Origin: Ignavibacteriota bacterium
Lineage (GTDB): Bacteria > Bacteroidota > Ignavibacteria > Tepidaquicellales > Tepidaquicellaceae
NCBI GenBank assembly: GCA_020437545.1
Contig: JAGQWH010000015.1
Location: 1-39,383 of the forward strand
Length of the DNA: 39,383 nucleotides
Reading direction: 5' to 3'
Below the pieces are notes generated by a model. It worked only from the letters and a program-made list of their open reading frames with translations. It searched no databases and was not told where the DNA came from. This document shows positions 1 to 39,383 of the stretch, in pieces; positions within the stretch are counted from its first letter, which is position 1, and every line of letters begins with the position of its first letter. The position numbers and the translations under genes were made by a program.

Positions 1-925
1 CCATTTTTGAATTAAAGGTCTTATCCTTTGCGCGCAGACCGTGATAAGCTAATCTCAAATATTCATCAGCCAATTCATTAATGTCAGTCGGCTCTTTCAC
101 ACCACTGCTTGTGCGGCTGTGCTGAAGCATTCCTTTAACGATTTCATCTGCTCTTTTTCCGTGATGATTTATCTTTTTCTCATTTTCCTTTATGTCTTTT
201 GCAAGTGATCTCACTTCATCCAGATTACCTTTTCCAATTTCTTCTTCAAGTTCATCAATCAGTTCCGTATTCACTTCCGAAAAATTATTAACAAAGTTAA
301 GAGGATTCTGAATTTCATGAGCAATGCCGGCAGTAAGTTCTCCGAGGGATGCCATTTTTTCTGACTGAATGAGTTGTGCCTGAGTTTTCTTCAAATCAGT
401 CATTGCAACTTCCAGTTCATTATTCTTTTGTTCAAGTTCAGTAGTACGTCTTTTTATCGCTTCTCGAAGTTCAATGTTTTCAATTGCAACTTTTTCAAAA
501 CCAATTGTTTCACCTTCTCCGGCTTTTGAATCCGGTACAGAAAAATGCTGATAGATAAATTTCCATCCGGAATCCCTTTTTATTAACACAGAAGTAAATC
601 TGAATTTGGAATAAAAAGACCATTCGAAATCATATAAGAAATAGGTATCTGCCAGATCGGTTATAAAGATAAGGTCATTTATAAATTCTTTATGAATTAT
701 CCTGTTTCTTAACTCACATTTCCCTGAAAGCTGATCTCCTGTTTTTTCAAAAAATTTTGTTGTGTTTTTTCTGTCCAGGAAATCTTCAGCTTCAGTTGAT
801 CCGACAAACCTATATTCATCATCCAGATAAGAATCATAAGTCTTTACATCACCGTTAATATAGCTGTGCCACCAGATATCGTACATATTCATAACTTCTG
901 ATTCTTGCTGTTTGGTTAAATTCAT
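1..925 (-). CDS. Sensor histidine kinase with N-terminal NTF2/SnoaL-like domain (3' end beyond window)
   Basis: Read on the minus strand from an ATG at 925; 308 codons are open to the window edge, so the C-terminal ATPase half is missing. Residues ~10-130 (MYDIWWHSYINGDVKTYD..., ...GWKFIYQHFS) look like an NTF2/SnoaL (DUF4440-like) small-ligand-binding fold. A coiled coil follows at ~140-188 (ELREAIKRRTTELEQKNNELE), then a HisKA dimerisation domain with H-box AGIAHEIQNPLNF; the phospho-acceptor is His203. The H-box and the following ~100 residues nearly repeat those of the giant kinase upstream (1132-8175), so the two are paralogs sharing a kinase module. There is no membrane segment, so it is probably cytosolic. 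No response regulator is visible nearby. Kinase identity is firm; the N-terminal fold is inferred from sequence character. Confidence 0.9.
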   Translation of the reverse strand, partial: MNLTKQQESEVMNMYDIWWHSYINGDVKTYDSYLDDEYRFVGSTEAEDFLDRKNTTKFFEKTGDQLSGKCELRNRIIHKEFINDLIFITDLADTYFLYDFEWSFYSKFRFTSVLIKRDSGWKFIYQHFSVPDSKAGEGETIGFEKVAIENIELREAIKRRTTELEQKNNELEVAMTDLKKTQAQLIQSEKMASLGELTAGIAHEIQNPLNFVNNFSEVNTELIDELEEEIGKGNLDEVRSLAKDIKENEKKINHHGKRADEIVKGMLQHSRTSSGVKEPTDINELADEYLRLAYHGLRAKDKTFNSKM

Positions 926-981
926 TTTTGATGTATTTTTTCTTTGTTAATTTTTTGTTTTCTCTTTAACAATATGATGTC

Positions 982-1001
982 TCCGGGGAAGCAAGCCCGG
1001 A
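982..1001 (-). other. GC-rich stem-loop upstream of the smaller kinase
   Basis: TCCGGG (982-987) pairs with CCCGGA (996-1001) around an 8-base loop. No T-run follows on either strand, so it is not a standard terminator. It sits between the small leader ORF and the kinase start at 925. Confidence 0.35.
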
Positions 1002-1017
1002 ATACAGATCACTTGTT

Positions 1018-1069
1018 TCAAAACTGAAACAAACTGTTTAAGAATTTTGTCATTCTAATCTCCCTCCTT
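1018..1069 (-). other. Possible 11-codon leader ORF with a near-perfect Shine-Dalgarno site
   Basis: In the 206-base gap between the two kinase genes, the minus strand carries AAGGAGGG (1062-1069), 8-9 bases before an ATG at 1053. That ATG opens MTKFLNSLFQF and stops with TGA at 1018-1020. It is the strongest ribosome-binding site I noticed in a window where such sites are mostly weak. A hairpin lies just downstream (982-1001), before the start of the smaller kinase at 925. It could be a leader peptide acting on that kinase, or a decayed gene start. Confidence 0.3.
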
Positions 1070-1131
1070 GTCACAAAGTACTTTAACATTTTGGAAGCCA
1101 ACTCAATCATCTGTTGAGATTATGTTTCTTA

Positions 1132-4100
1132 TTAATTTTTTAAATTCTTACCCAAAGGTAATTCAATCACAAACTCACTCCCTTCACCTTCTTTCGTCTC
1201 CACCTTCAGCTCTCCTCCGTGCGCTTTGATAATATCATAGCTCATGCTCAGCCCCAGTCCCGTACCCTGCCCGGTCGGCTTTGTTGTAAAGAACGGCTGG
1301 AAGATCTTATCCATTACTTTTTGAGGAATACCGTTACCGTTGTCCTTTACCGATATTAACACTTTATCATCAGACTTTTTTGTGCTGACTAATACTGTTG
1401 GTTCATAACCTTTGATATCCTCTTTCTTCTTTTCCGTAACTACATAAAAAGCATTGGTGATTAAATTCAATATAACTCTTCCGATCTCCTGTGGAACAAT
1501 ATTTATTTCCCCGATGCTTTTATCAAAATCAGTTTCCATCCGGGCGTTAAATGTTTTATTCTTTGCTCTCAGTCCGTGATAAGCAAGCCGTAAATACTCA
1601 TCAGCCAGTGCATTTATATCAGTCGGCTCTTTTACACCGCTGCTAGTGCGGCTGTGCTGAAGCATTCCTTTGACTATTGCCTCCGCGCGTTTACCATGAT
1701 GCTTTATTTTTTCTTCATTGTCTTTAATATCTTTTGCAAGCTCCATTGCATCTTCATAATTTCCTTTACTTAATTCTTCATTCAGCTCATCTATCAACTC
1801 AGTATTGACTTCAGAAAAATTATTGACAAAGTTCAGCGGATTCTGAATCTCGTGAGCAATGCCGGCTGTAAGCTCTCCAAGCGATGCCATCTTTTCAGAC
1901 TGAATAAGCTGTGACTGAGTTGCCTTCAATTCGATCAGAGTTGTCTCAATACTTTGTTTTGCTTTCTCAAGGTTATTAAAATCCTCGTAACGGGAATATG
2001 CTATTGAAAATGCATTGGCAAGAGCTTTTACCAGATCAATTTTCTCTTTTGCTAAAGGCTTATCATTACCCACATATATCATTCCCTGAGTGAAAGGCAC
2101 AAAATGCAGATAAAGAGATTCCGGAGGAGTAGAAGTATCCTGATATTTATTTTTGTCAGAAATTTTTCCTTCCTCCATCAAGGTCTTTGTCCAGTTCAGA
2201 AATTCTTCTTTGTCCCAGTGCTCGGTATAAACAAGTCCTTTTCGCCAGTGTTCCACTGAATTTGATGTAAGATCATTTGCATTAAAAGGCAAGTCAAGTG
2301 TTGCAAGTGAATGACCATCCGGAGCTGATAAATGAACCTTAACCTGCTCATTAATTTCATGAATTATAAAAACTCCGCACCGGAAAAACGGAACTTCCAG
2401 TGTCGTGAGTTCACGCCAGATCAAAGGTGTGATCCTGTTGAGATCTTCAGTAGATCTCATTGAAGCAATTTCAGCTCTGACTCTGTCAAGAGAAGATTCC
2501 TTAATTGCTTCAAGCGCGCGGGCTTCAGATTGTTTGAGATCTTCAAACCGTTTGTATGCAAGACTGAAAGCATTGGCAAATCGCTTTATGACTTTTATCA
2601 GATCTCCTGAAAACGGTTCTTCGCTTAAAAAGAAAAGTCCGCCTGCTGAGAAAAAAGTACAAAAGTAATACTGACATTGCAGATCTGAGAAATCTGTGCC
2701 TGAAGCAGTTTCCGGAAGCCTGAAATTATCACCGGACATTTTTTCATAATAATTTATAAGATCTTTTCCTTCTAATTTATAATAATAATCTTCCTGTTTC
2801 TCCCATGCTGTATATGCGCCCTGCAGCAATGGATGAATATCCATTGATTCATTCCCTGATAAATTAACGTCAAATCCTTCGCTCGTTTTGGTAGTGACCC
2901 AAACATTTACACTCCGGCTTTTACTGTTGATGATCCCGATACCGCAACGGATAGATTTAATTTCCTGTTTATCAAGTTCCTTGAAAATTACTGACACTAC
3001 CTGTTCAAGATCCTGACTCTTATTCATAGCCATTGTCTGAGACCTGACTCTTTCCAGTGCAGCTTCTATCTGTGATTCCTTAGCCTGTGTTTCTGCTTTC
3101 AGAAGATCAAGAAAACGTGTATAAGTCTGATTGAATACATTTGCAAATCTTATAAGAAGTTTCATAACTTCTTTATCAAAAGGTTCATTAGACGTAATGA
3201 GAAGAATTCCATGTGAGAAAAATGCTGCCTGCTGTACCCGTCTGCCTTTAATATTTTTCTCATCTATTTCAAGTTTCATTTCATCCTTTATATAGTCCAT
3301 CCAGATTTTCAGATCTTTTCCTGTAAGATCAACTACAATAGATTCCTCTCCTTTTTTCCAGGCTTTATACATTTTCTGCATAAAAGCTTTCTCTTCTACA
3401 GAACCGCTGTATCTCTTATTTGATTTGCAGCCGCTTTGATCGGTTACCCATAACTCTATCATTTTTTTCTTATCATCGATTATTCCTATACTCATCCTGT
3501 CAGGTGTCATTCCCAGCAATTCAAACTGTTCAAATAATACCTGAGCTGTTTCAGGAAGCTGTTCGCTTTTATGCATCGCCATTGATTTGGATCTTACCCT
3601 CTCAAGAGCAGCTTCTATCTGCGATTCCCTAGCCTGAGCTTCAGCTTTTAATAAATCATTGAATCGCGTATATGTGAGATCAAAAACATTTCCGAACCGG
3701 GCAAGAATATCAAGATTGTCTTCGGACAATGGTTCCTCGCCGACAGTCTGCAGTCCGCCGAAATTACTGAAAGTGAATGAAGCAATATATTGTTTCATTG
3801 CCCGCATCTGCAATTGCACATTCTCCGGAACTCGTCTGAATTCAGTATCAGTAAATAAATAGTCGTCATAGATCCTTTTCTCTTCACCTCCAATTTTATA
3901 AACCCAACTGGTATTTCTTTCCTGATATGCTTTCATCATTCCGTGATGAAAAGGATAATCTTCAAACTTCATATAGTATGATTCCGGAGGTTTTCCAATC
4001 TCAGGGTTTGCTCCCCAAACCACATTGCTCAATGCAGCTTCGTCAACGATATTGATCATGCACCAGCTCAATGCAAAATCAAGTTTAGTCAGTTCTTTAA

Positions 4101-7100
4101 AAACCGTATCCACCAGCTCTGATAACTCACCTGAGTTTTGCATCGCCATGGCTCGTGCTCGAACTCTCTCCAGTCCTAATTCTATCTGAGCTTCTCTTGC
4201 CTGAGCTTCTGATTTTTGCAGATCAAGGAACCTTGTATAAGTTTGCTGAAATACTTTTCCAAAACGCATCAGCGTTTTATTTTCTTCATCTGTATAAGGT
4301 GTGCCCGAAAAATTTTCAATATACAAACCAACATTATCCAGCAATACAGTTGATATTGCAAGTCCGGGGCAACTTAAATAAAATTTCACTGTATCCTCCG
4401 GCACTCCGGGGATAAGTTTGAAAAGCTTTTTATAAAATTTATTTTTCTCTTTGAAATTATGATGGTTGGTAAAGAAGTTAATCCCTTTTTTCTTTGCTTC
4501 AATAAAACTATTCCAGTGAGGAGAATCAAAATAAGGAATTGAAATATGAAAAGGAGCGCCATTTTTATCTGCTAACCAGATATTCATATCTTCATTTGCT
4601 TTATAATCCATAATAAACCCAGTATGTTCAACGTCAATGTTGAGTTTTATGAATTGTTCATATACTACCTGTATTACATCTTTAAGCTCTTCGCTATTTT
4701 GCATACCCATAGACCTGCTTCTGACTCTTTCCAGTGCGGCTTCGATCTGCGCTTCCTTTGCCTGTGCTTCCGCCTGAGTTACTTCCATGTATCTCCGGTA
4801 AGCAAATTCAAAAACATTTCTGAATCTTTTCAGTAAATTTACTTTTTCCTCAGAGATGGAACTAAAAGTTGAAATTCCGATCGAACCGGTTCCGATTGAA
4901 TAAAAATAATAATAAAGTGCTGAAGTATTTTTTATTCCGGGGTCATCAGGTTCACCGACTTTGTTTCTGAACTCTTTCAATTCTTCCATTTCTTTCCCGC
5001 TGAAAACAATCTCAGAAAATGCATCCTTATTACTTCTGATTTTATTTATATGATTTTCAATTAAAGGATGAATATCGTATTGAAGATAGTTTGTACTTTT
5101 TCCGATAAGATCCGAATAGTCATAATTAATAAAAGATTTATTATCATCGTTATGAATATTAATCATGGCATTTCTCATCTCATTAAAACCTAATTTTTTA
5201 AGTTCGGCATAAAGTATTTCGCTGATTCCTGATAATTCATCCGGTTTTCTCATTCCCATTGCCTGTGTCCGCAATCTTTCAAGAGATGCTTCAATTTGCG
5301 CCTCTCTTGTCTGCTCTTCCGCAATTTGAAGATCAAGATACCTTCTGATGGTCAGGTCAAGTATATTTTTAAATCTGTCAAGTATATTTATTTCTTTTTC
5401 AGAATAAGCCTTATCACTCCATGTAAAAAGGAATCCTCTGCTGAAAGGAAGAAAAGTTCCAAACTGTTTCTTGGTTTTTATAGGGAAATTTTTGTAAGAG
5501 ACAGATAGTCCTTTTTTAAGAATTTTATAATATGATTTTAAAATATCTCCTTCGAGAACAGGAAAATAATTTTCTTTGTAAAGCCAAGACTGATATTGTT
5601 TTTCATAAACAGGATGTCCCGTAAACTCAATCTCTCCTGTAAATGAAACTGTATTCTTGTTATCAAATGATGTTGCAGGATAAAGTTTTGCAATTCTGGA
5701 ATCTTTTGATAACAAAACAAAACCGCTTCGGATCGGATTTATTCCAAGTTTGTTCAGCTCCGTAAAAACTGTTCCGGCTGCATCAGTAAGGTCGGCGCTG
5801 TTATGCATCGCCATCGCCTTGCTTCTGACTCTTTCCAAAGCCGCTTCTATCTGTGCTTCCCATGTCTGCATCTCAGCTTTTTGAAGATCAAGGAAGCGGG
5901 TATAAGTTTGTTCAAAAACTTTTGCAAAACGTCTAAAAATCTCATGCGCTTCCGGATAACTTTCGTGTGTATGAAAAGATAAATATCCCTGTTTGAAAAA
6001 TGCGCAGTTATACACCATTGTATCCGGAAATTTGAATCCGGTTTTGCGCAAACCTTTGATCTTCTCACCTATTCCCTGAACTGTCGCGAGGTAATCAAAA
6101 TTTTTCCTTAATATTTCTCCGCTGACTTTTAACTCAAAGAAATCTTTTCCGGATTCCTTTGCAGAATATATTTTCTTATAAACAAAAGTTTTCGTATGAG
6201 GCATTGTAAATGGCGCTTGAAAACTTCCATCCTGAGAACTCATCCGGAATGTTGCATCCTTTTTTTCATTTTCCCAGATCACAAACCCGCAGCTACCGGT
6301 ATTCACACCAAGTTCTTTTATTTGTTCAAACAATAAAATTGCTGCATCCTGAAGTTCACTGCTGCTGTGCATCGCCATTGTTCTTGCACGAACTCTTTCG
6401 AGTGCCAGTTCAATTTGCGATTCCCTTGCCAGTATTTCAGCTTTTTGCAGATCCAGAAACCGTCTGTACATCTGACCGAACACTTTCGCAAATCTTATCA
6501 TCAGATTGCATTCATCTTCTGATAAAGGTTCATGAGAAACGACATTCAGCGAACCTTCGGGAAAGAAGAATGTCTGAAAGGATTCTCTCTCATTAAATTT
6601 TTTCTTTTTGCCATAAGACAAAATAGACGACATTGATCTGTAATATTCTTTGACTTCCTTTCCCTTTATTTCATAATAAAAGTAAGGCTCTTTCTTTTTC
6701 CATGCATTGAAATATGCTTTGAAAAAAGGATGTGCATTTACAGGGACAATGCCGAGAATTTTATTTTGATCTTTTTCAATCAGCTGTGACGACCAGATCT
6801 CAACGGTTTTATCCTTCTCATTTACAATCGCAACTCCTGTTCTTATTGCTTCTGTCCCGAGTGATTTCAGTTCATTGAAAAAAACTATCGCAGCATCTAC
6901 AAGTTCATCGCTGTTATGCATTGCCATGGATCTTGCCCGGACTCTTTCCAGAGACAGTTCTATTAAAGCTTCCTTTGCCTGTTCCTCAGCCAAAGCCACA
7001 TCCGTATATCTTCTGTAAGCCAGTCCGAATACATTTTTGAACCGTTCAAATACCTTTAACTGGTCTTCACTAACCGGTTTAAAAGAAGAAATGCTCAACG

Positions 7101-8175
7101 CTCCCTGTCCCGTCGAATAAGAATAATAAAAAACTTCTTTTGCTTTATTTAACTTTGGATCGGGAAGGTAACCAATTTTGACTCTGTAATTTCGCCAGTC
7201 TTTAATTTCTTTTTCGGAGATCACAACCGAAGCAAATGCATCACCGGACTCATTGATTTTTTCAGCCCACGATTTGACTGTCGGATGCTCATTATAAAAA
7301 ATTTCAATTTTTTCTGTGACGCCGTAATCAGAATAATAATAGCTCATAACTGATTCTTTTTCTTCATTATGAATAAGTATCTCGGAATTTCTAAGGTCGT
7401 TAAATCCAAGAGTTTTAAGTTCTTCAAAAATTGTTTCACTTATTCCGCTTAGCTGTTCCGGTTTGTTTATACTCATCGCCTGAGCTCTGACACGCTCAAG
7501 AGATGCCTCGATTTTAGCTTCCAAAGCCTGTGTCTCTGCCAAAGTCACATCTGAATATTTTCCATACGCTAAGTCAAATACATTTTTGAAACGTTTGAGA
7601 ATTGATTTTTGTTCTTTTGAGATTTTTTCAAAACATGATATCCCGATCGCTGCAGTTCCCACTGAATAAAAATGATAATAAAGCACTTTGGCTTTATTCA
7701 ATCTCGGATCATCTTTCTCGCCATAGTTTTTCCTGAATTTCTTCCATTCCTTCAGATCATCTATGGTAAAATATGTTTCTGAATAAACATTGCGTTTTTT
7801 TCTAACCTGCTGTATCTGTTTTTTAATAACCGGATGAATGTCATAAGCGAGTTTCGTAATGCTCTTGCCGATCACATCCGAATAATCATAATTCAGGAAA
7901 GTCTCATTAGCGTCATCAAATATGTTTATCATCGTATTCCTTAATTCACTGAAACCAAGTGTAAGAAGTTCTTTAAACAAAACTTCACAAATGCTGAGTA
8001 AGTCTTCCGGTTTTTTCATACTCATTGATACATTTCGCACGCGCTCAAGTGAAGCCTCTATTTTAAGGTCTTTGTTCTTATTCTCAAGTTCTGCTGTCTT
8101 TTCAGACAGGAGATCTTCAAGTTTTTTTATCTTAGCTGAAAATTCTTTTGGCAAAGTTGTTTTACCGGTCTTCAT
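1132..8175 (-). CDS. Giant cytosolic sensor histidine kinase with eleven tandem sensor-like repeats
   Basis: 2347 residues with no signal peptide or membrane segment. A short coiled coil (1-40) leads into eleven units spaced 183-189 residues apart, each opening with a helix of the type LERVRxxxMAMxxSxEL. The openings are at residues 43, 226, 409, 592, 780, 965, 1148, 1335, 1524, 1707 and 1896 (LDRVR in the last). Each unit ends with LxRFxxVFxxxYxRFxDLxxAExQ, which runs as a helix into the next. The body of each unit looks GAF-like, but I cannot name a Pfam family. Units 1, 2 and 6 are one subtype (YDYSD, DIHP, LYYYFYS); units 3, 5 and 10 are another (IRxGxxI, HPxxxxY). The kinase occupies 2088-2347: H-box with His2108 (codon 1852-1854), N-box NLITNAFYVV, DNGNGIP, and GTGLGLSMSYDIIKAHGG. 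No receiver domain. Known relatives in Bacteroidota/Chlorobi have fewer units; eleven seems exceptional. Confidence 0.93.
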   Translation of the reverse strand: MKTGKTTLPKEFSAKIKKLEDLLSEKTAELENKNKDLKIEASLERVRNVSMSMKKPEDLLSICEVLFKELLTLGFSELRNTMINIFDDANETFLNYDYSDVIGKSITKLAYDIHPVIKKQIQQVRKKRNVYSETYFTIDDLKEWKKFRKNYGEKDDPRLNKAKVLYYHFYSVGTAAIGISCFEKISKEQKSILKRFKNVFDLAYGKYSDVTLAETQALEAKIEASLERVRAQAMSINKPEQLSGISETIFEELKTLGFNDLRNSEILIHNEEKESVMSYYYSDYGVTEKIEIFYNEHPTVKSWAEKINESGDAFASVVISEKEIKDWRNYRVKIGYLPDPKLNKAKEVFYYSYSTGQGALSISSFKPVSEDQLKVFERFKNVFGLAYRRYTDVALAEEQAKEALIELSLERVRARSMAMHNSDELVDAAIVFFNELKSLGTEAIRTGVAIVNEKDKTVEIWSSQLIEKDQNKILGIVPVNAHPFFKAYFNAWKKKEPYFYYEIKGKEVKEYYRSMSSILSYGKKKKFNERESFQTFFFPEGSLNVVSHEPLSEDECNLMIRFAKVFGQMYRRFLDLQKAEILARESQIELALERVRARTMAMHSSSELQDAAILLFEQIKELGVNTGSCGFVIWENEKKDATFRMSSQDGSFQAPFTMPHTKTFVYKKIYSAKESGKDFFELKVSGEILRKNFDYLATVQGIGEKIKGLRKTGFKFPDTMVYNCAFFKQGYLSFHTHESYPEAHEIFRRFAKVFEQTYTRFLDLQKAEMQTWEAQIEAALERVRSKAMAMHNSADLTDAAGTVFTELNKLGINPIRSGFVLLSKDSRIAKLYPATSFDNKNTVSFTGEIEFTGHPVYEKQYQSWLYKENYFPVLEGDILKSYYKILKKGLSVSYKNFPIKTKKQFGTFLPFSRGFLFTWSDKAYSEKEINILDRFKNILDLTIRRYLDLQIAEEQTREAQIEASLERLRTQAMGMRKPDELSGISEILYAELKKLGFNEMRNAMINIHNDDNKSFINYDYSDLIGKSTNYLQYDIHPLIENHINKIRSNKDAFSEIVFSGKEMEELKEFRNKVGEPDDPGIKNTSALYYYFYSIGTGSIGISTFSSISEEKVNLLKRFRNVFEFAYRRYMEVTQAEAQAKEAQIEAALERVRSRSMGMQNSEELKDVIQVVYEQFIKLNIDVEHTGFIMDYKANEDMNIWLADKNGAPFHISIPYFDSPHWNSFIEAKKKGINFFTNHHNFKEKNKFYKKLFKLIPGVPEDTVKFYLSCPGLAISTVLLDNVGLYIENFSGTPYTDEENKTLMRFGKVFQQTYTRFLDLQKSEAQAREAQIELGLERVRARAMAMQNSGELSELVDTVFKELTKLDFALSWCMINIVDEAALSNVVWGANPEIGKPPESYYMKFEDYPFHHGMMKAYQERNTSWVYKIGGEEKRIYDDYLFTDTEFRRVPENVQLQMRAMKQYIASFTFSNFGGLQTVGEEPLSEDNLDILARFGNVFDLTYTRFNDLLKAEAQARESQIEAALERVRSKSMAMHKSEQLPETAQVLFEQFELLGMTPDRMSIGIIDDKKKMIELWVTDQSGCKSNKRYSGSVEEKAFMQKMYKAWKKGEESIVVDLTGKDLKIWMDYIKDEMKLEIDEKNIKGRRVQQAAFFSHGILLITSNEPFDKEVMKLLIRFANVFNQTYTRFLDLLKAETQAKESQIEAALERVRSQTMAMNKSQDLEQVVSVIFKELDKQEIKSIRCGIGIINSKSRSVNVWVTTKTSEGFDVNLSGNESMDIHPLLQGAYTAWEKQEDYYYKLEGKDLINYYEKMSGDNFRLPETASGTDFSDLQCQYYFCTFFSAGGLFFLSEEPFSGDLIKVIKRFANAFSLAYKRFEDLKQSEARALEAIKESSLDRVRAEIASMRSTEDLNRITPLIWRELTTLEVPFFRCGVFIIHEINEQVKVHLSAPDGHSLATLDLPFNANDLTSNSVEHWRKGLVYTEHWDKEEFLNWTKTLMEEGKISDKNKYQDTSTPPESLYLHFVPFTQGMIYVGNDKPLAKEKIDLVKALANAFSIAYSRYEDFNNLEKAKQSIETTLIELKATQSQLIQSEKMASLGELTAGIAHEIQNPLNFVNNFSEVNTELIDELNEELSKGNYEDAMELAKDIKDNEEKIKHHGKRAEAIVKGMLQHSRTSSGVKEPTDINALADEYLRLAYHGLRAKNKTFNARMETDFDKSIGEINIVPQEIGRVILNLITNAFYVVTEKKKEDIKGYEPTVLVSTKKSDDKVLISVKDNGNGIPQKVMDKIFQPFFTTKPTGQGTGLGLSMSYDIIKAHGGELKVETKEGEGSEFVIELPLGKNLKN

Positions 8176-8376
8176 TCGAGATTTGAATTTTTTAAAAAAG
8201 TAACCTAAGGGAAAATTTAAAACTTAATATAAATATTATTGATGAATTTTAAATGTGAAATTTTGTGAGGTATTATTATATGATTAATAGTGGACTTATA
8301 AAAGGTACGGAATTTCAAAATGTTTATTGATAGCATGTTTAATTTTGCTGCCTTTAAAATATCTAAATTAAAAGTT

Positions 8377-8430
8377 TCAGGATTTATAAATATCCCTTCT
8401 ATGTCCAATTTTGATTATCAAAATTGTTTC
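8377..8430 (-). pseudogene. In-frame remnant of the RelE/ParE toxin C-terminus beyond a premature TAA
   Basis: Directly after the TAA at 8431-8433 the same frame continues as ETILIIKIGHRRDIYKS and then TGA at 8377-8379. This matches the usual last strand and conserved HRxxxY end of RelE/ParE toxins. The frame is intact, so a single base change could explain the break. Confidence 0.7.
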
Positions 8431-8628
8431 TTATATAAATTCAAATAAAATTCTATAGTCACCAACCCGAATTCTATAAATCCCTTCTTTAACTTTTAAT
8501 TTTTTGATTTGCAGTTTATCAGGTGAAGTTAATAGTAAGTCTATTTTTCCCAAAAGTCGTTTTGATAGATTTTTGTCTGATTTAATGAGGAACTTTCTGG
8601 CAGTTTCTGAATACTCAAGCTTTTTCAA
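8431..8628 (-). CDS. RelE/ParE-family toxin, truncated at the C-terminus by a stop codon
   Basis: 65 residues beginning with a TTG whose bases overlap the antitoxin stop (TTGA, 4-base overlap, translational coupling). The sequence is typical of small RelE/ParE ribonuclease or gyrase toxins: LEYSETARKFLIKSDKN at the start and GIYRIRVGDYRILFEFI near the end. Family members are usually 80-90 residues and finish with a strand carrying an Arg and a Tyr needed in many RelE enzymes. Here a TAA falls just before that strand, and the missing part is still readable in frame (8377-8430). The gene is therefore probably an inactive toxin, unless the stop is read through or is a sequencing error. The family call is strong; loss of activity is inferred. 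Confidence 0.75.
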   Translation of the reverse strand: MKKLEYSETARKFLIKSDKNLSKRLLGKIDLLLTSPDKLQIKKLKVKEGIYRIRVGDYRILFEFI

Positions 8629-8903
8629 ATCCCTAATTCTTTTTTGATCTGTTCAGCACTATAGACTTTACCTTTACCGTATTCTAATTGCGCTTTCTTG
8701 ATATCCTGAAGAGTTTCTTCGTTAAGCTCTTCAATATCAAAATCCGCATTTTCAAGAATCATTTCTAAACTATCTTTACCGTTTTTTGTTTTTATAAACT
8801 CTGCAAAATTCTTTACAGCATAAAAATCTTTTTCTTCGAATGAATCAAGCAACTTGTATAAAGTTTCTCTCTTTATTTGTTTGAGTTTAGATTTAGTTTT
8901 CAT
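8625..8903 (-). CDS. Antitoxin of the RelE-type pair
   Basis: 92 residues, immediately upstream of and overlapping the toxin by 4 bases, the usual antitoxin-first order. The N-terminal half is helical (ETLYKLLDSFEEKDFYAVKNFAEFI). The C-terminal part, LNEETLQDIKKAQLEYGKGKVYSAEQIKKELGI in outline, resembles the neutralising tail of a common antitoxin group that ends in G-x-x-x-S-x-E-x-x-x-x-E-L-G-I. It should bind the toxin and probably its own promoter. It begins with an ATG at 8901-8903 and looks intact, so the antitoxin is kept while the toxin is broken. Confidence 0.7.
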   Translation of the reverse strand: MKTKSKLKQIKRETLYKLLDSFEEKDFYAVKNFAEFIKTKNGKDSLEMILENADFDIEELNEETLQDIKKAQLEYGKGKVYSAEQIKKELGI

Positions 8904-8963
8904 ATGCTTTAATTATATAAAATAAACTAATAGAAAATGATTAATTATAAAAGTCTGTAATTT

Positions 8964-9000
8964 CCAATACCCAATACCCAATACTCACGACCCAATACTT
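8964..9000 (-). repeat. TATTGGG/TATTGAG heptamer array downstream of the GNAT gene
   Basis: On the minus strand this reads AGTATTGGGTCGTGAGTATTG and so on, with about four 7-base units, starting four bases after the stop codon at 9005-9007. It has the same orientation relative to its gene as the other stop-side arrays. Confidence 0.75.
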
Positions 9001-9004
9001 TCCC

Positions 9005-9559
9005 TCAATACCAGTATCCCATCATATCAAGCTCTCCATCATCCGGCCATTTTTTATCTCCAACCTGTTTCACCATCAGGCAGTCATCAAATTCCTTTTC
9101 CTGTATCCCATAATTAATATGCTCTTCTATGGTCAGCCATTTCACATGTTGCTTCGTGAGTCTGTACCCGCAGTTCTCATAGAATTTATGATGATCAGCA
9201 ACGAGAAAAAGAAAATCTATATTTTCTTTATGATCTTTGATAACATTATCGAGTTCTTTTAAAAGGAGAGTGCCGTTTCCTTTCTTCTGATATTCAGGGA
9301 GGATCATCAGGTCAATGATACCCATGACCCGGATTGGCTCTTTATTATGTGTCATGACTCTGTAATCAAGACCTAGCTGTCCGATAAGTAATTTACCGTT
9401 CCACATGAGAAGTCTGTAATGAGGAAGCTGTTTAAAATAAGTTCTCCCGTGAAAATCCTCTTCCGGGAAACTTATCTTAAGCAGATCGGCTATCTGTGAT
9501 TTTGTATTTTCATTTAATCTGAATTCATCAATAAATTCAAATTTGAATTCCGGGTTCAT
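9005..9559 (-). CDS. GNAT-family N-acetyltransferase
   Basis: 184 residues from the ATG at 9557-9559; a TTG directly upstream could add one residue, but ATG is preferred. The GNAT core is seen in RVMGIIDLMILPEYQKKGNGTLLLKELD (strand 4 and the acetyl-CoA loop QKKGNG, ~80-105) and in DFLFLVADHHKFYENCGYR (strand 5 and the terminal helix, ~115-135). The substrate is unknown. The general layout recalls aminoglycoside 2'-type and other small-amine acetyltransferases, but nothing fixes this. It starts 5 bases after the stop of a second GNAT gene, so the two are probably co-transcribed. Its stop lies at the edge of a heptamer array. Confidence 0.8.
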   Translation of the reverse strand: MNPEFKFEFIDEFRLNENTKSQIADLLKISFPEEDFHGRTYFKQLPHYRLLMWNGKLLIGQLGLDYRVMTHNKEPIRVMGIIDLMILPEYQKKGNGTLLLKELDNVIKDHKENIDFLFLVADHHKFYENCGYRLTKQHVKWLTIEEHINYGIQEKEFDDCLMVKQVGDKKWPDDGELDMMGYWY

Positions 9560-9564
9560 CAATT

Positions 9565-10089
9565 TTAGTTTGTTAATTCAAATTTCATTAAAAGATCAGT
9601 CTGGTCATCGTTGCCGTATCTGAATACATGCTTGTCAAATTCAACAAAGCCATGTTTTTTATAAAAGGATAATGCCCTGTGATTGTTTTCCCAGACTCCG
9701 AGCCAGATGTATTTTAAATTGTTTGCGGATGCAATTTCAAAGGCTTTGTCAAAAAGTATCTTGCCGATATCTTTTCCTTGAAATTCTTTATAAACATATA
9801 TCCTTTCTATCTCAAGCGAGTTAGGATCATTGACATCAGTCTGCGCTTTTCCGAAATTAATTTTTAAATAACCGATCACTTTTTTATCCAGCAAAGCAAG
9901 ATAGAATTCAGAATCAGGATCATTTAATTCTTTCAATATCTTTTCAGGATCAAAACTTTCATTCAGATATTTTTCAGTGTTCTTATCATCATTGCTCATT
10001 GCAAATGTTTCAATGATTGTTTCAATGCCGATCTTCCGGATCTTTTCAAGGTCACCGGGAGTGGCTTTTATCAATTGAATATTCAGCAT
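9565..10089 (-). CDS. GNAT-family N-acetyltransferase, PaiA/spermidine-acetyltransferase-like
   Basis: 174 residues. The motifs in order are: LALLDKKVIGYLKIN (strands 2-3, ~65-78), LEIERIYVYKEFQGKDIGKILFDKA (strand 4 and acetyl-CoA pyrophosphate loop QGKDIG, ~92-115) and YIWLGVWENNHRALSFYKKHGFVEF (strand 5 and helix, ~127-152). The WENNxxAxxFYxKxGF signature is typical of the GNAT branch that includes PaiA polyamine acetyltransferases. It acts on an amine using acetyl-CoA in the cytosol; the exact substrate is not readable. It is first of a two-gene GNAT pair. Confidence 0.82.
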   Translation of the reverse strand: MLNIQLIKATPGDLEKIRKIGIETIIETFAMSNDDKNTEKYLNESFDPEKILKELNDPDSEFYLALLDKKVIGYLKINFGKAQTDVNDPNSLEIERIYVYKEFQGKDIGKILFDKAFEIASANNLKYIWLGVWENNHRALSFYKKHGFVEFDKHVFRYGNDDQTDLLMKFELTN

Positions 10090-10137
10090 ATAAAATTTAA
10101 ATTCCTGTTTTTTTATAAATTTTCAGCGCAGTGAGTT

Positions 10138-10716
10138 TTATATCATTGGTTCTTCTTTCTCATACTGCGTGCATATCACTCCGGAGGAAAATACTTTACA
10201 GCCTGTCATTTTCAGATTCTGTTTTGTGCCAATATTTTTAAAAAGTGGTATGCCTTTACCTATCAGTACAGGATTGACAAACAGCCAGTAGCCATCTATC
10301 AGATCTAGTTCCATAAGAGAATGTGCGGCAGAAGGACTCCCGAATATCAGGATCTCGCTTCCTTCAGATTGTTTGATACTGTTGATCTCTGTCTTCAGAT
10401 CATTGCTAATGACCTTGGTGTTTGGTTTGTCATTTTCCTGAATGGTTTTTGACAGAATGATCTTTCCGGCTTGGCTGTACCATTTGGAGTGCTCGATATC
10501 GTGCTTCGAGGCATCCGGTTTGTCTGCAGCAGTAGGCCAGTAATCTTCCATCATCTGATAAGTGATTCGACCGTATAAAGCTGCATCTGTTTTCTCAATG
10601 CGCTTTCCTACATAGTCAAATATCTCATCATCGATATGGATCCAATTCATCTCTCCTTTTGGTCCTGCTACAAATCCGTCTAATGAAACATGTACAAATA
10701 ATACTAACTTTCTCAT
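10138..10716 (-). CDS. Dihydrofolate reductase family protein (RibD C-terminal-like)
   Basis: 192 residues with the start MRKLVLFVHVSLDGFVAGPKG, the usual opening of the RibD-C/YyaP-like group within the DHFR fold (S-L-D-G-F). Further signs are AALYGRITYQMMEDYWP (~46-62), KIILSKTI (~85-92), and the nucleotide-binding stretch EILIFGSPSAAHSLMELDLIDGYWLFVNPVLIGKGIPLF (~121-160). Such proteins bind NADPH; most have no assigned substrate, and this one cannot be assigned to riboflavin or folate synthesis. It stands alone between the GNAT pair and a hemerythrin-like gene, all on the minus strand. Confidence 0.85.
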   Translation of the reverse strand: MRKLVLFVHVSLDGFVAGPKGEMNWIHIDDEIFDYVGKRIEKTDAALYGRITYQMMEDYWPTAADKPDASKHDIEHSKWYSQAGKIILSKTIQENDKPNTKVISNDLKTEINSIKQSEGSEILIFGSPSAAHSLMELDLIDGYWLFVNPVLIGKGIPLFKNIGTKQNLKMTGCKVFSSGVICTQYEKEEPMI

Positions 10717-10790
10717 TGTGATATTTTTATTTTTAAAGTTTATTTATGAATTTCTATAATTGCAATTTCATTAAGTACAATTAATTTCCG

Positions 10791-11255
10791 TCACTTCCAG
10801 AATGTATCAGTTTGATTTTCACAAAACTTTTCATCCGGATGATTTTTTTTGATAATGTCTAACTGTTCAACTGTAGCCGCAAGCTGTATCTCATTGAATA
10901 AAACTCTTTCCTCAAAACGAATGTGTTTCTCGAGTTCATCGGATAATTGCTTTAAGGAATTCTCAAAGTTTGAATTATTTTTTTCAGTAAATAGTTTTTC
11001 AATTAACTTATGATCATTCAATGCCTGTTTCACTAATTCATTGTCATTTCCTAAAACCGGAAAAACATATTTTTCTTCGATCTCAAAATGTTTCATAATA
11101 TGATTCTCGTAAAACCAGTCAGTATATAATTTCATTCTTTCCGCAGAAACTCCTTTTGAAAATCCTGTTCTTATTTTCCAGCAAAGCAAGAGTCCGTGAT
11201 GGTGATCTCTGCTCAGAGGCTGGATTGACGGATCTCGTTTAATCGGATTGCTCAT
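10791..11255 (-). CDS. Hemerythrin-like (HHE) domain protein
   Basis: 154 residues forming a four-helix bundle with the iron-ligand pattern of hemerythrin HHE proteins: RDHHHGLLL (~17-25), HIMKHFEIEEKYVFP (~52-66), DHKLIEKL (~81-88) and HIRFEERVLFNEI (~111-123). It probably binds a di-iron centre and senses or carries oxygen or nitric oxide, or buffers iron; which of these cannot be told. The TTTTAAC heptamer array with an embedded GC palindrome lies directly upstream of its ATG. Confidence 0.85.
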   Translation of the reverse strand: MSNPIKRDPSIQPLSRDHHHGLLLCWKIRTGFSKGVSAERMKLYTDWFYENHIMKHFEIEEKYVFPVLGNDNELVKQALNDHKLIEKLFTEKNNSNFENSLKQLSDELEKHIRFEERVLFNEIQLAATVEQLDIIKKNHPDEKFCENQTDTFWK

Positions 11256-11256
11256 A

Positions 11257-11312
11257 AGTAGAAAGTTAAAAGTTGAATCCGCCGCGGCGGATAAAAGTTG
11301 AAAGTTAAAAGT
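11257..11312 (-). repeat. TTTTAAC/TTTCAAC array with embedded GC palindrome upstream of the hemerythrin gene
   Basis: On the minus strand AACTTTTAACTTTCAACTTTT is interrupted by the perfect palindrome ATCCGCCGCGGCGGAT (11277-11292). The heptamers then resume and end 1-2 bases before the ATG at 11255. The palindrome looks inserted within a pre-existing array. Confidence 0.8.
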
Positions 11313-11315
11313 TGA

Positions 11316-11969
11316 TCAAACAGAAATTCTATTCCTGTCAACAATAAAAGCAATGATCACAAACAGCCATTGTAATTGACCCGCCCACGCTATTGCGGTT
11401 ACACTGGGCGGCGGCGGTCCAAGTATGTTTGCAATCTGAATCAATACAAGAAATGAAACAAGAAATATCAGAAGGTATTTGCCTGTTTTGTTTACAGGCT
11501 TTGTTGCTTTGTAATAGAATATCACCCCGGTAAAAAATATTAATCCTTCGATTATTACTGACAAATACGGATGATCCCATAAACCGAAACCCATCTTAAT
11601 AGTATCTTCAGCAGGTAACAACGGAAGGTCAGGTCTGTGAACTATCAGATCAAGAAACCAGTGACTGATAACACATAAAAAAATAATTAAAGAGTATTTG
11701 AATTTTTTAAGAAAAAAATAAGAGATTACTCCTAAAAGTATTCCCCATCCTGCTACCATAAGCAGACTATGTGAAACAGGGTAGTCCGTAAAATCAAGCG
11801 GTGTCATTGCTGTGATACCGGGTGAAATAACAACATGCTCTACATTAAGGAGTAGTAATGTCGGCCAGATCAGATCAAGAAACTGTGCTGCAATAAAGAG
11901 ATAGCCGAGTGAAATTACGGGTGCATATTTCTTTGCTCCGAATCCGACACCAAAATGACCGATGAACAT
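11316..11969 (-). CDS. DUF457/YdjM-like multi-pass membrane protein
   Basis: 217 residues with about six hydrophobic segments (near 17-36, 67-88, 92-110, 133-152, 164-183, 192-211). It has the His/Asp-rich loops typical of the family often labelled membrane-bound metal-dependent hydrolase: HFGVGFGAKK at the start, YPVSHSLLM (~63-71) and ISHWFLDLIVHRPDLPLLP (~101-119). Activity in this family is largely unproven. It starts right after a long TTTTAAC array. Confidence 0.75.
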   Translation of the reverse strand: MFIGHFGVGFGAKKYAPVISLGYLFIAAQFLDLIWPTLLLLNVEHVVISPGITAMTPLDFTDYPVSHSLLMVAGWGILLGVISYFFLKKFKYSLIIFLCVISHWFLDLIVHRPDLPLLPAEDTIKMGFGLWDHPYLSVIIEGLIFFTGVIFYYKATKPVNKTGKYLLIFLVSFLVLIQIANILGPPPPSVTAIAWAGQLQWLFVIIAFIVDRNRISV

Positions 11970-12093
11970 TTTTAAGTTAAAAGTTAAAAGTTAAAAGTTA
12001 AAAGTTAAAAGTTAAAAGTTGAAAGTTGAAAGTTGAAAGTTGAATACTATATAATAAATCCCAAATCAAAAATCCCAAATCCCAAATCCCAAA
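11970..12093 (-). repeat. Composite spacer: GATTTGG array, then TTTCAAC/TTTTAAC array
   Basis: Read in gene direction (minus): from the stop of the RES gene (12094-12096), about four GGGATTT units run to ~12058. A short AT spacer follows, then about ten TTTCAAC/TTTTAAC units (12044 to 11972) up to the ATG at 11969. The unit shifts from TTTCAAC distal to TTTTAAC proximal to the start, as it also does before the gene at 22273. Confidence 0.85.
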
Positions 12094-12546
12094 TCAAAAA
12101 AGTCTTTCATCCCAGAAATAATCTTCCACTCTGACAAGTTTTACATTCTTTTTAAAATCCGGATGTTCAGTATTTATCATATAACTATATTCATAAGGAA
12201 TAATTGCCGAAGGAACTTTCAAAACAAGCGATTCATTTTTTATATACCATTTAGTACCTAATTCCTGTAATCCAGAATTTCCGGATATTTTCCGCCAATT
12301 ATCAGACAGGTTTTTAATTTTTATTTGTTTAATGAATTTTTCATCATCCGGAATGGAAATTACCATCACTTTAAAATTATCAGATGGATTAACTGCGCCT
12401 TTATGTACAATTAACTCAAGAGTTGATAAAGATCTCGAACCGGTGGCATAAATTACATATTGTCCCTGCCTGTTCCATCGGTTTGCGCAACCTGTCGCCT
12501 GTAACTTGTCTGAATATTTAATTAATGAGATCCTGAATAATTCCAT
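12094..12546 (-). CDS. RES-domain toxin (NAD+-degrading family)
   Basis: 150 residues matching the RES fold: MELFRISLIKYSDKLQATGCANRWNRQGQYVIYATGSRSLSTLELIVH in outline. It carries the conserved R5, N22RW, Y31A and S37-E43 region, and PxxIIPYEYSYMINTEHPDF (~112-131), where N-x-x-H-P-D-F is the family signature. Known RES toxins (MbcT, ParT, Xre-RES systems) remove NAD+ or ADP-ribosylate targets. It lies 3 bases after the stop of its Xre/MbcA antitoxin. Its own stop TGA is the first part of a GATTTGG heptamer array. Confidence 0.85.
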   Translation of the reverse strand: MELFRISLIKYSDKLQATGCANRWNRQGQYVIYATGSRSLSTLELIVHKGAVNPSDNFKVMVISIPDDEKFIKQIKIKNLSDNWRKISGNSGLQELGTKWYIKNESLVLKVPSAIIPYEYSYMINTEHPDFKKNVKLVRVEDYFWDERLF

Positions 12547-12549
12547 TTA

Positions 12550-12984
12550 TCAGACATTGTCTCCGTATTCCATTGCTGTCAGGCGATCATTAACAAAACG
12601 AATACCTGTTATTGTATTCAGAAAAGTGATCGGACTTTTTTTCCCGAAATAAAAATTATCTGTGTTGAGCCAATCTTTAAATCTATTTAAGTTTTCAAAT
12701 ACGGTTAATCCGTGTTTGATAAGCGATATTAAAAGTACTACCTGCTCTTTCAAATTTGGATTCAGTTTATTTTCTTGCTGTTTGTATGACCGGAAAGTCT
12801 TCACGCTAACATTCAACCAGTCTGACAGAATAGTATCATTATACCCGGTTATTTTTTTAAGAGCTTCCACATATTCCCAGTCTATGGTTTTTTTCTGCAG
12901 ATATGTAAGAACTTTGCTGTCACTGATCTGAGATGGCACTTCATTAATTAAGGATGAGTAACTTGCTGTGTTTTTTGTTTTCAT
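12550..12984 (-). CDS. Xre/MbcA/ParS-type antitoxin of the RES pair
   Basis: 144 residues from the ATG at 12982-12984. A longer frame with a TTG at 13018-13020 exists, but that TTG falls inside a likely -7 promoter element, so the ATG is preferred. The N-terminal half has a helix-turn-helix (KKITGYNDTILSDWLNVSVKTFRSYKQQ). The C-terminal half is the toxin-binding (DUF2384-type) domain: LKEQVVLLISLIKHGLTVFENLNRFKDWLNTDNFYFGKKSPITFLNTITGIRFVNDRL in outline, with the typical W-L and P...L. It is predicted to neutralise the RES toxin and repress the operon. Confidence 0.82.
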   Translation of the reverse strand: MKTKNTASYSSLINEVPSQISDSKVLTYLQKKTIDWEYVEALKKITGYNDTILSDWLNVSVKTFRSYKQQENKLNPNLKEQVVLLISLIKHGLTVFENLNRFKDWLNTDNFYFGKKSPITFLNTITGIRFVNDRLTAMEYGDNV

Positions 12985-13017
12985 GATTTGCGCTTTAAAA
13001 TCTAAAATAAAATAAGG

Positions 13018-13025
13018 CAAAAGTA
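13018..13025 (-). promoter_or_regulatory. Candidate Bacteroidetes-type -7 element for the Xre-RES operon
   Basis: TACTTTTG on the minus strand fits the TAnnTTTG pattern known from Bacteroidetes vegetative promoters and lies about 34 bases before the antitoxin ATG. I found no convincing -33 TTTG at the usual distance. Confidence 0.3.
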
Positions 13026-13096
13026 CCTTAAAGACAAGGAATAATTACCCTTTAAAAATTTGCAAAATATTTTCGAGAGTAGCAAATAAAATTAAT

Positions 13097-13786
13097 TCAC
13101 GGTGCCAGTCTTTCCTTTTTCCAGATGTTATTGCTTTGAAGTTTATAAATAATGCGGTCATGAAGCCGGCTTGCCCGGCCCTGCCAGAATTCAATGCTGA
13201 AAGGAGATAAACAATACCCACCCCAGTTTTCAGGTCTTGGAACAGGTTTGTTCTGATATTCTTTTTCGAGTTCTTTAACTTTTTTTTCAAGCACATCCCT
13301 GTTTTCTATGATGCTGCTTTGTGAAGATGCGACTGCGCTGATCTGACTTCCCCTGGGACGGCTGTGGAAATATTTATCTGATTCCTCCGGTGAAATTTTT
13401 TCAACTGTTCCTTCGATCCTTACCTGTCTGTATAATTCAAACCAGAGAAAAGTCATGGCAGCGTTTTTGTTTTTTCCGAGATCATTTCCTTTCCTGCTGT
13501 CATAGTTTGTGTAAAACACAAATCCATTTTCATCAAACCCCTTGAGAAGCAGAACCCTTCCAGATGGTTTACAATCTGATGAGACTGTTGAAAGATGCAT
13601 GATATTCGGTTCGGGTATTTTACTTTTAACAGCATCATTGAACCACTTCTCAAACTGAATTATCGGATCATCTCCCATATTTTTTTCATCGATACCGTTC
13701 GATATATATTCAGTCCTGAAATTAGCAACCAGTTGTCCTATTGATTTATTATGAAACTGTCCTTTGATGTCTTTAAAAAAACTCAT
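13097..13786 (-). CDS. pdxH: Pyridoxamine 5'-phosphate oxidase
   Basis: 229 residues, normal length. It makes pyridoxal 5'-phosphate from pyridoxamine or pyridoxine phosphate with FMN and O2. The FMN and substrate motifs are in order: PSGRVLLLKGFDENGFVFYTNYDSRKGNDL (~73-102), WFELYRQVRIEGTVEKI (~114-130), SRPRGSQISAVASSQS (~141-156; the usual GAW after SQI is SAV here) and ENWGGYCLSPFSIEFWQGRASRLHDRIIY (~187-215), the diagnostic C-terminus. A TTTTAAC/TTTCAAC heptamer array lies just upstream of its ATG. Confidence 0.95.
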   Translation of the reverse strand: MSFFKDIKGQFHNKSIGQLVANFRTEYISNGIDEKNMGDDPIIQFEKWFNDAVKSKIPEPNIMHLSTVSSDCKPSGRVLLLKGFDENGFVFYTNYDSRKGNDLGKNKNAAMTFLWFELYRQVRIEGTVEKISPEESDKYFHSRPRGSQISAVASSQSSIIENRDVLEKKVKELEKEYQNKPVPRPENWGGYCLSPFSIEFWQGRASRLHDRIIYKLQSNNIWKKERLAP

Positions 13787-13792
13787 TTAATT

Positions 13793-13860
13793 AGTTGAAA
13801 GTTAAAAGTTGAAAGTTAAAAGTTAAAAGTTAAAAGTTAAAAGTTGAAAGTTAAAAGTTA
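13793..13860 (-). repeat. TTTTAAC/TTTCAAC array upstream of pdxH
   Basis: About nine to ten 7-base units on the minus strand, ending 6 bases before the pdxH ATG. This is a start-side array in gene orientation. Confidence 0.85.
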
Positions 13861-13918
13861 TATTATTTGAAGCACTAATAAATTGTAATTTAGCTCAAAT
13901 TGAAAAATTTTCAAATTA

Positions 13919-14037
13919 ATACCTAATACCTAATACTCAATACTCAATACTCAATACTCAATACTCAATACTCAATACTCAATACTCAATACTCAATACC
14001 CAATACTCAATACCCAATACTCAATACCCAATACTCA
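13919..14037 (-). repeat. TATTGAG/TATTGGG array beginning at a stop codon
   Basis: About seventeen 7-base units on the minus strand. The first TGAG contains the stop TGA (14035-14037) of the SRPBCC gene, so the array starts exactly at the end of translation. GAG and GGG variants alternate near the gene and become uniform further away. Confidence 0.88.
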
Positions 14038-14499
14038 GATCCGCCCTTTCATAAAATCAAATCCGCCTTTCCTTAGATTTATCCCGAATTCAAGATAAGC
14101 TTTAAGGCATGCTAAAAAATTTGCCCAGCCGGCTGAGTTGCCCATGAGCCATTTAATTCCGGCTTCATTATTTTCCATACTTTTCTCTGTAATGGTAAGT
14201 ATTGTTGAATTGTTTTCTCCGGAAGTAAGAAGCATTTCAACTAACAACTCTTTCCCGTCTTCACTGTCCCAGTAATATGAAATGTATTTATCCTTTTCGA
14301 TCTTTCCAATTCTTACCGGGAATACAATGTCAAACTCAGGAAACTTCCATTCCAGTGTCTTTCCTTCTTCCATTCTTCCAGTGCTTTCGGAGATGAAATA
14401 ATTTGACATTTTTTCCGGATCAACAATGGCTTCAAAAACTTCACTTGATGGTTTTTGAATTTGCATTGCTGTTTTTATTTCAAGCTTTGAATCATTCAT
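14035..14499 (-). CDS. SRPBCC / AHSA1-like (START superfamily) protein
   Basis: 154 residues. It opens with a strand and helix typical of AHSA1/SRPBCC ligand-binding proteins (IKTAMQIQKPSSEVFEAIVDPEKMSNYFISESTGRMEEGKTLEWKF in outline). It ends with the long C-terminal helix EAGIKWLMGNSAGWANFLACLKAYLEFGINLRKG, where GW is usual. Such proteins form a hydrophobic cavity; the ligand is unknown. The upstream region is shared divergently with the first sulfatase. The coding end is abutted by a heptamer array that includes the stop codon. Confidence 0.8.
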   Translation of the reverse strand: MNDSKLEIKTAMQIQKPSSEVFEAIVDPEKMSNYFISESTGRMEEGKTLEWKFPEFDIVFPVRIGKIEKDKYISYYWDSEDGKELLVEMLLTSGENNSTILTITEKSMENNEAGIKWLMGNSAGWANFLACLKAYLEFGINLRKGGFDFMKGRI

Positions 14500-14920
14500 T
14501 AATTTATTTTAATTTTATCTATAAAAAAAAGTACTAAAAATAGTTTTCAAAATTGTTTTAAAATACTTATTAAGAAAAATTCTTACTATCTAAATATCAG
14601 GTTAAAATTATTAAGTCAAATATACTCTATCATTAACTCGCGGAAGTTTTTCCGAAAAATTATTACCTGTAAATTATAAAATTAAAAAATAACTAGTAAT
14701 ATCTGTATTGCAATAAACTAAAATGATTTCTAATTTTGTTCACCTAAAATTAAACTGCCACTATCTGAAAAATTCCTTTACCTTTTTTAAAATAAATTTC
14801 TAAAACCGGGTATTTAAATCTGCTTTAAAGTATTTTATTTCTGTAAAATATTTAAAAAAAAGGGGAAATATAACATTAACTGATTCGCTATAGCGAATCA
14901 CTAAAAAAGAAAGGATCAAG
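14500..14920. other. 421-base divergent intergenic region before the first sulfatase
   Basis: Very AT-rich, with no gene or heptamer array. The only sharp structure is the 20-base palindrome at 14881-14900. A Shine-Dalgarno-like AAAGGA (14910-14915) precedes the sulfatase ATG. Confidence 0.6.
14881..14900. promoter_or_regulatory. Perfect 20-base palindrome just upstream of the sulfatase start
   Basis: TGATTCGCTATAGCGAATCA is a perfect inverted repeat, 20 bases before the ATG at 14921. It could be a dimeric repressor site or a 5'-leader hairpin. Its shape (YCGC core with complementary arms) resembles the GC-rich palindromes inside the heptamer arrays, so it may instead belong to that repeat family. 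Confidence 0.55.
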
Positions 14921-17275
14921 ATGGCACTAAAAGAATACAAACCGGGGACAGCTTTTCCCGGTGTAATAGGAAGGACATTTGACCAGTCTACACCTGCATG
15001 GCCAATGCCTAACCGCGCAAAAGAAGGCGCACCGAATGTTCTGTTCATCGTTCAGGATGATACAGGATTCGGACAAATGGGATGCTACGGCAGCCCGATC
15101 AAAACACCAAATATAGATGCACTTGCAAAAGAAGGTCTGCTGTTCAACAATATGCATACTACCGCATTGTGCTCTCCTACAAGATCTTGTGTACTCACAG
15201 GCAGGAATCATCATTCAAATGCAATGGCTTGTATCACCGAAGGTTCTACAGGTTATCCGGGAGCTAACGGATACATACCATTTGAAAATGGTTTTTTGTC
15301 TGAGATACTTAAAGAAAATGGTTACAATACATATGCTCTCGGAAAATGGCATTTAACACCTGCCGAACAGAATTCTGCAGCCGGACCTTATGACCGCTGG
15401 CCTCTCGGAAGAGGATTCGAAAGATATTACGGATTTCTCGGAGGCGATACTCATCAGTATTATCCTGAACTTGTATATGACAACCATCAGGTGGAACCAC
15501 CTAAAACACCTGAAGAAGGATATCATCTTACAGTAGATATAACCGATAAAGCAATGGGATTCATTGCTGACTCAAAACAAATAGCTCCGGACAAACCGTT
15601 CTTTATGTATTTCTGCCCTGGTGCCGGTCACGCTCCTCATCACGTTCCTAAAGAATGGGCTGACAAATACAAAGGTCAGTTCGATGACGGATGGGATGCA
15701 TACAGGGAAAAAGTATTTGCAAAACAAAAAGAACTTGGCATAATACCAAAAGATTCAGTTCTTTCCAGACATGATCCGGATGTTCAGCAGTGGGATTCAC
15801 TTTCTGATGACGAAAGAAAATTGTATTCAAGAATGATGGAAGTTTTTGCAGGATTCCTTGAGCATACCGATCACCAGTACGGAAGACTGTTTCAGTTCCT
15901 TAAAGATATCGGTGAATGGGACAACACACTTATCATGTTCATTTCAGACAACGGAGCAAGCGCTGAAGGCGGACCTACAGGTTCTGTTAATGAAAATAAA
16001 TTCTTCAATAATGTACCTGACAGTCTTGAGCAGAATCTCGCTGCAATAGATGACATAGGAGGACCTAAATATTATAATCATTATCCATGGGGCTGGACCT
16101 TTGCCGGTAATACTCCATTCAGAAGATGGAAACGTGAAACATACAGAGGAGGAGTGAGTGATCCGTTTATAGTTCACTGGCCAAATGGTATCAAATCCAA
16201 AGGCGAGATCCGTGAACAGTATGCACACGCAATTGACATGGTTCCGACAGTCCTTGATGCTCTTGGAATAGAAGCTCCGACTGAGATCAAAGGAACTACA
16301 CAATCACCAATTCAGGGTAACAGTTTTGCTCATGCATTCAATGACGGAAAAGCTGAAACCAAACATAAGGTTCAGTATTTTGAAATGATGGGACATCGTT
16401 CGATCTATCACGACGGATGGAGAGCGGTTTGTCCATGGCCGGGTGAATCATTCACTGAAGCGGGCATGGGATTCGGTGCGCCGATAGATGCTGCAAAACT
16501 GACAGAACTCGATGCAAATAACTGGGAGCTTTATGACCTTTCAAAAGATCCTACGGAAACAAACAACATTGCAAAAGATAACAGACCAAAGTTGATTGAA
16601 ATGGTTGCGCAGTGGTATGTGGAAGCAGGGAAATATAATGTTCTGCCGATTGACAGCAGGGGAGTCGAAAGACTTGCCGAGCCAAGACCTCAGATTGCCG
16701 GTCCAAGGACAACTTATACTTATTATCCGCTAACGCAAACTGTTCCTTCAAATGCTGCCGTGAACATTCTCAACCGCTCTCATTCTATTACTGTGGATGC
16801 TGAGATACCAAAAGGCGGAGCAGAAGGAGTATTGTTCAGTATGGGAGGATGTGACGGAGGTTACACTCTGTTTATAAAAGATAATAAACTTCAATACGGA
16901 TATAATTATGTTACTTCGGAATATTTTTATGTAAAATCCGTTGAAGATGTTCCTGAAGGACGTCATAAATTCAGATTCGAATTTGAAGTAAAAGGAAAGC
17001 CTGACTTTGCACATGGGAAAGGAACTCCGGGATCAGCGCAGCTTTATATTGATGACAAGCTGGTTGGAGACACGGAATTTCCGTATACAATACCTTTGGC
17101 ATTGGGTCTTGGTGCGGCTGCAGCAGTTGGAGCAGATCCCGGTTCACCGACCATTCCGGATTACGAACCGCCGTATGAATTTACAGGAACGATCTTTACT
17201 GCGGTAGTTGATGTCAGCGGAGATCTGATCAAAGATGATGAATCTGCATTGAAAGCGGTGATGGCTAGACAGTAG
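14921..17275 (+). CDS. Sulfatase (formylglycine-dependent, long cytosolic arylsulfatase type), copy 1
   Basis: 784 residues, no signal peptide. It hydrolyses a sulfate ester; the substrate is unknown. Metal ligands DD at 46-47 (IVQDDTGFG), the formylglycine motif CSPTR with Cys84 followed by LTGRNHH, GKWHLTP (~115-121), DNG in ISDNGASAEGG and HWPNGI are all present. The catalytic domain covers ~35-550. The last ~200 residues form a beta-rich domain (SHSITVDAEIPKGGAEGVLFSMGG... YIDDKLVG) seen in the ~780-residue AtsA/AtsD-like group. It ends in AVMARQ, as copy 2 ends in VAMARQ. No formylglycine-generating enzyme is in the window. AAAGGA precedes the ATG; a palindrome lies upstream and a hairpin terminator at 17389. 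Divergent from the SRPBCC gene. Confidence 0.93.
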   Translation: MALKEYKPGTAFPGVIGRTFDQSTPAWPMPNRAKEGAPNVLFIVQDDTGFGQMGCYGSPIKTPNIDALAKEGLLFNNMHTTALCSPTRSCVLTGRNHHSNAMACITEGSTGYPGANGYIPFENGFLSEILKENGYNTYALGKWHLTPAEQNSAAGPYDRWPLGRGFERYYGFLGGDTHQYYPELVYDNHQVEPPKTPEEGYHLTVDITDKAMGFIADSKQIAPDKPFFMYFCPGAGHAPHHVPKEWADKYKGQFDDGWDAYREKVFAKQKELGIIPKDSVLSRHDPDVQQWDSLSDDERKLYSRMMEVFAGFLEHTDHQYGRLFQFLKDIGEWDNTLIMFISDNGASAEGGPTGSVNENKFFNNVPDSLEQNLAAIDDIGGPKYYNHYPWGWTFAGNTPFRRWKRETYRGGVSDPFIVHWPNGIKSKGEIREQYAHAIDMVPTVLDALGIEAPTEIKGTTQSPIQGNSFAHAFNDGKAETKHKVQYFEMMGHRSIYHDGWRAVCPWPGESFTEAGMGFGAPIDAAKLTELDANNWELYDLSKDPTETNNIAKDNRPKLIEMVAQWYVEAGKYNVLPIDSRGVERLAEPRPQIAGPRTTYTYYPLTQTVPSNAAVNILNRSHSITVDAEIPKGGAEGVLFSMGGCDGGYTLFIKDNKLQYGYNYVTSEYFYVKSVEDVPEGRHKFRFEFEVKGKPDFAHGKGTPGSAQLYIDDKLVGDTEFPYTIPLALGLGAAAAVGADPGSPTIPDYEPPYEFTGTIFTAVVDVSGDLIKDDESALKAVMARQ

Positions 17276-17276
17276 T

Positions 17277-17487
17277 TTGATTTTGGATTTGGGATTTCGG
17301 AATTGGTCCGCCGCGGCGGATTAAAAGATTTTTGATTTTGGATCTTTGATTTTGGAATTACTTGTTTTGAATGGCAATAATAAAAATTCTCCTTCTCTTG
17401 TTTATCTGGGAAGGAGTTTTTTATTTGCGATTTGGTCCGACATGGCAGATTAAATGATTTTTGATTTTGGATCTTTGATTTTGGATT
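17277..17487 (+). repeat. GATTTTGG-type array with two ~58-base direct repeats and GC palindromes
   Basis: It starts two bases after the sulfatase stop. Two imperfect copies of a unit lie at ~17301-17359 and ~17430-17487. Each has GGTCCG...GGC-GAT palindrome DNA (perfect TCCGCCGCGGCGGA at 17307-17320, degenerate at 17436-17449) and then GATTTTTGATTTTGGATC. The terminator at 17389 lies between the copies. Confidence 0.75.
17389..17422. terminator. Hairpin terminator between convergent genes, probably bidirectional
   Basis: CTCCTTCTC (17389-17397) pairs with GGGAAGGAG (17408-17416), one G-T pair, 10-base loop, then six T on the plus strand. An A-rich stretch before the stem gives AATTTTTATT on the minus strand, so it can serve the convergent gene ending at 17609 as well. 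Confidence 0.75.
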
Positions 17488-17499
17488 TAAGATCTCAAT

Positions 17500-17596
17500 T
17501 TTACCATCGAACATCGAACATTGAACATTGAACCGCTGCGGCGAATCAATACTCAATACTCAATACTCAATACTCAATACTCAATACTCAATACTA
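17500..17596 (-). repeat. TATTGAG array and TTCAATG/TTCGATG units downstream of the minus-strand helical-repeat gene
   Basis: On the minus strand, about seven TATTGAG units (17546-17596) follow the stop at 17609. A degenerate GC palindrome (17531-17547) comes next, then four 7-base units of TTCAATG/TTCGATG type. The orientation follows the minus gene, opposite to the sulfatase's own array in the same spacer. Confidence 0.8.
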
Positions 17597-17608
17597 AAAA
17601 TCTAACAC

Positions 17609-19048
17609 CTAAACTAATTTTATTTCATTCATTTTCAAAATAATCCATTTTTTAGAAATAATAGATTTTTTCGAGAGTAAGTATTGAAGGTCATTATAAT
17701 TTTTTCGTGTAGGGCTTTGATATAATTTCAGCAATAAAGTAAAAGCTTTACAGAATTCTTTTGAATTTTGTAAGAGGAGATGTTCAGAATCACGTTCTTT
17801 TCTGAGATATTCCCTGAAGTTTTTTGCTTCGTTAAAGGATTCATCGATTTTTTTTAGTTCGAACAATATTTTAAGTTTAAGCAAAGTTACATCAGAATAT
17901 AACAAATGATTTTTCTTGCTTACCTTATTCAAATGATCAAAACTCGACTGATAATTTTTCAGGCTGAAATATAATCTTGCTCTGGCTAAGGATACATAAT
18001 CATTCCTTATTTCCTCAGGAAGACAGTCTGAATAATTATTGATAAAATTTTCTACCCATTTGTGCTTTTTTAAATTTAAACCCGTAAGGACAAAGTCGCG
18101 AAACTGATTGACAGGCAAGTTTTTACTTCTGAAGTCATTCAAAAGTCCTTCCTTTAGTTTTTTATCCATTAAAAAAAACAGCTCTTCATTTGCTCCGGGT
18201 ATTGCTTTATTTACTTTTAAAATTTTTAAATTCATCAGACATATGAAATACTTTTCTCTTTTGTCATCTGAAATATCTTTAAGCTCACGAAAAAATATCT
18301 TCCTCGCTTTAAGATAATGACTGCTGTTTTGTAAGTCAGAATAACTTAGATAAGTATAATGAAGAAATCTGATGGTGTGAAAGATCTTATCCGGAAGTTC
18401 AGATGATTCTTTGAAATACTTTATAACATTTTGAATATCCAGACTACCATAAATTTTTTCGTCCATGGTTTCCGGAATCAGAGGTTTGGATTCTCTTACA
18501 GTAATCATTTCGATCAGCTTTTCAAGAATTTCTATTATGAAAAATCCATTTCTTGTAACTGATGATTTATATAATGTCTCTAAAAATTTTTCTGAATCTG
18601 AAATTAAAACTAAATGTTTGAGATAAATATTGTCAATTTGAAACAGAGTATTGTAATCATATTTAAACAGAGTATTATTTAATATTCCGTCTTTCAGGTT
18701 CTTATATTTCTGTTCAAAGGTTAACTGTAAATCTCTTTTATCATATTCTTTGAACAATAAAAATTTATGTATGAGATCATCTGATTCAATGGATTTAAGT
18801 ATCAGAAATTCATCTGCAAGTTTATGTAGCTCGGAAAATCTGTTCCATCTCGTTACATCTGATCCGGATCCTTTTAACTTCAATTTCCCGGCTTCATTCT
18901 GTTCGATTGATGATAATATTTTATTATAATTCCTTCCATTATTGTTAACTTCATTTCCAAGGAATTTCCGGAATTCAGTCTTTTCTTTTTCTGTGAAAGA
19001 ATTATAAAGTGTTAGAAATTTTATTTTCTTTTTCTGCTGTATGTTCAA
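17609..19048 (-). CDS. Helical-repeat (TPR-like) protein of unknown function, paralog A
   Basis: 479 residues, cytosolic, Lys/Leu-rich, almost all helix. The start is a TTG at 19046-19048. It is supported by alignment of MNIQQKKKIKFLTLYNSFTEKEKTEF with the ATG-started paralog at 36247-37692 (MEVKKNNKFFTIYSSLTSQEKMEF). TPR-like pairs are visible near ~345-400 (RNDYVSLARARLYFSLKNYQSSFDHLNKV, then LLKLKILFELKKIDESFNEA). Both paralogs end in a W-I/L-x-x-K-x-x-E segment. I recognise no named family. Each paralog lies on the minus strand near a sulfatase gene, so a role in that locus, perhaps as a scaffold or regulator, is possible but unproven. Confidence 0.8.
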   Translation of the reverse strand: MNIQQKKKIKFLTLYNSFTEKEKTEFRKFLGNEVNNNGRNYNKILSSIEQNEAGKLKLKGSGSDVTRWNRFSELHKLADEFLILKSIESDDLIHKFLLFKEYDKRDLQLTFEQKYKNLKDGILNNTLFKYDYNTLFQIDNIYLKHLVLISDSEKFLETLYKSSVTRNGFFIIEILEKLIEMITVRESKPLIPETMDEKIYGSLDIQNVIKYFKESSELPDKIFHTIRFLHYTYLSYSDLQNSSHYLKARKIFFRELKDISDDKREKYFICLMNLKILKVNKAIPGANEELFFLMDKKLKEGLLNDFRSKNLPVNQFRDFVLTGLNLKKHKWVENFINNYSDCLPEEIRNDYVSLARARLYFSLKNYQSSFDHLNKVSKKNHLLYSDVTLLKLKILFELKKIDESFNEAKNFREYLRKERDSEHLLLQNSKEFCKAFTLLLKLYQSPTRKNYNDLQYLLSKKSIISKKWIILKMNEIKLV

Positions 19049-19075
19049 GTGAATTTCCCGTTAAAAAAATTTATT

Positions 19076-19105
19076 CCAGATTACCAGATTACCAGATTAC
19101 CAGAT
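19076..19105. repeat. Short ATTACCAG tandem repeat (8-base period)
   Basis: About 3.75 copies of an 8-base unit, CCAGATTA repeated, within 30 bases before the TTG start at 19048. It differs in period from the 7-base arrays. Confidence 0.75.
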
Positions 19106-19303
19106 GATCTTAATATCAATATTCTCATCATCTATTGCAAAGAAAAAAATTGGGTAGGATTGAAATTTCGAATGTTTGATTTAAAGGCATATTAAAATTA
19201 ATTTGTTAAATAAATATTGTTAAAAACCTGAAATAAAAATATTAAATTATCAGCCGGATTTAAAAACAATATTAAAAATAGCGGCTTTAATATTTTAATC
19301 CTC

Positions 19304-19311
19304 TAACTTTG
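19304..19311 (+). promoter_or_regulatory. Candidate -7 element for the DUF1254 operon
   Basis: TAACTTTG fits the Bacteroidetes TAnnTTTG pattern and lies 16 bases before the ATG at 19328, implying a very short leader. No clear -33 partner was found. Confidence 0.35.
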
Positions 19312-19327
19312 AATAATAATACTATAT

Positions 19328-22081
19328 ATGAGTGATTCTTTAAAAGATTTCCGGTCAGTAATAGAAGAAGCTTATCTGTACAGCTTTCCGATGATTGTAA
19401 ATTACAAAGTAATACTTGATTACAATATAAATAAAGATTCGGGACAATACAAATCGCCAATAAATCAGATAGCAAATGAAGCGCGGGTGTATACACCTGC
19501 TGATACATCCATTGTAACTCCAAACAGCGACACTCCATATTCTATGGTACAGATCGATCTTCGATCGGAACCAATGGTGATCTCAGTTCCGGAAATGGAA
19601 AAGGAAAGATACTATGATATACAGTTTGTTGATATGTACACAAATAATTATGCCTATGCCGGCAGCCGTACAACCGGTAACGGAGCAGGAAGTTTTCTTC
19701 TCGCCGGTCCGGACTGGAACGGTGAAATACCGGCCGGAATATCCAAAGTTTACAGATGCGAAACTCAGTTCAGTTTTGTAATATTCAGGACACAGTTATT
19801 TAATCCGGATGACATGGATAATGTCAGGAAAATTCAGGCGGGTTATAAACTGCAGCCTTTATCAGAATTTTCAAATACTCCGGCTCCGGTAAAAGCTCCT
19901 GAAATTGAATGGATTCCGTTTACTAAAAATGCATTTACTACTGACTTTCCGGTTTTTTTGAATTTCATACTTCAGTTTTGTCCGACTACCGGAACAGCTG
20001 CAGCAGAGATTCCGCTGAGAGAAGAGTTCAGCAGTGCAGGTATAGGAGCAGGTATGGCATTTGATTTTAACTCTCTGTCCGATGAGCAAAAAGATGATTT
20101 CACAAAGGCATTACAATCTGCTACTGCCAAAATTGATTATGCTGCAGACCATGTCGGAAATGTTGTAAACGGCTGGCAGATCGGAACTGCAACAGGAGAC
20201 AGGGAAAAATATAACGGCAACTGGGCGCTGAGAGCTGCAGCTGCTAAATTAGGAATCTATGGTAATAATGCTGAAGAAGCAGTTTATCCTTTTACAAGAT
20301 GCGATATTGACGGCGTACCGCTTGACGGTAGCAGAACAAATTACAGATTAACTTTTAAAAAAGGTCAGTTGCCTCCGGTAAATGCATTCTGGTCTATTAC
20401 AATTTATGATGGTGAAACTCAGCTTTTAATTGATAATCCCATTAACAGATATCTGATCAATTCTCCTATGCTGTCAGGATTGATAAAAAATGATGATGGA
20501 TCGATTACTATTTATATTCAGAAAGATTCACCCGGTAAAGATAAAGAATCAAACTGGTTACCTGCTCCTGATGGTCCTGTTTTTCTTGTAATGAGATTAT
20601 ACTGGCCCAAGACAGAACAGCCTTCTGTTTATCCTTTAGGTAATGGAACGTGGCAGCCGCCCGGAATCATTCCTGTTCAAAGCAATTATTCCCTCGGAGT
20701 AAAACGCTTTGGAGATAAATCAGTAGAGCTGATTGTGAGAACTGACGAAAGATATGGTCATGATGATCTGTTTCAGGGTCCAAGGGGCTGGGGATACTGG
20801 AATTATCTTGAGTATCCGAAACCTATACAAAATCCCAATCTCTGGCCAGAGATGCAGTCAACTTATTTTAAAATAGATCTAAAATTACCAAAAGGTGCCG
20901 GCATTATATTCAAAGGTACTTATCCACACTGCCGGTATTTTCAAATTGCATTATACAAAGCTCAAAATAATACCTTTGTGTCTACAGGTGAAGCTTTTGC
21001 CGGTGATGAGATTGAATCTGATCCGGGTTCGGAAAATCCTTTTGTAGTTGGAGCAAACAGACTAACGGAAAACAGAGAATTTACACTTGCTATTATTGCT
21101 GATGACAGACCTTCAGATAAAAATATGCAAAAACCAAATACTCTTTATGCGGGGACCACGGGAGATGCAATAGAATGTTTTGTAAGAATCTATCTTAATG
21201 ACAACGGTTTTGACGGGGCCGGATTAAGACCAGCATCATCTTCTCACGAAGGTACGGGATTGCCTAAGTATACAGGATTTCTTGAAGATGGTACCAGGCT
21301 TTCAGCTTCTGAGGTTGTTGAAAAATTTATGAATAGTATTCCCGTTGATACCAAGCAACCGTTTACTGCTGATCAATGGGTAAATATGGTTATTTCAAAA
21401 GACAACGATCCTTCACTTAAACCGGAGACTTCTCCTGCCAGGAATCCGCCTGTCTGGGAAAAATACTGGAATATCAATTATTCAATAATCGGTGCATTTA
21501 AATCACCTGAAGATCGCGCGAAGATCCCCTATGCCGGAGCAATGGATGGCGGCGGTGATCCAACTACACAGTATATGCTGACTTTGTTATCACGAAAATT
21601 CGGAACTGTATATGTTATGAAAGGAAAAATGCCTGAATTTCCGGATACTTTCGCCGGCAACAGCGGGAGAGGTCTTGAAATTATGCCGGAATCACAAACA
21701 CAATACTGGTCAATAGTCAGTTGTGAAGCAGCTCCGTCAGGACAAATTTATGACGGACTTTGCGACATGCAGATACCTTTGGATAAGGACAGAAATTATA
21801 CCATAGTTTTCAGCAGAAAAGAAGACCGTCCTTCAAATGCTACAATTGAAAACGGAATTGCCTGGCTTGAATGGAGTCCGAAAGGAGAAGGTCTTGATGA
21901 CCCGCGAAACAGAACTGACTTTGGAATGCTGATGATAAGAATAATGGCAAACAATCCTGAATGGAAAGAAAGACCTGATTTAATTACTAAACCCGGAATG
22001 GAAGAGTCTGTGATGGGACCGTATTATCCTGTTGGAGAATATACCAGTAAAGAGGATTTTGAGGCTGATGATATTAAGTAG
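19328..22081 (+). CDS. DUF1254/DUF1214 protein fused to a ~490-residue beta-rich C-terminal region
   Basis: 917 residues, no signal peptide. DUF1254 covers ~12-200 (EAYLYSFPMIVNYK, then TPNSDTPYSMVQIDLRSEPMVISVPE, YYDIQFVDMYTNNYAYAG). DUF1214 covers ~310-428 (DGVPLDGSRTNYRLTFKKGQLPPVNAFWSITIYD, then VMRLYWPK). Proteins with only these two domains end near here at about 430-460 residues. This one continues for ~490 more, with two related beta-rich segments: ~515-620 (GTYPHCRYFQIALY ... REFTLAIIADDRPS) and ~745-855 (ESQTQYWSIVSCE ... RNYTIVFSRKEDRPS). The biochemical role of DUF1254/1214 is unknown. It is first in a plus-strand run of six genes ending at the terminator at 28689, and is followed by a TATTGAG array. 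Confidence 0.88.
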   Translation: MSDSLKDFRSVIEEAYLYSFPMIVNYKVILDYNINKDSGQYKSPINQIANEARVYTPADTSIVTPNSDTPYSMVQIDLRSEPMVISVPEMEKERYYDIQFVDMYTNNYAYAGSRTTGNGAGSFLLAGPDWNGEIPAGISKVYRCETQFSFVIFRTQLFNPDDMDNVRKIQAGYKLQPLSEFSNTPAPVKAPEIEWIPFTKNAFTTDFPVFLNFILQFCPTTGTAAAEIPLREEFSSAGIGAGMAFDFNSLSDEQKDDFTKALQSATAKIDYAADHVGNVVNGWQIGTATGDREKYNGNWALRAAAAKLGIYGNNAEEAVYPFTRCDIDGVPLDGSRTNYRLTFKKGQLPPVNAFWSITIYDGETQLLIDNPINRYLINSPMLSGLIKNDDGSITIYIQKDSPGKDKESNWLPAPDGPVFLVMRLYWPKTEQPSVYPLGNGTWQPPGIIPVQSNYSLGVKRFGDKSVELIVRTDERYGHDDLFQGPRGWGYWNYLEYPKPIQNPNLWPEMQSTYFKIDLKLPKGAGIIFKGTYPHCRYFQIALYKAQNNTFVSTGEAFAGDEIESDPGSENPFVVGANRLTENREFTLAIIADDRPSDKNMQKPNTLYAGTTGDAIECFVRIYLNDNGFDGAGLRPASSSHEGTGLPKYTGFLEDGTRLSASEVVEKFMNSIPVDTKQPFTADQWVNMVISKDNDPSLKPETSPARNPPVWEKYWNINYSIIGAFKSPEDRAKIPYAGAMDGGGDPTTQYMLTLLSRKFGTVYVMKGKMPEFPDTFAGNSGRGLEIMPESQTQYWSIVSCEAAPSGQIYDGLCDMQIPLDKDRNYTIVFSRKEDRPSNATIENGIAWLEWSPKGEGLDDPRNRTDFGMLMIRIMANNPEWKERPDLITKPGMEESVMGPYYPVGEYTSKEDFEADDIK

Positions 22082-22260
22082 TAAGTATTGAGTATTGAGT
22101 ATTGAGTATTGAGTATTGATCCGCCGTGGCGGATTGTGTATTATGTTTTGAAAAAATCTATATTTTCATTGTGTTCAACTTTCAACTTTCAACTTTCAAC
22201 TTTCAACTTTTAACTTTTAACTTTTAACTTTTAACTTTCAATATTTAACTTTTAACTGTT
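22082..22260 (+). repeat. Composite spacer: TATTGAG array, GC palindrome, TTTCAAC/TTTTAAC array
   Basis: About five TATTGAG units (22082-22118) begin after the stop TAG. The near-perfect palindrome ATCCGCCGTGGCGGAT (22119-22134) and an AT spacer follow, then about eleven TTTCAAC/TTTTAAC units (22180-22258), ending 14 bases before the ATG at 22273. A ~36-base stretch at 22148-22184 is repeated at 23830-23867. Confidence 0.88.
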
Positions 22261-22272
22261 TTCTAGATAATT

Positions 22273-23784
22273 ATGGAAAAGAAAATTCCCAAACCAACAA
22301 AGAATGAAATTGCCTGTAATGGTCCTATTCCTGGAGATGTTTCGTTATATGAGAAGGAATTTGAAGCATCACAGAAATTAAGTACTCCGGGATATTATAA
22401 ATCATTAAATTCAGCTGAAATAGCGGACGGACAGCGCAGCGGAATATTCCCTAATGCGTCTTTTACCGGCTCATTTACAGAAGAGAATCAGGTCTTTGCA
22501 TACAGAAGCGAAGACATATATGAAGATACTGCTTATATAATAAACCGCGAGCCGGGTGAAATTTATATAGTAGGCGGTGAATCACCTCCAATGAAAGGTA
22601 AACTACCCGCAGGACCTTATATAGCGAAAGCAGATGCAGCAACAGGGAAACAGATTTGGCGGACTTATCTGGATAACGGAAATATTTCCGGACGCTGGAT
22701 AGCAAATGCAAATCTTAACATTCACGAAAACGGTTACATAATTTTTGCCTGGGCAAACCAGTTAGTAAAAGTTGATCCTGATACAGGGAGGGTATTAAAG
22801 CAAAATTCCATTCCCACAGGGGATACGCCAATAATCGATGCAAATTTCAAACATGTTACATTTGCTCCTGACGGAACTGTGATCCTGAAAGATCAGACAC
22901 GTCCTACAGGTTGTACTTATCAGGGAACAATGGCGGTTGTAAAAGGGAAGATGGAAGGATTGAAACAAACCAATTCACATCTTGTTGCTGCTGATCCGGA
23001 CACACTCGAAATACTCGATCATATTTCATTACCGGAACCTGCTACAGCTCCTCATATTGTAACAATGTTTGAAGGGAAAATAGCAATATATATGGGTGTT
23101 GACAGCGGAGCTTTGCGTTGTTTCTGGGATGGAAAAAAGAAGAAGTTAACTTTGGATCCCTCATGGGTTATTAAACCATTGAAGGAAGGTCAGTCTGCTT
23201 GTGATGCTCCGAGTATCTTAGGGGACTGGATTATTCTTCAGACAAACGGGATTGGCAGTGATACTGTAGCATCAAGTGTCGTAGCAGTCAGTCAGAAAGA
23301 TCCTTCGAAAATGAAAGTAATATTTCCTTTCGGAGATCTGAAAAAAGGTCACTGGAGTTTTGCGCCGCCAAAAGCTACTGCTGATCCGGACAATAATTTA
23401 ATATATTCAGCTGATATGGGAATGAAAAAAGTTGCATGTATCAGCATCGATCCGAAAAGCGGGGAGATGGAAGTAAAGTATACTGTTGATGATATAACAA
23501 ATACTTTTCAGCCTTTGATCGGACCAAAAGATAAAAGAGTTCTTATACTTTCAAACATAAAACAGGATATCAAGATTGAACCTGTAAAGATCGCATTGTT
23601 TACAGCCAAATATAAAGAACAGGTAACCTGGAGAGATGCAAACACAGGCAAGATAATCGCTGAATCGGATTTCTTTGAACCGCTTACAATTAATTCATTG
23701 ATTGTACCGGGATTCGGAGGAAGATTTTATTTCCCGACTGCAAATGGGTTTATCATACTGCAGGTAGTTCCAAAGAGAAAATGA
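22273..23784 (+). CDS. Beta-propeller-like (quinoprotein/PQQ-repeat-like) protein, copy A
   Basis: 503 residues without a signal peptide. Repeating beta blades with D-x-x-T/S-G turns are visible: KADAATGKQIWRTYLDNG (~117-134), KVDPDTGRVLKQNSI (~165-179), AADPDTLEILDHISLPEP (~236-253), SIDPKSGEMEVKY (~396-408), WRDANTGKIIAESDF (~453-467). The A/D-xx-TGK-x-x-W pattern is that of PQQ-like repeats. The usual Trp-docking set and a haem site of true quinoprotein dehydrogenases are not evident, and lack of export argues against a PQQ dehydrogenase. It is followed by a closely related copy (23934-25445). Confidence 0.78.
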   Translation: MEKKIPKPTKNEIACNGPIPGDVSLYEKEFEASQKLSTPGYYKSLNSAEIADGQRSGIFPNASFTGSFTEENQVFAYRSEDIYEDTAYIINREPGEIYIVGGESPPMKGKLPAGPYIAKADAATGKQIWRTYLDNGNISGRWIANANLNIHENGYIIFAWANQLVKVDPDTGRVLKQNSIPTGDTPIIDANFKHVTFAPDGTVILKDQTRPTGCTYQGTMAVVKGKMEGLKQTNSHLVAADPDTLEILDHISLPEPATAPHIVTMFEGKIAIYMGVDSGALRCFWDGKKKKLTLDPSWVIKPLKEGQSACDAPSILGDWIILQTNGIGSDTVASSVVAVSQKDPSKMKVIFPFGDLKKGHWSFAPPKATADPDNNLIYSADMGMKKVACISIDPKSGEMEVKYTVDDITNTFQPLIGPKDKRVLILSNIKQDIKIEPVKIALFTAKYKEQVTWRDANTGKIIAESDFFEPLTINSLIVPGFGGRFYFPTANGFIILQVVPKRK

Positions 23785-23924
23785 GTATTGAGTATTGAGT
23801 ATTGAGTATAGAGTATTGAGTATTAAGTATTGAAAAAATTTATATTTTCATTGTGTTCAACTTTCAACTTTTAACTTTCAACTTTCAACTTTCAACTTTC
23901 AACTTTTAACTTTTAACTTTTAAA
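23782..23924 (+). repeat. Composite spacer copied between the two propeller genes
   Basis: TGAGTATTGAG... begins with the stop TGA itself (23782-23784) and runs for about seven units to ~23833. The same AT spacer as before copy A follows (23830-23867), then about nine TTTCAAC/TTTTAAC units to 23924, shortly before the ATG at 23934. Confidence 0.88.
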
Positions 23925-23933
23925 TAAATAATC

Positions 23934-25445
23934 ATGGATATTAAAATTCCACCACCAACATCTAATGAAATTGCCGCAAACGGACCTATTCCCGGTGATG
24001 TTTCATTATACAGGAAAGAACTTGAGATCGCTCACAGTCTTAAAACACCCGGTTACTATTCAACATTAAACGGCGCTGAAATAGCAGATGCTGAAAGAAG
24101 CGGGTTATTTCCGGCAGCTTCATTCACAGGTTCCTTTGACGGACCAAATCAGGTATATGCTTACAGAGCTGAAACTACTTATTTAGGAGCCAGCTATATT
24201 AATAACAGAAAGCCGGGTGAGATTTACATTATAGGCGGAGATGTACCTCCGCTTATGGGTGCAATGCCGGCAGGTCCATTTATAGCAAAAGCTGATGCAG
24301 CTTCCGGTAAAGAGATCTGGAGAACTTATCTGGACAACGGAAATGTATCGGGTACATGGATAGCTAATGTAAATCTTAATATCATGCCAAATGGAAATAT
24401 TCCGATCTCCTGGGCTGATAATATAGTATTGATCGACGGAGATACAGGTGAAATATTAAAACACAATAAATTACCAAACGGCGATACTCCGGCTAAAGAT
24501 GTAAACTACAAACATCTTACTATTGCACCTGATGGAACACTCATTGTAAAAGATCAAACCAGACCTATAGGATCAAATTTACAGGGAACTATGGCTATTA
24601 TTAAAGGCATAGGTGATGGTTTAAAGCAGACGAATTCTCATATGGCAGCGGTTGATCCGGAAACATTGGAAGTCCTGGATGACATTGCCTTACCGGAACC
24701 GGCAAGCGTTCCGCATACCATTACAATGTACAATGATAAGATTGCTATATATGTAGGTGTAAACAGCGGTGGTTTACGGTATTTCTGGGATCCTGTAAAG
24801 AAAAAACTTTCTCAGGATATGAACTGGATAGCTAAGCCCATTAAAGAAGGACAAACAACTCCGGCGGCAATCAGTATCATTGGTGACTGGCTGGGATTTC
24901 AGACTAACGGTGCAGGAAGCATGACAATTGCATCTACTATTGCTGTTGTGCATAAAGATGATCCAAACAGAATGAATACAATCTTCCCGTTTGGTGATCT
25001 TCAGAAAGGTCAGTGGAGTTTCTGCCCTCCCAAACCCATGACCGATCCGGAAAACAACATGATCTATTCGACTGATATGGGAATGGGTAAAGTTGCCGGA
25101 ATAGAACTCGATCAGAAGACAGGCGAGCTAACTCCAAAATTTGTACTTGATAAAATGACAAATACATTTCAGCCGCTGATCGGACCTAAAGATAAACGCA
25201 TTATTATATTTTCAAACATAAAATTAAATGATCCTGACATGCCTGTACAGCAGGCAGTTTTCTCAGGCGCTTATACTGAACAGGTAACATGGTGTGATTC
25301 ATTAACCGGAAAGACATTAGCGGAGTCGGATTTCTTTGAGCCACTGACAATTAATTCACTTATCGTACCGGGATTCGGAGGAAGATTTTATTTTCCTACA
25401 GCTATAGGATTTCTGATATTACAGGTACTGCCCAAAAGGGATTGA
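23934..25445 (+). CDS. Beta-propeller-like (quinoprotein/PQQ-repeat-like) protein, copy B
   Basis: 503 residues, same length and colinear with copy A from the first residues (KIPPPTSNEIAANGPIPGDVSLYRKE) to the last (GFGGRFYFPTAIGFLILQVLPKRD). Blade turns are DAASGKEIWRTYLDNG, DGDTGEILKHNKLPNGDTP, DPETLEVLDDIALPEPAS and DSLTGKTLAESDF. No signal peptide. It arose by tandem duplication that included the spacer; the two proteins have since diverged clearly, most in the middle and least at the ends. Retention of two copies suggests partner or substrate specialisation, or one heteromeric complex. The stop TGA is followed by TGAGTATC, a decayed heptamer. Confidence 0.78.
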   Translation: MDIKIPPPTSNEIAANGPIPGDVSLYRKELEIAHSLKTPGYYSTLNGAEIADAERSGLFPAASFTGSFDGPNQVYAYRAETTYLGASYINNRKPGEIYIIGGDVPPLMGAMPAGPFIAKADAASGKEIWRTYLDNGNVSGTWIANVNLNIMPNGNIPISWADNIVLIDGDTGEILKHNKLPNGDTPAKDVNYKHLTIAPDGTLIVKDQTRPIGSNLQGTMAIIKGIGDGLKQTNSHMAAVDPETLEVLDDIALPEPASVPHTITMYNDKIAIYVGVNSGGLRYFWDPVKKKLSQDMNWIAKPIKEGQTTPAAISIIGDWLGFQTNGAGSMTIASTIAVVHKDDPNRMNTIFPFGDLQKGQWSFCPPKPMTDPENNMIYSTDMGMGKVAGIELDQKTGELTPKFVLDKMTNTFQPLIGPKDKRIIIFSNIKLNDPDMPVQQAVFSGAYTEQVTWCDSLTGKTLAESDFFEPLTINSLIVPGFGGRFYFPTAIGFLILQVLPKRD

Positions 25446-25497
25446 GTATCAGGAATTATAAATTCCAAATTATATATTAAAAATAAATTTTCAGTAT

Positions 25498-25527
25498 AAC
25501 TTTTAACTGTTAATATTCAACTTTTAA
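25498..25527 (+). repeat. Decayed TTTTAAC start-side array before the lipoprotein gene
   Basis: AACTTTTAACTGTTAATATT and a further TTCAACTTTT run to just before the ATG at 25530. Only about four imperfect 7-base units remain. Confidence 0.6.
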
Positions 25528-25529
25528 AA

Positions 25530-26069
25530 ATGGAAAAAAAATTATTTAACTCAATTCTTATATTGTTATGTTTCGTTTTGATTTCATGTGGCAAGGATGA
25601 AGAAAAAACTAATACTACTACTAATAATAATACCAGTTCTTCATCAGACAAGATACAATTATTGTACGTGCAGACTGCTGAGGATATCACTGTGGACTCT
25701 GTATCTAAAACTTTTCGTCTTGTAAATGTAAATCAACAGACACTATACTTTTCAGATCGCCCTGATAGAATTGCCGGTCATGAAAAGTTAGAGGATTATC
25801 TGAATAACTGGACTTCGCAGGGTGGGAAAGATAGTTTTGCCGAAGATCCTCCAAATGCATCACTTTCGGTTTATCAATCCGGAAAATCTGAGAATTCGGT
25901 TTCAGTAGTTGAGATAACCAATCCGGTCATTGATGGTAAAGATCTGGTTTACAATTACAAAGTAATAAGCGGTACAATGCCGGTTTCCGGCGGTTTAACT
26001 TCGCTTTTTATAGATTGTGTTATAGCCCCGCGCGGAGTCGGGTTAGGTCACAGAGGACCCGGAATTTAG
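25530..26069 (+). CDS. Lipoprotein of a widespread unknown family (LYFSDRPDR motif)
   Basis: 179 residues. A signal peptide with lipobox LISC (Cys20) is followed by a Thr/Asn/Ser linker, so it is a lipid-anchored envelope protein. The body carries DSVSKTFRLVNVNQQTLYFSDRPDRIAGH (~56-84), DSFAEDPPNASLSV (~101-114), VEITNPVIDGKDLVYNYKVISGTMP and a final LFIDCVIAPRG. I know this pattern from unassigned bacterial secreted proteins; function unknown. It is fourth in the DUF1254 operon, and a stem-loop overlaps its stop. It may link the cytosolic proteins before it with the outer-membrane proteins after it. Confidence 0.78.
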   Translation: MEKKLFNSILILLCFVLISCGKDEEKTNTTTNNNTSSSSDKIQLLYVQTAEDITVDSVSKTFRLVNVNQQTLYFSDRPDRIAGHEKLEDYLNNWTSQGGKDSFAEDPPNASLSVYQSGKSENSVSVVEITNPVIDGKDLVYNYKVISGTMPVSGGLTSLFIDCVIAPRGVGLGHRGPGI

Positions 26070-26080
26070 GAATATTCCGG
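26059..26080 (+). other. Stem-loop over the lipoprotein stop codon
   Basis: CCGGAAT (26059-26065) pairs with ATTCCGG (26074-26080) around an 8-base loop containing the TAG stop (26067-26069). No T-run follows; it may be an mRNA stabiliser or a weak attenuator inside the operon. Confidence 0.4.
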
Positions 26081-26228
26081 ATTCAATATAACACAAAATT
26101 AAAATTTTTAATAAATAAAAAAATTAAAGTAATCATTTAAAAACCTAAAATAATATGTTTTGCTTTAATTCAAAATTATGTAAGTTGTTGTGAATTAACA
26201 AAACAATTAGCATCACTAAATATTCAAT

Positions 26229-27944
26229 ATGCCTATTAAAAAAACTACACTACTTATTTTATTTGTACTGTTTTTTGCGGGAGTTAATTTTTCTCCCGGA
26301 CAGGAAACTGCAGGAAGTAAAGAAGTTCTTACTTTGAAAAAGCTTTCAGAGAAAATTTCTTATGCAGAAAACGGCGACAAAATAAAATTAACGCTTAACT
26401 CAATTACCAGAGAGCGGTATAGTTCTTCGGTAATTAAAAGTTTTTCGAATAAGAGCAACAAAGCTCTATCCAAAAAGTATGATGACTTTGGCGATCTGAC
26501 ATCTAAAGATAACAACTTATTAACTCTGTCACCAAAATCAAAATATTCTTTAAAAAATGTAATATCAAATCCTCTTCCGACTCCCGAAAAATATGTTCCA
26601 TGGGAATCAACCAAACATTTCGGCTGGGCGGTGTTCGATGAATTGTTTTTCAATATTGCATTTCCCTGGGCTCTCGCAAGATTTGGAAGAGACTGGGATA
26701 GTCCCGGTCAGGGAGAAAGATGGCCGTTCATCGGCTGGCAGTCTATCTGGTCCAACTTAAATAACGGTTGGAACTATGACGGCGATAACTTCCAGACAAA
26801 TTATTTCGCTCACCCGTTCGGAGGAAGTTTGTTCTTCAACAGCGGAAGATCAAACGGATATAACTTCTGGGAATCAGGAGCATTTGCTCTTGCGGGAAGT
26901 TTTATATGGGAACATTTCATGGAAACAAATCAGCCTGCAATTAATGACTGGGTAAATACCGGACTTAACGGTGCGGCTTTCGGTGAAATTCTTTACAGAC
27001 TTTCTACTATGGTCACTGATAATACTGCCAGAGGTTCTCACAGGGTATGGACTGAGATCGCAGGAGGTTTATTTAATCCTGTGAGATTATTCCAGAGATT
27101 AGTAACAGGTGAAGTTTCGAGAGTATTCCCGAATCCGGAATGGAGAAAGCCTGATTACTTTAATCTGAATCTTGATGCAGGTACACAGGTCTTTACCAAT
27201 GATTCTTCTGATGTTAAAGAACTTGAAGGTATGTTTGAAATGAATATAGTTTATGGCACTCCATTCGAACATAAACGCACTACACCATTTTCTCATTTTG
27301 CATTTAATTTTGGAATCGGTACAACTTCCCCTACTGTTCAGAATATGCATGCTATCGGAAGTCTGGTTTCATTTCAGATCTCTGATAAAAAAACAGCAAA
27401 GCATTCACTGGAAACTACCTTGAATTATGATTATATAAATAATGTAGCTTTGATTTACGGAAACGCAGCATTTGTTGAAAAATTAAATTCAGAATATATT
27501 TTAAATAATAAAGATCTGAGATTAAGAACTAATCTTGGATTAAGGATCATACCAATGGCTGCAACTTCGGATGATTATTTCCTTGATTCTACTGACGGAA
27601 GAAATTATGACATGGGTCAGGCACTTGGTGCAAGCGCCGGATTCGGACTTTATAAAGACGGGTGGAGTATTTTAGAAGTGGCGTATGCTATGGATTATTT
27701 ATGGACTCAAAGCGAACCGGCTTTTTCTGAGCATTTAGTACAATGGGGTGAAGCAAGATTTCAACTTCCTTTGAAAGAATATTTTGTGTTCGGTCTCTCT
27801 TTTGGATTCTATAAACGAAACAGTTACTATCACTATCCTGACGGATTCATCATTGATCCAAATACAGGACAGCCAAAGGCTACTCCGGATGTAGGCTTTC
27901 AGTCACCGCTTATTAGAGCATACTTTAAAACAAGGATATTTTAA
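26229..27944 (+). CDS. DUF3943 outer-membrane protein
   Basis: 571 residues with a signal peptide (KKTTLLILFVLFFAGVNFSPGQ). A charged, possibly periplasmic region covers ~25-115. The DUF3943 core follows at ~185-265, with NYFAHPFGGSLFFNSGRSNGYNFWES, GSFIWEHFMETNQPAINDW and GAAFGEILYRLSTM. Alternating beta-barrel strands run to the end (aromatic final segment LIRAYFKTRIF). The Y-x-AHP-x-G-S and FWES...WE motifs are diagnostic of the family. Its role in the outer membrane is not known. It is followed 16 bases later by a second barrel-like gene. Confidence 0.85.
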   Translation: MPIKKTTLLILFVLFFAGVNFSPGQETAGSKEVLTLKKLSEKISYAENGDKIKLTLNSITRERYSSSVIKSFSNKSNKALSKKYDDFGDLTSKDNNLLTLSPKSKYSLKNVISNPLPTPEKYVPWESTKHFGWAVFDELFFNIAFPWALARFGRDWDSPGQGERWPFIGWQSIWSNLNNGWNYDGDNFQTNYFAHPFGGSLFFNSGRSNGYNFWESGAFALAGSFIWEHFMETNQPAINDWVNTGLNGAAFGEILYRLSTMVTDNTARGSHRVWTEIAGGLFNPVRLFQRLVTGEVSRVFPNPEWRKPDYFNLNLDAGTQVFTNDSSDVKELEGMFEMNIVYGTPFEHKRTTPFSHFAFNFGIGTTSPTVQNMHAIGSLVSFQISDKKTAKHSLETTLNYDYINNVALIYGNAAFVEKLNSEYILNNKDLRLRTNLGLRIIPMAATSDDYFLDSTDGRNYDMGQALGASAGFGLYKDGWSILEVAYAMDYLWTQSEPAFSEHLVQWGEARFQLPLKEYFVFGLSFGFYKRNSYYHYPDGFIIDPNTGQPKATPDVGFQSPLIRAYFKTRIF

Positions 27945-27960
27945 AACTGTAAATTAATCT

Positions 27961-28641
27961 ATGAAAATAATTTTATTAATAATAGTATTTTGTTTTTCGA
28001 TAACCGGATTGAGTCTTTCACAATCGCTTACTCCGCTGAAATTATCGGACATCAAAAAAGAATCTTTAGAAATAGTAAATCCTGTTATTAAAGCAGGCTC
28101 TTCTGATTACAAGAAAGAATTAAGTGATCAGATATTTGTAACATATAGTTATATTCAGAATCTGGGAAATTTTAAGGATTATTACAGTGATGGACAGGGA
28201 TTTATGCTCAATTACGGTAAGTATTTTCCTAATTCTTGGTTAGCGGTTGTCCGGTCAGGATATTTCAAACAGAATTTTAAAGTTGACGTTGACTCAGGTG
28301 GATTTAATAATTTTAATTATATTCCGATTCATTTCGGTGGTAGATTTTATGTTTACAAAAATGTTTTCATGCCGTATTTTTCTTTTATGAACGGTATAAA
28401 TATAATTTCTGCTACAGATTTTGTCGGGGATGTAAATCATGATGACGAGACAACTGTTAAATATGCATTTCAGGTTGGATTTGGTTTTGATGTAAAATTC
28501 ACCAGAAATTTTGGAGTAAATGCAAGTATAAATTATAACAACAGTTTCTGGGAAGATTCAGATCCCGGAATTGGACAGGAAGGAAAAATGATGACAGGAT
28601 TTGAATATGTCGGCGGATTGGTTTATAACTTTAACAGATAA
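27961..28641 (+). CDS. Small outer-membrane beta-barrel-like protein
   Basis: 226 residues with a signal peptide (MKIILLIIVFCFSITGLSLSQ). The rest consists of alternating amphipathic strands rich in Tyr, Phe, Asn and Gly: LSDQIFVTYSYIQNLGNFKDYYSDGQGFMLNYGKYF, IPIHFGGRFYVYKNVFMPYFSFMNGI and YAFQVGFGFDVKFTRNFGVNASINYN in outline. It ends MTGFEYVGGLVYNFNR, a typical last barrel strand with a penultimate aromatic. No named family recognised. Last gene before the terminator at 28689, 16 bases after the DUF3943 gene and surely co-transcribed. Confidence 0.8.
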   Translation: MKIILLIIVFCFSITGLSLSQSLTPLKLSDIKKESLEIVNPVIKAGSSDYKKELSDQIFVTYSYIQNLGNFKDYYSDGQGFMLNYGKYFPNSWLAVVRSGYFKQNFKVDVDSGGFNNFNYIPIHFGGRFYVYKNVFMPYFSFMNGINIISATDFVGDVNHDDETTVKYAFQVGFGFDVKFTRNFGVNASINYNNSFWEDSDPGIGQEGKMMTGFEYVGGLVYNFNR

Positions 28642-28688
28642 GCATTCTTATCATATAGTCTGTTTACAGATAAAAATTGTAATAATAC

Positions 28689-28716
28689 AAAGCGGGAATC
28701 AAATCCCGCTTTTTTT
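28689..28716 (+). terminator. Rho-independent terminator of the DUF1254 operon
   Basis: AAAGCGGGA (28689-28697), 6-base loop, TCCCGCTTT (28704-28712), with T continuing to 28716. Perfect 9-bp stem. Confidence 0.92.
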
Positions 28717-28813
28717 ATGATATAATTAAGCTGAATTGAGATATAGTATGAACTTGATCAGAATATCACTTTGTTAATAAGGTAGAATTCTTATTAGCCG
28801 GGTAGTAAAAATA

Positions 28814-29302
28814 CTATTTTGCTTTTTTAAGTTTTGCTTTTGGCTTGACTATAGCTTTTGGTTTAGTCTTCGCTTTAGCTTTTGGTTTAGCAGTTACCTT
28901 TGCTTTTGATTCAGCTTTAACCTTAACTTTGGTTTTAGCTTTTGTATCTGATTTCGCTGTTGATTTTATTTTAGCTTTTGATTCTGTTTTAACTTTTGGT
29001 TTTGAATTAGCTAATTCAGATTTTTTGTTTTTCCGGGTTTTAGTCTTGGGGATCTCAGGAAGAATTTTTTGAAAGTTATTGTTTTTAAATACCTTTTGCA
29101 TTTCTGTCTTAACCTTTTTTAGGTTCCTGTTTGCTTCATCTTCCATAATAAAATATACCATCTTGGATTTTCCGTTGTGGAATTCGATGATTAAACAATA
29201 AGGCTTTTTTGGATTGTCTGATTCTGTGCTTTTTACGGATTTTATGAATTCGGATTGAATAAACGACAGATCATTTACAGGTCCAACTGAAATAGATCTC
29301 AT
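28814..29302 (-). CDS. Protein with histone-H1-like Lys/Ala/Pro tail
   Basis: 162 residues. The N-terminal ~85 form a small domain with strands (KKPYCLIIEFHNGKSKMVYFIMEDEANRNLKKVKTEMQKVF in outline). The remaining ~75 are almost only Lys, Ala, Thr, Pro, Val and Ser in KAK, KPK and KTK repeats, like the tails of bacterial histone-H1-like proteins (Hc1, AlgP type). This suggests DNA or other polyanion binding and nucleoid association. The N-terminal domain is not one I can name. AAAGGA precedes the ATG by about 7 bases. It is a single gene, divergent from the carbonic anhydrase gene. Confidence 0.75.
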   Translation of the reverse strand: MRSISVGPVNDLSFIQSEFIKSVKSTESDNPKKPYCLIIEFHNGKSKMVYFIMEDEANRNLKKVKTEMQKVFKNNNFQKILPEIPKTKTRKNKKSELANSKPKVKTESKAKIKSTAKSDTKAKTKVKVKAESKAKVTAKPKAKAKTKPKAIVKPKAKLKKAK

Positions 29303-29599
29303 GACTTTCCTTTCTTTAGTTTTTTTGATTAAAATAAGCTAAGAAAGAGTTTAATCATTTTTTTTTGAATATATAAGTCATTCAGTATATTTTTTTAATT
29401 TAAAAGAATTATGAAAATTATGATTTTTTATAATATTTTAAAATAAATTCTTTATTTTTGTAATGTATGTAATTTAAAGGATGCTTGAATTGAATGGTAA
29501 ATTGAAATTTTTATTTTGCGGATATTCAGATAACCCTGTCAAAAACTAAGAATCATATACAAACTTTAGAAACATATTTTATAAATTAAACCAAAACCT

Positions 29600-30340
29600 A
29601 TGAAAAAATTATTATTAGTCTCATTTGTATCTTCTCTTTTTTTATTCTCTTGTGGTAACAAGAGTGAAGTAAAGCATGAAGAAAAGCAGGAGTCAAAAAA
29701 AGAAACGGAGGTCAGAAATGATGTAATGACAAAAGAACTTCAGCAGGCAAAGACCCCTGAACAGGTACTGGAAATACTCAAAACCGGAAACGCAAAATTC
29801 GTAAAAGGCGATCTTACATTTACAGATTATCCGAAACAGATAATGCAGACCTCTCAGGGTCAGTTTCCTACAGCAGTAGTTCTGTCCTGTCTTGATTCGA
29901 GAGTTCCTGTTGAGAAGGTCTTTGATCTTGGCATAGGTGATATTTTCGTAGCCAGAGTCGCCGGTAATATTATAAATCCGGATATACTTGCCAGTATGGA
30001 ATACGGATGCAAAGTAGTCGGATCAAAGTTAATTGTAGTTCTCGGTCATACCGAATGCGGCGCAGTTAAAGCAGCAATAGATGATGTAAAACTCGGAAAC
30101 ATCACCGAGCTTCTGGAAAAGATACAACCGGCTGTCGATAGCCTTTCAAAATTTGATGGGGATAAAACATCAAAGAATAAAGATTATGTGAAAAAAGTAA
30201 CTGATGAGAATGTTATTGTTGCAATTGATGAGATCAGGAAAAAAAGTCCTATCCTGAAAGAGATGGAAGAGAAAGGTGAGATACAGATCGTAGGTGGATT
30301 ATATGATGTGAGTACTGGTTCGGTTACATTTATGAAGTGA
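29600..30340 (+). CDS. Beta-class carbonic anhydrase with lipoprotein signal
   Basis: 246 residues; interconverts CO2 and bicarbonate. The zinc ligands of the beta class are present: C97-x-D99-S-R in VVLSCLDSRVP and H150-x-x-C153 in VVLGHTECGAV. The family core GIGDIFVARVAGNI and the C-terminal VGGLYDVSTGSV are also there. The start MKKLLLVSFVSSLFLFSCGNKSE is a lipoprotein signal with lipobox Cys18, followed by a Lys/Glu linker to ~45, so the enzyme should be anchored outside the inner membrane rather than cytosolic. It has its own terminator at 30365. It lies upstream of the second sulfatase with a 500-base gap, so is probably independently transcribed. Confidence 0.93.
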   Translation: MKKLLLVSFVSSLFLFSCGNKSEVKHEEKQESKKETEVRNDVMTKELQQAKTPEQVLEILKTGNAKFVKGDLTFTDYPKQIMQTSQGQFPTAVVLSCLDSRVPVEKVFDLGIGDIFVARVAGNIINPDILASMEYGCKVVGSKLIVVLGHTECGAVKAAIDDVKLGNITELLEKIQPAVDSLSKFDGDKTSKNKDYVKKVTDENVIVAIDEIRKKSPILKEMEEKGEIQIVGGLYDVSTGSVTFMK

Positions 30341-30364
30341 ACTTAATCGGATATCAGATTTTTT

Positions 30365-30414
30365 AATCCGTCGCAGATAAAAGTGATTATACTTATGCGG
30401 CGGATTTTTTTTTT
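30365..30414 (+). terminator. Rho-independent terminator of the carbonic anhydrase gene
   Basis: AATCCGTCGCA (30365-30375) pairs with TGCGGCGGATT (30396-30406) with one G-T pair. A smaller inner AAGT/ACTT pairing lies in the loop, and about ten T follow. Confidence 0.88.
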
Positions 30415-30842
30415 ACTGCACTTACCTAATCCGGTTTGGCTGATCGGAAAAGTGATATAATCTATAACTTTATTCTCAGCCTTCTATTCTCTTACCTGTT
30501 AAACTTCCCGAATATATATTACTCACTAAAAAAGAAATCCGGAGTATTATATATATATTCCGGCACTGACTGAATTTGAAAATATTTTAAATATAGTCAT
30601 TATTTTAGTGTGTATATTGAAAATTCATTTTTCGTAATTTGTATAAATTGTGAATTTTAAATTACGATTTAAATTTTTTACATCAGACTCAGTAAACTTT
30701 CCGGTTAATTTTCTTTCCTGATAATTAATACAAACAGGCTTTTAAGATTTAATCAGAAAGAAAAAAAACTTTTTAAAGTCACAATTTTTATACTTAATAA
30801 TTATCTAAATTCACTAATTTTTTAAACACTAAATTTATTATT
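30415..30842. other. 428-base AT-rich region before the second sulfatase
   Basis: No gene found. One inverted repeat stands out: CCGGAGTAT (30539-30547) and ATATTCCGG (30555-30563), 8 of 9 pairs, TA-rich centre. It is about 280 bases from the sulfatase ATG and could be an operator or a chance hairpin. Confidence 0.5.
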
Positions 30843-33218
30843 ATGAGTAAATCACATGAATTACATCGTGCCCATCTTCCGATTCCAAGCAAAAAATTCA
30901 AAGGTTACATAGCATATGACGGTAAGGATCCGGATTCAAAGTTTCCTCCGATAAAATCAGTTCACCCACCTGACGGAGCTCCTAATGTCTTATTAATTCT
31001 TATAGATGATGCGGGTTTCGGATCATCAAGCGCTTTTGGGGGTCCGTGTTATACACCTAATGCTGAGAAACTGGCTGCGGGAGGATTAAAACTCAACCGC
31101 TTTCATACAACAGCTCTTTGTTCACCAACACGTCAGGCGTTACTTACCGGCCGTAATCACCACTCTGCCGGAATGGGATGCATAACTGAAGTTGCAACAG
31201 GCGCTCCGGGATACTCTTCTGTCCTTCCCAATACTATGTCACCTCTTGCAAAGACTCTTAAACTTAACGGATATTCCACTGCACAATTTGGTAAATGTCA
31301 CGAAGTTCCTGTATGGGAAACAAGTCCGGCAGGTCCTTTCAATGCATGGCCATCAGGAGGCGGTGGTTTTGAATATTTTTACGGATTCATAGGAGGCGAA
31401 GCAAATCAATGGTATCCGACACTTTATGAAGGAACTGTTCCGGTCGAACCGGATAAAACTCCCGAAGAAGGATATCATCTTGTTGAAGATATGACTAATA
31501 AAGCGATCGCATGGGCAGGTCAGCAAAAAGCTCTTATGAGCGATAAGCCATTCTTTATGTATTTTGCTCCCGGCGCAACTCACGCTCCGCACCATGTTCC
31601 GAAAGAATGGGCTGATAAATACAAAGGAAAATTTGACGCGGGCTGGGATAAGCTCCGTGAAGAGACTTTTGCAAGACAGTTAAAATTAGGAGTTATTCCT
31701 CCTGACAGTAAATTAACGGAACGTCCTAAGGAAATCCCCGCATGGGATGATATGCCGGAAGACATGAAGCCGGTTTTAAGAAGACAGATGGAAGTGTATG
31801 CCGGTTTTATGGAATATACTGATCATCACGTTGGACGTCTTCTTGATTCACTTCAGAAAATAAATATACTAGATGATACACTGGTATATTACATAATAGG
31901 AGACAACGGCGCATCTGCTGAAGGTACTCTTAACGGCACATATAATGAGATGCTGAACTTTAACGGACTTGCCGCTCTGGAAACTCCTGAATTTCTCAAT
32001 GCAAGAATAGATAAACTTGGCGGACCTGATTCTTATAATCACTATGCTGTAGGTTGGGCTCATGCATTGAATACTCCATATCAGTGGACAAAACAGGTTG
32101 CATCACACTGGGGAGGAACAAGGAACGGTACGATCATTCACTGGCCGAATTTCATAAAAGGTAAAGGTGAATTGCGGACACAGTTCAGTCACGTAATTGA
32201 CGTAGCTCCTACTATACTTGAAGCTGCGGGTATTCCCGAGCCGATCTCGGTTGACGGAGTGCAGCAGTCTCCTATTGAAGGAGTAAGTATATTAAGTACA
32301 TTCAATGATGCAAATGCACCTGAACTGCGTGAGACTCAGTATTTTGAAATGTTCGGTAACAGAGGAATCTATCATAAAGGATGGACAGCTGTTACTAAAC
32401 ATAAAACACCATGGATTTTGATTGGTGAAAAGACACCTGCTTTTGACGATGATGTATGGGAATTGTATGATACCAATAAAGACTGGACTCAGGCAAATGA
32501 TCTCTCAAAAGATATGCCTGAGAAGCTTCATGAACTTCAGAGATTATGGCTCATGGAAGCAGTTCGATATAACGTATTACCTCTTGATGATGATATTGCT
32601 AAAAAAATGAATCCTGATACTGCAGGAAGACCTGTGCTTATCAGAGGAAATTCACAGATCCTTTTCGGAGGAATGGGAAGATTATCCGAGAATTGCGTGA
32701 TCAGTATAAAGAACAAGTCTCACTCTGTAACTGCTGAAATAGTGGTTCCGGAAAAAGACGCAGAAGGAGTTATAATTGCTCAGGGTGCGAACATAGGTGG
32801 CTGGAGTCTTTATGCGAAAGACGGTAAACTAAAATACTGTTACAATCTCGGAGGAATAAATTACTATTATGTAGAATCTGCTAACAAAATACCTTCAGGA
32901 CAGCATCAGGTGCGAATGGAATTCACTTATGCCGGCGGAGGGCTTGGTAAAGGCGGTAAAGTAGCATTGTTTATCGACGGTAAGCAAGACGGAGAGGGCG
33001 ATGTAGACATGACACAGTCAATGGTTTTCTCAGCAGATGATGGTTGTGATGTAGGTGAAGACACCGGAGCTCCCGTTTCACAGGATTACGGTCCGTTGGG
33101 AAATGGTTTCAATGGAGAGGTAAAAGGTGTTCAGATAGCAATTGCGGATGATGCAAATAATTCGGATCACCTTGTTGATCCCGAGGATGCATTGCGTGTA
33201 GCCATGGCAAGACAGTAA
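30843..33218 (+). CDS. Sulfatase (formylglycine-dependent, long cytosolic arylsulfatase type), copy 2
   Basis: 791 residues, no signal peptide. Metal ligands DD at 55-56 (LIDDAGFG), formylglycine motif CSPTR with Cys93, LTGRNHH, GKCHEVP (where copy 1 has GKWHLTP), THAPHHVPKEWADKYKGKFD, GDNGASAEGTLNG and HWPNFI are in place. The C-terminal ~190-residue beta domain (SHSVTAEIVVPEKDAEGVIIAQG ... FIDGKQDGEG) and the end VAMARQ match copy 1. The GKxHxVP form, shared with copy 3 (GKNHNVP), separates copies 2 and 3 from copy 1 and suggests a different substrate. It is a single transcription unit with a strong terminator at 33250. Confidence 0.93.
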   Translation: MSKSHELHRAHLPIPSKKFKGYIAYDGKDPDSKFPPIKSVHPPDGAPNVLLILIDDAGFGSSSAFGGPCYTPNAEKLAAGGLKLNRFHTTALCSPTRQALLTGRNHHSAGMGCITEVATGAPGYSSVLPNTMSPLAKTLKLNGYSTAQFGKCHEVPVWETSPAGPFNAWPSGGGGFEYFYGFIGGEANQWYPTLYEGTVPVEPDKTPEEGYHLVEDMTNKAIAWAGQQKALMSDKPFFMYFAPGATHAPHHVPKEWADKYKGKFDAGWDKLREETFARQLKLGVIPPDSKLTERPKEIPAWDDMPEDMKPVLRRQMEVYAGFMEYTDHHVGRLLDSLQKINILDDTLVYYIIGDNGASAEGTLNGTYNEMLNFNGLAALETPEFLNARIDKLGGPDSYNHYAVGWAHALNTPYQWTKQVASHWGGTRNGTIIHWPNFIKGKGELRTQFSHVIDVAPTILEAAGIPEPISVDGVQQSPIEGVSILSTFNDANAPELRETQYFEMFGNRGIYHKGWTAVTKHKTPWILIGEKTPAFDDDVWELYDTNKDWTQANDLSKDMPEKLHELQRLWLMEAVRYNVLPLDDDIAKKMNPDTAGRPVLIRGNSQILFGGMGRLSENCVISIKNKSHSVTAEIVVPEKDAEGVIIAQGANIGGWSLYAKDGKLKYCYNLGGINYYYVESANKIPSGQHQVRMEFTYAGGGLGKGGKVALFIDGKQDGEGDVDMTQSMVFSADDGCDVGEDTGAPVSQDYGPLGNGFNGEVKGVQIAIADDANNSDHLVDPEDALRVAMARQ

Positions 33219-33232
33219 ATCTATTTTAAATG

Positions 33233-33267
33233 TTCAATGTACAATGTTTAATGTACAATGCTCAATT
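33233..33267 (+). repeat. Heptamer array of NNYAATG type after the second sulfatase
   Basis: Five consecutive 7-base units (TTCAATG, TACAATG, TTTAATG, TACAATG, CTCAATT). The same TTCAATG unit occurs on the minus strand at 17500-17531, after the helical-repeat gene. Confidence 0.7.
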
Positions 33268-33287
33268 TTGGGCATTGTACATTTTTT
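33250..33287 (+). terminator. Terminator built on the heptamer array
   Basis: AATGTACAATGC (33250-33261) pairs perfectly with GCATTGTACATT (33272-33283) across a 10-base loop, and the T-run extends to 33287. The left arm consists of array units. Confidence 0.88.
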
Positions 33288-33412
33288 ATGAGCTTTTATT
33301 TTAGCGGATTCAGCCGGAAGTTTTTTGCTGAAGTATAGTTATTGAAGAATAATTTAAATTTATTATCCGGTTTAATAATGTTAATTTCCCTAAAAATTAA
33401 TTAGGAAAAAAA

Positions 33413-34084
33413 ATGCAATCAGAAACAATTCCCAACCCCCTCAAATTTGAAAAGCGCTGGCCTGTTGCGCTGACGATTTTAATTGTTGGTATACTCCTTT
33501 GGTTTATACCTGAGCGAATAAGTCTTTTACCGTCATGGTTGGCATATGCAGCATGCATAATCATGCTAATTCCTATCATAGCTATTGGATTAACAAAAGC
33601 AGATCCATTTTGGCTTAAAATGGAAAAATATATTCTCTTCTCTTTTCTCTTCTTGACGGGAGTTGGAAATTTTATGAATCTTGAAAACCTTATCAAAGAT
33701 ATGCTTTATAAATCCAGCCAGATAGACGGATTACAGTTACTTGCATCTAGTATAGCAGTCTGGCTGATAAATGCACTTATGTTTTCTCTGCTGTACTGGC
33801 AGATCGACAGAGGAGGACCGGAAGCAAGACAGAACAACCTTAAAAAGAAACCGGACTGGTTTTTCACACAGGATTCAGCCCCGGAAGAATTTGTTCCTGA
33901 TAACTGGAAACCTGTTTTTGTTGATTATCTGTATCTTGCATATTCAACATCTACGGCATTCAGTACTACGGATGTCATTCCGCTTAATTCCAAATCAAAA
34001 ATGCTTATGATGTTTCAGAGCTTTATTTCGCTGATAATTATAGTCATAGTAGGTGCACGCGCTATAAATATTATCGGCAGTTAA
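33413..34084 (+). CDS. DUF1345-like multi-pass membrane protein
   Basis: 223 residues with hydrophobic segments near 18-36, 40-60, 73-92, 109-130 and 197-220. A hydrophilic loop carries QIDRGGPEARQ (~131-141) and KKPDWFF. The segment VDYLYLAYSTSTAFSTTDVIPLNSKSKMLMMFQS (~170-203) resembles the channel-like re-entrant region of DUF1345 (COG4291) proteins, F-x-Y-F-S-F-T-x-x-T-x-x-x-x-S-D-V. Related proteins are annotated as unknown membrane proteins. The DRGGPEAR version may be its own subgroup. AGGA precedes the ATG. It sits alone downstream of the second sulfatase, after a terminator. Confidence 0.7.
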   Translation: MQSETIPNPLKFEKRWPVALTILIVGILLWFIPERISLLPSWLAYAACIIMLIPIIAIGLTKADPFWLKMEKYILFSFLFLTGVGNFMNLENLIKDMLYKSSQIDGLQLLASSIAVWLINALMFSLLYWQIDRGGPEARQNNLKKKPDWFFTQDSAPEEFVPDNWKPVFVDYLYLAYSTSTAFSTTDVIPLNSKSKMLMMFQSFISLIIIVIVGARAINIIGS

Positions 34085-34186
34085 AAGTATACCTATCTTG
34101 TATATTGAATGTGAAATTTTTTTCCAATAAGACCTGATCTATTTAAGATCCGTTGTAAATTTAAAAATAAGTATATCAGAAATTTT

Positions 34187-35632
34187 TTATTTAAAACTTC
34201 TCTTTGATATCAGAATCCTCTGTTTGCTGGTTTCAGTCGGAGCTGAAGGAAATTTAGGAAGTTTGATCTTTTCAGGCTTTTCAGGATCACCATCACAACT
34301 TCCACCTGCCAGTGCATTAATTGCGCACTGCCACCATTCCATTGTTTTAGAAGTATTCTTATCTATCCATTTTTGTTTATCTTTTATATTTCCCGGATCG
34401 AGTGCAGCTTTCATTCCGTCTTTAAAATGCGAATCAGCATTAAAACTTCCATCCTGAATATCAGACTGTCCGCTTTCACCCTGAGAAGATTTCTTTTTTT
34501 TCTTTAATGCGGAATATACTTTTTTAATGTTTGTTTCCTCCGATTTTATATTGTTAATTCTCGCATTGTATTCTGCGTAAGTAGGAGTGTTTATATTATT
34601 ATCAGTTTCAACTGAAACGCCTTTTCCTGTGCTTCCGGTTATTGGTTTTCCGTCTCCTCTGATCATCCATCCGGCATTTTCAAGCACCCTTTGTTCACCG
34701 TCCGGACCGTTAAGAATAATAGATTTGAATCTCCAGATCGGAAGATCAGGATTTCCGCTTGTCGAAAGAATGTCTCTTCCCGGTTCATCATCATATACTA
34801 CTTCAACGCTGCCTTCACCTTCGCCTATTTTTATGATACGGTTTTTGGAATCCCTTAAAGCGTTTACCGGTGTAGCATAGAATACATCTACAGAGGTTTT
34901 CGGATATGACAACGGAGTTGCTCTGATATAGAAATTATTTCCAATGTAAGCCCATCTTGTATCATTTATCTCTTCTTTGAGATCCAGCTCGACTCCGGCA
35001 TTTGTTACTGCAAATTTTTCTATGTCCTGATAAGCCAGTGAAGGATTTGTAAGTTTACTTCCAAGTTCTTTATAGAATTTAGCAAGATCGACAAGATCAC
35101 CCGGAAGCAGATCGGACAGATCGCTTACATCGACACTAAGTCTTGTTATATCAGAGGCAGTGAGCAAGGGTTTTACTTTTATCTGCAGATCATTCGGCAG
35201 ATCGGTAAACTTTGTCCCGGCTTCTATTGCCCATAGAAGAAGCTGTATATCTCTTTGTTCAATTTCAGGATGATCGTCAGATTTATCTACTATGCTTGTA
35301 ACTATATCTGCATTTTTTCCCAGAAGCGGAGCCGTTCTGTAACCTGAACCTTTTGTAGGACCGTATGTCCCAGCTTTAATGCAGAAAGACTGGAGCAGTA
35401 TTCTGTTATATCCGGGAGTCATGTTATTCCAGCTATCCGGTTCATTTGGTTCAATATATGACAGCATGTCAAGCCATTCAACCGTTGGATAAGCATCGTT
35501 TATGTCTGTAGTAATGGATTTTCCCGGAATCCACGCATCTTTGTTTCCGACTGTTTTTTTTAAAAAATCATCAATTTGAGCTGATGAGATAGTGCTCAGT
35601 AGCAGAAAGGAAATTAAAAAAAATGATTTCAT
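34187..35632 (-). CDS. Secreted protein of unknown function
   Basis: 481 residues with a clear signal peptide (MKSFFLISFLLLSTISSAQ). The N-terminal half (~45-165) has PTVEWLDMLSYIEPNEPDSWNNMTPGYNRILLQSFCIKAGTYGPTKGSGYRTAPLLG in outline and HPEIEQRDIQLLLWAIEAGTKFTDLPNDLQ. That order (polar Cys segment, P-T-x-G-x-G-Y, then a helical I-Q-x-L-L-W-A-I) recalls a family of unassigned secreted proteins in Gram-negative bacteria. The middle is beta-rich. Residues ~370-385 form a Lys-rich helix, and the end has WWQCAINALAGGSCDG with two Cys, possibly a disulfide. No catalytic motif recognised. Minus strand, convergent with the DUF1345-like gene. Confidence 0.72.
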   Translation of the reverse strand: MKSFFLISFLLLSTISSAQIDDFLKKTVGNKDAWIPGKSITTDINDAYPTVEWLDMLSYIEPNEPDSWNNMTPGYNRILLQSFCIKAGTYGPTKGSGYRTAPLLGKNADIVTSIVDKSDDHPEIEQRDIQLLLWAIEAGTKFTDLPNDLQIKVKPLLTASDITRLSVDVSDLSDLLPGDLVDLAKFYKELGSKLTNPSLAYQDIEKFAVTNAGVELDLKEEINDTRWAYIGNNFYIRATPLSYPKTSVDVFYATPVNALRDSKNRIIKIGEGEGSVEVVYDDEPGRDILSTSGNPDLPIWRFKSIILNGPDGEQRVLENAGWMIRGDGKPITGSTGKGVSVETDNNINTPTYAEYNARINNIKSEETNIKKVYSALKKKKKSSQGESGQSDIQDGSFNADSHFKDGMKAALDPGNIKDKQKWIDKNTSKTMEWWQCAINALAGGSCDGDPEKPEKIKLPKFPSAPTETSKQRILISKRSFK

Positions 35633-35752
35633 GATTTTTATTAAAAATTAATTAAAATTATTAATTATGTCCTTTTCAAAATTAACAAAACTTTATTCTA
35701 AATTTAAGCATATTAAAATTCTCAGTCATAAATTAAATTTAACTAACGTTTT

Positions 35753-35771
35753 TTATTAATTTAATTAATAA
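35753..35771. promoter_or_regulatory. AT inverted repeat directly upstream of DUF2780 lipoprotein 1
   Basis: TTATTAATT and AATTAATAA are perfect 9-base arms around one central T, 4 bases before the ATG at 35776. A near-identical element precedes the second DUF2780 gene (37875-37889). Confidence 0.5.
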
Positions 35772-35775
35772 TAAA

Positions 35776-36219
35776 ATGCAAAGATTATTACTTCTTACTG
35801 CTGTATTAATTACAGTTCAAGTCTTTTTTACAGGATGCTCCGGAAGTGATCCTGAACCCGAACTGATCACTGAATCCGTATTGATAGATAAGATCGCAAA
35901 ATCAACCGGAATAACAAGAAGTCAGGCGCAGATAGGATTAAGCGCATTAATGATGCTTTCAGAGGAAAAACTTACCGCTGATGAATTCGCAAAACTCACC
36001 ACCGAACTTCCGGGCGGAGTCAGTCTTTTTAATTTTGCCGCCGATCTGGGTTTTACCAAAGGATCAATAAATACCCAGGCTGATATAGTTCAGATACTTG
36101 TCAATTTAGGAGTTAATCCGGTGGATGCAGGTAAATTCTTGACCACTGTTTTAAGTGTTTCAAAGAATATTGAAGGCGGAGCTTTCGGTTTACTTTCTAA
36201 AGTTTATGAAAACAGGTAA
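35776..36219 (+). CDS. DUF2780-like lipoprotein, copy 1
   Basis: 147 residues with lipobox FTGC (Cys21). The mature part has the DUF2780 pattern: an N-terminal helix pair (LIDKIAKSTGITRSQAQIGLSALMMLSEEKLTADEFAKLTTELPG), a middle Gly/Thr turn, then LVNLGVNPVDAGKFLTTVLSVSKNIEGG and a final LLSKVYENR. The family is of unknown function and found in many Gram-negative envelopes. Paralog of 37898-38335, sharing length, the TGCSGS lipobox start, and the element upstream. Convergent with helical-repeat paralog B, 27 bases away. Confidence 0.82.
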   Translation: MQRLLLLTAVLITVQVFFTGCSGSDPEPELITESVLIDKIAKSTGITRSQAQIGLSALMMLSEEKLTADEFAKLTTELPGGVSLFNFAADLGFTKGSINTQADIVQILVNLGVNPVDAGKFLTTVLSVSKNIEGGAFGLLSKVYENR

Positions 36220-36246
36220 GTCTTTTAAGGATGTTTTCAATATAAA

Positions 36247-37692
36247 TTATAAAGTGGTCCTTGAAGATCTATTTTTTAATTCTTTCAGTTTAATAGTAAG
36301 CCAGTTCCTCCAGAAGAGTTTTTTTGTATTTTGGATATTATATTCAAGGTCTTCCAGATTGTTTCTTTTCCCGTTTTCTTTAAAACTTATCAGATAAGAC
36401 AGAATCTTTATGAAATTGATGATACCTATTTTATATTCATCACTCATCTGAGTGTTCTTTTTTACATATTCCTGAAATCTGCTTTTTATTCTCAGACATT
36501 CTACAATATTCCCCAGATCAAAATATGAAAATATCTGTATAGTATAAAAATCAAGGTCGTTTATATAATAATTCCTTTTTACTTTTTTGATATAAATAAT
36601 TGCATCAGAATAGTTTTTCCTGTGATAATTTATGAATGCAAGAGCTGTATTTATATTATTTTCCCTGATTGGCTCGGGAAGAACAGGAGAGTATTTATTC
36701 AGGAAATCCTCAGCCCATTTATCATCGTTTTGCAGCAATGCAATGTATATGTAGTCCCTGAAATGATTTTCACCTAATTTAACACTACTCAGATCATCTG
36801 TCAATCCGTTATCCAGTTTGGATCTCAGGATCTCAAACATATCGGGATTCATATTCCTTTTAGTTCTATTTGAAATTATGTTGCAGATATTTAAAAGAGC
36901 TATGTAAACTTCAGATCTGTAATCCAGGGTACATTTACCCGCATTCAACAAAAATTCATCTTTGGCTTTTTTAAAATTTTCATAATTCCATGGATCCTGT
37001 AAAGAGCAGTGCATATAATAAATAATATTGAAAAAAACTTTGAATTCTGGATATCCGTCATTTATTATTTTTAAAATCTTCTCATAGTCGATGATCTCAA
37101 TAATTTTATTCTGAAGGAGTTCAGGTCCGATCTCGTAAAATTCCTTTCTTGTTTCCGTTTCAATATTGTATGACAGCATTTCAAAAAAGGATCTGAGTAT
37201 CTGAAAATCCGAGTTTAATTTATTGATCTCATAAAAATCTTTTGAAATTCCGTCTTTAATTAATTCAGAAACATAATTATTGGCAGCTATATGAATATTG
37301 CTGAGAGTATGGTATGAGAATTCAGTTTCTTTCAGATTCTTAATTTCATTTTTAAATTCATTATTGAGAAGCTTTCTGTGTCCCCTTTTACTAAACTGTA
37401 TTCTTTTTAATTTATGCATTTCCTTCTCATTGTGCATTAATTCCTTAACAGAAAGAAATTGCTCTAAAGATCTTGTCAGTTCGGAATATATGTTCCACAA
37501 AGTCCTCGGTGAATATTTCCCGGATAAATATAAATGCAGATCCTTTCCCGATTGGATCCGGTTGATTATTAATTCCGATAGTCTGGGTTTATTGATAAAT
37601 GAAAGTTTCAGGAATTCGCAGAATTCCATTTTTTCCTGAGAAGTCAGTGAGCTGTATATTGTAAAAAATTTATTGTTTTTTTTAACTTCCAT
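36247..37692 (-). CDS. Helical-repeat (TPR-like) protein of unknown function, paralog B
   Basis: 481 residues, start ATG at 37690-37692. Colinear with paralog A (17609-19048): the same opening (FFTIYSSLTSQEKMEFCEFL), W-N-x-Y-S-E-L near 67-74, L-P-E-P-I-R followed by a TPR-like pair FINYHRKNYSDAIIYIKKV (~355-375), and the end FWRNWLTIKLKELKNR. Cytosolic, all-helical, Lys/Ile/Asn-rich. Its identity to A is low but the layout is kept, so the duplication is old. It sits between two DUF2780 lipoprotein genes on the opposite strand. No named family recognised. Confidence 0.8.
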   Translation of the reverse strand: MEVKKNNKFFTIYSSLTSQEKMEFCEFLKLSFINKPRLSELIINRIQSGKDLHLYLSGKYSPRTLWNIYSELTRSLEQFLSVKELMHNEKEMHKLKRIQFSKRGHRKLLNNEFKNEIKNLKETEFSYHTLSNIHIAANNYVSELIKDGISKDFYEINKLNSDFQILRSFFEMLSYNIETETRKEFYEIGPELLQNKIIEIIDYEKILKIINDGYPEFKVFFNIIYYMHCSLQDPWNYENFKKAKDEFLLNAGKCTLDYRSEVYIALLNICNIISNRTKRNMNPDMFEILRSKLDNGLTDDLSSVKLGENHFRDYIYIALLQNDDKWAEDFLNKYSPVLPEPIRENNINTALAFINYHRKNYSDAIIYIKKVKRNYYINDLDFYTIQIFSYFDLGNIVECLRIKSRFQEYVKKNTQMSDEYKIGIINFIKILSYLISFKENGKRNNLEDLEYNIQNTKKLFWRNWLTIKLKELKNRSSRTTL

Positions 37693-37874
37693 GCTGCAGG
37701 TAAGAAATAAATCATTTTTTTGAAAATAGTATCAAAATCAACCATTTTCTACATATATATTAAGGTAAGAAATTAATTTTGAACATTTTGATTATTCTCA
37801 TATAATCAATAATTTGTTTTTTAAAAATATTCTACTTTTAAAAAAATAGCTTTATACATAAACCCCCAAATTTT

Positions 37875-37889
37875 ATTAATTAAATTAAT
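37875..37889. promoter_or_regulatory. AT inverted repeat upstream of DUF2780 lipoprotein 2
   Basis: ATTAATT and AATTAAT arms around one central A, within TTTTATTAATTAAATTAATT, 8 bases before the ATG at 37898. It matches the element before copy 1 in sequence and place. Confidence 0.45.
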
Positions 37890-37897
37890 TTAAAAAA

Positions 37898-38335
37898 ATG
37901 CGAAAAATCATTTCAACAGCTTCATTATTTATTTTAACTTTGGTTTTTTTAACCGGCTGTTCCGGAAGTAAAAAGACAACCGAAGCAATCACACAATCTG
38001 GTATGGTCAACCAGTTATCCAAAGAGCTTGGTATGACAAAAGATCAGACAGAGGCAGGTCTTGGCGCAATTATGATGTTGTCCAAAGATAAACTTTCTCC
38101 GGACGATTTTTCAAAATTAAGCAAAGGAATTCCGGGCGGAACATCAAGTCTTATCAGTGAGGCAACAAAGCTTGGAGTAGTGCCCGGTTCTGTAAGTTCT
38201 ACAGCAGATGTAATATCAGTTCTAACCAAACTTGGAGTCAGCCCCGTTCAGGCAGCTAAATTCTCAGCTTCAGTTTTAAAATTTGCAGGTAGTCTCGGAG
38301 GAAGTACTCTCGGACTTTTATCCAAAGTGCTATAA
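37898..38335 (+). CDS. DUF2780-like lipoprotein, copy 2
   Basis: 145 residues with lipobox LTGC (Cys21), then SGSKK. The mature part aligns with copy 1 throughout: QLSKELGMTKDQTEAGLGAIMMLSKDKLSPDDFSKLSKGIPGG and LTKLGVSPVQAAKFSASVLKFAGSLGGSTLGLLSKVL in outline, i.e. the full DUF2780 length. Envelope lipoprotein of unknown function. It precedes the third sulfatase on the same strand by 127 bases, so the two may be co-transcribed; no strong terminator separates them. Confidence 0.83.
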   Translation: MRKIISTASLFILTLVFLTGCSGSKKTTEAITQSGMVNQLSKELGMTKDQTEAGLGAIMMLSKDKLSPDDFSKLSKGIPGGTSSLISEATKLGVVPGSVSSTADVISVLTKLGVSPVQAAKFSASVLKFAGSLGGSTLGLLSKVL

Positions 38336-38462
38336 TTATATTTTTAAATCTTAAAATTATAATTTCAAAACCAGGATATAAAAGATCCATTCGGATTATA
38401 TTTTTTTATAATTCACAATTACATTCTATTAATCAAACCCAATACAACAGAAAGGAATTTAT

Positions 38463-39383
38463 ATGTCAGAAAAAAAATTCAAAGGCGTTATTAAACTGGA
38501 CGTCAGGGATTCAACACCCGATTGGGGACCGTATACTCCTCCCAGAGCACCCGAAGGTTCACCGAATGTTCTGTTTGTACTTTATGATGACACAGGACTT
38601 GCAGCATGGTCACCATTCGGAGGAAAGATAAACATGCCGACACTGCAAAGACTTGCAGATGACGGTTTAATGTATTCACAATGGCATACAACAGCTTTAT
38701 GTTCACCTACAAGATCTACTTTACTTACAGGAAGAAATCATCACCTTACCGGAAATGCATGCATAACGGAAGGAGCAAACGGATTCCCGGGAGCTCACGG
38801 AAGAATACCTGATCAGTGCGCAACTATAGGTCAGATCCTTCAGGATGCAGGCTGGAGCACTTTCTGGCTGGGCAAGAATCATAACGTTCCGGAGCAGGAT
38901 ATAGCTTCAGGCGCAAGCCGGAAGCAGTGGCCTTTGTCAAAAGGATTTGACAGATACTATGGCTTTCTCGGCGGTGAGACAAATCAGTGGTATCCGGACC
39001 TTGTAGAGGATAATCATTTTACTGAACAGCCGTACAGTCCTGAAGAAGGTTATCATCTTTCAAAAGATCTTGCAGATAAAGCAATATCTTTTATTCAGGA
39101 TCAGAAGGCGAGCAATCCTTCAAAGCCATGGTATATGTGGTTCTGTCCGGGAGCTAATCACGCTCCTCATCATTCGCCGCAGGAATACATTGATAAGTAC
39201 AAAGGTAAATTTGATGACGGATATGAAGCTTACAGGGAATGGGTATTGCCGCGTATGATAGAAAAAGGAATAATACCTGAGGGTACAAAACTTACTCCTA
39301 TCAATCCGTTGCCTGAGTCAATTTCAAGTCCGGGAGATATGGTAAGACCCTGGGATACGCTTAATGCAGATGAAAAGAAATTG
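38463..39383 (+). CDS. Sulfatase (formylglycine-dependent, long cytosolic arylsulfatase type), copy 3, 3' end beyond window
   Basis: 307 codons open to the right edge; the start ATG is at 38463 with GAAAGGA about 6 bases upstream. No signal peptide. Metal ligands DD at 42-43 (LYDDTGLAAW), formylglycine motif CSPTR with Cys80, LTGRNHH, GKNHNVPEQD, FDRYYGFLGGETNQWYPDL and ANHAPHHSPQEYIDKYKGKFDDGYEAYREW are in place. Closer in motif style to copy 2 than to copy 1. The rest, including the C-terminal beta domain, should lie beyond the window; expected total ~780 residues. Confidence 0.92.
   Translation, partial: MSEKKFKGVIKLDVRDSTPDWGPYTPPRAPEGSPNVLFVLYDDTGLAAWSPFGGKINMPTLQRLADDGLMYSQWHTTALCSPTRSTLLTGRNHHLTGNACITEGANGFPGAHGRIPDQCATIGQILQDAGWSTFWLGKNHNVPEQDIASGASRKQWPLSKGFDRYYGFLGGETNQWYPDLVEDNHFTEQPYSPEEGYHLSKDLADKAISFIQDQKASNPSKPWYMWFCPGANHAPHHSPQEYIDKYKGKFDDGYEAYREWVLPRMIEKGIIPEGTKLTPINPLPESISSPGDMVRPWDTLNADEKKL

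What the first reader, a model, noticed from the sequence alone, without database searches (positions are those of the whole stretch)
14921..39383. Locus of cytosolic sulfatases with a DUF1254/1214 protein, paired propellers and outer-membrane proteins
Three long sulfatases without export signals surround an operon of a DUF1254/DUF1214 fusion, two propeller-like proteins (all without signals), a lipoprotein, and two outer-membrane proteins. Split by location, this looks like an import route plus cytosolic processing of a sulfated organic compound, unlike polysaccharide loci, which use periplasmic sulfatases with SusC/D. No SusC/D, glycosidase or formylglycine-generating enzyme is in the window. 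The combination is not a system I know by name.
Basis: inference. Interest (0 to 1): 0.6.

Follow-up and report, generated by a model that had tools for sequence, protein, structure and literature searches.

The report
Sulfatase island with DUF1254 partner proteins
A sewage-type Ignavibacteria bacterium carries a cluster of enzymes that clip sulfate off small molecules inside the cell, with an imported set of unknown-function (DUF1254/1214 and propeller) proteins inserted among them; in other bacteria DUF1254/1214 proteins travel with such sulfatases and even share the same cell-wall address tag, which points to a first testable role for a widespread protein family of unknown function.

Summary
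The window is contig C66 of an Ignavibacteria MAG. It has three long FGly-type sulfatases without export signals (the third cut by the contig end), a 917-aa DUF1254/DUF1214 fusion, two BamB-like propellers, a lipoprotein and two envelope proteins. The island continues on contig C418 with three more sulfatases, a Phenol_MetA_deg porin and an SBF-type symporter. A true FGE is elsewhere in the genome (C133), beside another DUF1254 gene.

The locus is composite. Two same-genus species have SULF1 directly beside DUF3943. hypA, the fusion, both propellers and the lipoprotein (about 17294-26146) are an insertion. The fusion/propeller set recurs at 53-67% identity in other phyla, where fusions have signal peptides and propellers membrane anchors; the window copies have neither.

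DUF1254 genes sit near sulfatases far above chance: 20 of 80 loci against 2.4 expected. In four proteobacterial genomes all 13 proteins bearing one leader+LysM module are sulfatases (7) or DUF1254/1214 proteins (6).

Best reading: an organosulfate-desulfating island whose inserted module is a sulfatase partner system, here moved to the cytosol. The linkage is shown. The biochemical role and substrate are inferred.

The parts
14921..17275 (+). SULF1, long S1-type (FGly) sulfatase, 784 aa, no export signal
   Evidence: PF00884 E 1.9e-69; CSPTR motif; nearest solved relatives 7all and P. aeruginosa AtsA 1hdh/4cxk; 93% ortholog in sister contig C244
17294..26146 (.). inserted segment: DNA similarity to sister contig C244 stops at 17293 and resumes at 26147
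   Evidence: blastn window vs C244; same empty junction in G001
17609..19048 (-). hypA, 479 aa, member of a 28-copy paralog family of unknown function
   Evidence: no Pfam; own-genome search
19328..22081 (+). DUF1254-DUF1214 fusion, 917 aa; no signal peptide here, signal peptide in all six relatives with a complete 5' end
   Evidence: Pfam; alignment A1; N half like 3u07/2p3y
22273..23784 (+). PROP1, BamB/PQQ-like beta-propeller, no TM anchor here
   Evidence: alignment A2, model and Foldseek, upstream stop
23934..25445 (+). PROP2, tandem paralog of PROP1 (65% identity)
25530..26069 (+). LIPO, small lipoprotein; homologs accompany DUF1254 genes in other phyla
26229..27944 (+). DUF3943 envelope protein with signal peptide, resident locus
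   Evidence: PF13084 E 4.8e-31; 84-85% orthologs beside SULF1 in C244 and G001
27961..28641 (+). small outer-membrane barrel, resident locus
   Evidence: weak OMP_b-brl match below cut-off; 85-88% orthologs
29600..30340 (+). beta-carbonic anhydrase with lipoprotein signal, resident locus
   Evidence: PF00484 E 7e-43; NF011765 above cut-off; 91% ortholog
30843..33218 (+). SULF2, long S1-type sulfatase, 791 aa, no export signal
   Evidence: PF00884 E 2.6e-63; 92% ortholog
35776..36219 (+). DUF2780 lipoprotein a
   Evidence: all 5 DUF2780 copies of the genome are on sulfatase contigs
37898..38335 (+). DUF2780 lipoprotein b
38463..39383 (+). SULF3, sulfatase truncated by contig end; remainder at C418:3-1163 after an estimated gap of about 240 bp
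   Evidence: lengths against the 775-aa paralog at C418:13170

Best explanation
The locus is an organosulfate-desulfating island. Small sulfate esters enter through outer-membrane barrels (DUF3943/OMP, Phenol_MetA_deg) and probably an SBF-type symporter. They are hydrolysed in the cytosol by six long, FGE-activated sulfatases. Into this island a transferable DUF1254/DUF1214-fusion + twin-propeller + lipoprotein module was inserted. In other bacteria DUF1254/1214 proteins are exported, tethered partners of sulfatases, and the fusion and propellers are exported too; here the fusion and both propellers lost their export signals and so share the cytosol with the resident sulfatases. The most likely role of the fusion and propellers is to bind and present the hydrophobic or aromatic sulfate ester to the sulfatase, or to take up its desulfated product. 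Shown: gene content, insertion, linkage, shared address module, loss of signals. Inferred: import route, physical partnership, substrate class, biochemical role.
For: Sulfatase within the flanks of 20 of 80 DUF1254 loci against 2.4 expected from each genome's own sulfatase count; in Competibacter L019 the genome's only sulfatase is about 3 kb upstream of the fusion gene. FGE also lies in several DUF1254 loci (L059, L060, L063, L066, L069, L080, L081, L088). All 13 leader+LysM proteins in four genomes are sulfatase or DUF1254/1214, including copies on other contigs. Fusion-PROP order conserved in Thermodesulfobacteriota, Verrucomicrobiota and Pseudomonadota. Empty site in two sister species. 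Fusion 6/6 and propellers 11/11 exported elsewhere, 0/3 here. SBF symporter and Phenol_MetA_deg porin in the island.
Against: The sister species keep the sulfatases without the module, so it is dispensable for them. LIPO keeps its lipoprotein signal. The DUF1254 beside the FGE in this genome is a lipoprotein although its neighbouring sulfatases lack signals. Sulfatases near the module elsewhere belong to another clade than SULF1/SULF2, and in L017, L020 and L023 no sulfatase lies within the available flank. No activity, expression or binding data exist.
Confidence: 0.48

Rival explanations
1. Genomic hitch-hiking: DUF1254/1214 modules and sulfatases are both accessory genes of wastewater and soil bacteria and collect in the same islands without working together.
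For: Many source MAGs look like activated sludge or wastewater by record title; most DUF1254 loci (60 of 80) have no sulfatase nearby; sister species lack the module.
Against: One leader+LysM module is confined to these two families in four genomes, also at separate loci; linkage spans several phyla and several sulfatase clades.
Confidence: 0.25
2. Sulfated-polysaccharide or EPS locus: the sulfatases trim sulfated glycans, and the DUF3943/OMP proteins replace SusC/D.
For: Many S1 sulfatases act on glycans (own knowledge); PF16347 (SGSH_C) matches in the sulfatases.
Against: No glycosidase, lyase or SusC-sized ORF among the C66 genes scanned, and no SusC-sized ORF in C418; sulfatases without signals; nearest solved relatives include the arylsulfatase AtsA.
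Confidence: 0.12
3. The inserted module is a non-functional or re-purposed remnant that lost its export signals through decay.
For: All three proteins lost their leaders; the fusion has 53 unique changes at otherwise invariant columns, against 2-23 in its relatives.
Against: Full-length intact ORFs; propellers show only 5-8 such changes, inside the range of relatives (1-23); GC3 like resident genes.
Confidence: 0.1

Closest known systems
Pseudomonas aeruginosa atsA/atsRBC sulfate-ester locus (own knowledge; AtsA structure 1hdh)
   Same: Signal-less FGly sulfatase related to SULF1; import then cytosolic desulfation
   Different: ats uses an ABC importer, none seen in the island part of C66/C418; no DUF1254, propellers or multiple sulfatases
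Sulfatase-rich polysaccharide utilisation loci (SusC/D PULs)
   Same: Several S1 sulfatases clustered with outer-membrane proteins
   Different: No SusC/D or glycan hydrolases, and sulfatases without export signals
DUF1254/DUF1214 (VPA0735-like) proteins, solved as 3u07, 2p3y, 3vb9
   Same: N half of the fusion
   Different: 917-aa fusion with an unassigned C half; cytosolic; next to sulfatases; the solved proteins have no reported function that I found
BamB / PQQ-dependent dehydrogenase propellers
   Same: Fold
   Different: About 12% identity, PF13360 below cut-off, TM-anchored relatives, found with the fusion

Membership tests
S1 formylglycine sulfatases | PF00884 fold and C-x-P-x-R maturation motif | tested here: met
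S1 formylglycine sulfatases | maturation enzyme (FGE with CxxxxC) encoded in the genome | tested here: met
   C133:1854-2771, E 2.4e-80, sequence with CAPNYCLRYRPAAR
S1_4 subfamily (SulfAtlas) | closest to P. aeruginosa AtsA | tested here: inconclusive
   AtsA and 7all are the best PDB hits, AtsA is listed as S1_4 in PMC5066984; SulfAtlas itself was not available
Polysaccharide utilisation locus | SusC/SusD pair and glycoside hydrolases | tested here: not met
   no SusC-sized ORF in C66/C418, no such Pfam in the C66 genes scanned
ats-type sulfate-ester locus | dedicated ABC importer beside the sulfatase | tested here: not met
   C66 genes scanned with Pfam and gene list of C418:1-20000 by sequence and partial Pfam scan
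DUF1254/DUF1214 family | both Pfam domains above gathering score | tested here: met
   162 and 127 bits
BamB | PF13360 above cut-off and BAM-complex role | tested here: not met
   21.7 bits against 27.6; fold similarity only
Sulfatase-partner module | physical or functional interaction with a sulfatase | not testable with these tools
   only genomic linkage and a shared leader

The most novel reading that the evidence does not exclude
DUF1254/DUF1214 proteins are a general accessory family of S1 sulfatases (substrate- or product-binding partners). They are tethered beside exported sulfatases in many phyla, and in this Ignavibacterium a whole fusion+propeller set was moved to the cytosol to serve cytosolic sulfatases.
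Probability: 0.35. Interest if true: 0.75.

Novelty: new variant of a known kind. Interest (0 to 1): 0.52.

Why it matters
DUF1254/DUF1214 is a widespread family with several solved structures and no known function that I could find (only passing mentions in the open-access papers held). The sulfatase linkage and the shared leader+LysM module give it a first concrete, testable role. Many source organisms appear to come from wastewater, so the system may matter for removal of sulfated steroids, surfactants or aromatics there. The fusion and twin propellers losing their export signals together would be an informative case of pathway relocation.

Tried and rejected
Three DUF1214-like repeats in the C half of the fusion, seen by eye, got no support from hhalign (probabilities below 1%). 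The AlphaFold model of the fusion is poor (pLDDT 57), so its C half stays unassigned. PQQ-enzyme identity for the propellers: no family match above cut-off and no conserved cysteine pair. Mis-binning of the module was considered and rejected: GC3 matches resident genes, and the genome's own 7-bp intergenic repeats (56+86 exact matches genome-wide) lie between the module's genes. Start-codon error as the cause of missing signals was rejected. The first linkage count (17 of 43) used a hand-picked subset, so it was repeated on all 80 loci. Treating 80 loci as independent overstates the P value, because several Bradyrhizobium and Competibacter-like loci are related. Literature searches for DUF1254 with sulfatase found nothing. 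hypA/hypB as a sulfatase-specific regulator: 28 copies in the genome, many not on sulfatase contigs.

Full report
What is there. The window is the whole contig C66 of a 4.29-Mb, 429-contig MAG. Pfam confirms SULF1 (14921-17275), SULF2 (30843-33218) and the start of SULF3 (38463 to the contig end) as PF00884 sulfatases with CSPTR motifs. It also confirms a DUF1254+DUF1214 fusion (19328-22081), the DUF3943 protein, a weak OMP barrel, a beta-carbonic anhydrase with a lipoprotein signal, and two DUF2780 lipoproteins. The twin 503-aa proteins are propellers: the PROP1 model (pLDDT 77) matches BamB, PQQ dehydrogenases and tetrathionate hydrolase. The organism belongs to Ignavibacteria: locus L069 (record title 'uncultured Ignavibacteria') lies in the sister genome that is collinear with the window, and L063 ('Ignavibacteria', isolate Gw_SlAct) carries the same FGE-DUF1254 pair at 94% and 84% identity.

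The island is bigger than the window. C418 begins with the missing end of a SULF3-type sulfatase. Against the 775-aa paralog at C418:13170, 307 and 387 residues are present, so about 81 residues (about 240 bp) are missing between the contigs. C418 then carries sulfatases at 4097, 8040 and 13170, a Phenol_MetA_deg porin (7015) and an SBF-family symporter (10478). The SBF protein's only PDB hits are weak matches to a bacterial transporter, 3zuy/3zux/8oyf (E 0.012 and above), so its substrate is open. The sister contig G378:C244 shows the same order in one piece. The genome has 13 PF00884 matches and a true FGE at C133, whose sequence contains CAPNYCLRYRPAAR. That FGE lies next to a lipoprotein DUF1254 gene and near two further sulfatases.

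The locus is composite. Nucleotide similarity to C244 stops at 17293 and resumes at 26147. In C244, and in a third species of the genus (G001:C433), SULF1 is directly followed by DUF3943. So hypA, the fusion, PROP1, PROP2 and LIPO form an insertion of about 8.9 kb, although two independent losses cannot be excluded. The propellers occur in no other genome among 297 searched in the phylum, and same-genus genomes hold only short DUF1254 genes. The nearest relatives are in Thermodesulfobacteriota, Verrucomicrobiota and Pseudomonadota, at 61-67% identity for the fusion and 53-63% for PROP1. The module's GC3 equals that of resident genes, and its spacers hold the genome's own 7-bp repeats. It is therefore not recent foreign DNA or a binning error.

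Compartment. All six fusion relatives with a complete 5' end have a signal peptide, and all eleven propeller relatives have an N-terminal membrane anchor (hydrophobicity scan and reading of the sequences, no dedicated signal-peptide predictor was available). The window's fusion and both propellers have neither, and in-frame stops close off any extension. The resident sulfatases also lack signals, whereas an exported-type sulfatase exists in the same genome at C107 (lipoprotein-like N-terminus). In the tree the C107 enzyme, not SULF1/SULF2, groups with the exported sulfatases next to DUF1254 in Competibacter, Gemmatimonadota and Roseobacteraceae. A second DUF1254 gene of this genome (C25) also starts without a signal, as do those of two other genomes of the family (L103, L106), so signal loss in DUF1254 is not unique to the fusion.

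Linkage of DUF1254 with sulfatases. In 20 of 80 DUF1254 loci found in GTDB genomes, a sulfatase lies inside the fetched flanks, against 2.4 expected from each genome's own sulfatase count (P about 7e-14 if independent). FGE is present in several of these loci and a few more. The 3.6-Mb genome of L019 has one sulfatase, and it is about 3 kb upstream of the fusion gene. An independent test: the signal-plus-LysM leader shared by L018/L019 proteins (Pfam LysM) was searched through four genomes. All 13 matches are on sulfatases (7) or DUF1254/1214 proteins (6), including copies on other contigs. This suggests both families are addressed to the same place in the envelope.

Mechanism. I propose import of small sulfate esters and cytosolic hydrolysis by FGE-activated sulfatases, with the inserted fusion/propellers acting as a substrate- or product-binding partner. 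The pairing rests on linkage and the shared leader. The role and the substrate class rest on inference (porin, SBF and, in L016, MlaE/MlaD-type transport genes). Main cautions: sister species manage without the module; LIPO stays exported; three of the genomes with propellers (L017, L020, L023) have no sulfatase in the available flank; there are no experiments.

Verdict. The sulfatase side is ordinary in kind. The new part is the DUF1254/1214-sulfatase association and the apparently relocated fusion/propeller module.

Noticed in passing
35776-36219 and 37898-38335; C418:3674, C418:18534, C25:7999: All five DUF2780 (VcgC/VcgE) lipoprotein genes of the genome lie on contigs with sulfatases; two are directly upstream of a sulfatase and three are paired divergently with a hyp gene.
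   Followed up: partly
17609-19048 and 36247-37692: hypA/hypB belong to a family of about 28 paralogs (480-500 aa, no Pfam) in the genome; several lie divergent to sulfatase genes.
   Followed up: partly
13932-14037, 17546-17595, 22072-22119, 22174-22257, 23782-23833, 23856-23920: 7-bp tandem repeats (TTGAGTA, TTCAACT) fill intergenic spacers here and, for TTGAGTA, across the genome; function unknown.
   Followed up: partly
29600-30340: Beta-carbonic anhydrase with a lipoprotein signal, conserved (91%) between OMP and SULF2 in the sister species; why it sits in a sulfatase island is unexplained.
   Followed up: no
L156:3063-7821 (C25): Broken sulfatase remnant beside a signal-less DUF1254 gene, a short DUF1254/1214 gene and an amidohydrolase.
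   Followed up: partly
L016:3467-8378: In a Syntrophobacterales MAG an MscS channel and a complete MlaE/ABC/MlaD/auxiliary lipoprotein set lie between a short DUF1254 gene and the fusion.
   Followed up: no
1132-8175: Very large (2347 aa) histidine kinase-type protein; a second gene fragment at 1-925 shares a 79%-identical stretch of 145 aa with it.
   Followed up: no

Follow-up and report, generated by a model that had tools for sequence, protein, structure and literature searches.

The window, a stretch of 39,383 nucleotides from an Ignavibacteriota bacterium (contig JAGQWH010000015.1), carries a gene for a protein of 917 amino acids (aa) in which DUF1254 and DUF1214 domains are followed by a long C-terminal extension, here termed the tail. 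Downstream are two copies of a gene for a propeller-like protein and a gene for a probable lipoprotein. The features are as follows.

19328 to 22081, + strand: fused protein DUF1254-DUF1214-tail, 917-aa open reading frame (ORF)
19460 to 19858, + strand: DUF1254 domain, residues 45-177 (Pfam PF06863, 162.4 bits; cut-off 22.2)
20276 to 20611, + strand: DUF1214 domain, residues 317-428 (Pfam PF06742, 126.6 bits; cut-off 25)
20612 to 20701, + strand: C-terminal stretch common to tail-less DUF1254 proteins (to about residue 450), then the join
20702 to 22078, + strand: tail, residues 459-917, assigned to an unnamed family of two-domain proteins (37 members aligned)
20825 to 21247, + strand: tail repeat 1, residues 500-640, DUF1214-like (hhalign to repeat 2 and DUF1214)
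21530 to 22012, + strand: tail repeat 2, residues 735-895, DUF1254/DUF1214-like (hhalign)
22273 to 23784, + strand: 503-aa propeller-like protein, sub-threshold PQQ_2 match, no signal peptide seen
23934 to 25445, + strand: further copy of the 503-aa propeller-like protein (65% identity between the two copies)
25530 to 26069, + strand: probable lipoprotein, 179 aa

The N-terminal half of the fused protein is a full member of the DUF1254/DUF1214 family, with both Pfam domains above the gathering score. The last-strand arginine of each domain (Arg154 in DUF1254, Arg423 in DUF1214) is invariant in the 120 sequences of the head profile, from which heads spanning less than 350 aa were left out. Such proteins usually end after DUF1214, at a length that the window protein does not keep: its 917 aa compare with frames of 446-530 aa for 12 matches in eight other genomes, and elsewhere in its own genome four more DUF1254 matches fall within frames of 317-516 aa. 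A sequence-only reading of this DNA placed the start of the extra part at position 20630 (about residue 430). The extra part is real and begins slightly further in; many DUF1254 proteins with no tail still end in the equivalent of residues 429-450 (profile positions 1-23), which sets the start near residue 459 (about nucleotide 20702), and the homology of a stand-alone protein at locus L011 starts at about that same residue.

A tail family not represented in Pfam

The C-terminal half has no assigned family, as that reading had noticed: residues 459-917, approximately, match no model of Pfam, NCBIfam, PHROG or PADLOC, and PF06742 finds no match there even at an E-value of 1. Among 24 members of the tail family, PF06742 matches none at E 0.1, and a Pfam scan returns one weak match (E 0.042) and none better; the tail is a family not represented in Pfam. 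Profile A5 (13 rows, the window tail among them) matches residues 480-914 in one stretch (E 6.6e-168), and tblastn of the window tail leads to an independent family match, WP_024014384.1 (E 9e-35). No tail relative was found in scans of viral contigs, in phages, or by sequence in the PDB at E 10 (6ans included), where the matches returned are short or weak.

Stand-alone homologs of the tail, for which the earlier reading had suggested a search, do exist and back its view of the window protein as a fusion. In the alignment of 37 members (fragments L116, L139, and L166, spanning less than 300 aa, are excluded from this profile and its tree), 27 are not fused to DUF1254; at L011, in a low-coverage assembly, a DUF1214 remnant is followed immediately by the tail as a gene of its own, whose N-terminus looks like a signal peptide. 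Tail matches are present in 8 of 274, 6 of 147, 6 of 199, and 7 of 198 genomes in the four groups sampled, and the tail occurs without a fused DUF1254 in 6, 6, 5, and 6 of these matching genomes, respectively (not counting G346, G854, and G344, which are fused, nor G550 with its decayed cassette). This amounts to about 3-4% of the genomes in these groups, seed genomes included; profile A3, which may miss distant members, gives a count of at least 1 in 296 genomes. The 930-aa frame of L135, a distant member, opens with a TPP_enzyme_N match and is not claimed as a fusion.

Two repeats and their probable relation to DUF1214 and DUF1254

The sequence-only reading had proposed an internal duplication from two related segments in the tail, each with an aromatic R/Q-Y-F/W strand and a final T-x7-DRPS motif. 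hhalign recovers the segments at about residues 500-640 and 735-895 and rates their match at 94% (P 9e-8), or, with match columns only, at 93% with a score of 45.6; 200 column shuffles reach 19.7 at most. Windows from unrelated families (40 per profile) peak at 18.6 against repeat 1, 22.8 against repeat 2, 16.4 against DUF1214, and 25.3 against DUF1254. Judged from these profiles the two repeats are homologous, and it is the profile comparison, not the DRPS motif, that carries the duplication. The aromatic strands are real and read R536-Y-F in repeat 1 and Q792-Y-W-S in repeat 2. Among the 37 members, Arg536, Arg620, and Tyr622 of repeat 1 and Arg871 of repeat 2 are each invariant (37/37), position 792 is R in 25 and Q in 12, W794 is present in 35, and D813 in 36. 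The final motif is right only in part. In the second copy R834 and P835 are each kept in 35 of the 37; the first copy has the spacing T-x6-DRPS, with a DRPS that only the window sequence shows and that none of the other nine rows of alignment A1 contains.

Both repeats also resemble the domains of the head. The hhalign scores are 37.8 for repeat 1 and DUF1214 (maximum of 200 column shuffles 20.2), 35.1 for repeat 2 and DUF1254 (18.4), and 29.6 for repeat 2 and DUF1214 (19.4), and the alignments superpose the last-strand arginines, with R620 and R871 opposite R423 and R154. Neither repeat 1 with DUF1254 (1 of 200 shuffles as high) nor DUF1254 with DUF1214 (81 of 200) gives a significant score, so the unity of the four domains rests on chains of similarity. 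The comparison of profiles A7 and A8 over their whole length is weak (28.5%) and counts against the account preferred below; A8 consists of 17 hand-chosen rows, with L017, L039, L053, and L071 removed and L056 shortened after frame errors. Short DUF1254/DUF1214 modules were considered as a closer source of the tail and dropped, their 12-row profile scoring 25.0 against the tail, barely above chance (best of 100 shuffles 24.1).

Structure prediction, which had been put forward as a check, gives low-confidence AlphaFold models (mean pLDDT 46.1 for the tail and 42.9 for repeat 2 alone), so the structure matches are suggestive only. For the poor tail model Foldseek places 6ans first (E 2.4e-8 over 444 columns; TM-scores 0.24-0.33, rmsd about 10-12 Å), and 3u07, 3vb9, and 2p3y are absent from the 50 rows listed. 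VIA favors 6ans_A (Z 9.6, with a range spanning both halves) and, in the repeat 1 region, the DUF1254/DUF1214 structures 3u07_C (Z 8.6, 3.0 Å over 120) and 3vb9_B and 2p3y_A (Z 8.4 each), the last two aligning within their residues 308-483, the C-terminal part. With repeat 2 modeled alone, 6ans, 3u07, 2p3y, and 3vb9 lead VIA again, weakly (Z 3.7-4.4, with the last three at 3.7-3.8), and Foldseek gives nothing below E 0.19. 6ans itself has no match to the DUF1254/DUF1214 head profile.

In all probability-weighted terms short of proof, two divergent beta domains of the DUF1214/VPA0735 kind, in tandem, probably make up the tail, with no new fold; a fold in common with DUF1214 is supported though unproven. 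The earlier description of a new domain is thus right about a family absent from Pfam; profiles and structures point to a divergent DUF1214/VPA0735-like domain instead of an unrelated fold. The contrary case, which seems to us rather doubtful, is that the tail is an unrelated pair of beta-rich domains of the RetS sensor, galectin, or carbohydrate-binding module (CBM) kind, with a likeness to DUF1214 that is only one of beta-sandwich geometry. The RetS sensor domain 2xbz is the second Foldseek entry for the tail model (E 4.2e-4; VIA Z 7.4), 3jyb reaches Z 6.3, and galectins, CBMs, and adhesin domains follow at about Z 4.6-5.8; the models are of low confidence, the tail has no Pfam match, and the short modules score barely above chance. 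Yet the profile likeness to DUF1214 and DUF1254 stands far above the 200 shuffles and 40 unrelated windows per profile, 3u07, 3vb9, and 2p3y exceed RetS by 1.0-1.2 Z and the galectins by about 3, and these three structures again lead, after 6ans, for repeat 2.

The fusion and its neighboring genes

The possibility, raised in the sequence-only reading, that the tail is already standard in characterized DUF1254 proteins is contradicted by its absence from 71 of 80 related DUF1254 loci, all searched with tail, head, and propeller profiles, and by 3u07 and 2p3y, which end at DUF1214; in all 71 tail-less loci the DUF1254 ORF ends at a stop within the retrieved piece. The ten fused proteins come from hosts of different phyla; one fused gene lies on NZ_LUUI01000080.1 of Methylomonas lenta R-45370. 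The window tail shares 61-67% identity with the fused tails of L002-L009, and in 82% of the bootstrap trees built from the 37 rows a single branch separates the ten fused tails from the others, support for the fused clade being modest (81/58). These sequences probably fit a single fusion event with transfer between phyla.

The genes beside the fusion recur. A propeller-like gene lies downstream in eight of the nine fused loci whose contig reaches far enough (the window, L002-L006, L009, and L161); L007 has none in the 4.7 kb downstream of the fused gene, and the contig of L008 ends after 0.2 kb. None of the 71 tail-less DUF1254 loci has such a gene. The propeller gene is present in two copies in the window and L005 and in three in L003 and L006, it follows a non-fused tail at L162, and a distant propeller relative (26%) adjoins L135; it was not found in the retrieved stretches of L011, L159, L160, and most distant or non-fused members, and one genome carries it at a contig edge with no tail match. 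Several of the fused loci, and also some DUF1254 loci with no tail, contain homologs of the 179-aa probable lipoprotein. Tests of partner association (p 7e-4 and 2e-3) are set aside, being biased by counting seed genome G346, without which one partner genome is left; also set aside is a 14-locus "neighbour family", whose example ORF overlaps the DUF1254 match in antisense (judged from coordinates only).

It is unlikely that the tail serves only as a structural spacer or stabilizing element in a single lineage, unconnected with the propeller gene, which would be hitch-hiking on one transferred island. The tails of L002-L009 and the window are similar and probably have one origin, so that the linkage may reflect common descent, and no propeller is present in the retrieved stretches of L011, L159, L160, and the majority of distant members. 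Against this, the propeller has multiplied beside the fused gene, and it accompanies both the non-fused tail of L162 and, as the 26% relative, the distant member L135.

In the account preferred here, the tail would go back to a family of two-domain proteins that stand alone and are apparently exported. It would have been attached, probably once, to the C-terminus of a regular DUF1254/DUF1214 protein, and the fusion would then have passed horizontally between phyla, usually together with one, two, or three downstream copies of the 503-aa propeller-like gene; the whole window protein would comprise four domains (2 + 2) of a single broad type. We regard this domain and fusion account as quite probable, slightly less so because the test with the short-module profile was negative.

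Possible function and comparison with known systems

The fused protein may bind a ligand or serve in docking, in most relatives at the cell envelope; the extra domain pair would add a second binding surface, and the propeller protein would be its physical partner. This functional proposal is a tentative one. Hydrophobic N-terminal stretches are discernible by eye in L002-L006, L008, and L011, and none in the window protein, which has no visible signal peptide and only five open codons upstream of its ATG; for this organism, the window copy therefore speaks against a role in the envelope. As an explanation of the whole, we lean on balance towards 2 + 2 domains, a single fusion, horizontal spread, and binding or docking with the propeller. 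A broader view, which has a real but minority chance of being right, is that the tail founds a widespread exported family of tandem VPA0735-like proteins, that repeat 2 links DUF1254 and DUF1214 as one superfamily through duplications, and that the four-domain fusion and propeller form a complex that has spread horizontally and that the literature searched does not describe.

An enzymatic tail, using the invariant Arg, Asp, Trp, and Tyr as an active site on a substrate handled together with neighboring sulfatases, appears rather unlikely. R536, R620, Y622, R871, and D813 are kept across very divergent members, sulfatase homologs occur in 12 of 80 DUF1254 loci and in the window (a count with no background rate, hence a hint), and lipase, hydrolase, and alkyl-sulfatase genes adjoin some non-fused members; but R620 and R871 align with R423 and R154, as expected of a structural motif, the tail resembles no enzyme family, and no gene type clearly recurs beside non-fused members among 20 neighbors scanned. 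That the long ORF is a read-through or mis-assembly of two genes, as the separate frames for both parts at L011 might suggest, can be dismissed in view of ten fused ORFs in separate genomes, none with a stop between head and tail.

With the preferred reading, about 460 residues that had no family become two domains with an identifiable relative and define a family overlooked by the profile libraries searched, and DUF1254/DUF1214, which have solved structures and no function in the literature searched as far as it was accessible, gain a candidate partner in the propeller. In the accessible portions of that literature no functional test was found for DUF1254, DUF1214, VPA0735, or VPA0106: the "VPA0735-like" fold is tabulated with a count of 2 (PMC2744874), an iron-responsive Caulobacter gene is labeled "Phosphatidylserine decarboxylase (DUF1254)" (PMC3751524) and DUF1254 is named alongside putative HNH nucleases (PMC6299218), both as annotation with no test, and an expression table for Bradyrhizobium NnrR includes a DUF1254 gene (PMC6710368); PMC10734457 likewise gave no such test.

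Among known proteins, 6ans, a putative uncharacterized protein of Burkholderia cenocepacia for which no paper was found, is the best Foldseek match of the whole tail (low-confidence model), at 10-16% identity in structural alignments, an rmsd of 7-12 Å for the tail model, and no sequence match. WP_024014384.1, a hypothetical protein of Pseudomonas aeruginosa plasmid pPAMH19, is a separate homolog that covers 83% of the tail query at 26.6% identity, has no DUF1254/DUF1214 match and a hydrophobic N-terminus (by eye), and adjoins DUF1302, DUF1329, YCF48, and MMPL genes instead of the 503-aa propeller. As to PQQ_2/BamB-like propellers, one window copy matches PQQ_2 (E 1.7e-4, 21.7 bits) below the Pfam cut-off of 27.6, and the second copy has no match; by this measure the neighbor gene does not qualify as a quinoprotein (PQQ enzyme).

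At L076 a single frame contains two DUF1254/DUF1214 modules, but a leader-like stretch separates them, and the frame may be two run-together genes. The VPA0735-like proteins (2p3y/3vb9, VPA0735; 3u07, VPA0106) correspond to the N-terminal half of the window protein as full DUF1254/DUF1214 members and resemble the repeat 1 region of its tail (VIA Z 8.4-8.6 with a low-confidence model, and a significant DUF1214 profile match); 3u07 (443 aa) and 2p3y (491 aa) end after DUF1214, with matches reaching 417/443 and 466/491, and lack the extra 459 residues. A precedent for the 2 + 2 layout is given by Variovorax loci L050 and L054, in which DUF1254-DUF1214 occurs twice in one frame (869 and 829 codons, each putatively a single gene), the second module being shorter than the first and, unlike the window tail, recognized by Pfam.

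Extent of the tail and its occurrence among DUF1254 proteins

The tail belongs to the protein of the following gene:
19328-22081, + strand, ORF of 917 residues with DUF1254 at residues 45-177 and DUF1214 at residues 317-428

Both domains score well over the Pfam cut-off, and Pfam has no match after residue 428. The sequence to about residue 450 is common to many tail-less DUF1254 proteins; the extra part is therefore placed at about residues 459-917. The tail also lacks a match in NCBIfam, PHROGs, and PADLOC, so the unassigned C-terminal region described in the sequence-only reading is real. The "new domain" proposed there holds for the family, which is new and unnamed, but the fold is probably not new, being a divergent version of one already known.

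A contig scan with the whole window protein, from which the best 80 of 338 related stretches were kept, gave eight loci (L002-L009) with the tail in one frame with DUF1254/DUF1214, one (L011) in which a separate gene encodes it, and 71 from which it is absent; the tail is thus not standard in DUF1254 proteins. In all 71 tail-less loci a stop inside the piece closes a DUF1254 ORF that spans to the profile end, with at least 1.4 kb following that ORF in 65. An additional fused protein (L161), from a genome of L011's phylum, brings the total to ten including the window. DUF1254 is matched five times in the window's own genome, four of them outside the fused gene, in frames of 317-516 aa; among 59 genomes searched (this one and relatives), DUF1254 is present in nine and the tail only in this one.

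Separate relatives and spread of the fusion

A tblastn search of plasmids found a hypothetical protein of 459 aa from Pseudomonas aeruginosa (E 9e-35, query coverage 83%), for which Pfam gives nothing better than E 0.12; with this protein as query, a Parabacteroides protein was reached (E 3e-6). Surveys with profiles that include the Pseudomonas protein (seeds counted; genome G521 shared by two samples) place the family in 8 of 274 genomes from the class of a Competibacteraceae genome, 6 of 147 from one order, 6 of 199 from the phylum of L011's genome, and 7 of 198 from that of L002's genome. In the window's own phylum a narrower profile (A3) matches 1 of 296 genomes, the window itself. Stand-alone homologs, for which a search had been suggested, do exist: 27 of the 37 members long enough to align are not fused to DUF1254, and ten are. 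Of the N-termini that were read by eye, most are signal-peptide-like or lipoprotein-leader-like. In L011, a low-coverage assembly, a tail gene with a signal-peptide-like leader lies directly 3' of a 78-codon frame encoding the end of a DUF1214 domain.

Two non-fused tail proteins (L011:8220-10385 and L159:7638-9836) carry about 215 more C-terminal residues with no Pfam match. On P. aeruginosa plasmid pPAMH19 (L082) a separate tail homolog adjoins DUF1302, DUF1329, YCF48-like, and MMPL transporter genes, close to mercury-resistance genes.

A tree of 37 rows has all ten fused tails on one side of a branch found in 82% of bootstrap trees (support 81/58); they are adjoined by non-fused L011, which is labelled Planctomycetota, and L159 and L160, both from the sample of L011's phylum. 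Named hosts of the fusion are labelled Thermodesulfobacteriota, Verrucomicrobiota, Myxococcota, and several Pseudomonadota groups. Since the tails of L002-L009 are 61-67% identical to that of the window across hosts of differing phyla, horizontal transfer is the best reading of how the fused gene spread. G+C is 40% in the window gene, 58-70% in the loci of fused relatives, and 50% in Methylomonas.

Neighboring genes and a possible role

A protein of 503 aa whose PQQ_2 match stays below threshold, here called the propeller, is encoded downstream of the fused gene in eight of nine testable loci: two copies in the window and L005, three in L003 and L006, and further cases in L002, L004, L009, and L161. 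It is missing from the 4.7 kb downstream in L007; L008 was left out of the count, as its contig ends 0.2 kb after the fused gene. The propeller also lies downstream of a non-fused tail in L162, a distant relative (26%) occurs near L135, and none was found in the 71 tail-less DUF1254 loci. Among the 274 genomes it occurs in two, both with the tail (one the seed, the other the genome of L116), and among the 199 in three, of which two carry the tail; in the remaining genome the propeller lies at a contig edge. L116 (9032-12658), in another genome, is a decayed cassette of a tail fragment, propeller fragments, and a lipoprotein.

Other genes of the window include:
1132-8175, - strand, 2347-aa protein with HATPase_c at its end
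14921-17275, + strand, sulfatase
30843-33218, + strand, sulfatase
38433-39383, + strand, third ORF that clusters with the sulfatases, cut by the window end
17609-19048 and 36247-37692, - strand, two homologous proteins of about 480 aa (28% identity, E 4e-42), no Pfam match
34187-35632, - strand, third ORF equal in size to this pair, unrelated to them by BLAST
35776-36219 and 37898-38335, + strand, two DUF2780 ORFs between or beside the opposite-strand ORFs of about 480 aa

Sulfatases occur in the window and in 12 of the best 80 of 338 DUF1254 loci. More than one ORF matches the DUF1254 profile, fragments counted, in 44 of 81 loci. In the 2347-aa protein a HisKA match slightly below the cut-off precedes HATPase_c, with about 2000 residues before both.

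The portions of the literature searched report no test of function for DUF1254 or DUF1214. On the simplest reading, four related beta domains would make up a protein for binding or docking, and the propeller would be its partner. Fused relatives with complete N-termini, and the four of their propeller genes that were read, have hydrophobic N-terminal stretches, whereas no signal peptide was seen on the window's fused protein or its two propeller-like neighbors; the window copy may therefore work in the cytoplasm. In the Competibacter fused proteins (L004 and L005) the leader is followed by an inserted stretch that by eye is LysM-like.

Internal duplication and probable kinship with DUF1214 and DUF1254

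The internal duplication proposed for the tail is well supported. Sub-profiles of repeat 1 (residues 500-640) and repeat 2 (735-895) match at 94% (P 9e-8), and in a match-column test they score 45.6, against a maximum of 19.7 in 200 column shuffles and 14.0 for the reversed profile. By the same test (200 shuffles each), repeat 1 matches DUF1214 (37.8; shuffle maximum 20.2), and repeat 2 matches both DUF1254 (35.1; 18.4) and DUF1214 (29.6; 19.4); repeat 1 with DUF1254 (18.7, reached by 1 of 200 shuffles) and DUF1254 with DUF1214 (13.0, reached by 81 of 200) are not significant. For forty control windows from four unrelated families the highest scores are 18.6 against repeat 1, 22.8 against repeat 2, 16.4 against DUF1214, and 25.3 against DUF1254. 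In the repeat/DUF profile alignments an aromatic strand lines up across domains, as does the last strand; in each domain's own alignment the latter bears an invariant arginine, R154 and R423 in all 120 heads and R620 and R871 in all 37 tails. Alignment profiles A7 and A8, compared separately over their whole length, give, weakly (28.5%), the identical register of repeat 1 and DUF1214.

AlphaFold models built from an alignment of ten close sequences are of poor quality: mean pLDDT is 46.1 for the tail and 42.9 where repeat 2 was modelled by itself. The best Foldseek match of the tail model is the Burkholderia cenocepacia protein 6ans (E 2.4e-8 over 444 columns, but TM-scores 0.27 and 0.33), followed by the RetS sensor domain 2xbz (E 4.2e-4); the DUF1254/DUF1214 structures 3u07 and 2p3y are not among the 50 matches listed. 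In VIA, too, 6ans leads (Z 9.6, 7.2 A over 223 residues), ahead of 3u07 (Z 8.6, 3.0 A over 120) and, both aligned within their own residues 308-483, 3vb9 (Z 8.4, 3.5 A over 136) and 2p3y (Z 8.4, 4.4 A over 142), with RetS (Z 7.4) and galectins (5.6 and less) below these. For repeat 2 alone, Foldseek lists 6ans first but without significance (E 0.19), and VIA places 6ans, 3u07, 2p3y, and 3vb9 at the top (Z 3.7-4.4), ahead of other entries with 2.5 and 2.0. These model comparisons favor a DUF1214-like kinship of the tail, as support rather than proof.

Two successive DUF1254-DUF1214 modules, the second shortened, occur in frames of Variovorax:
L050:7656-10262, Variovorax frame
L054:7785-10271, Variovorax frame

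Twelve short modules of this kind, the second halves of L050 and L054 among them, score 25.0 against the tail, hardly above chance (100 shuffles reach 24.1). The two Variovorax frames nevertheless demonstrate that one frame can hold a second DUF1254/DUF1214 module after the first.
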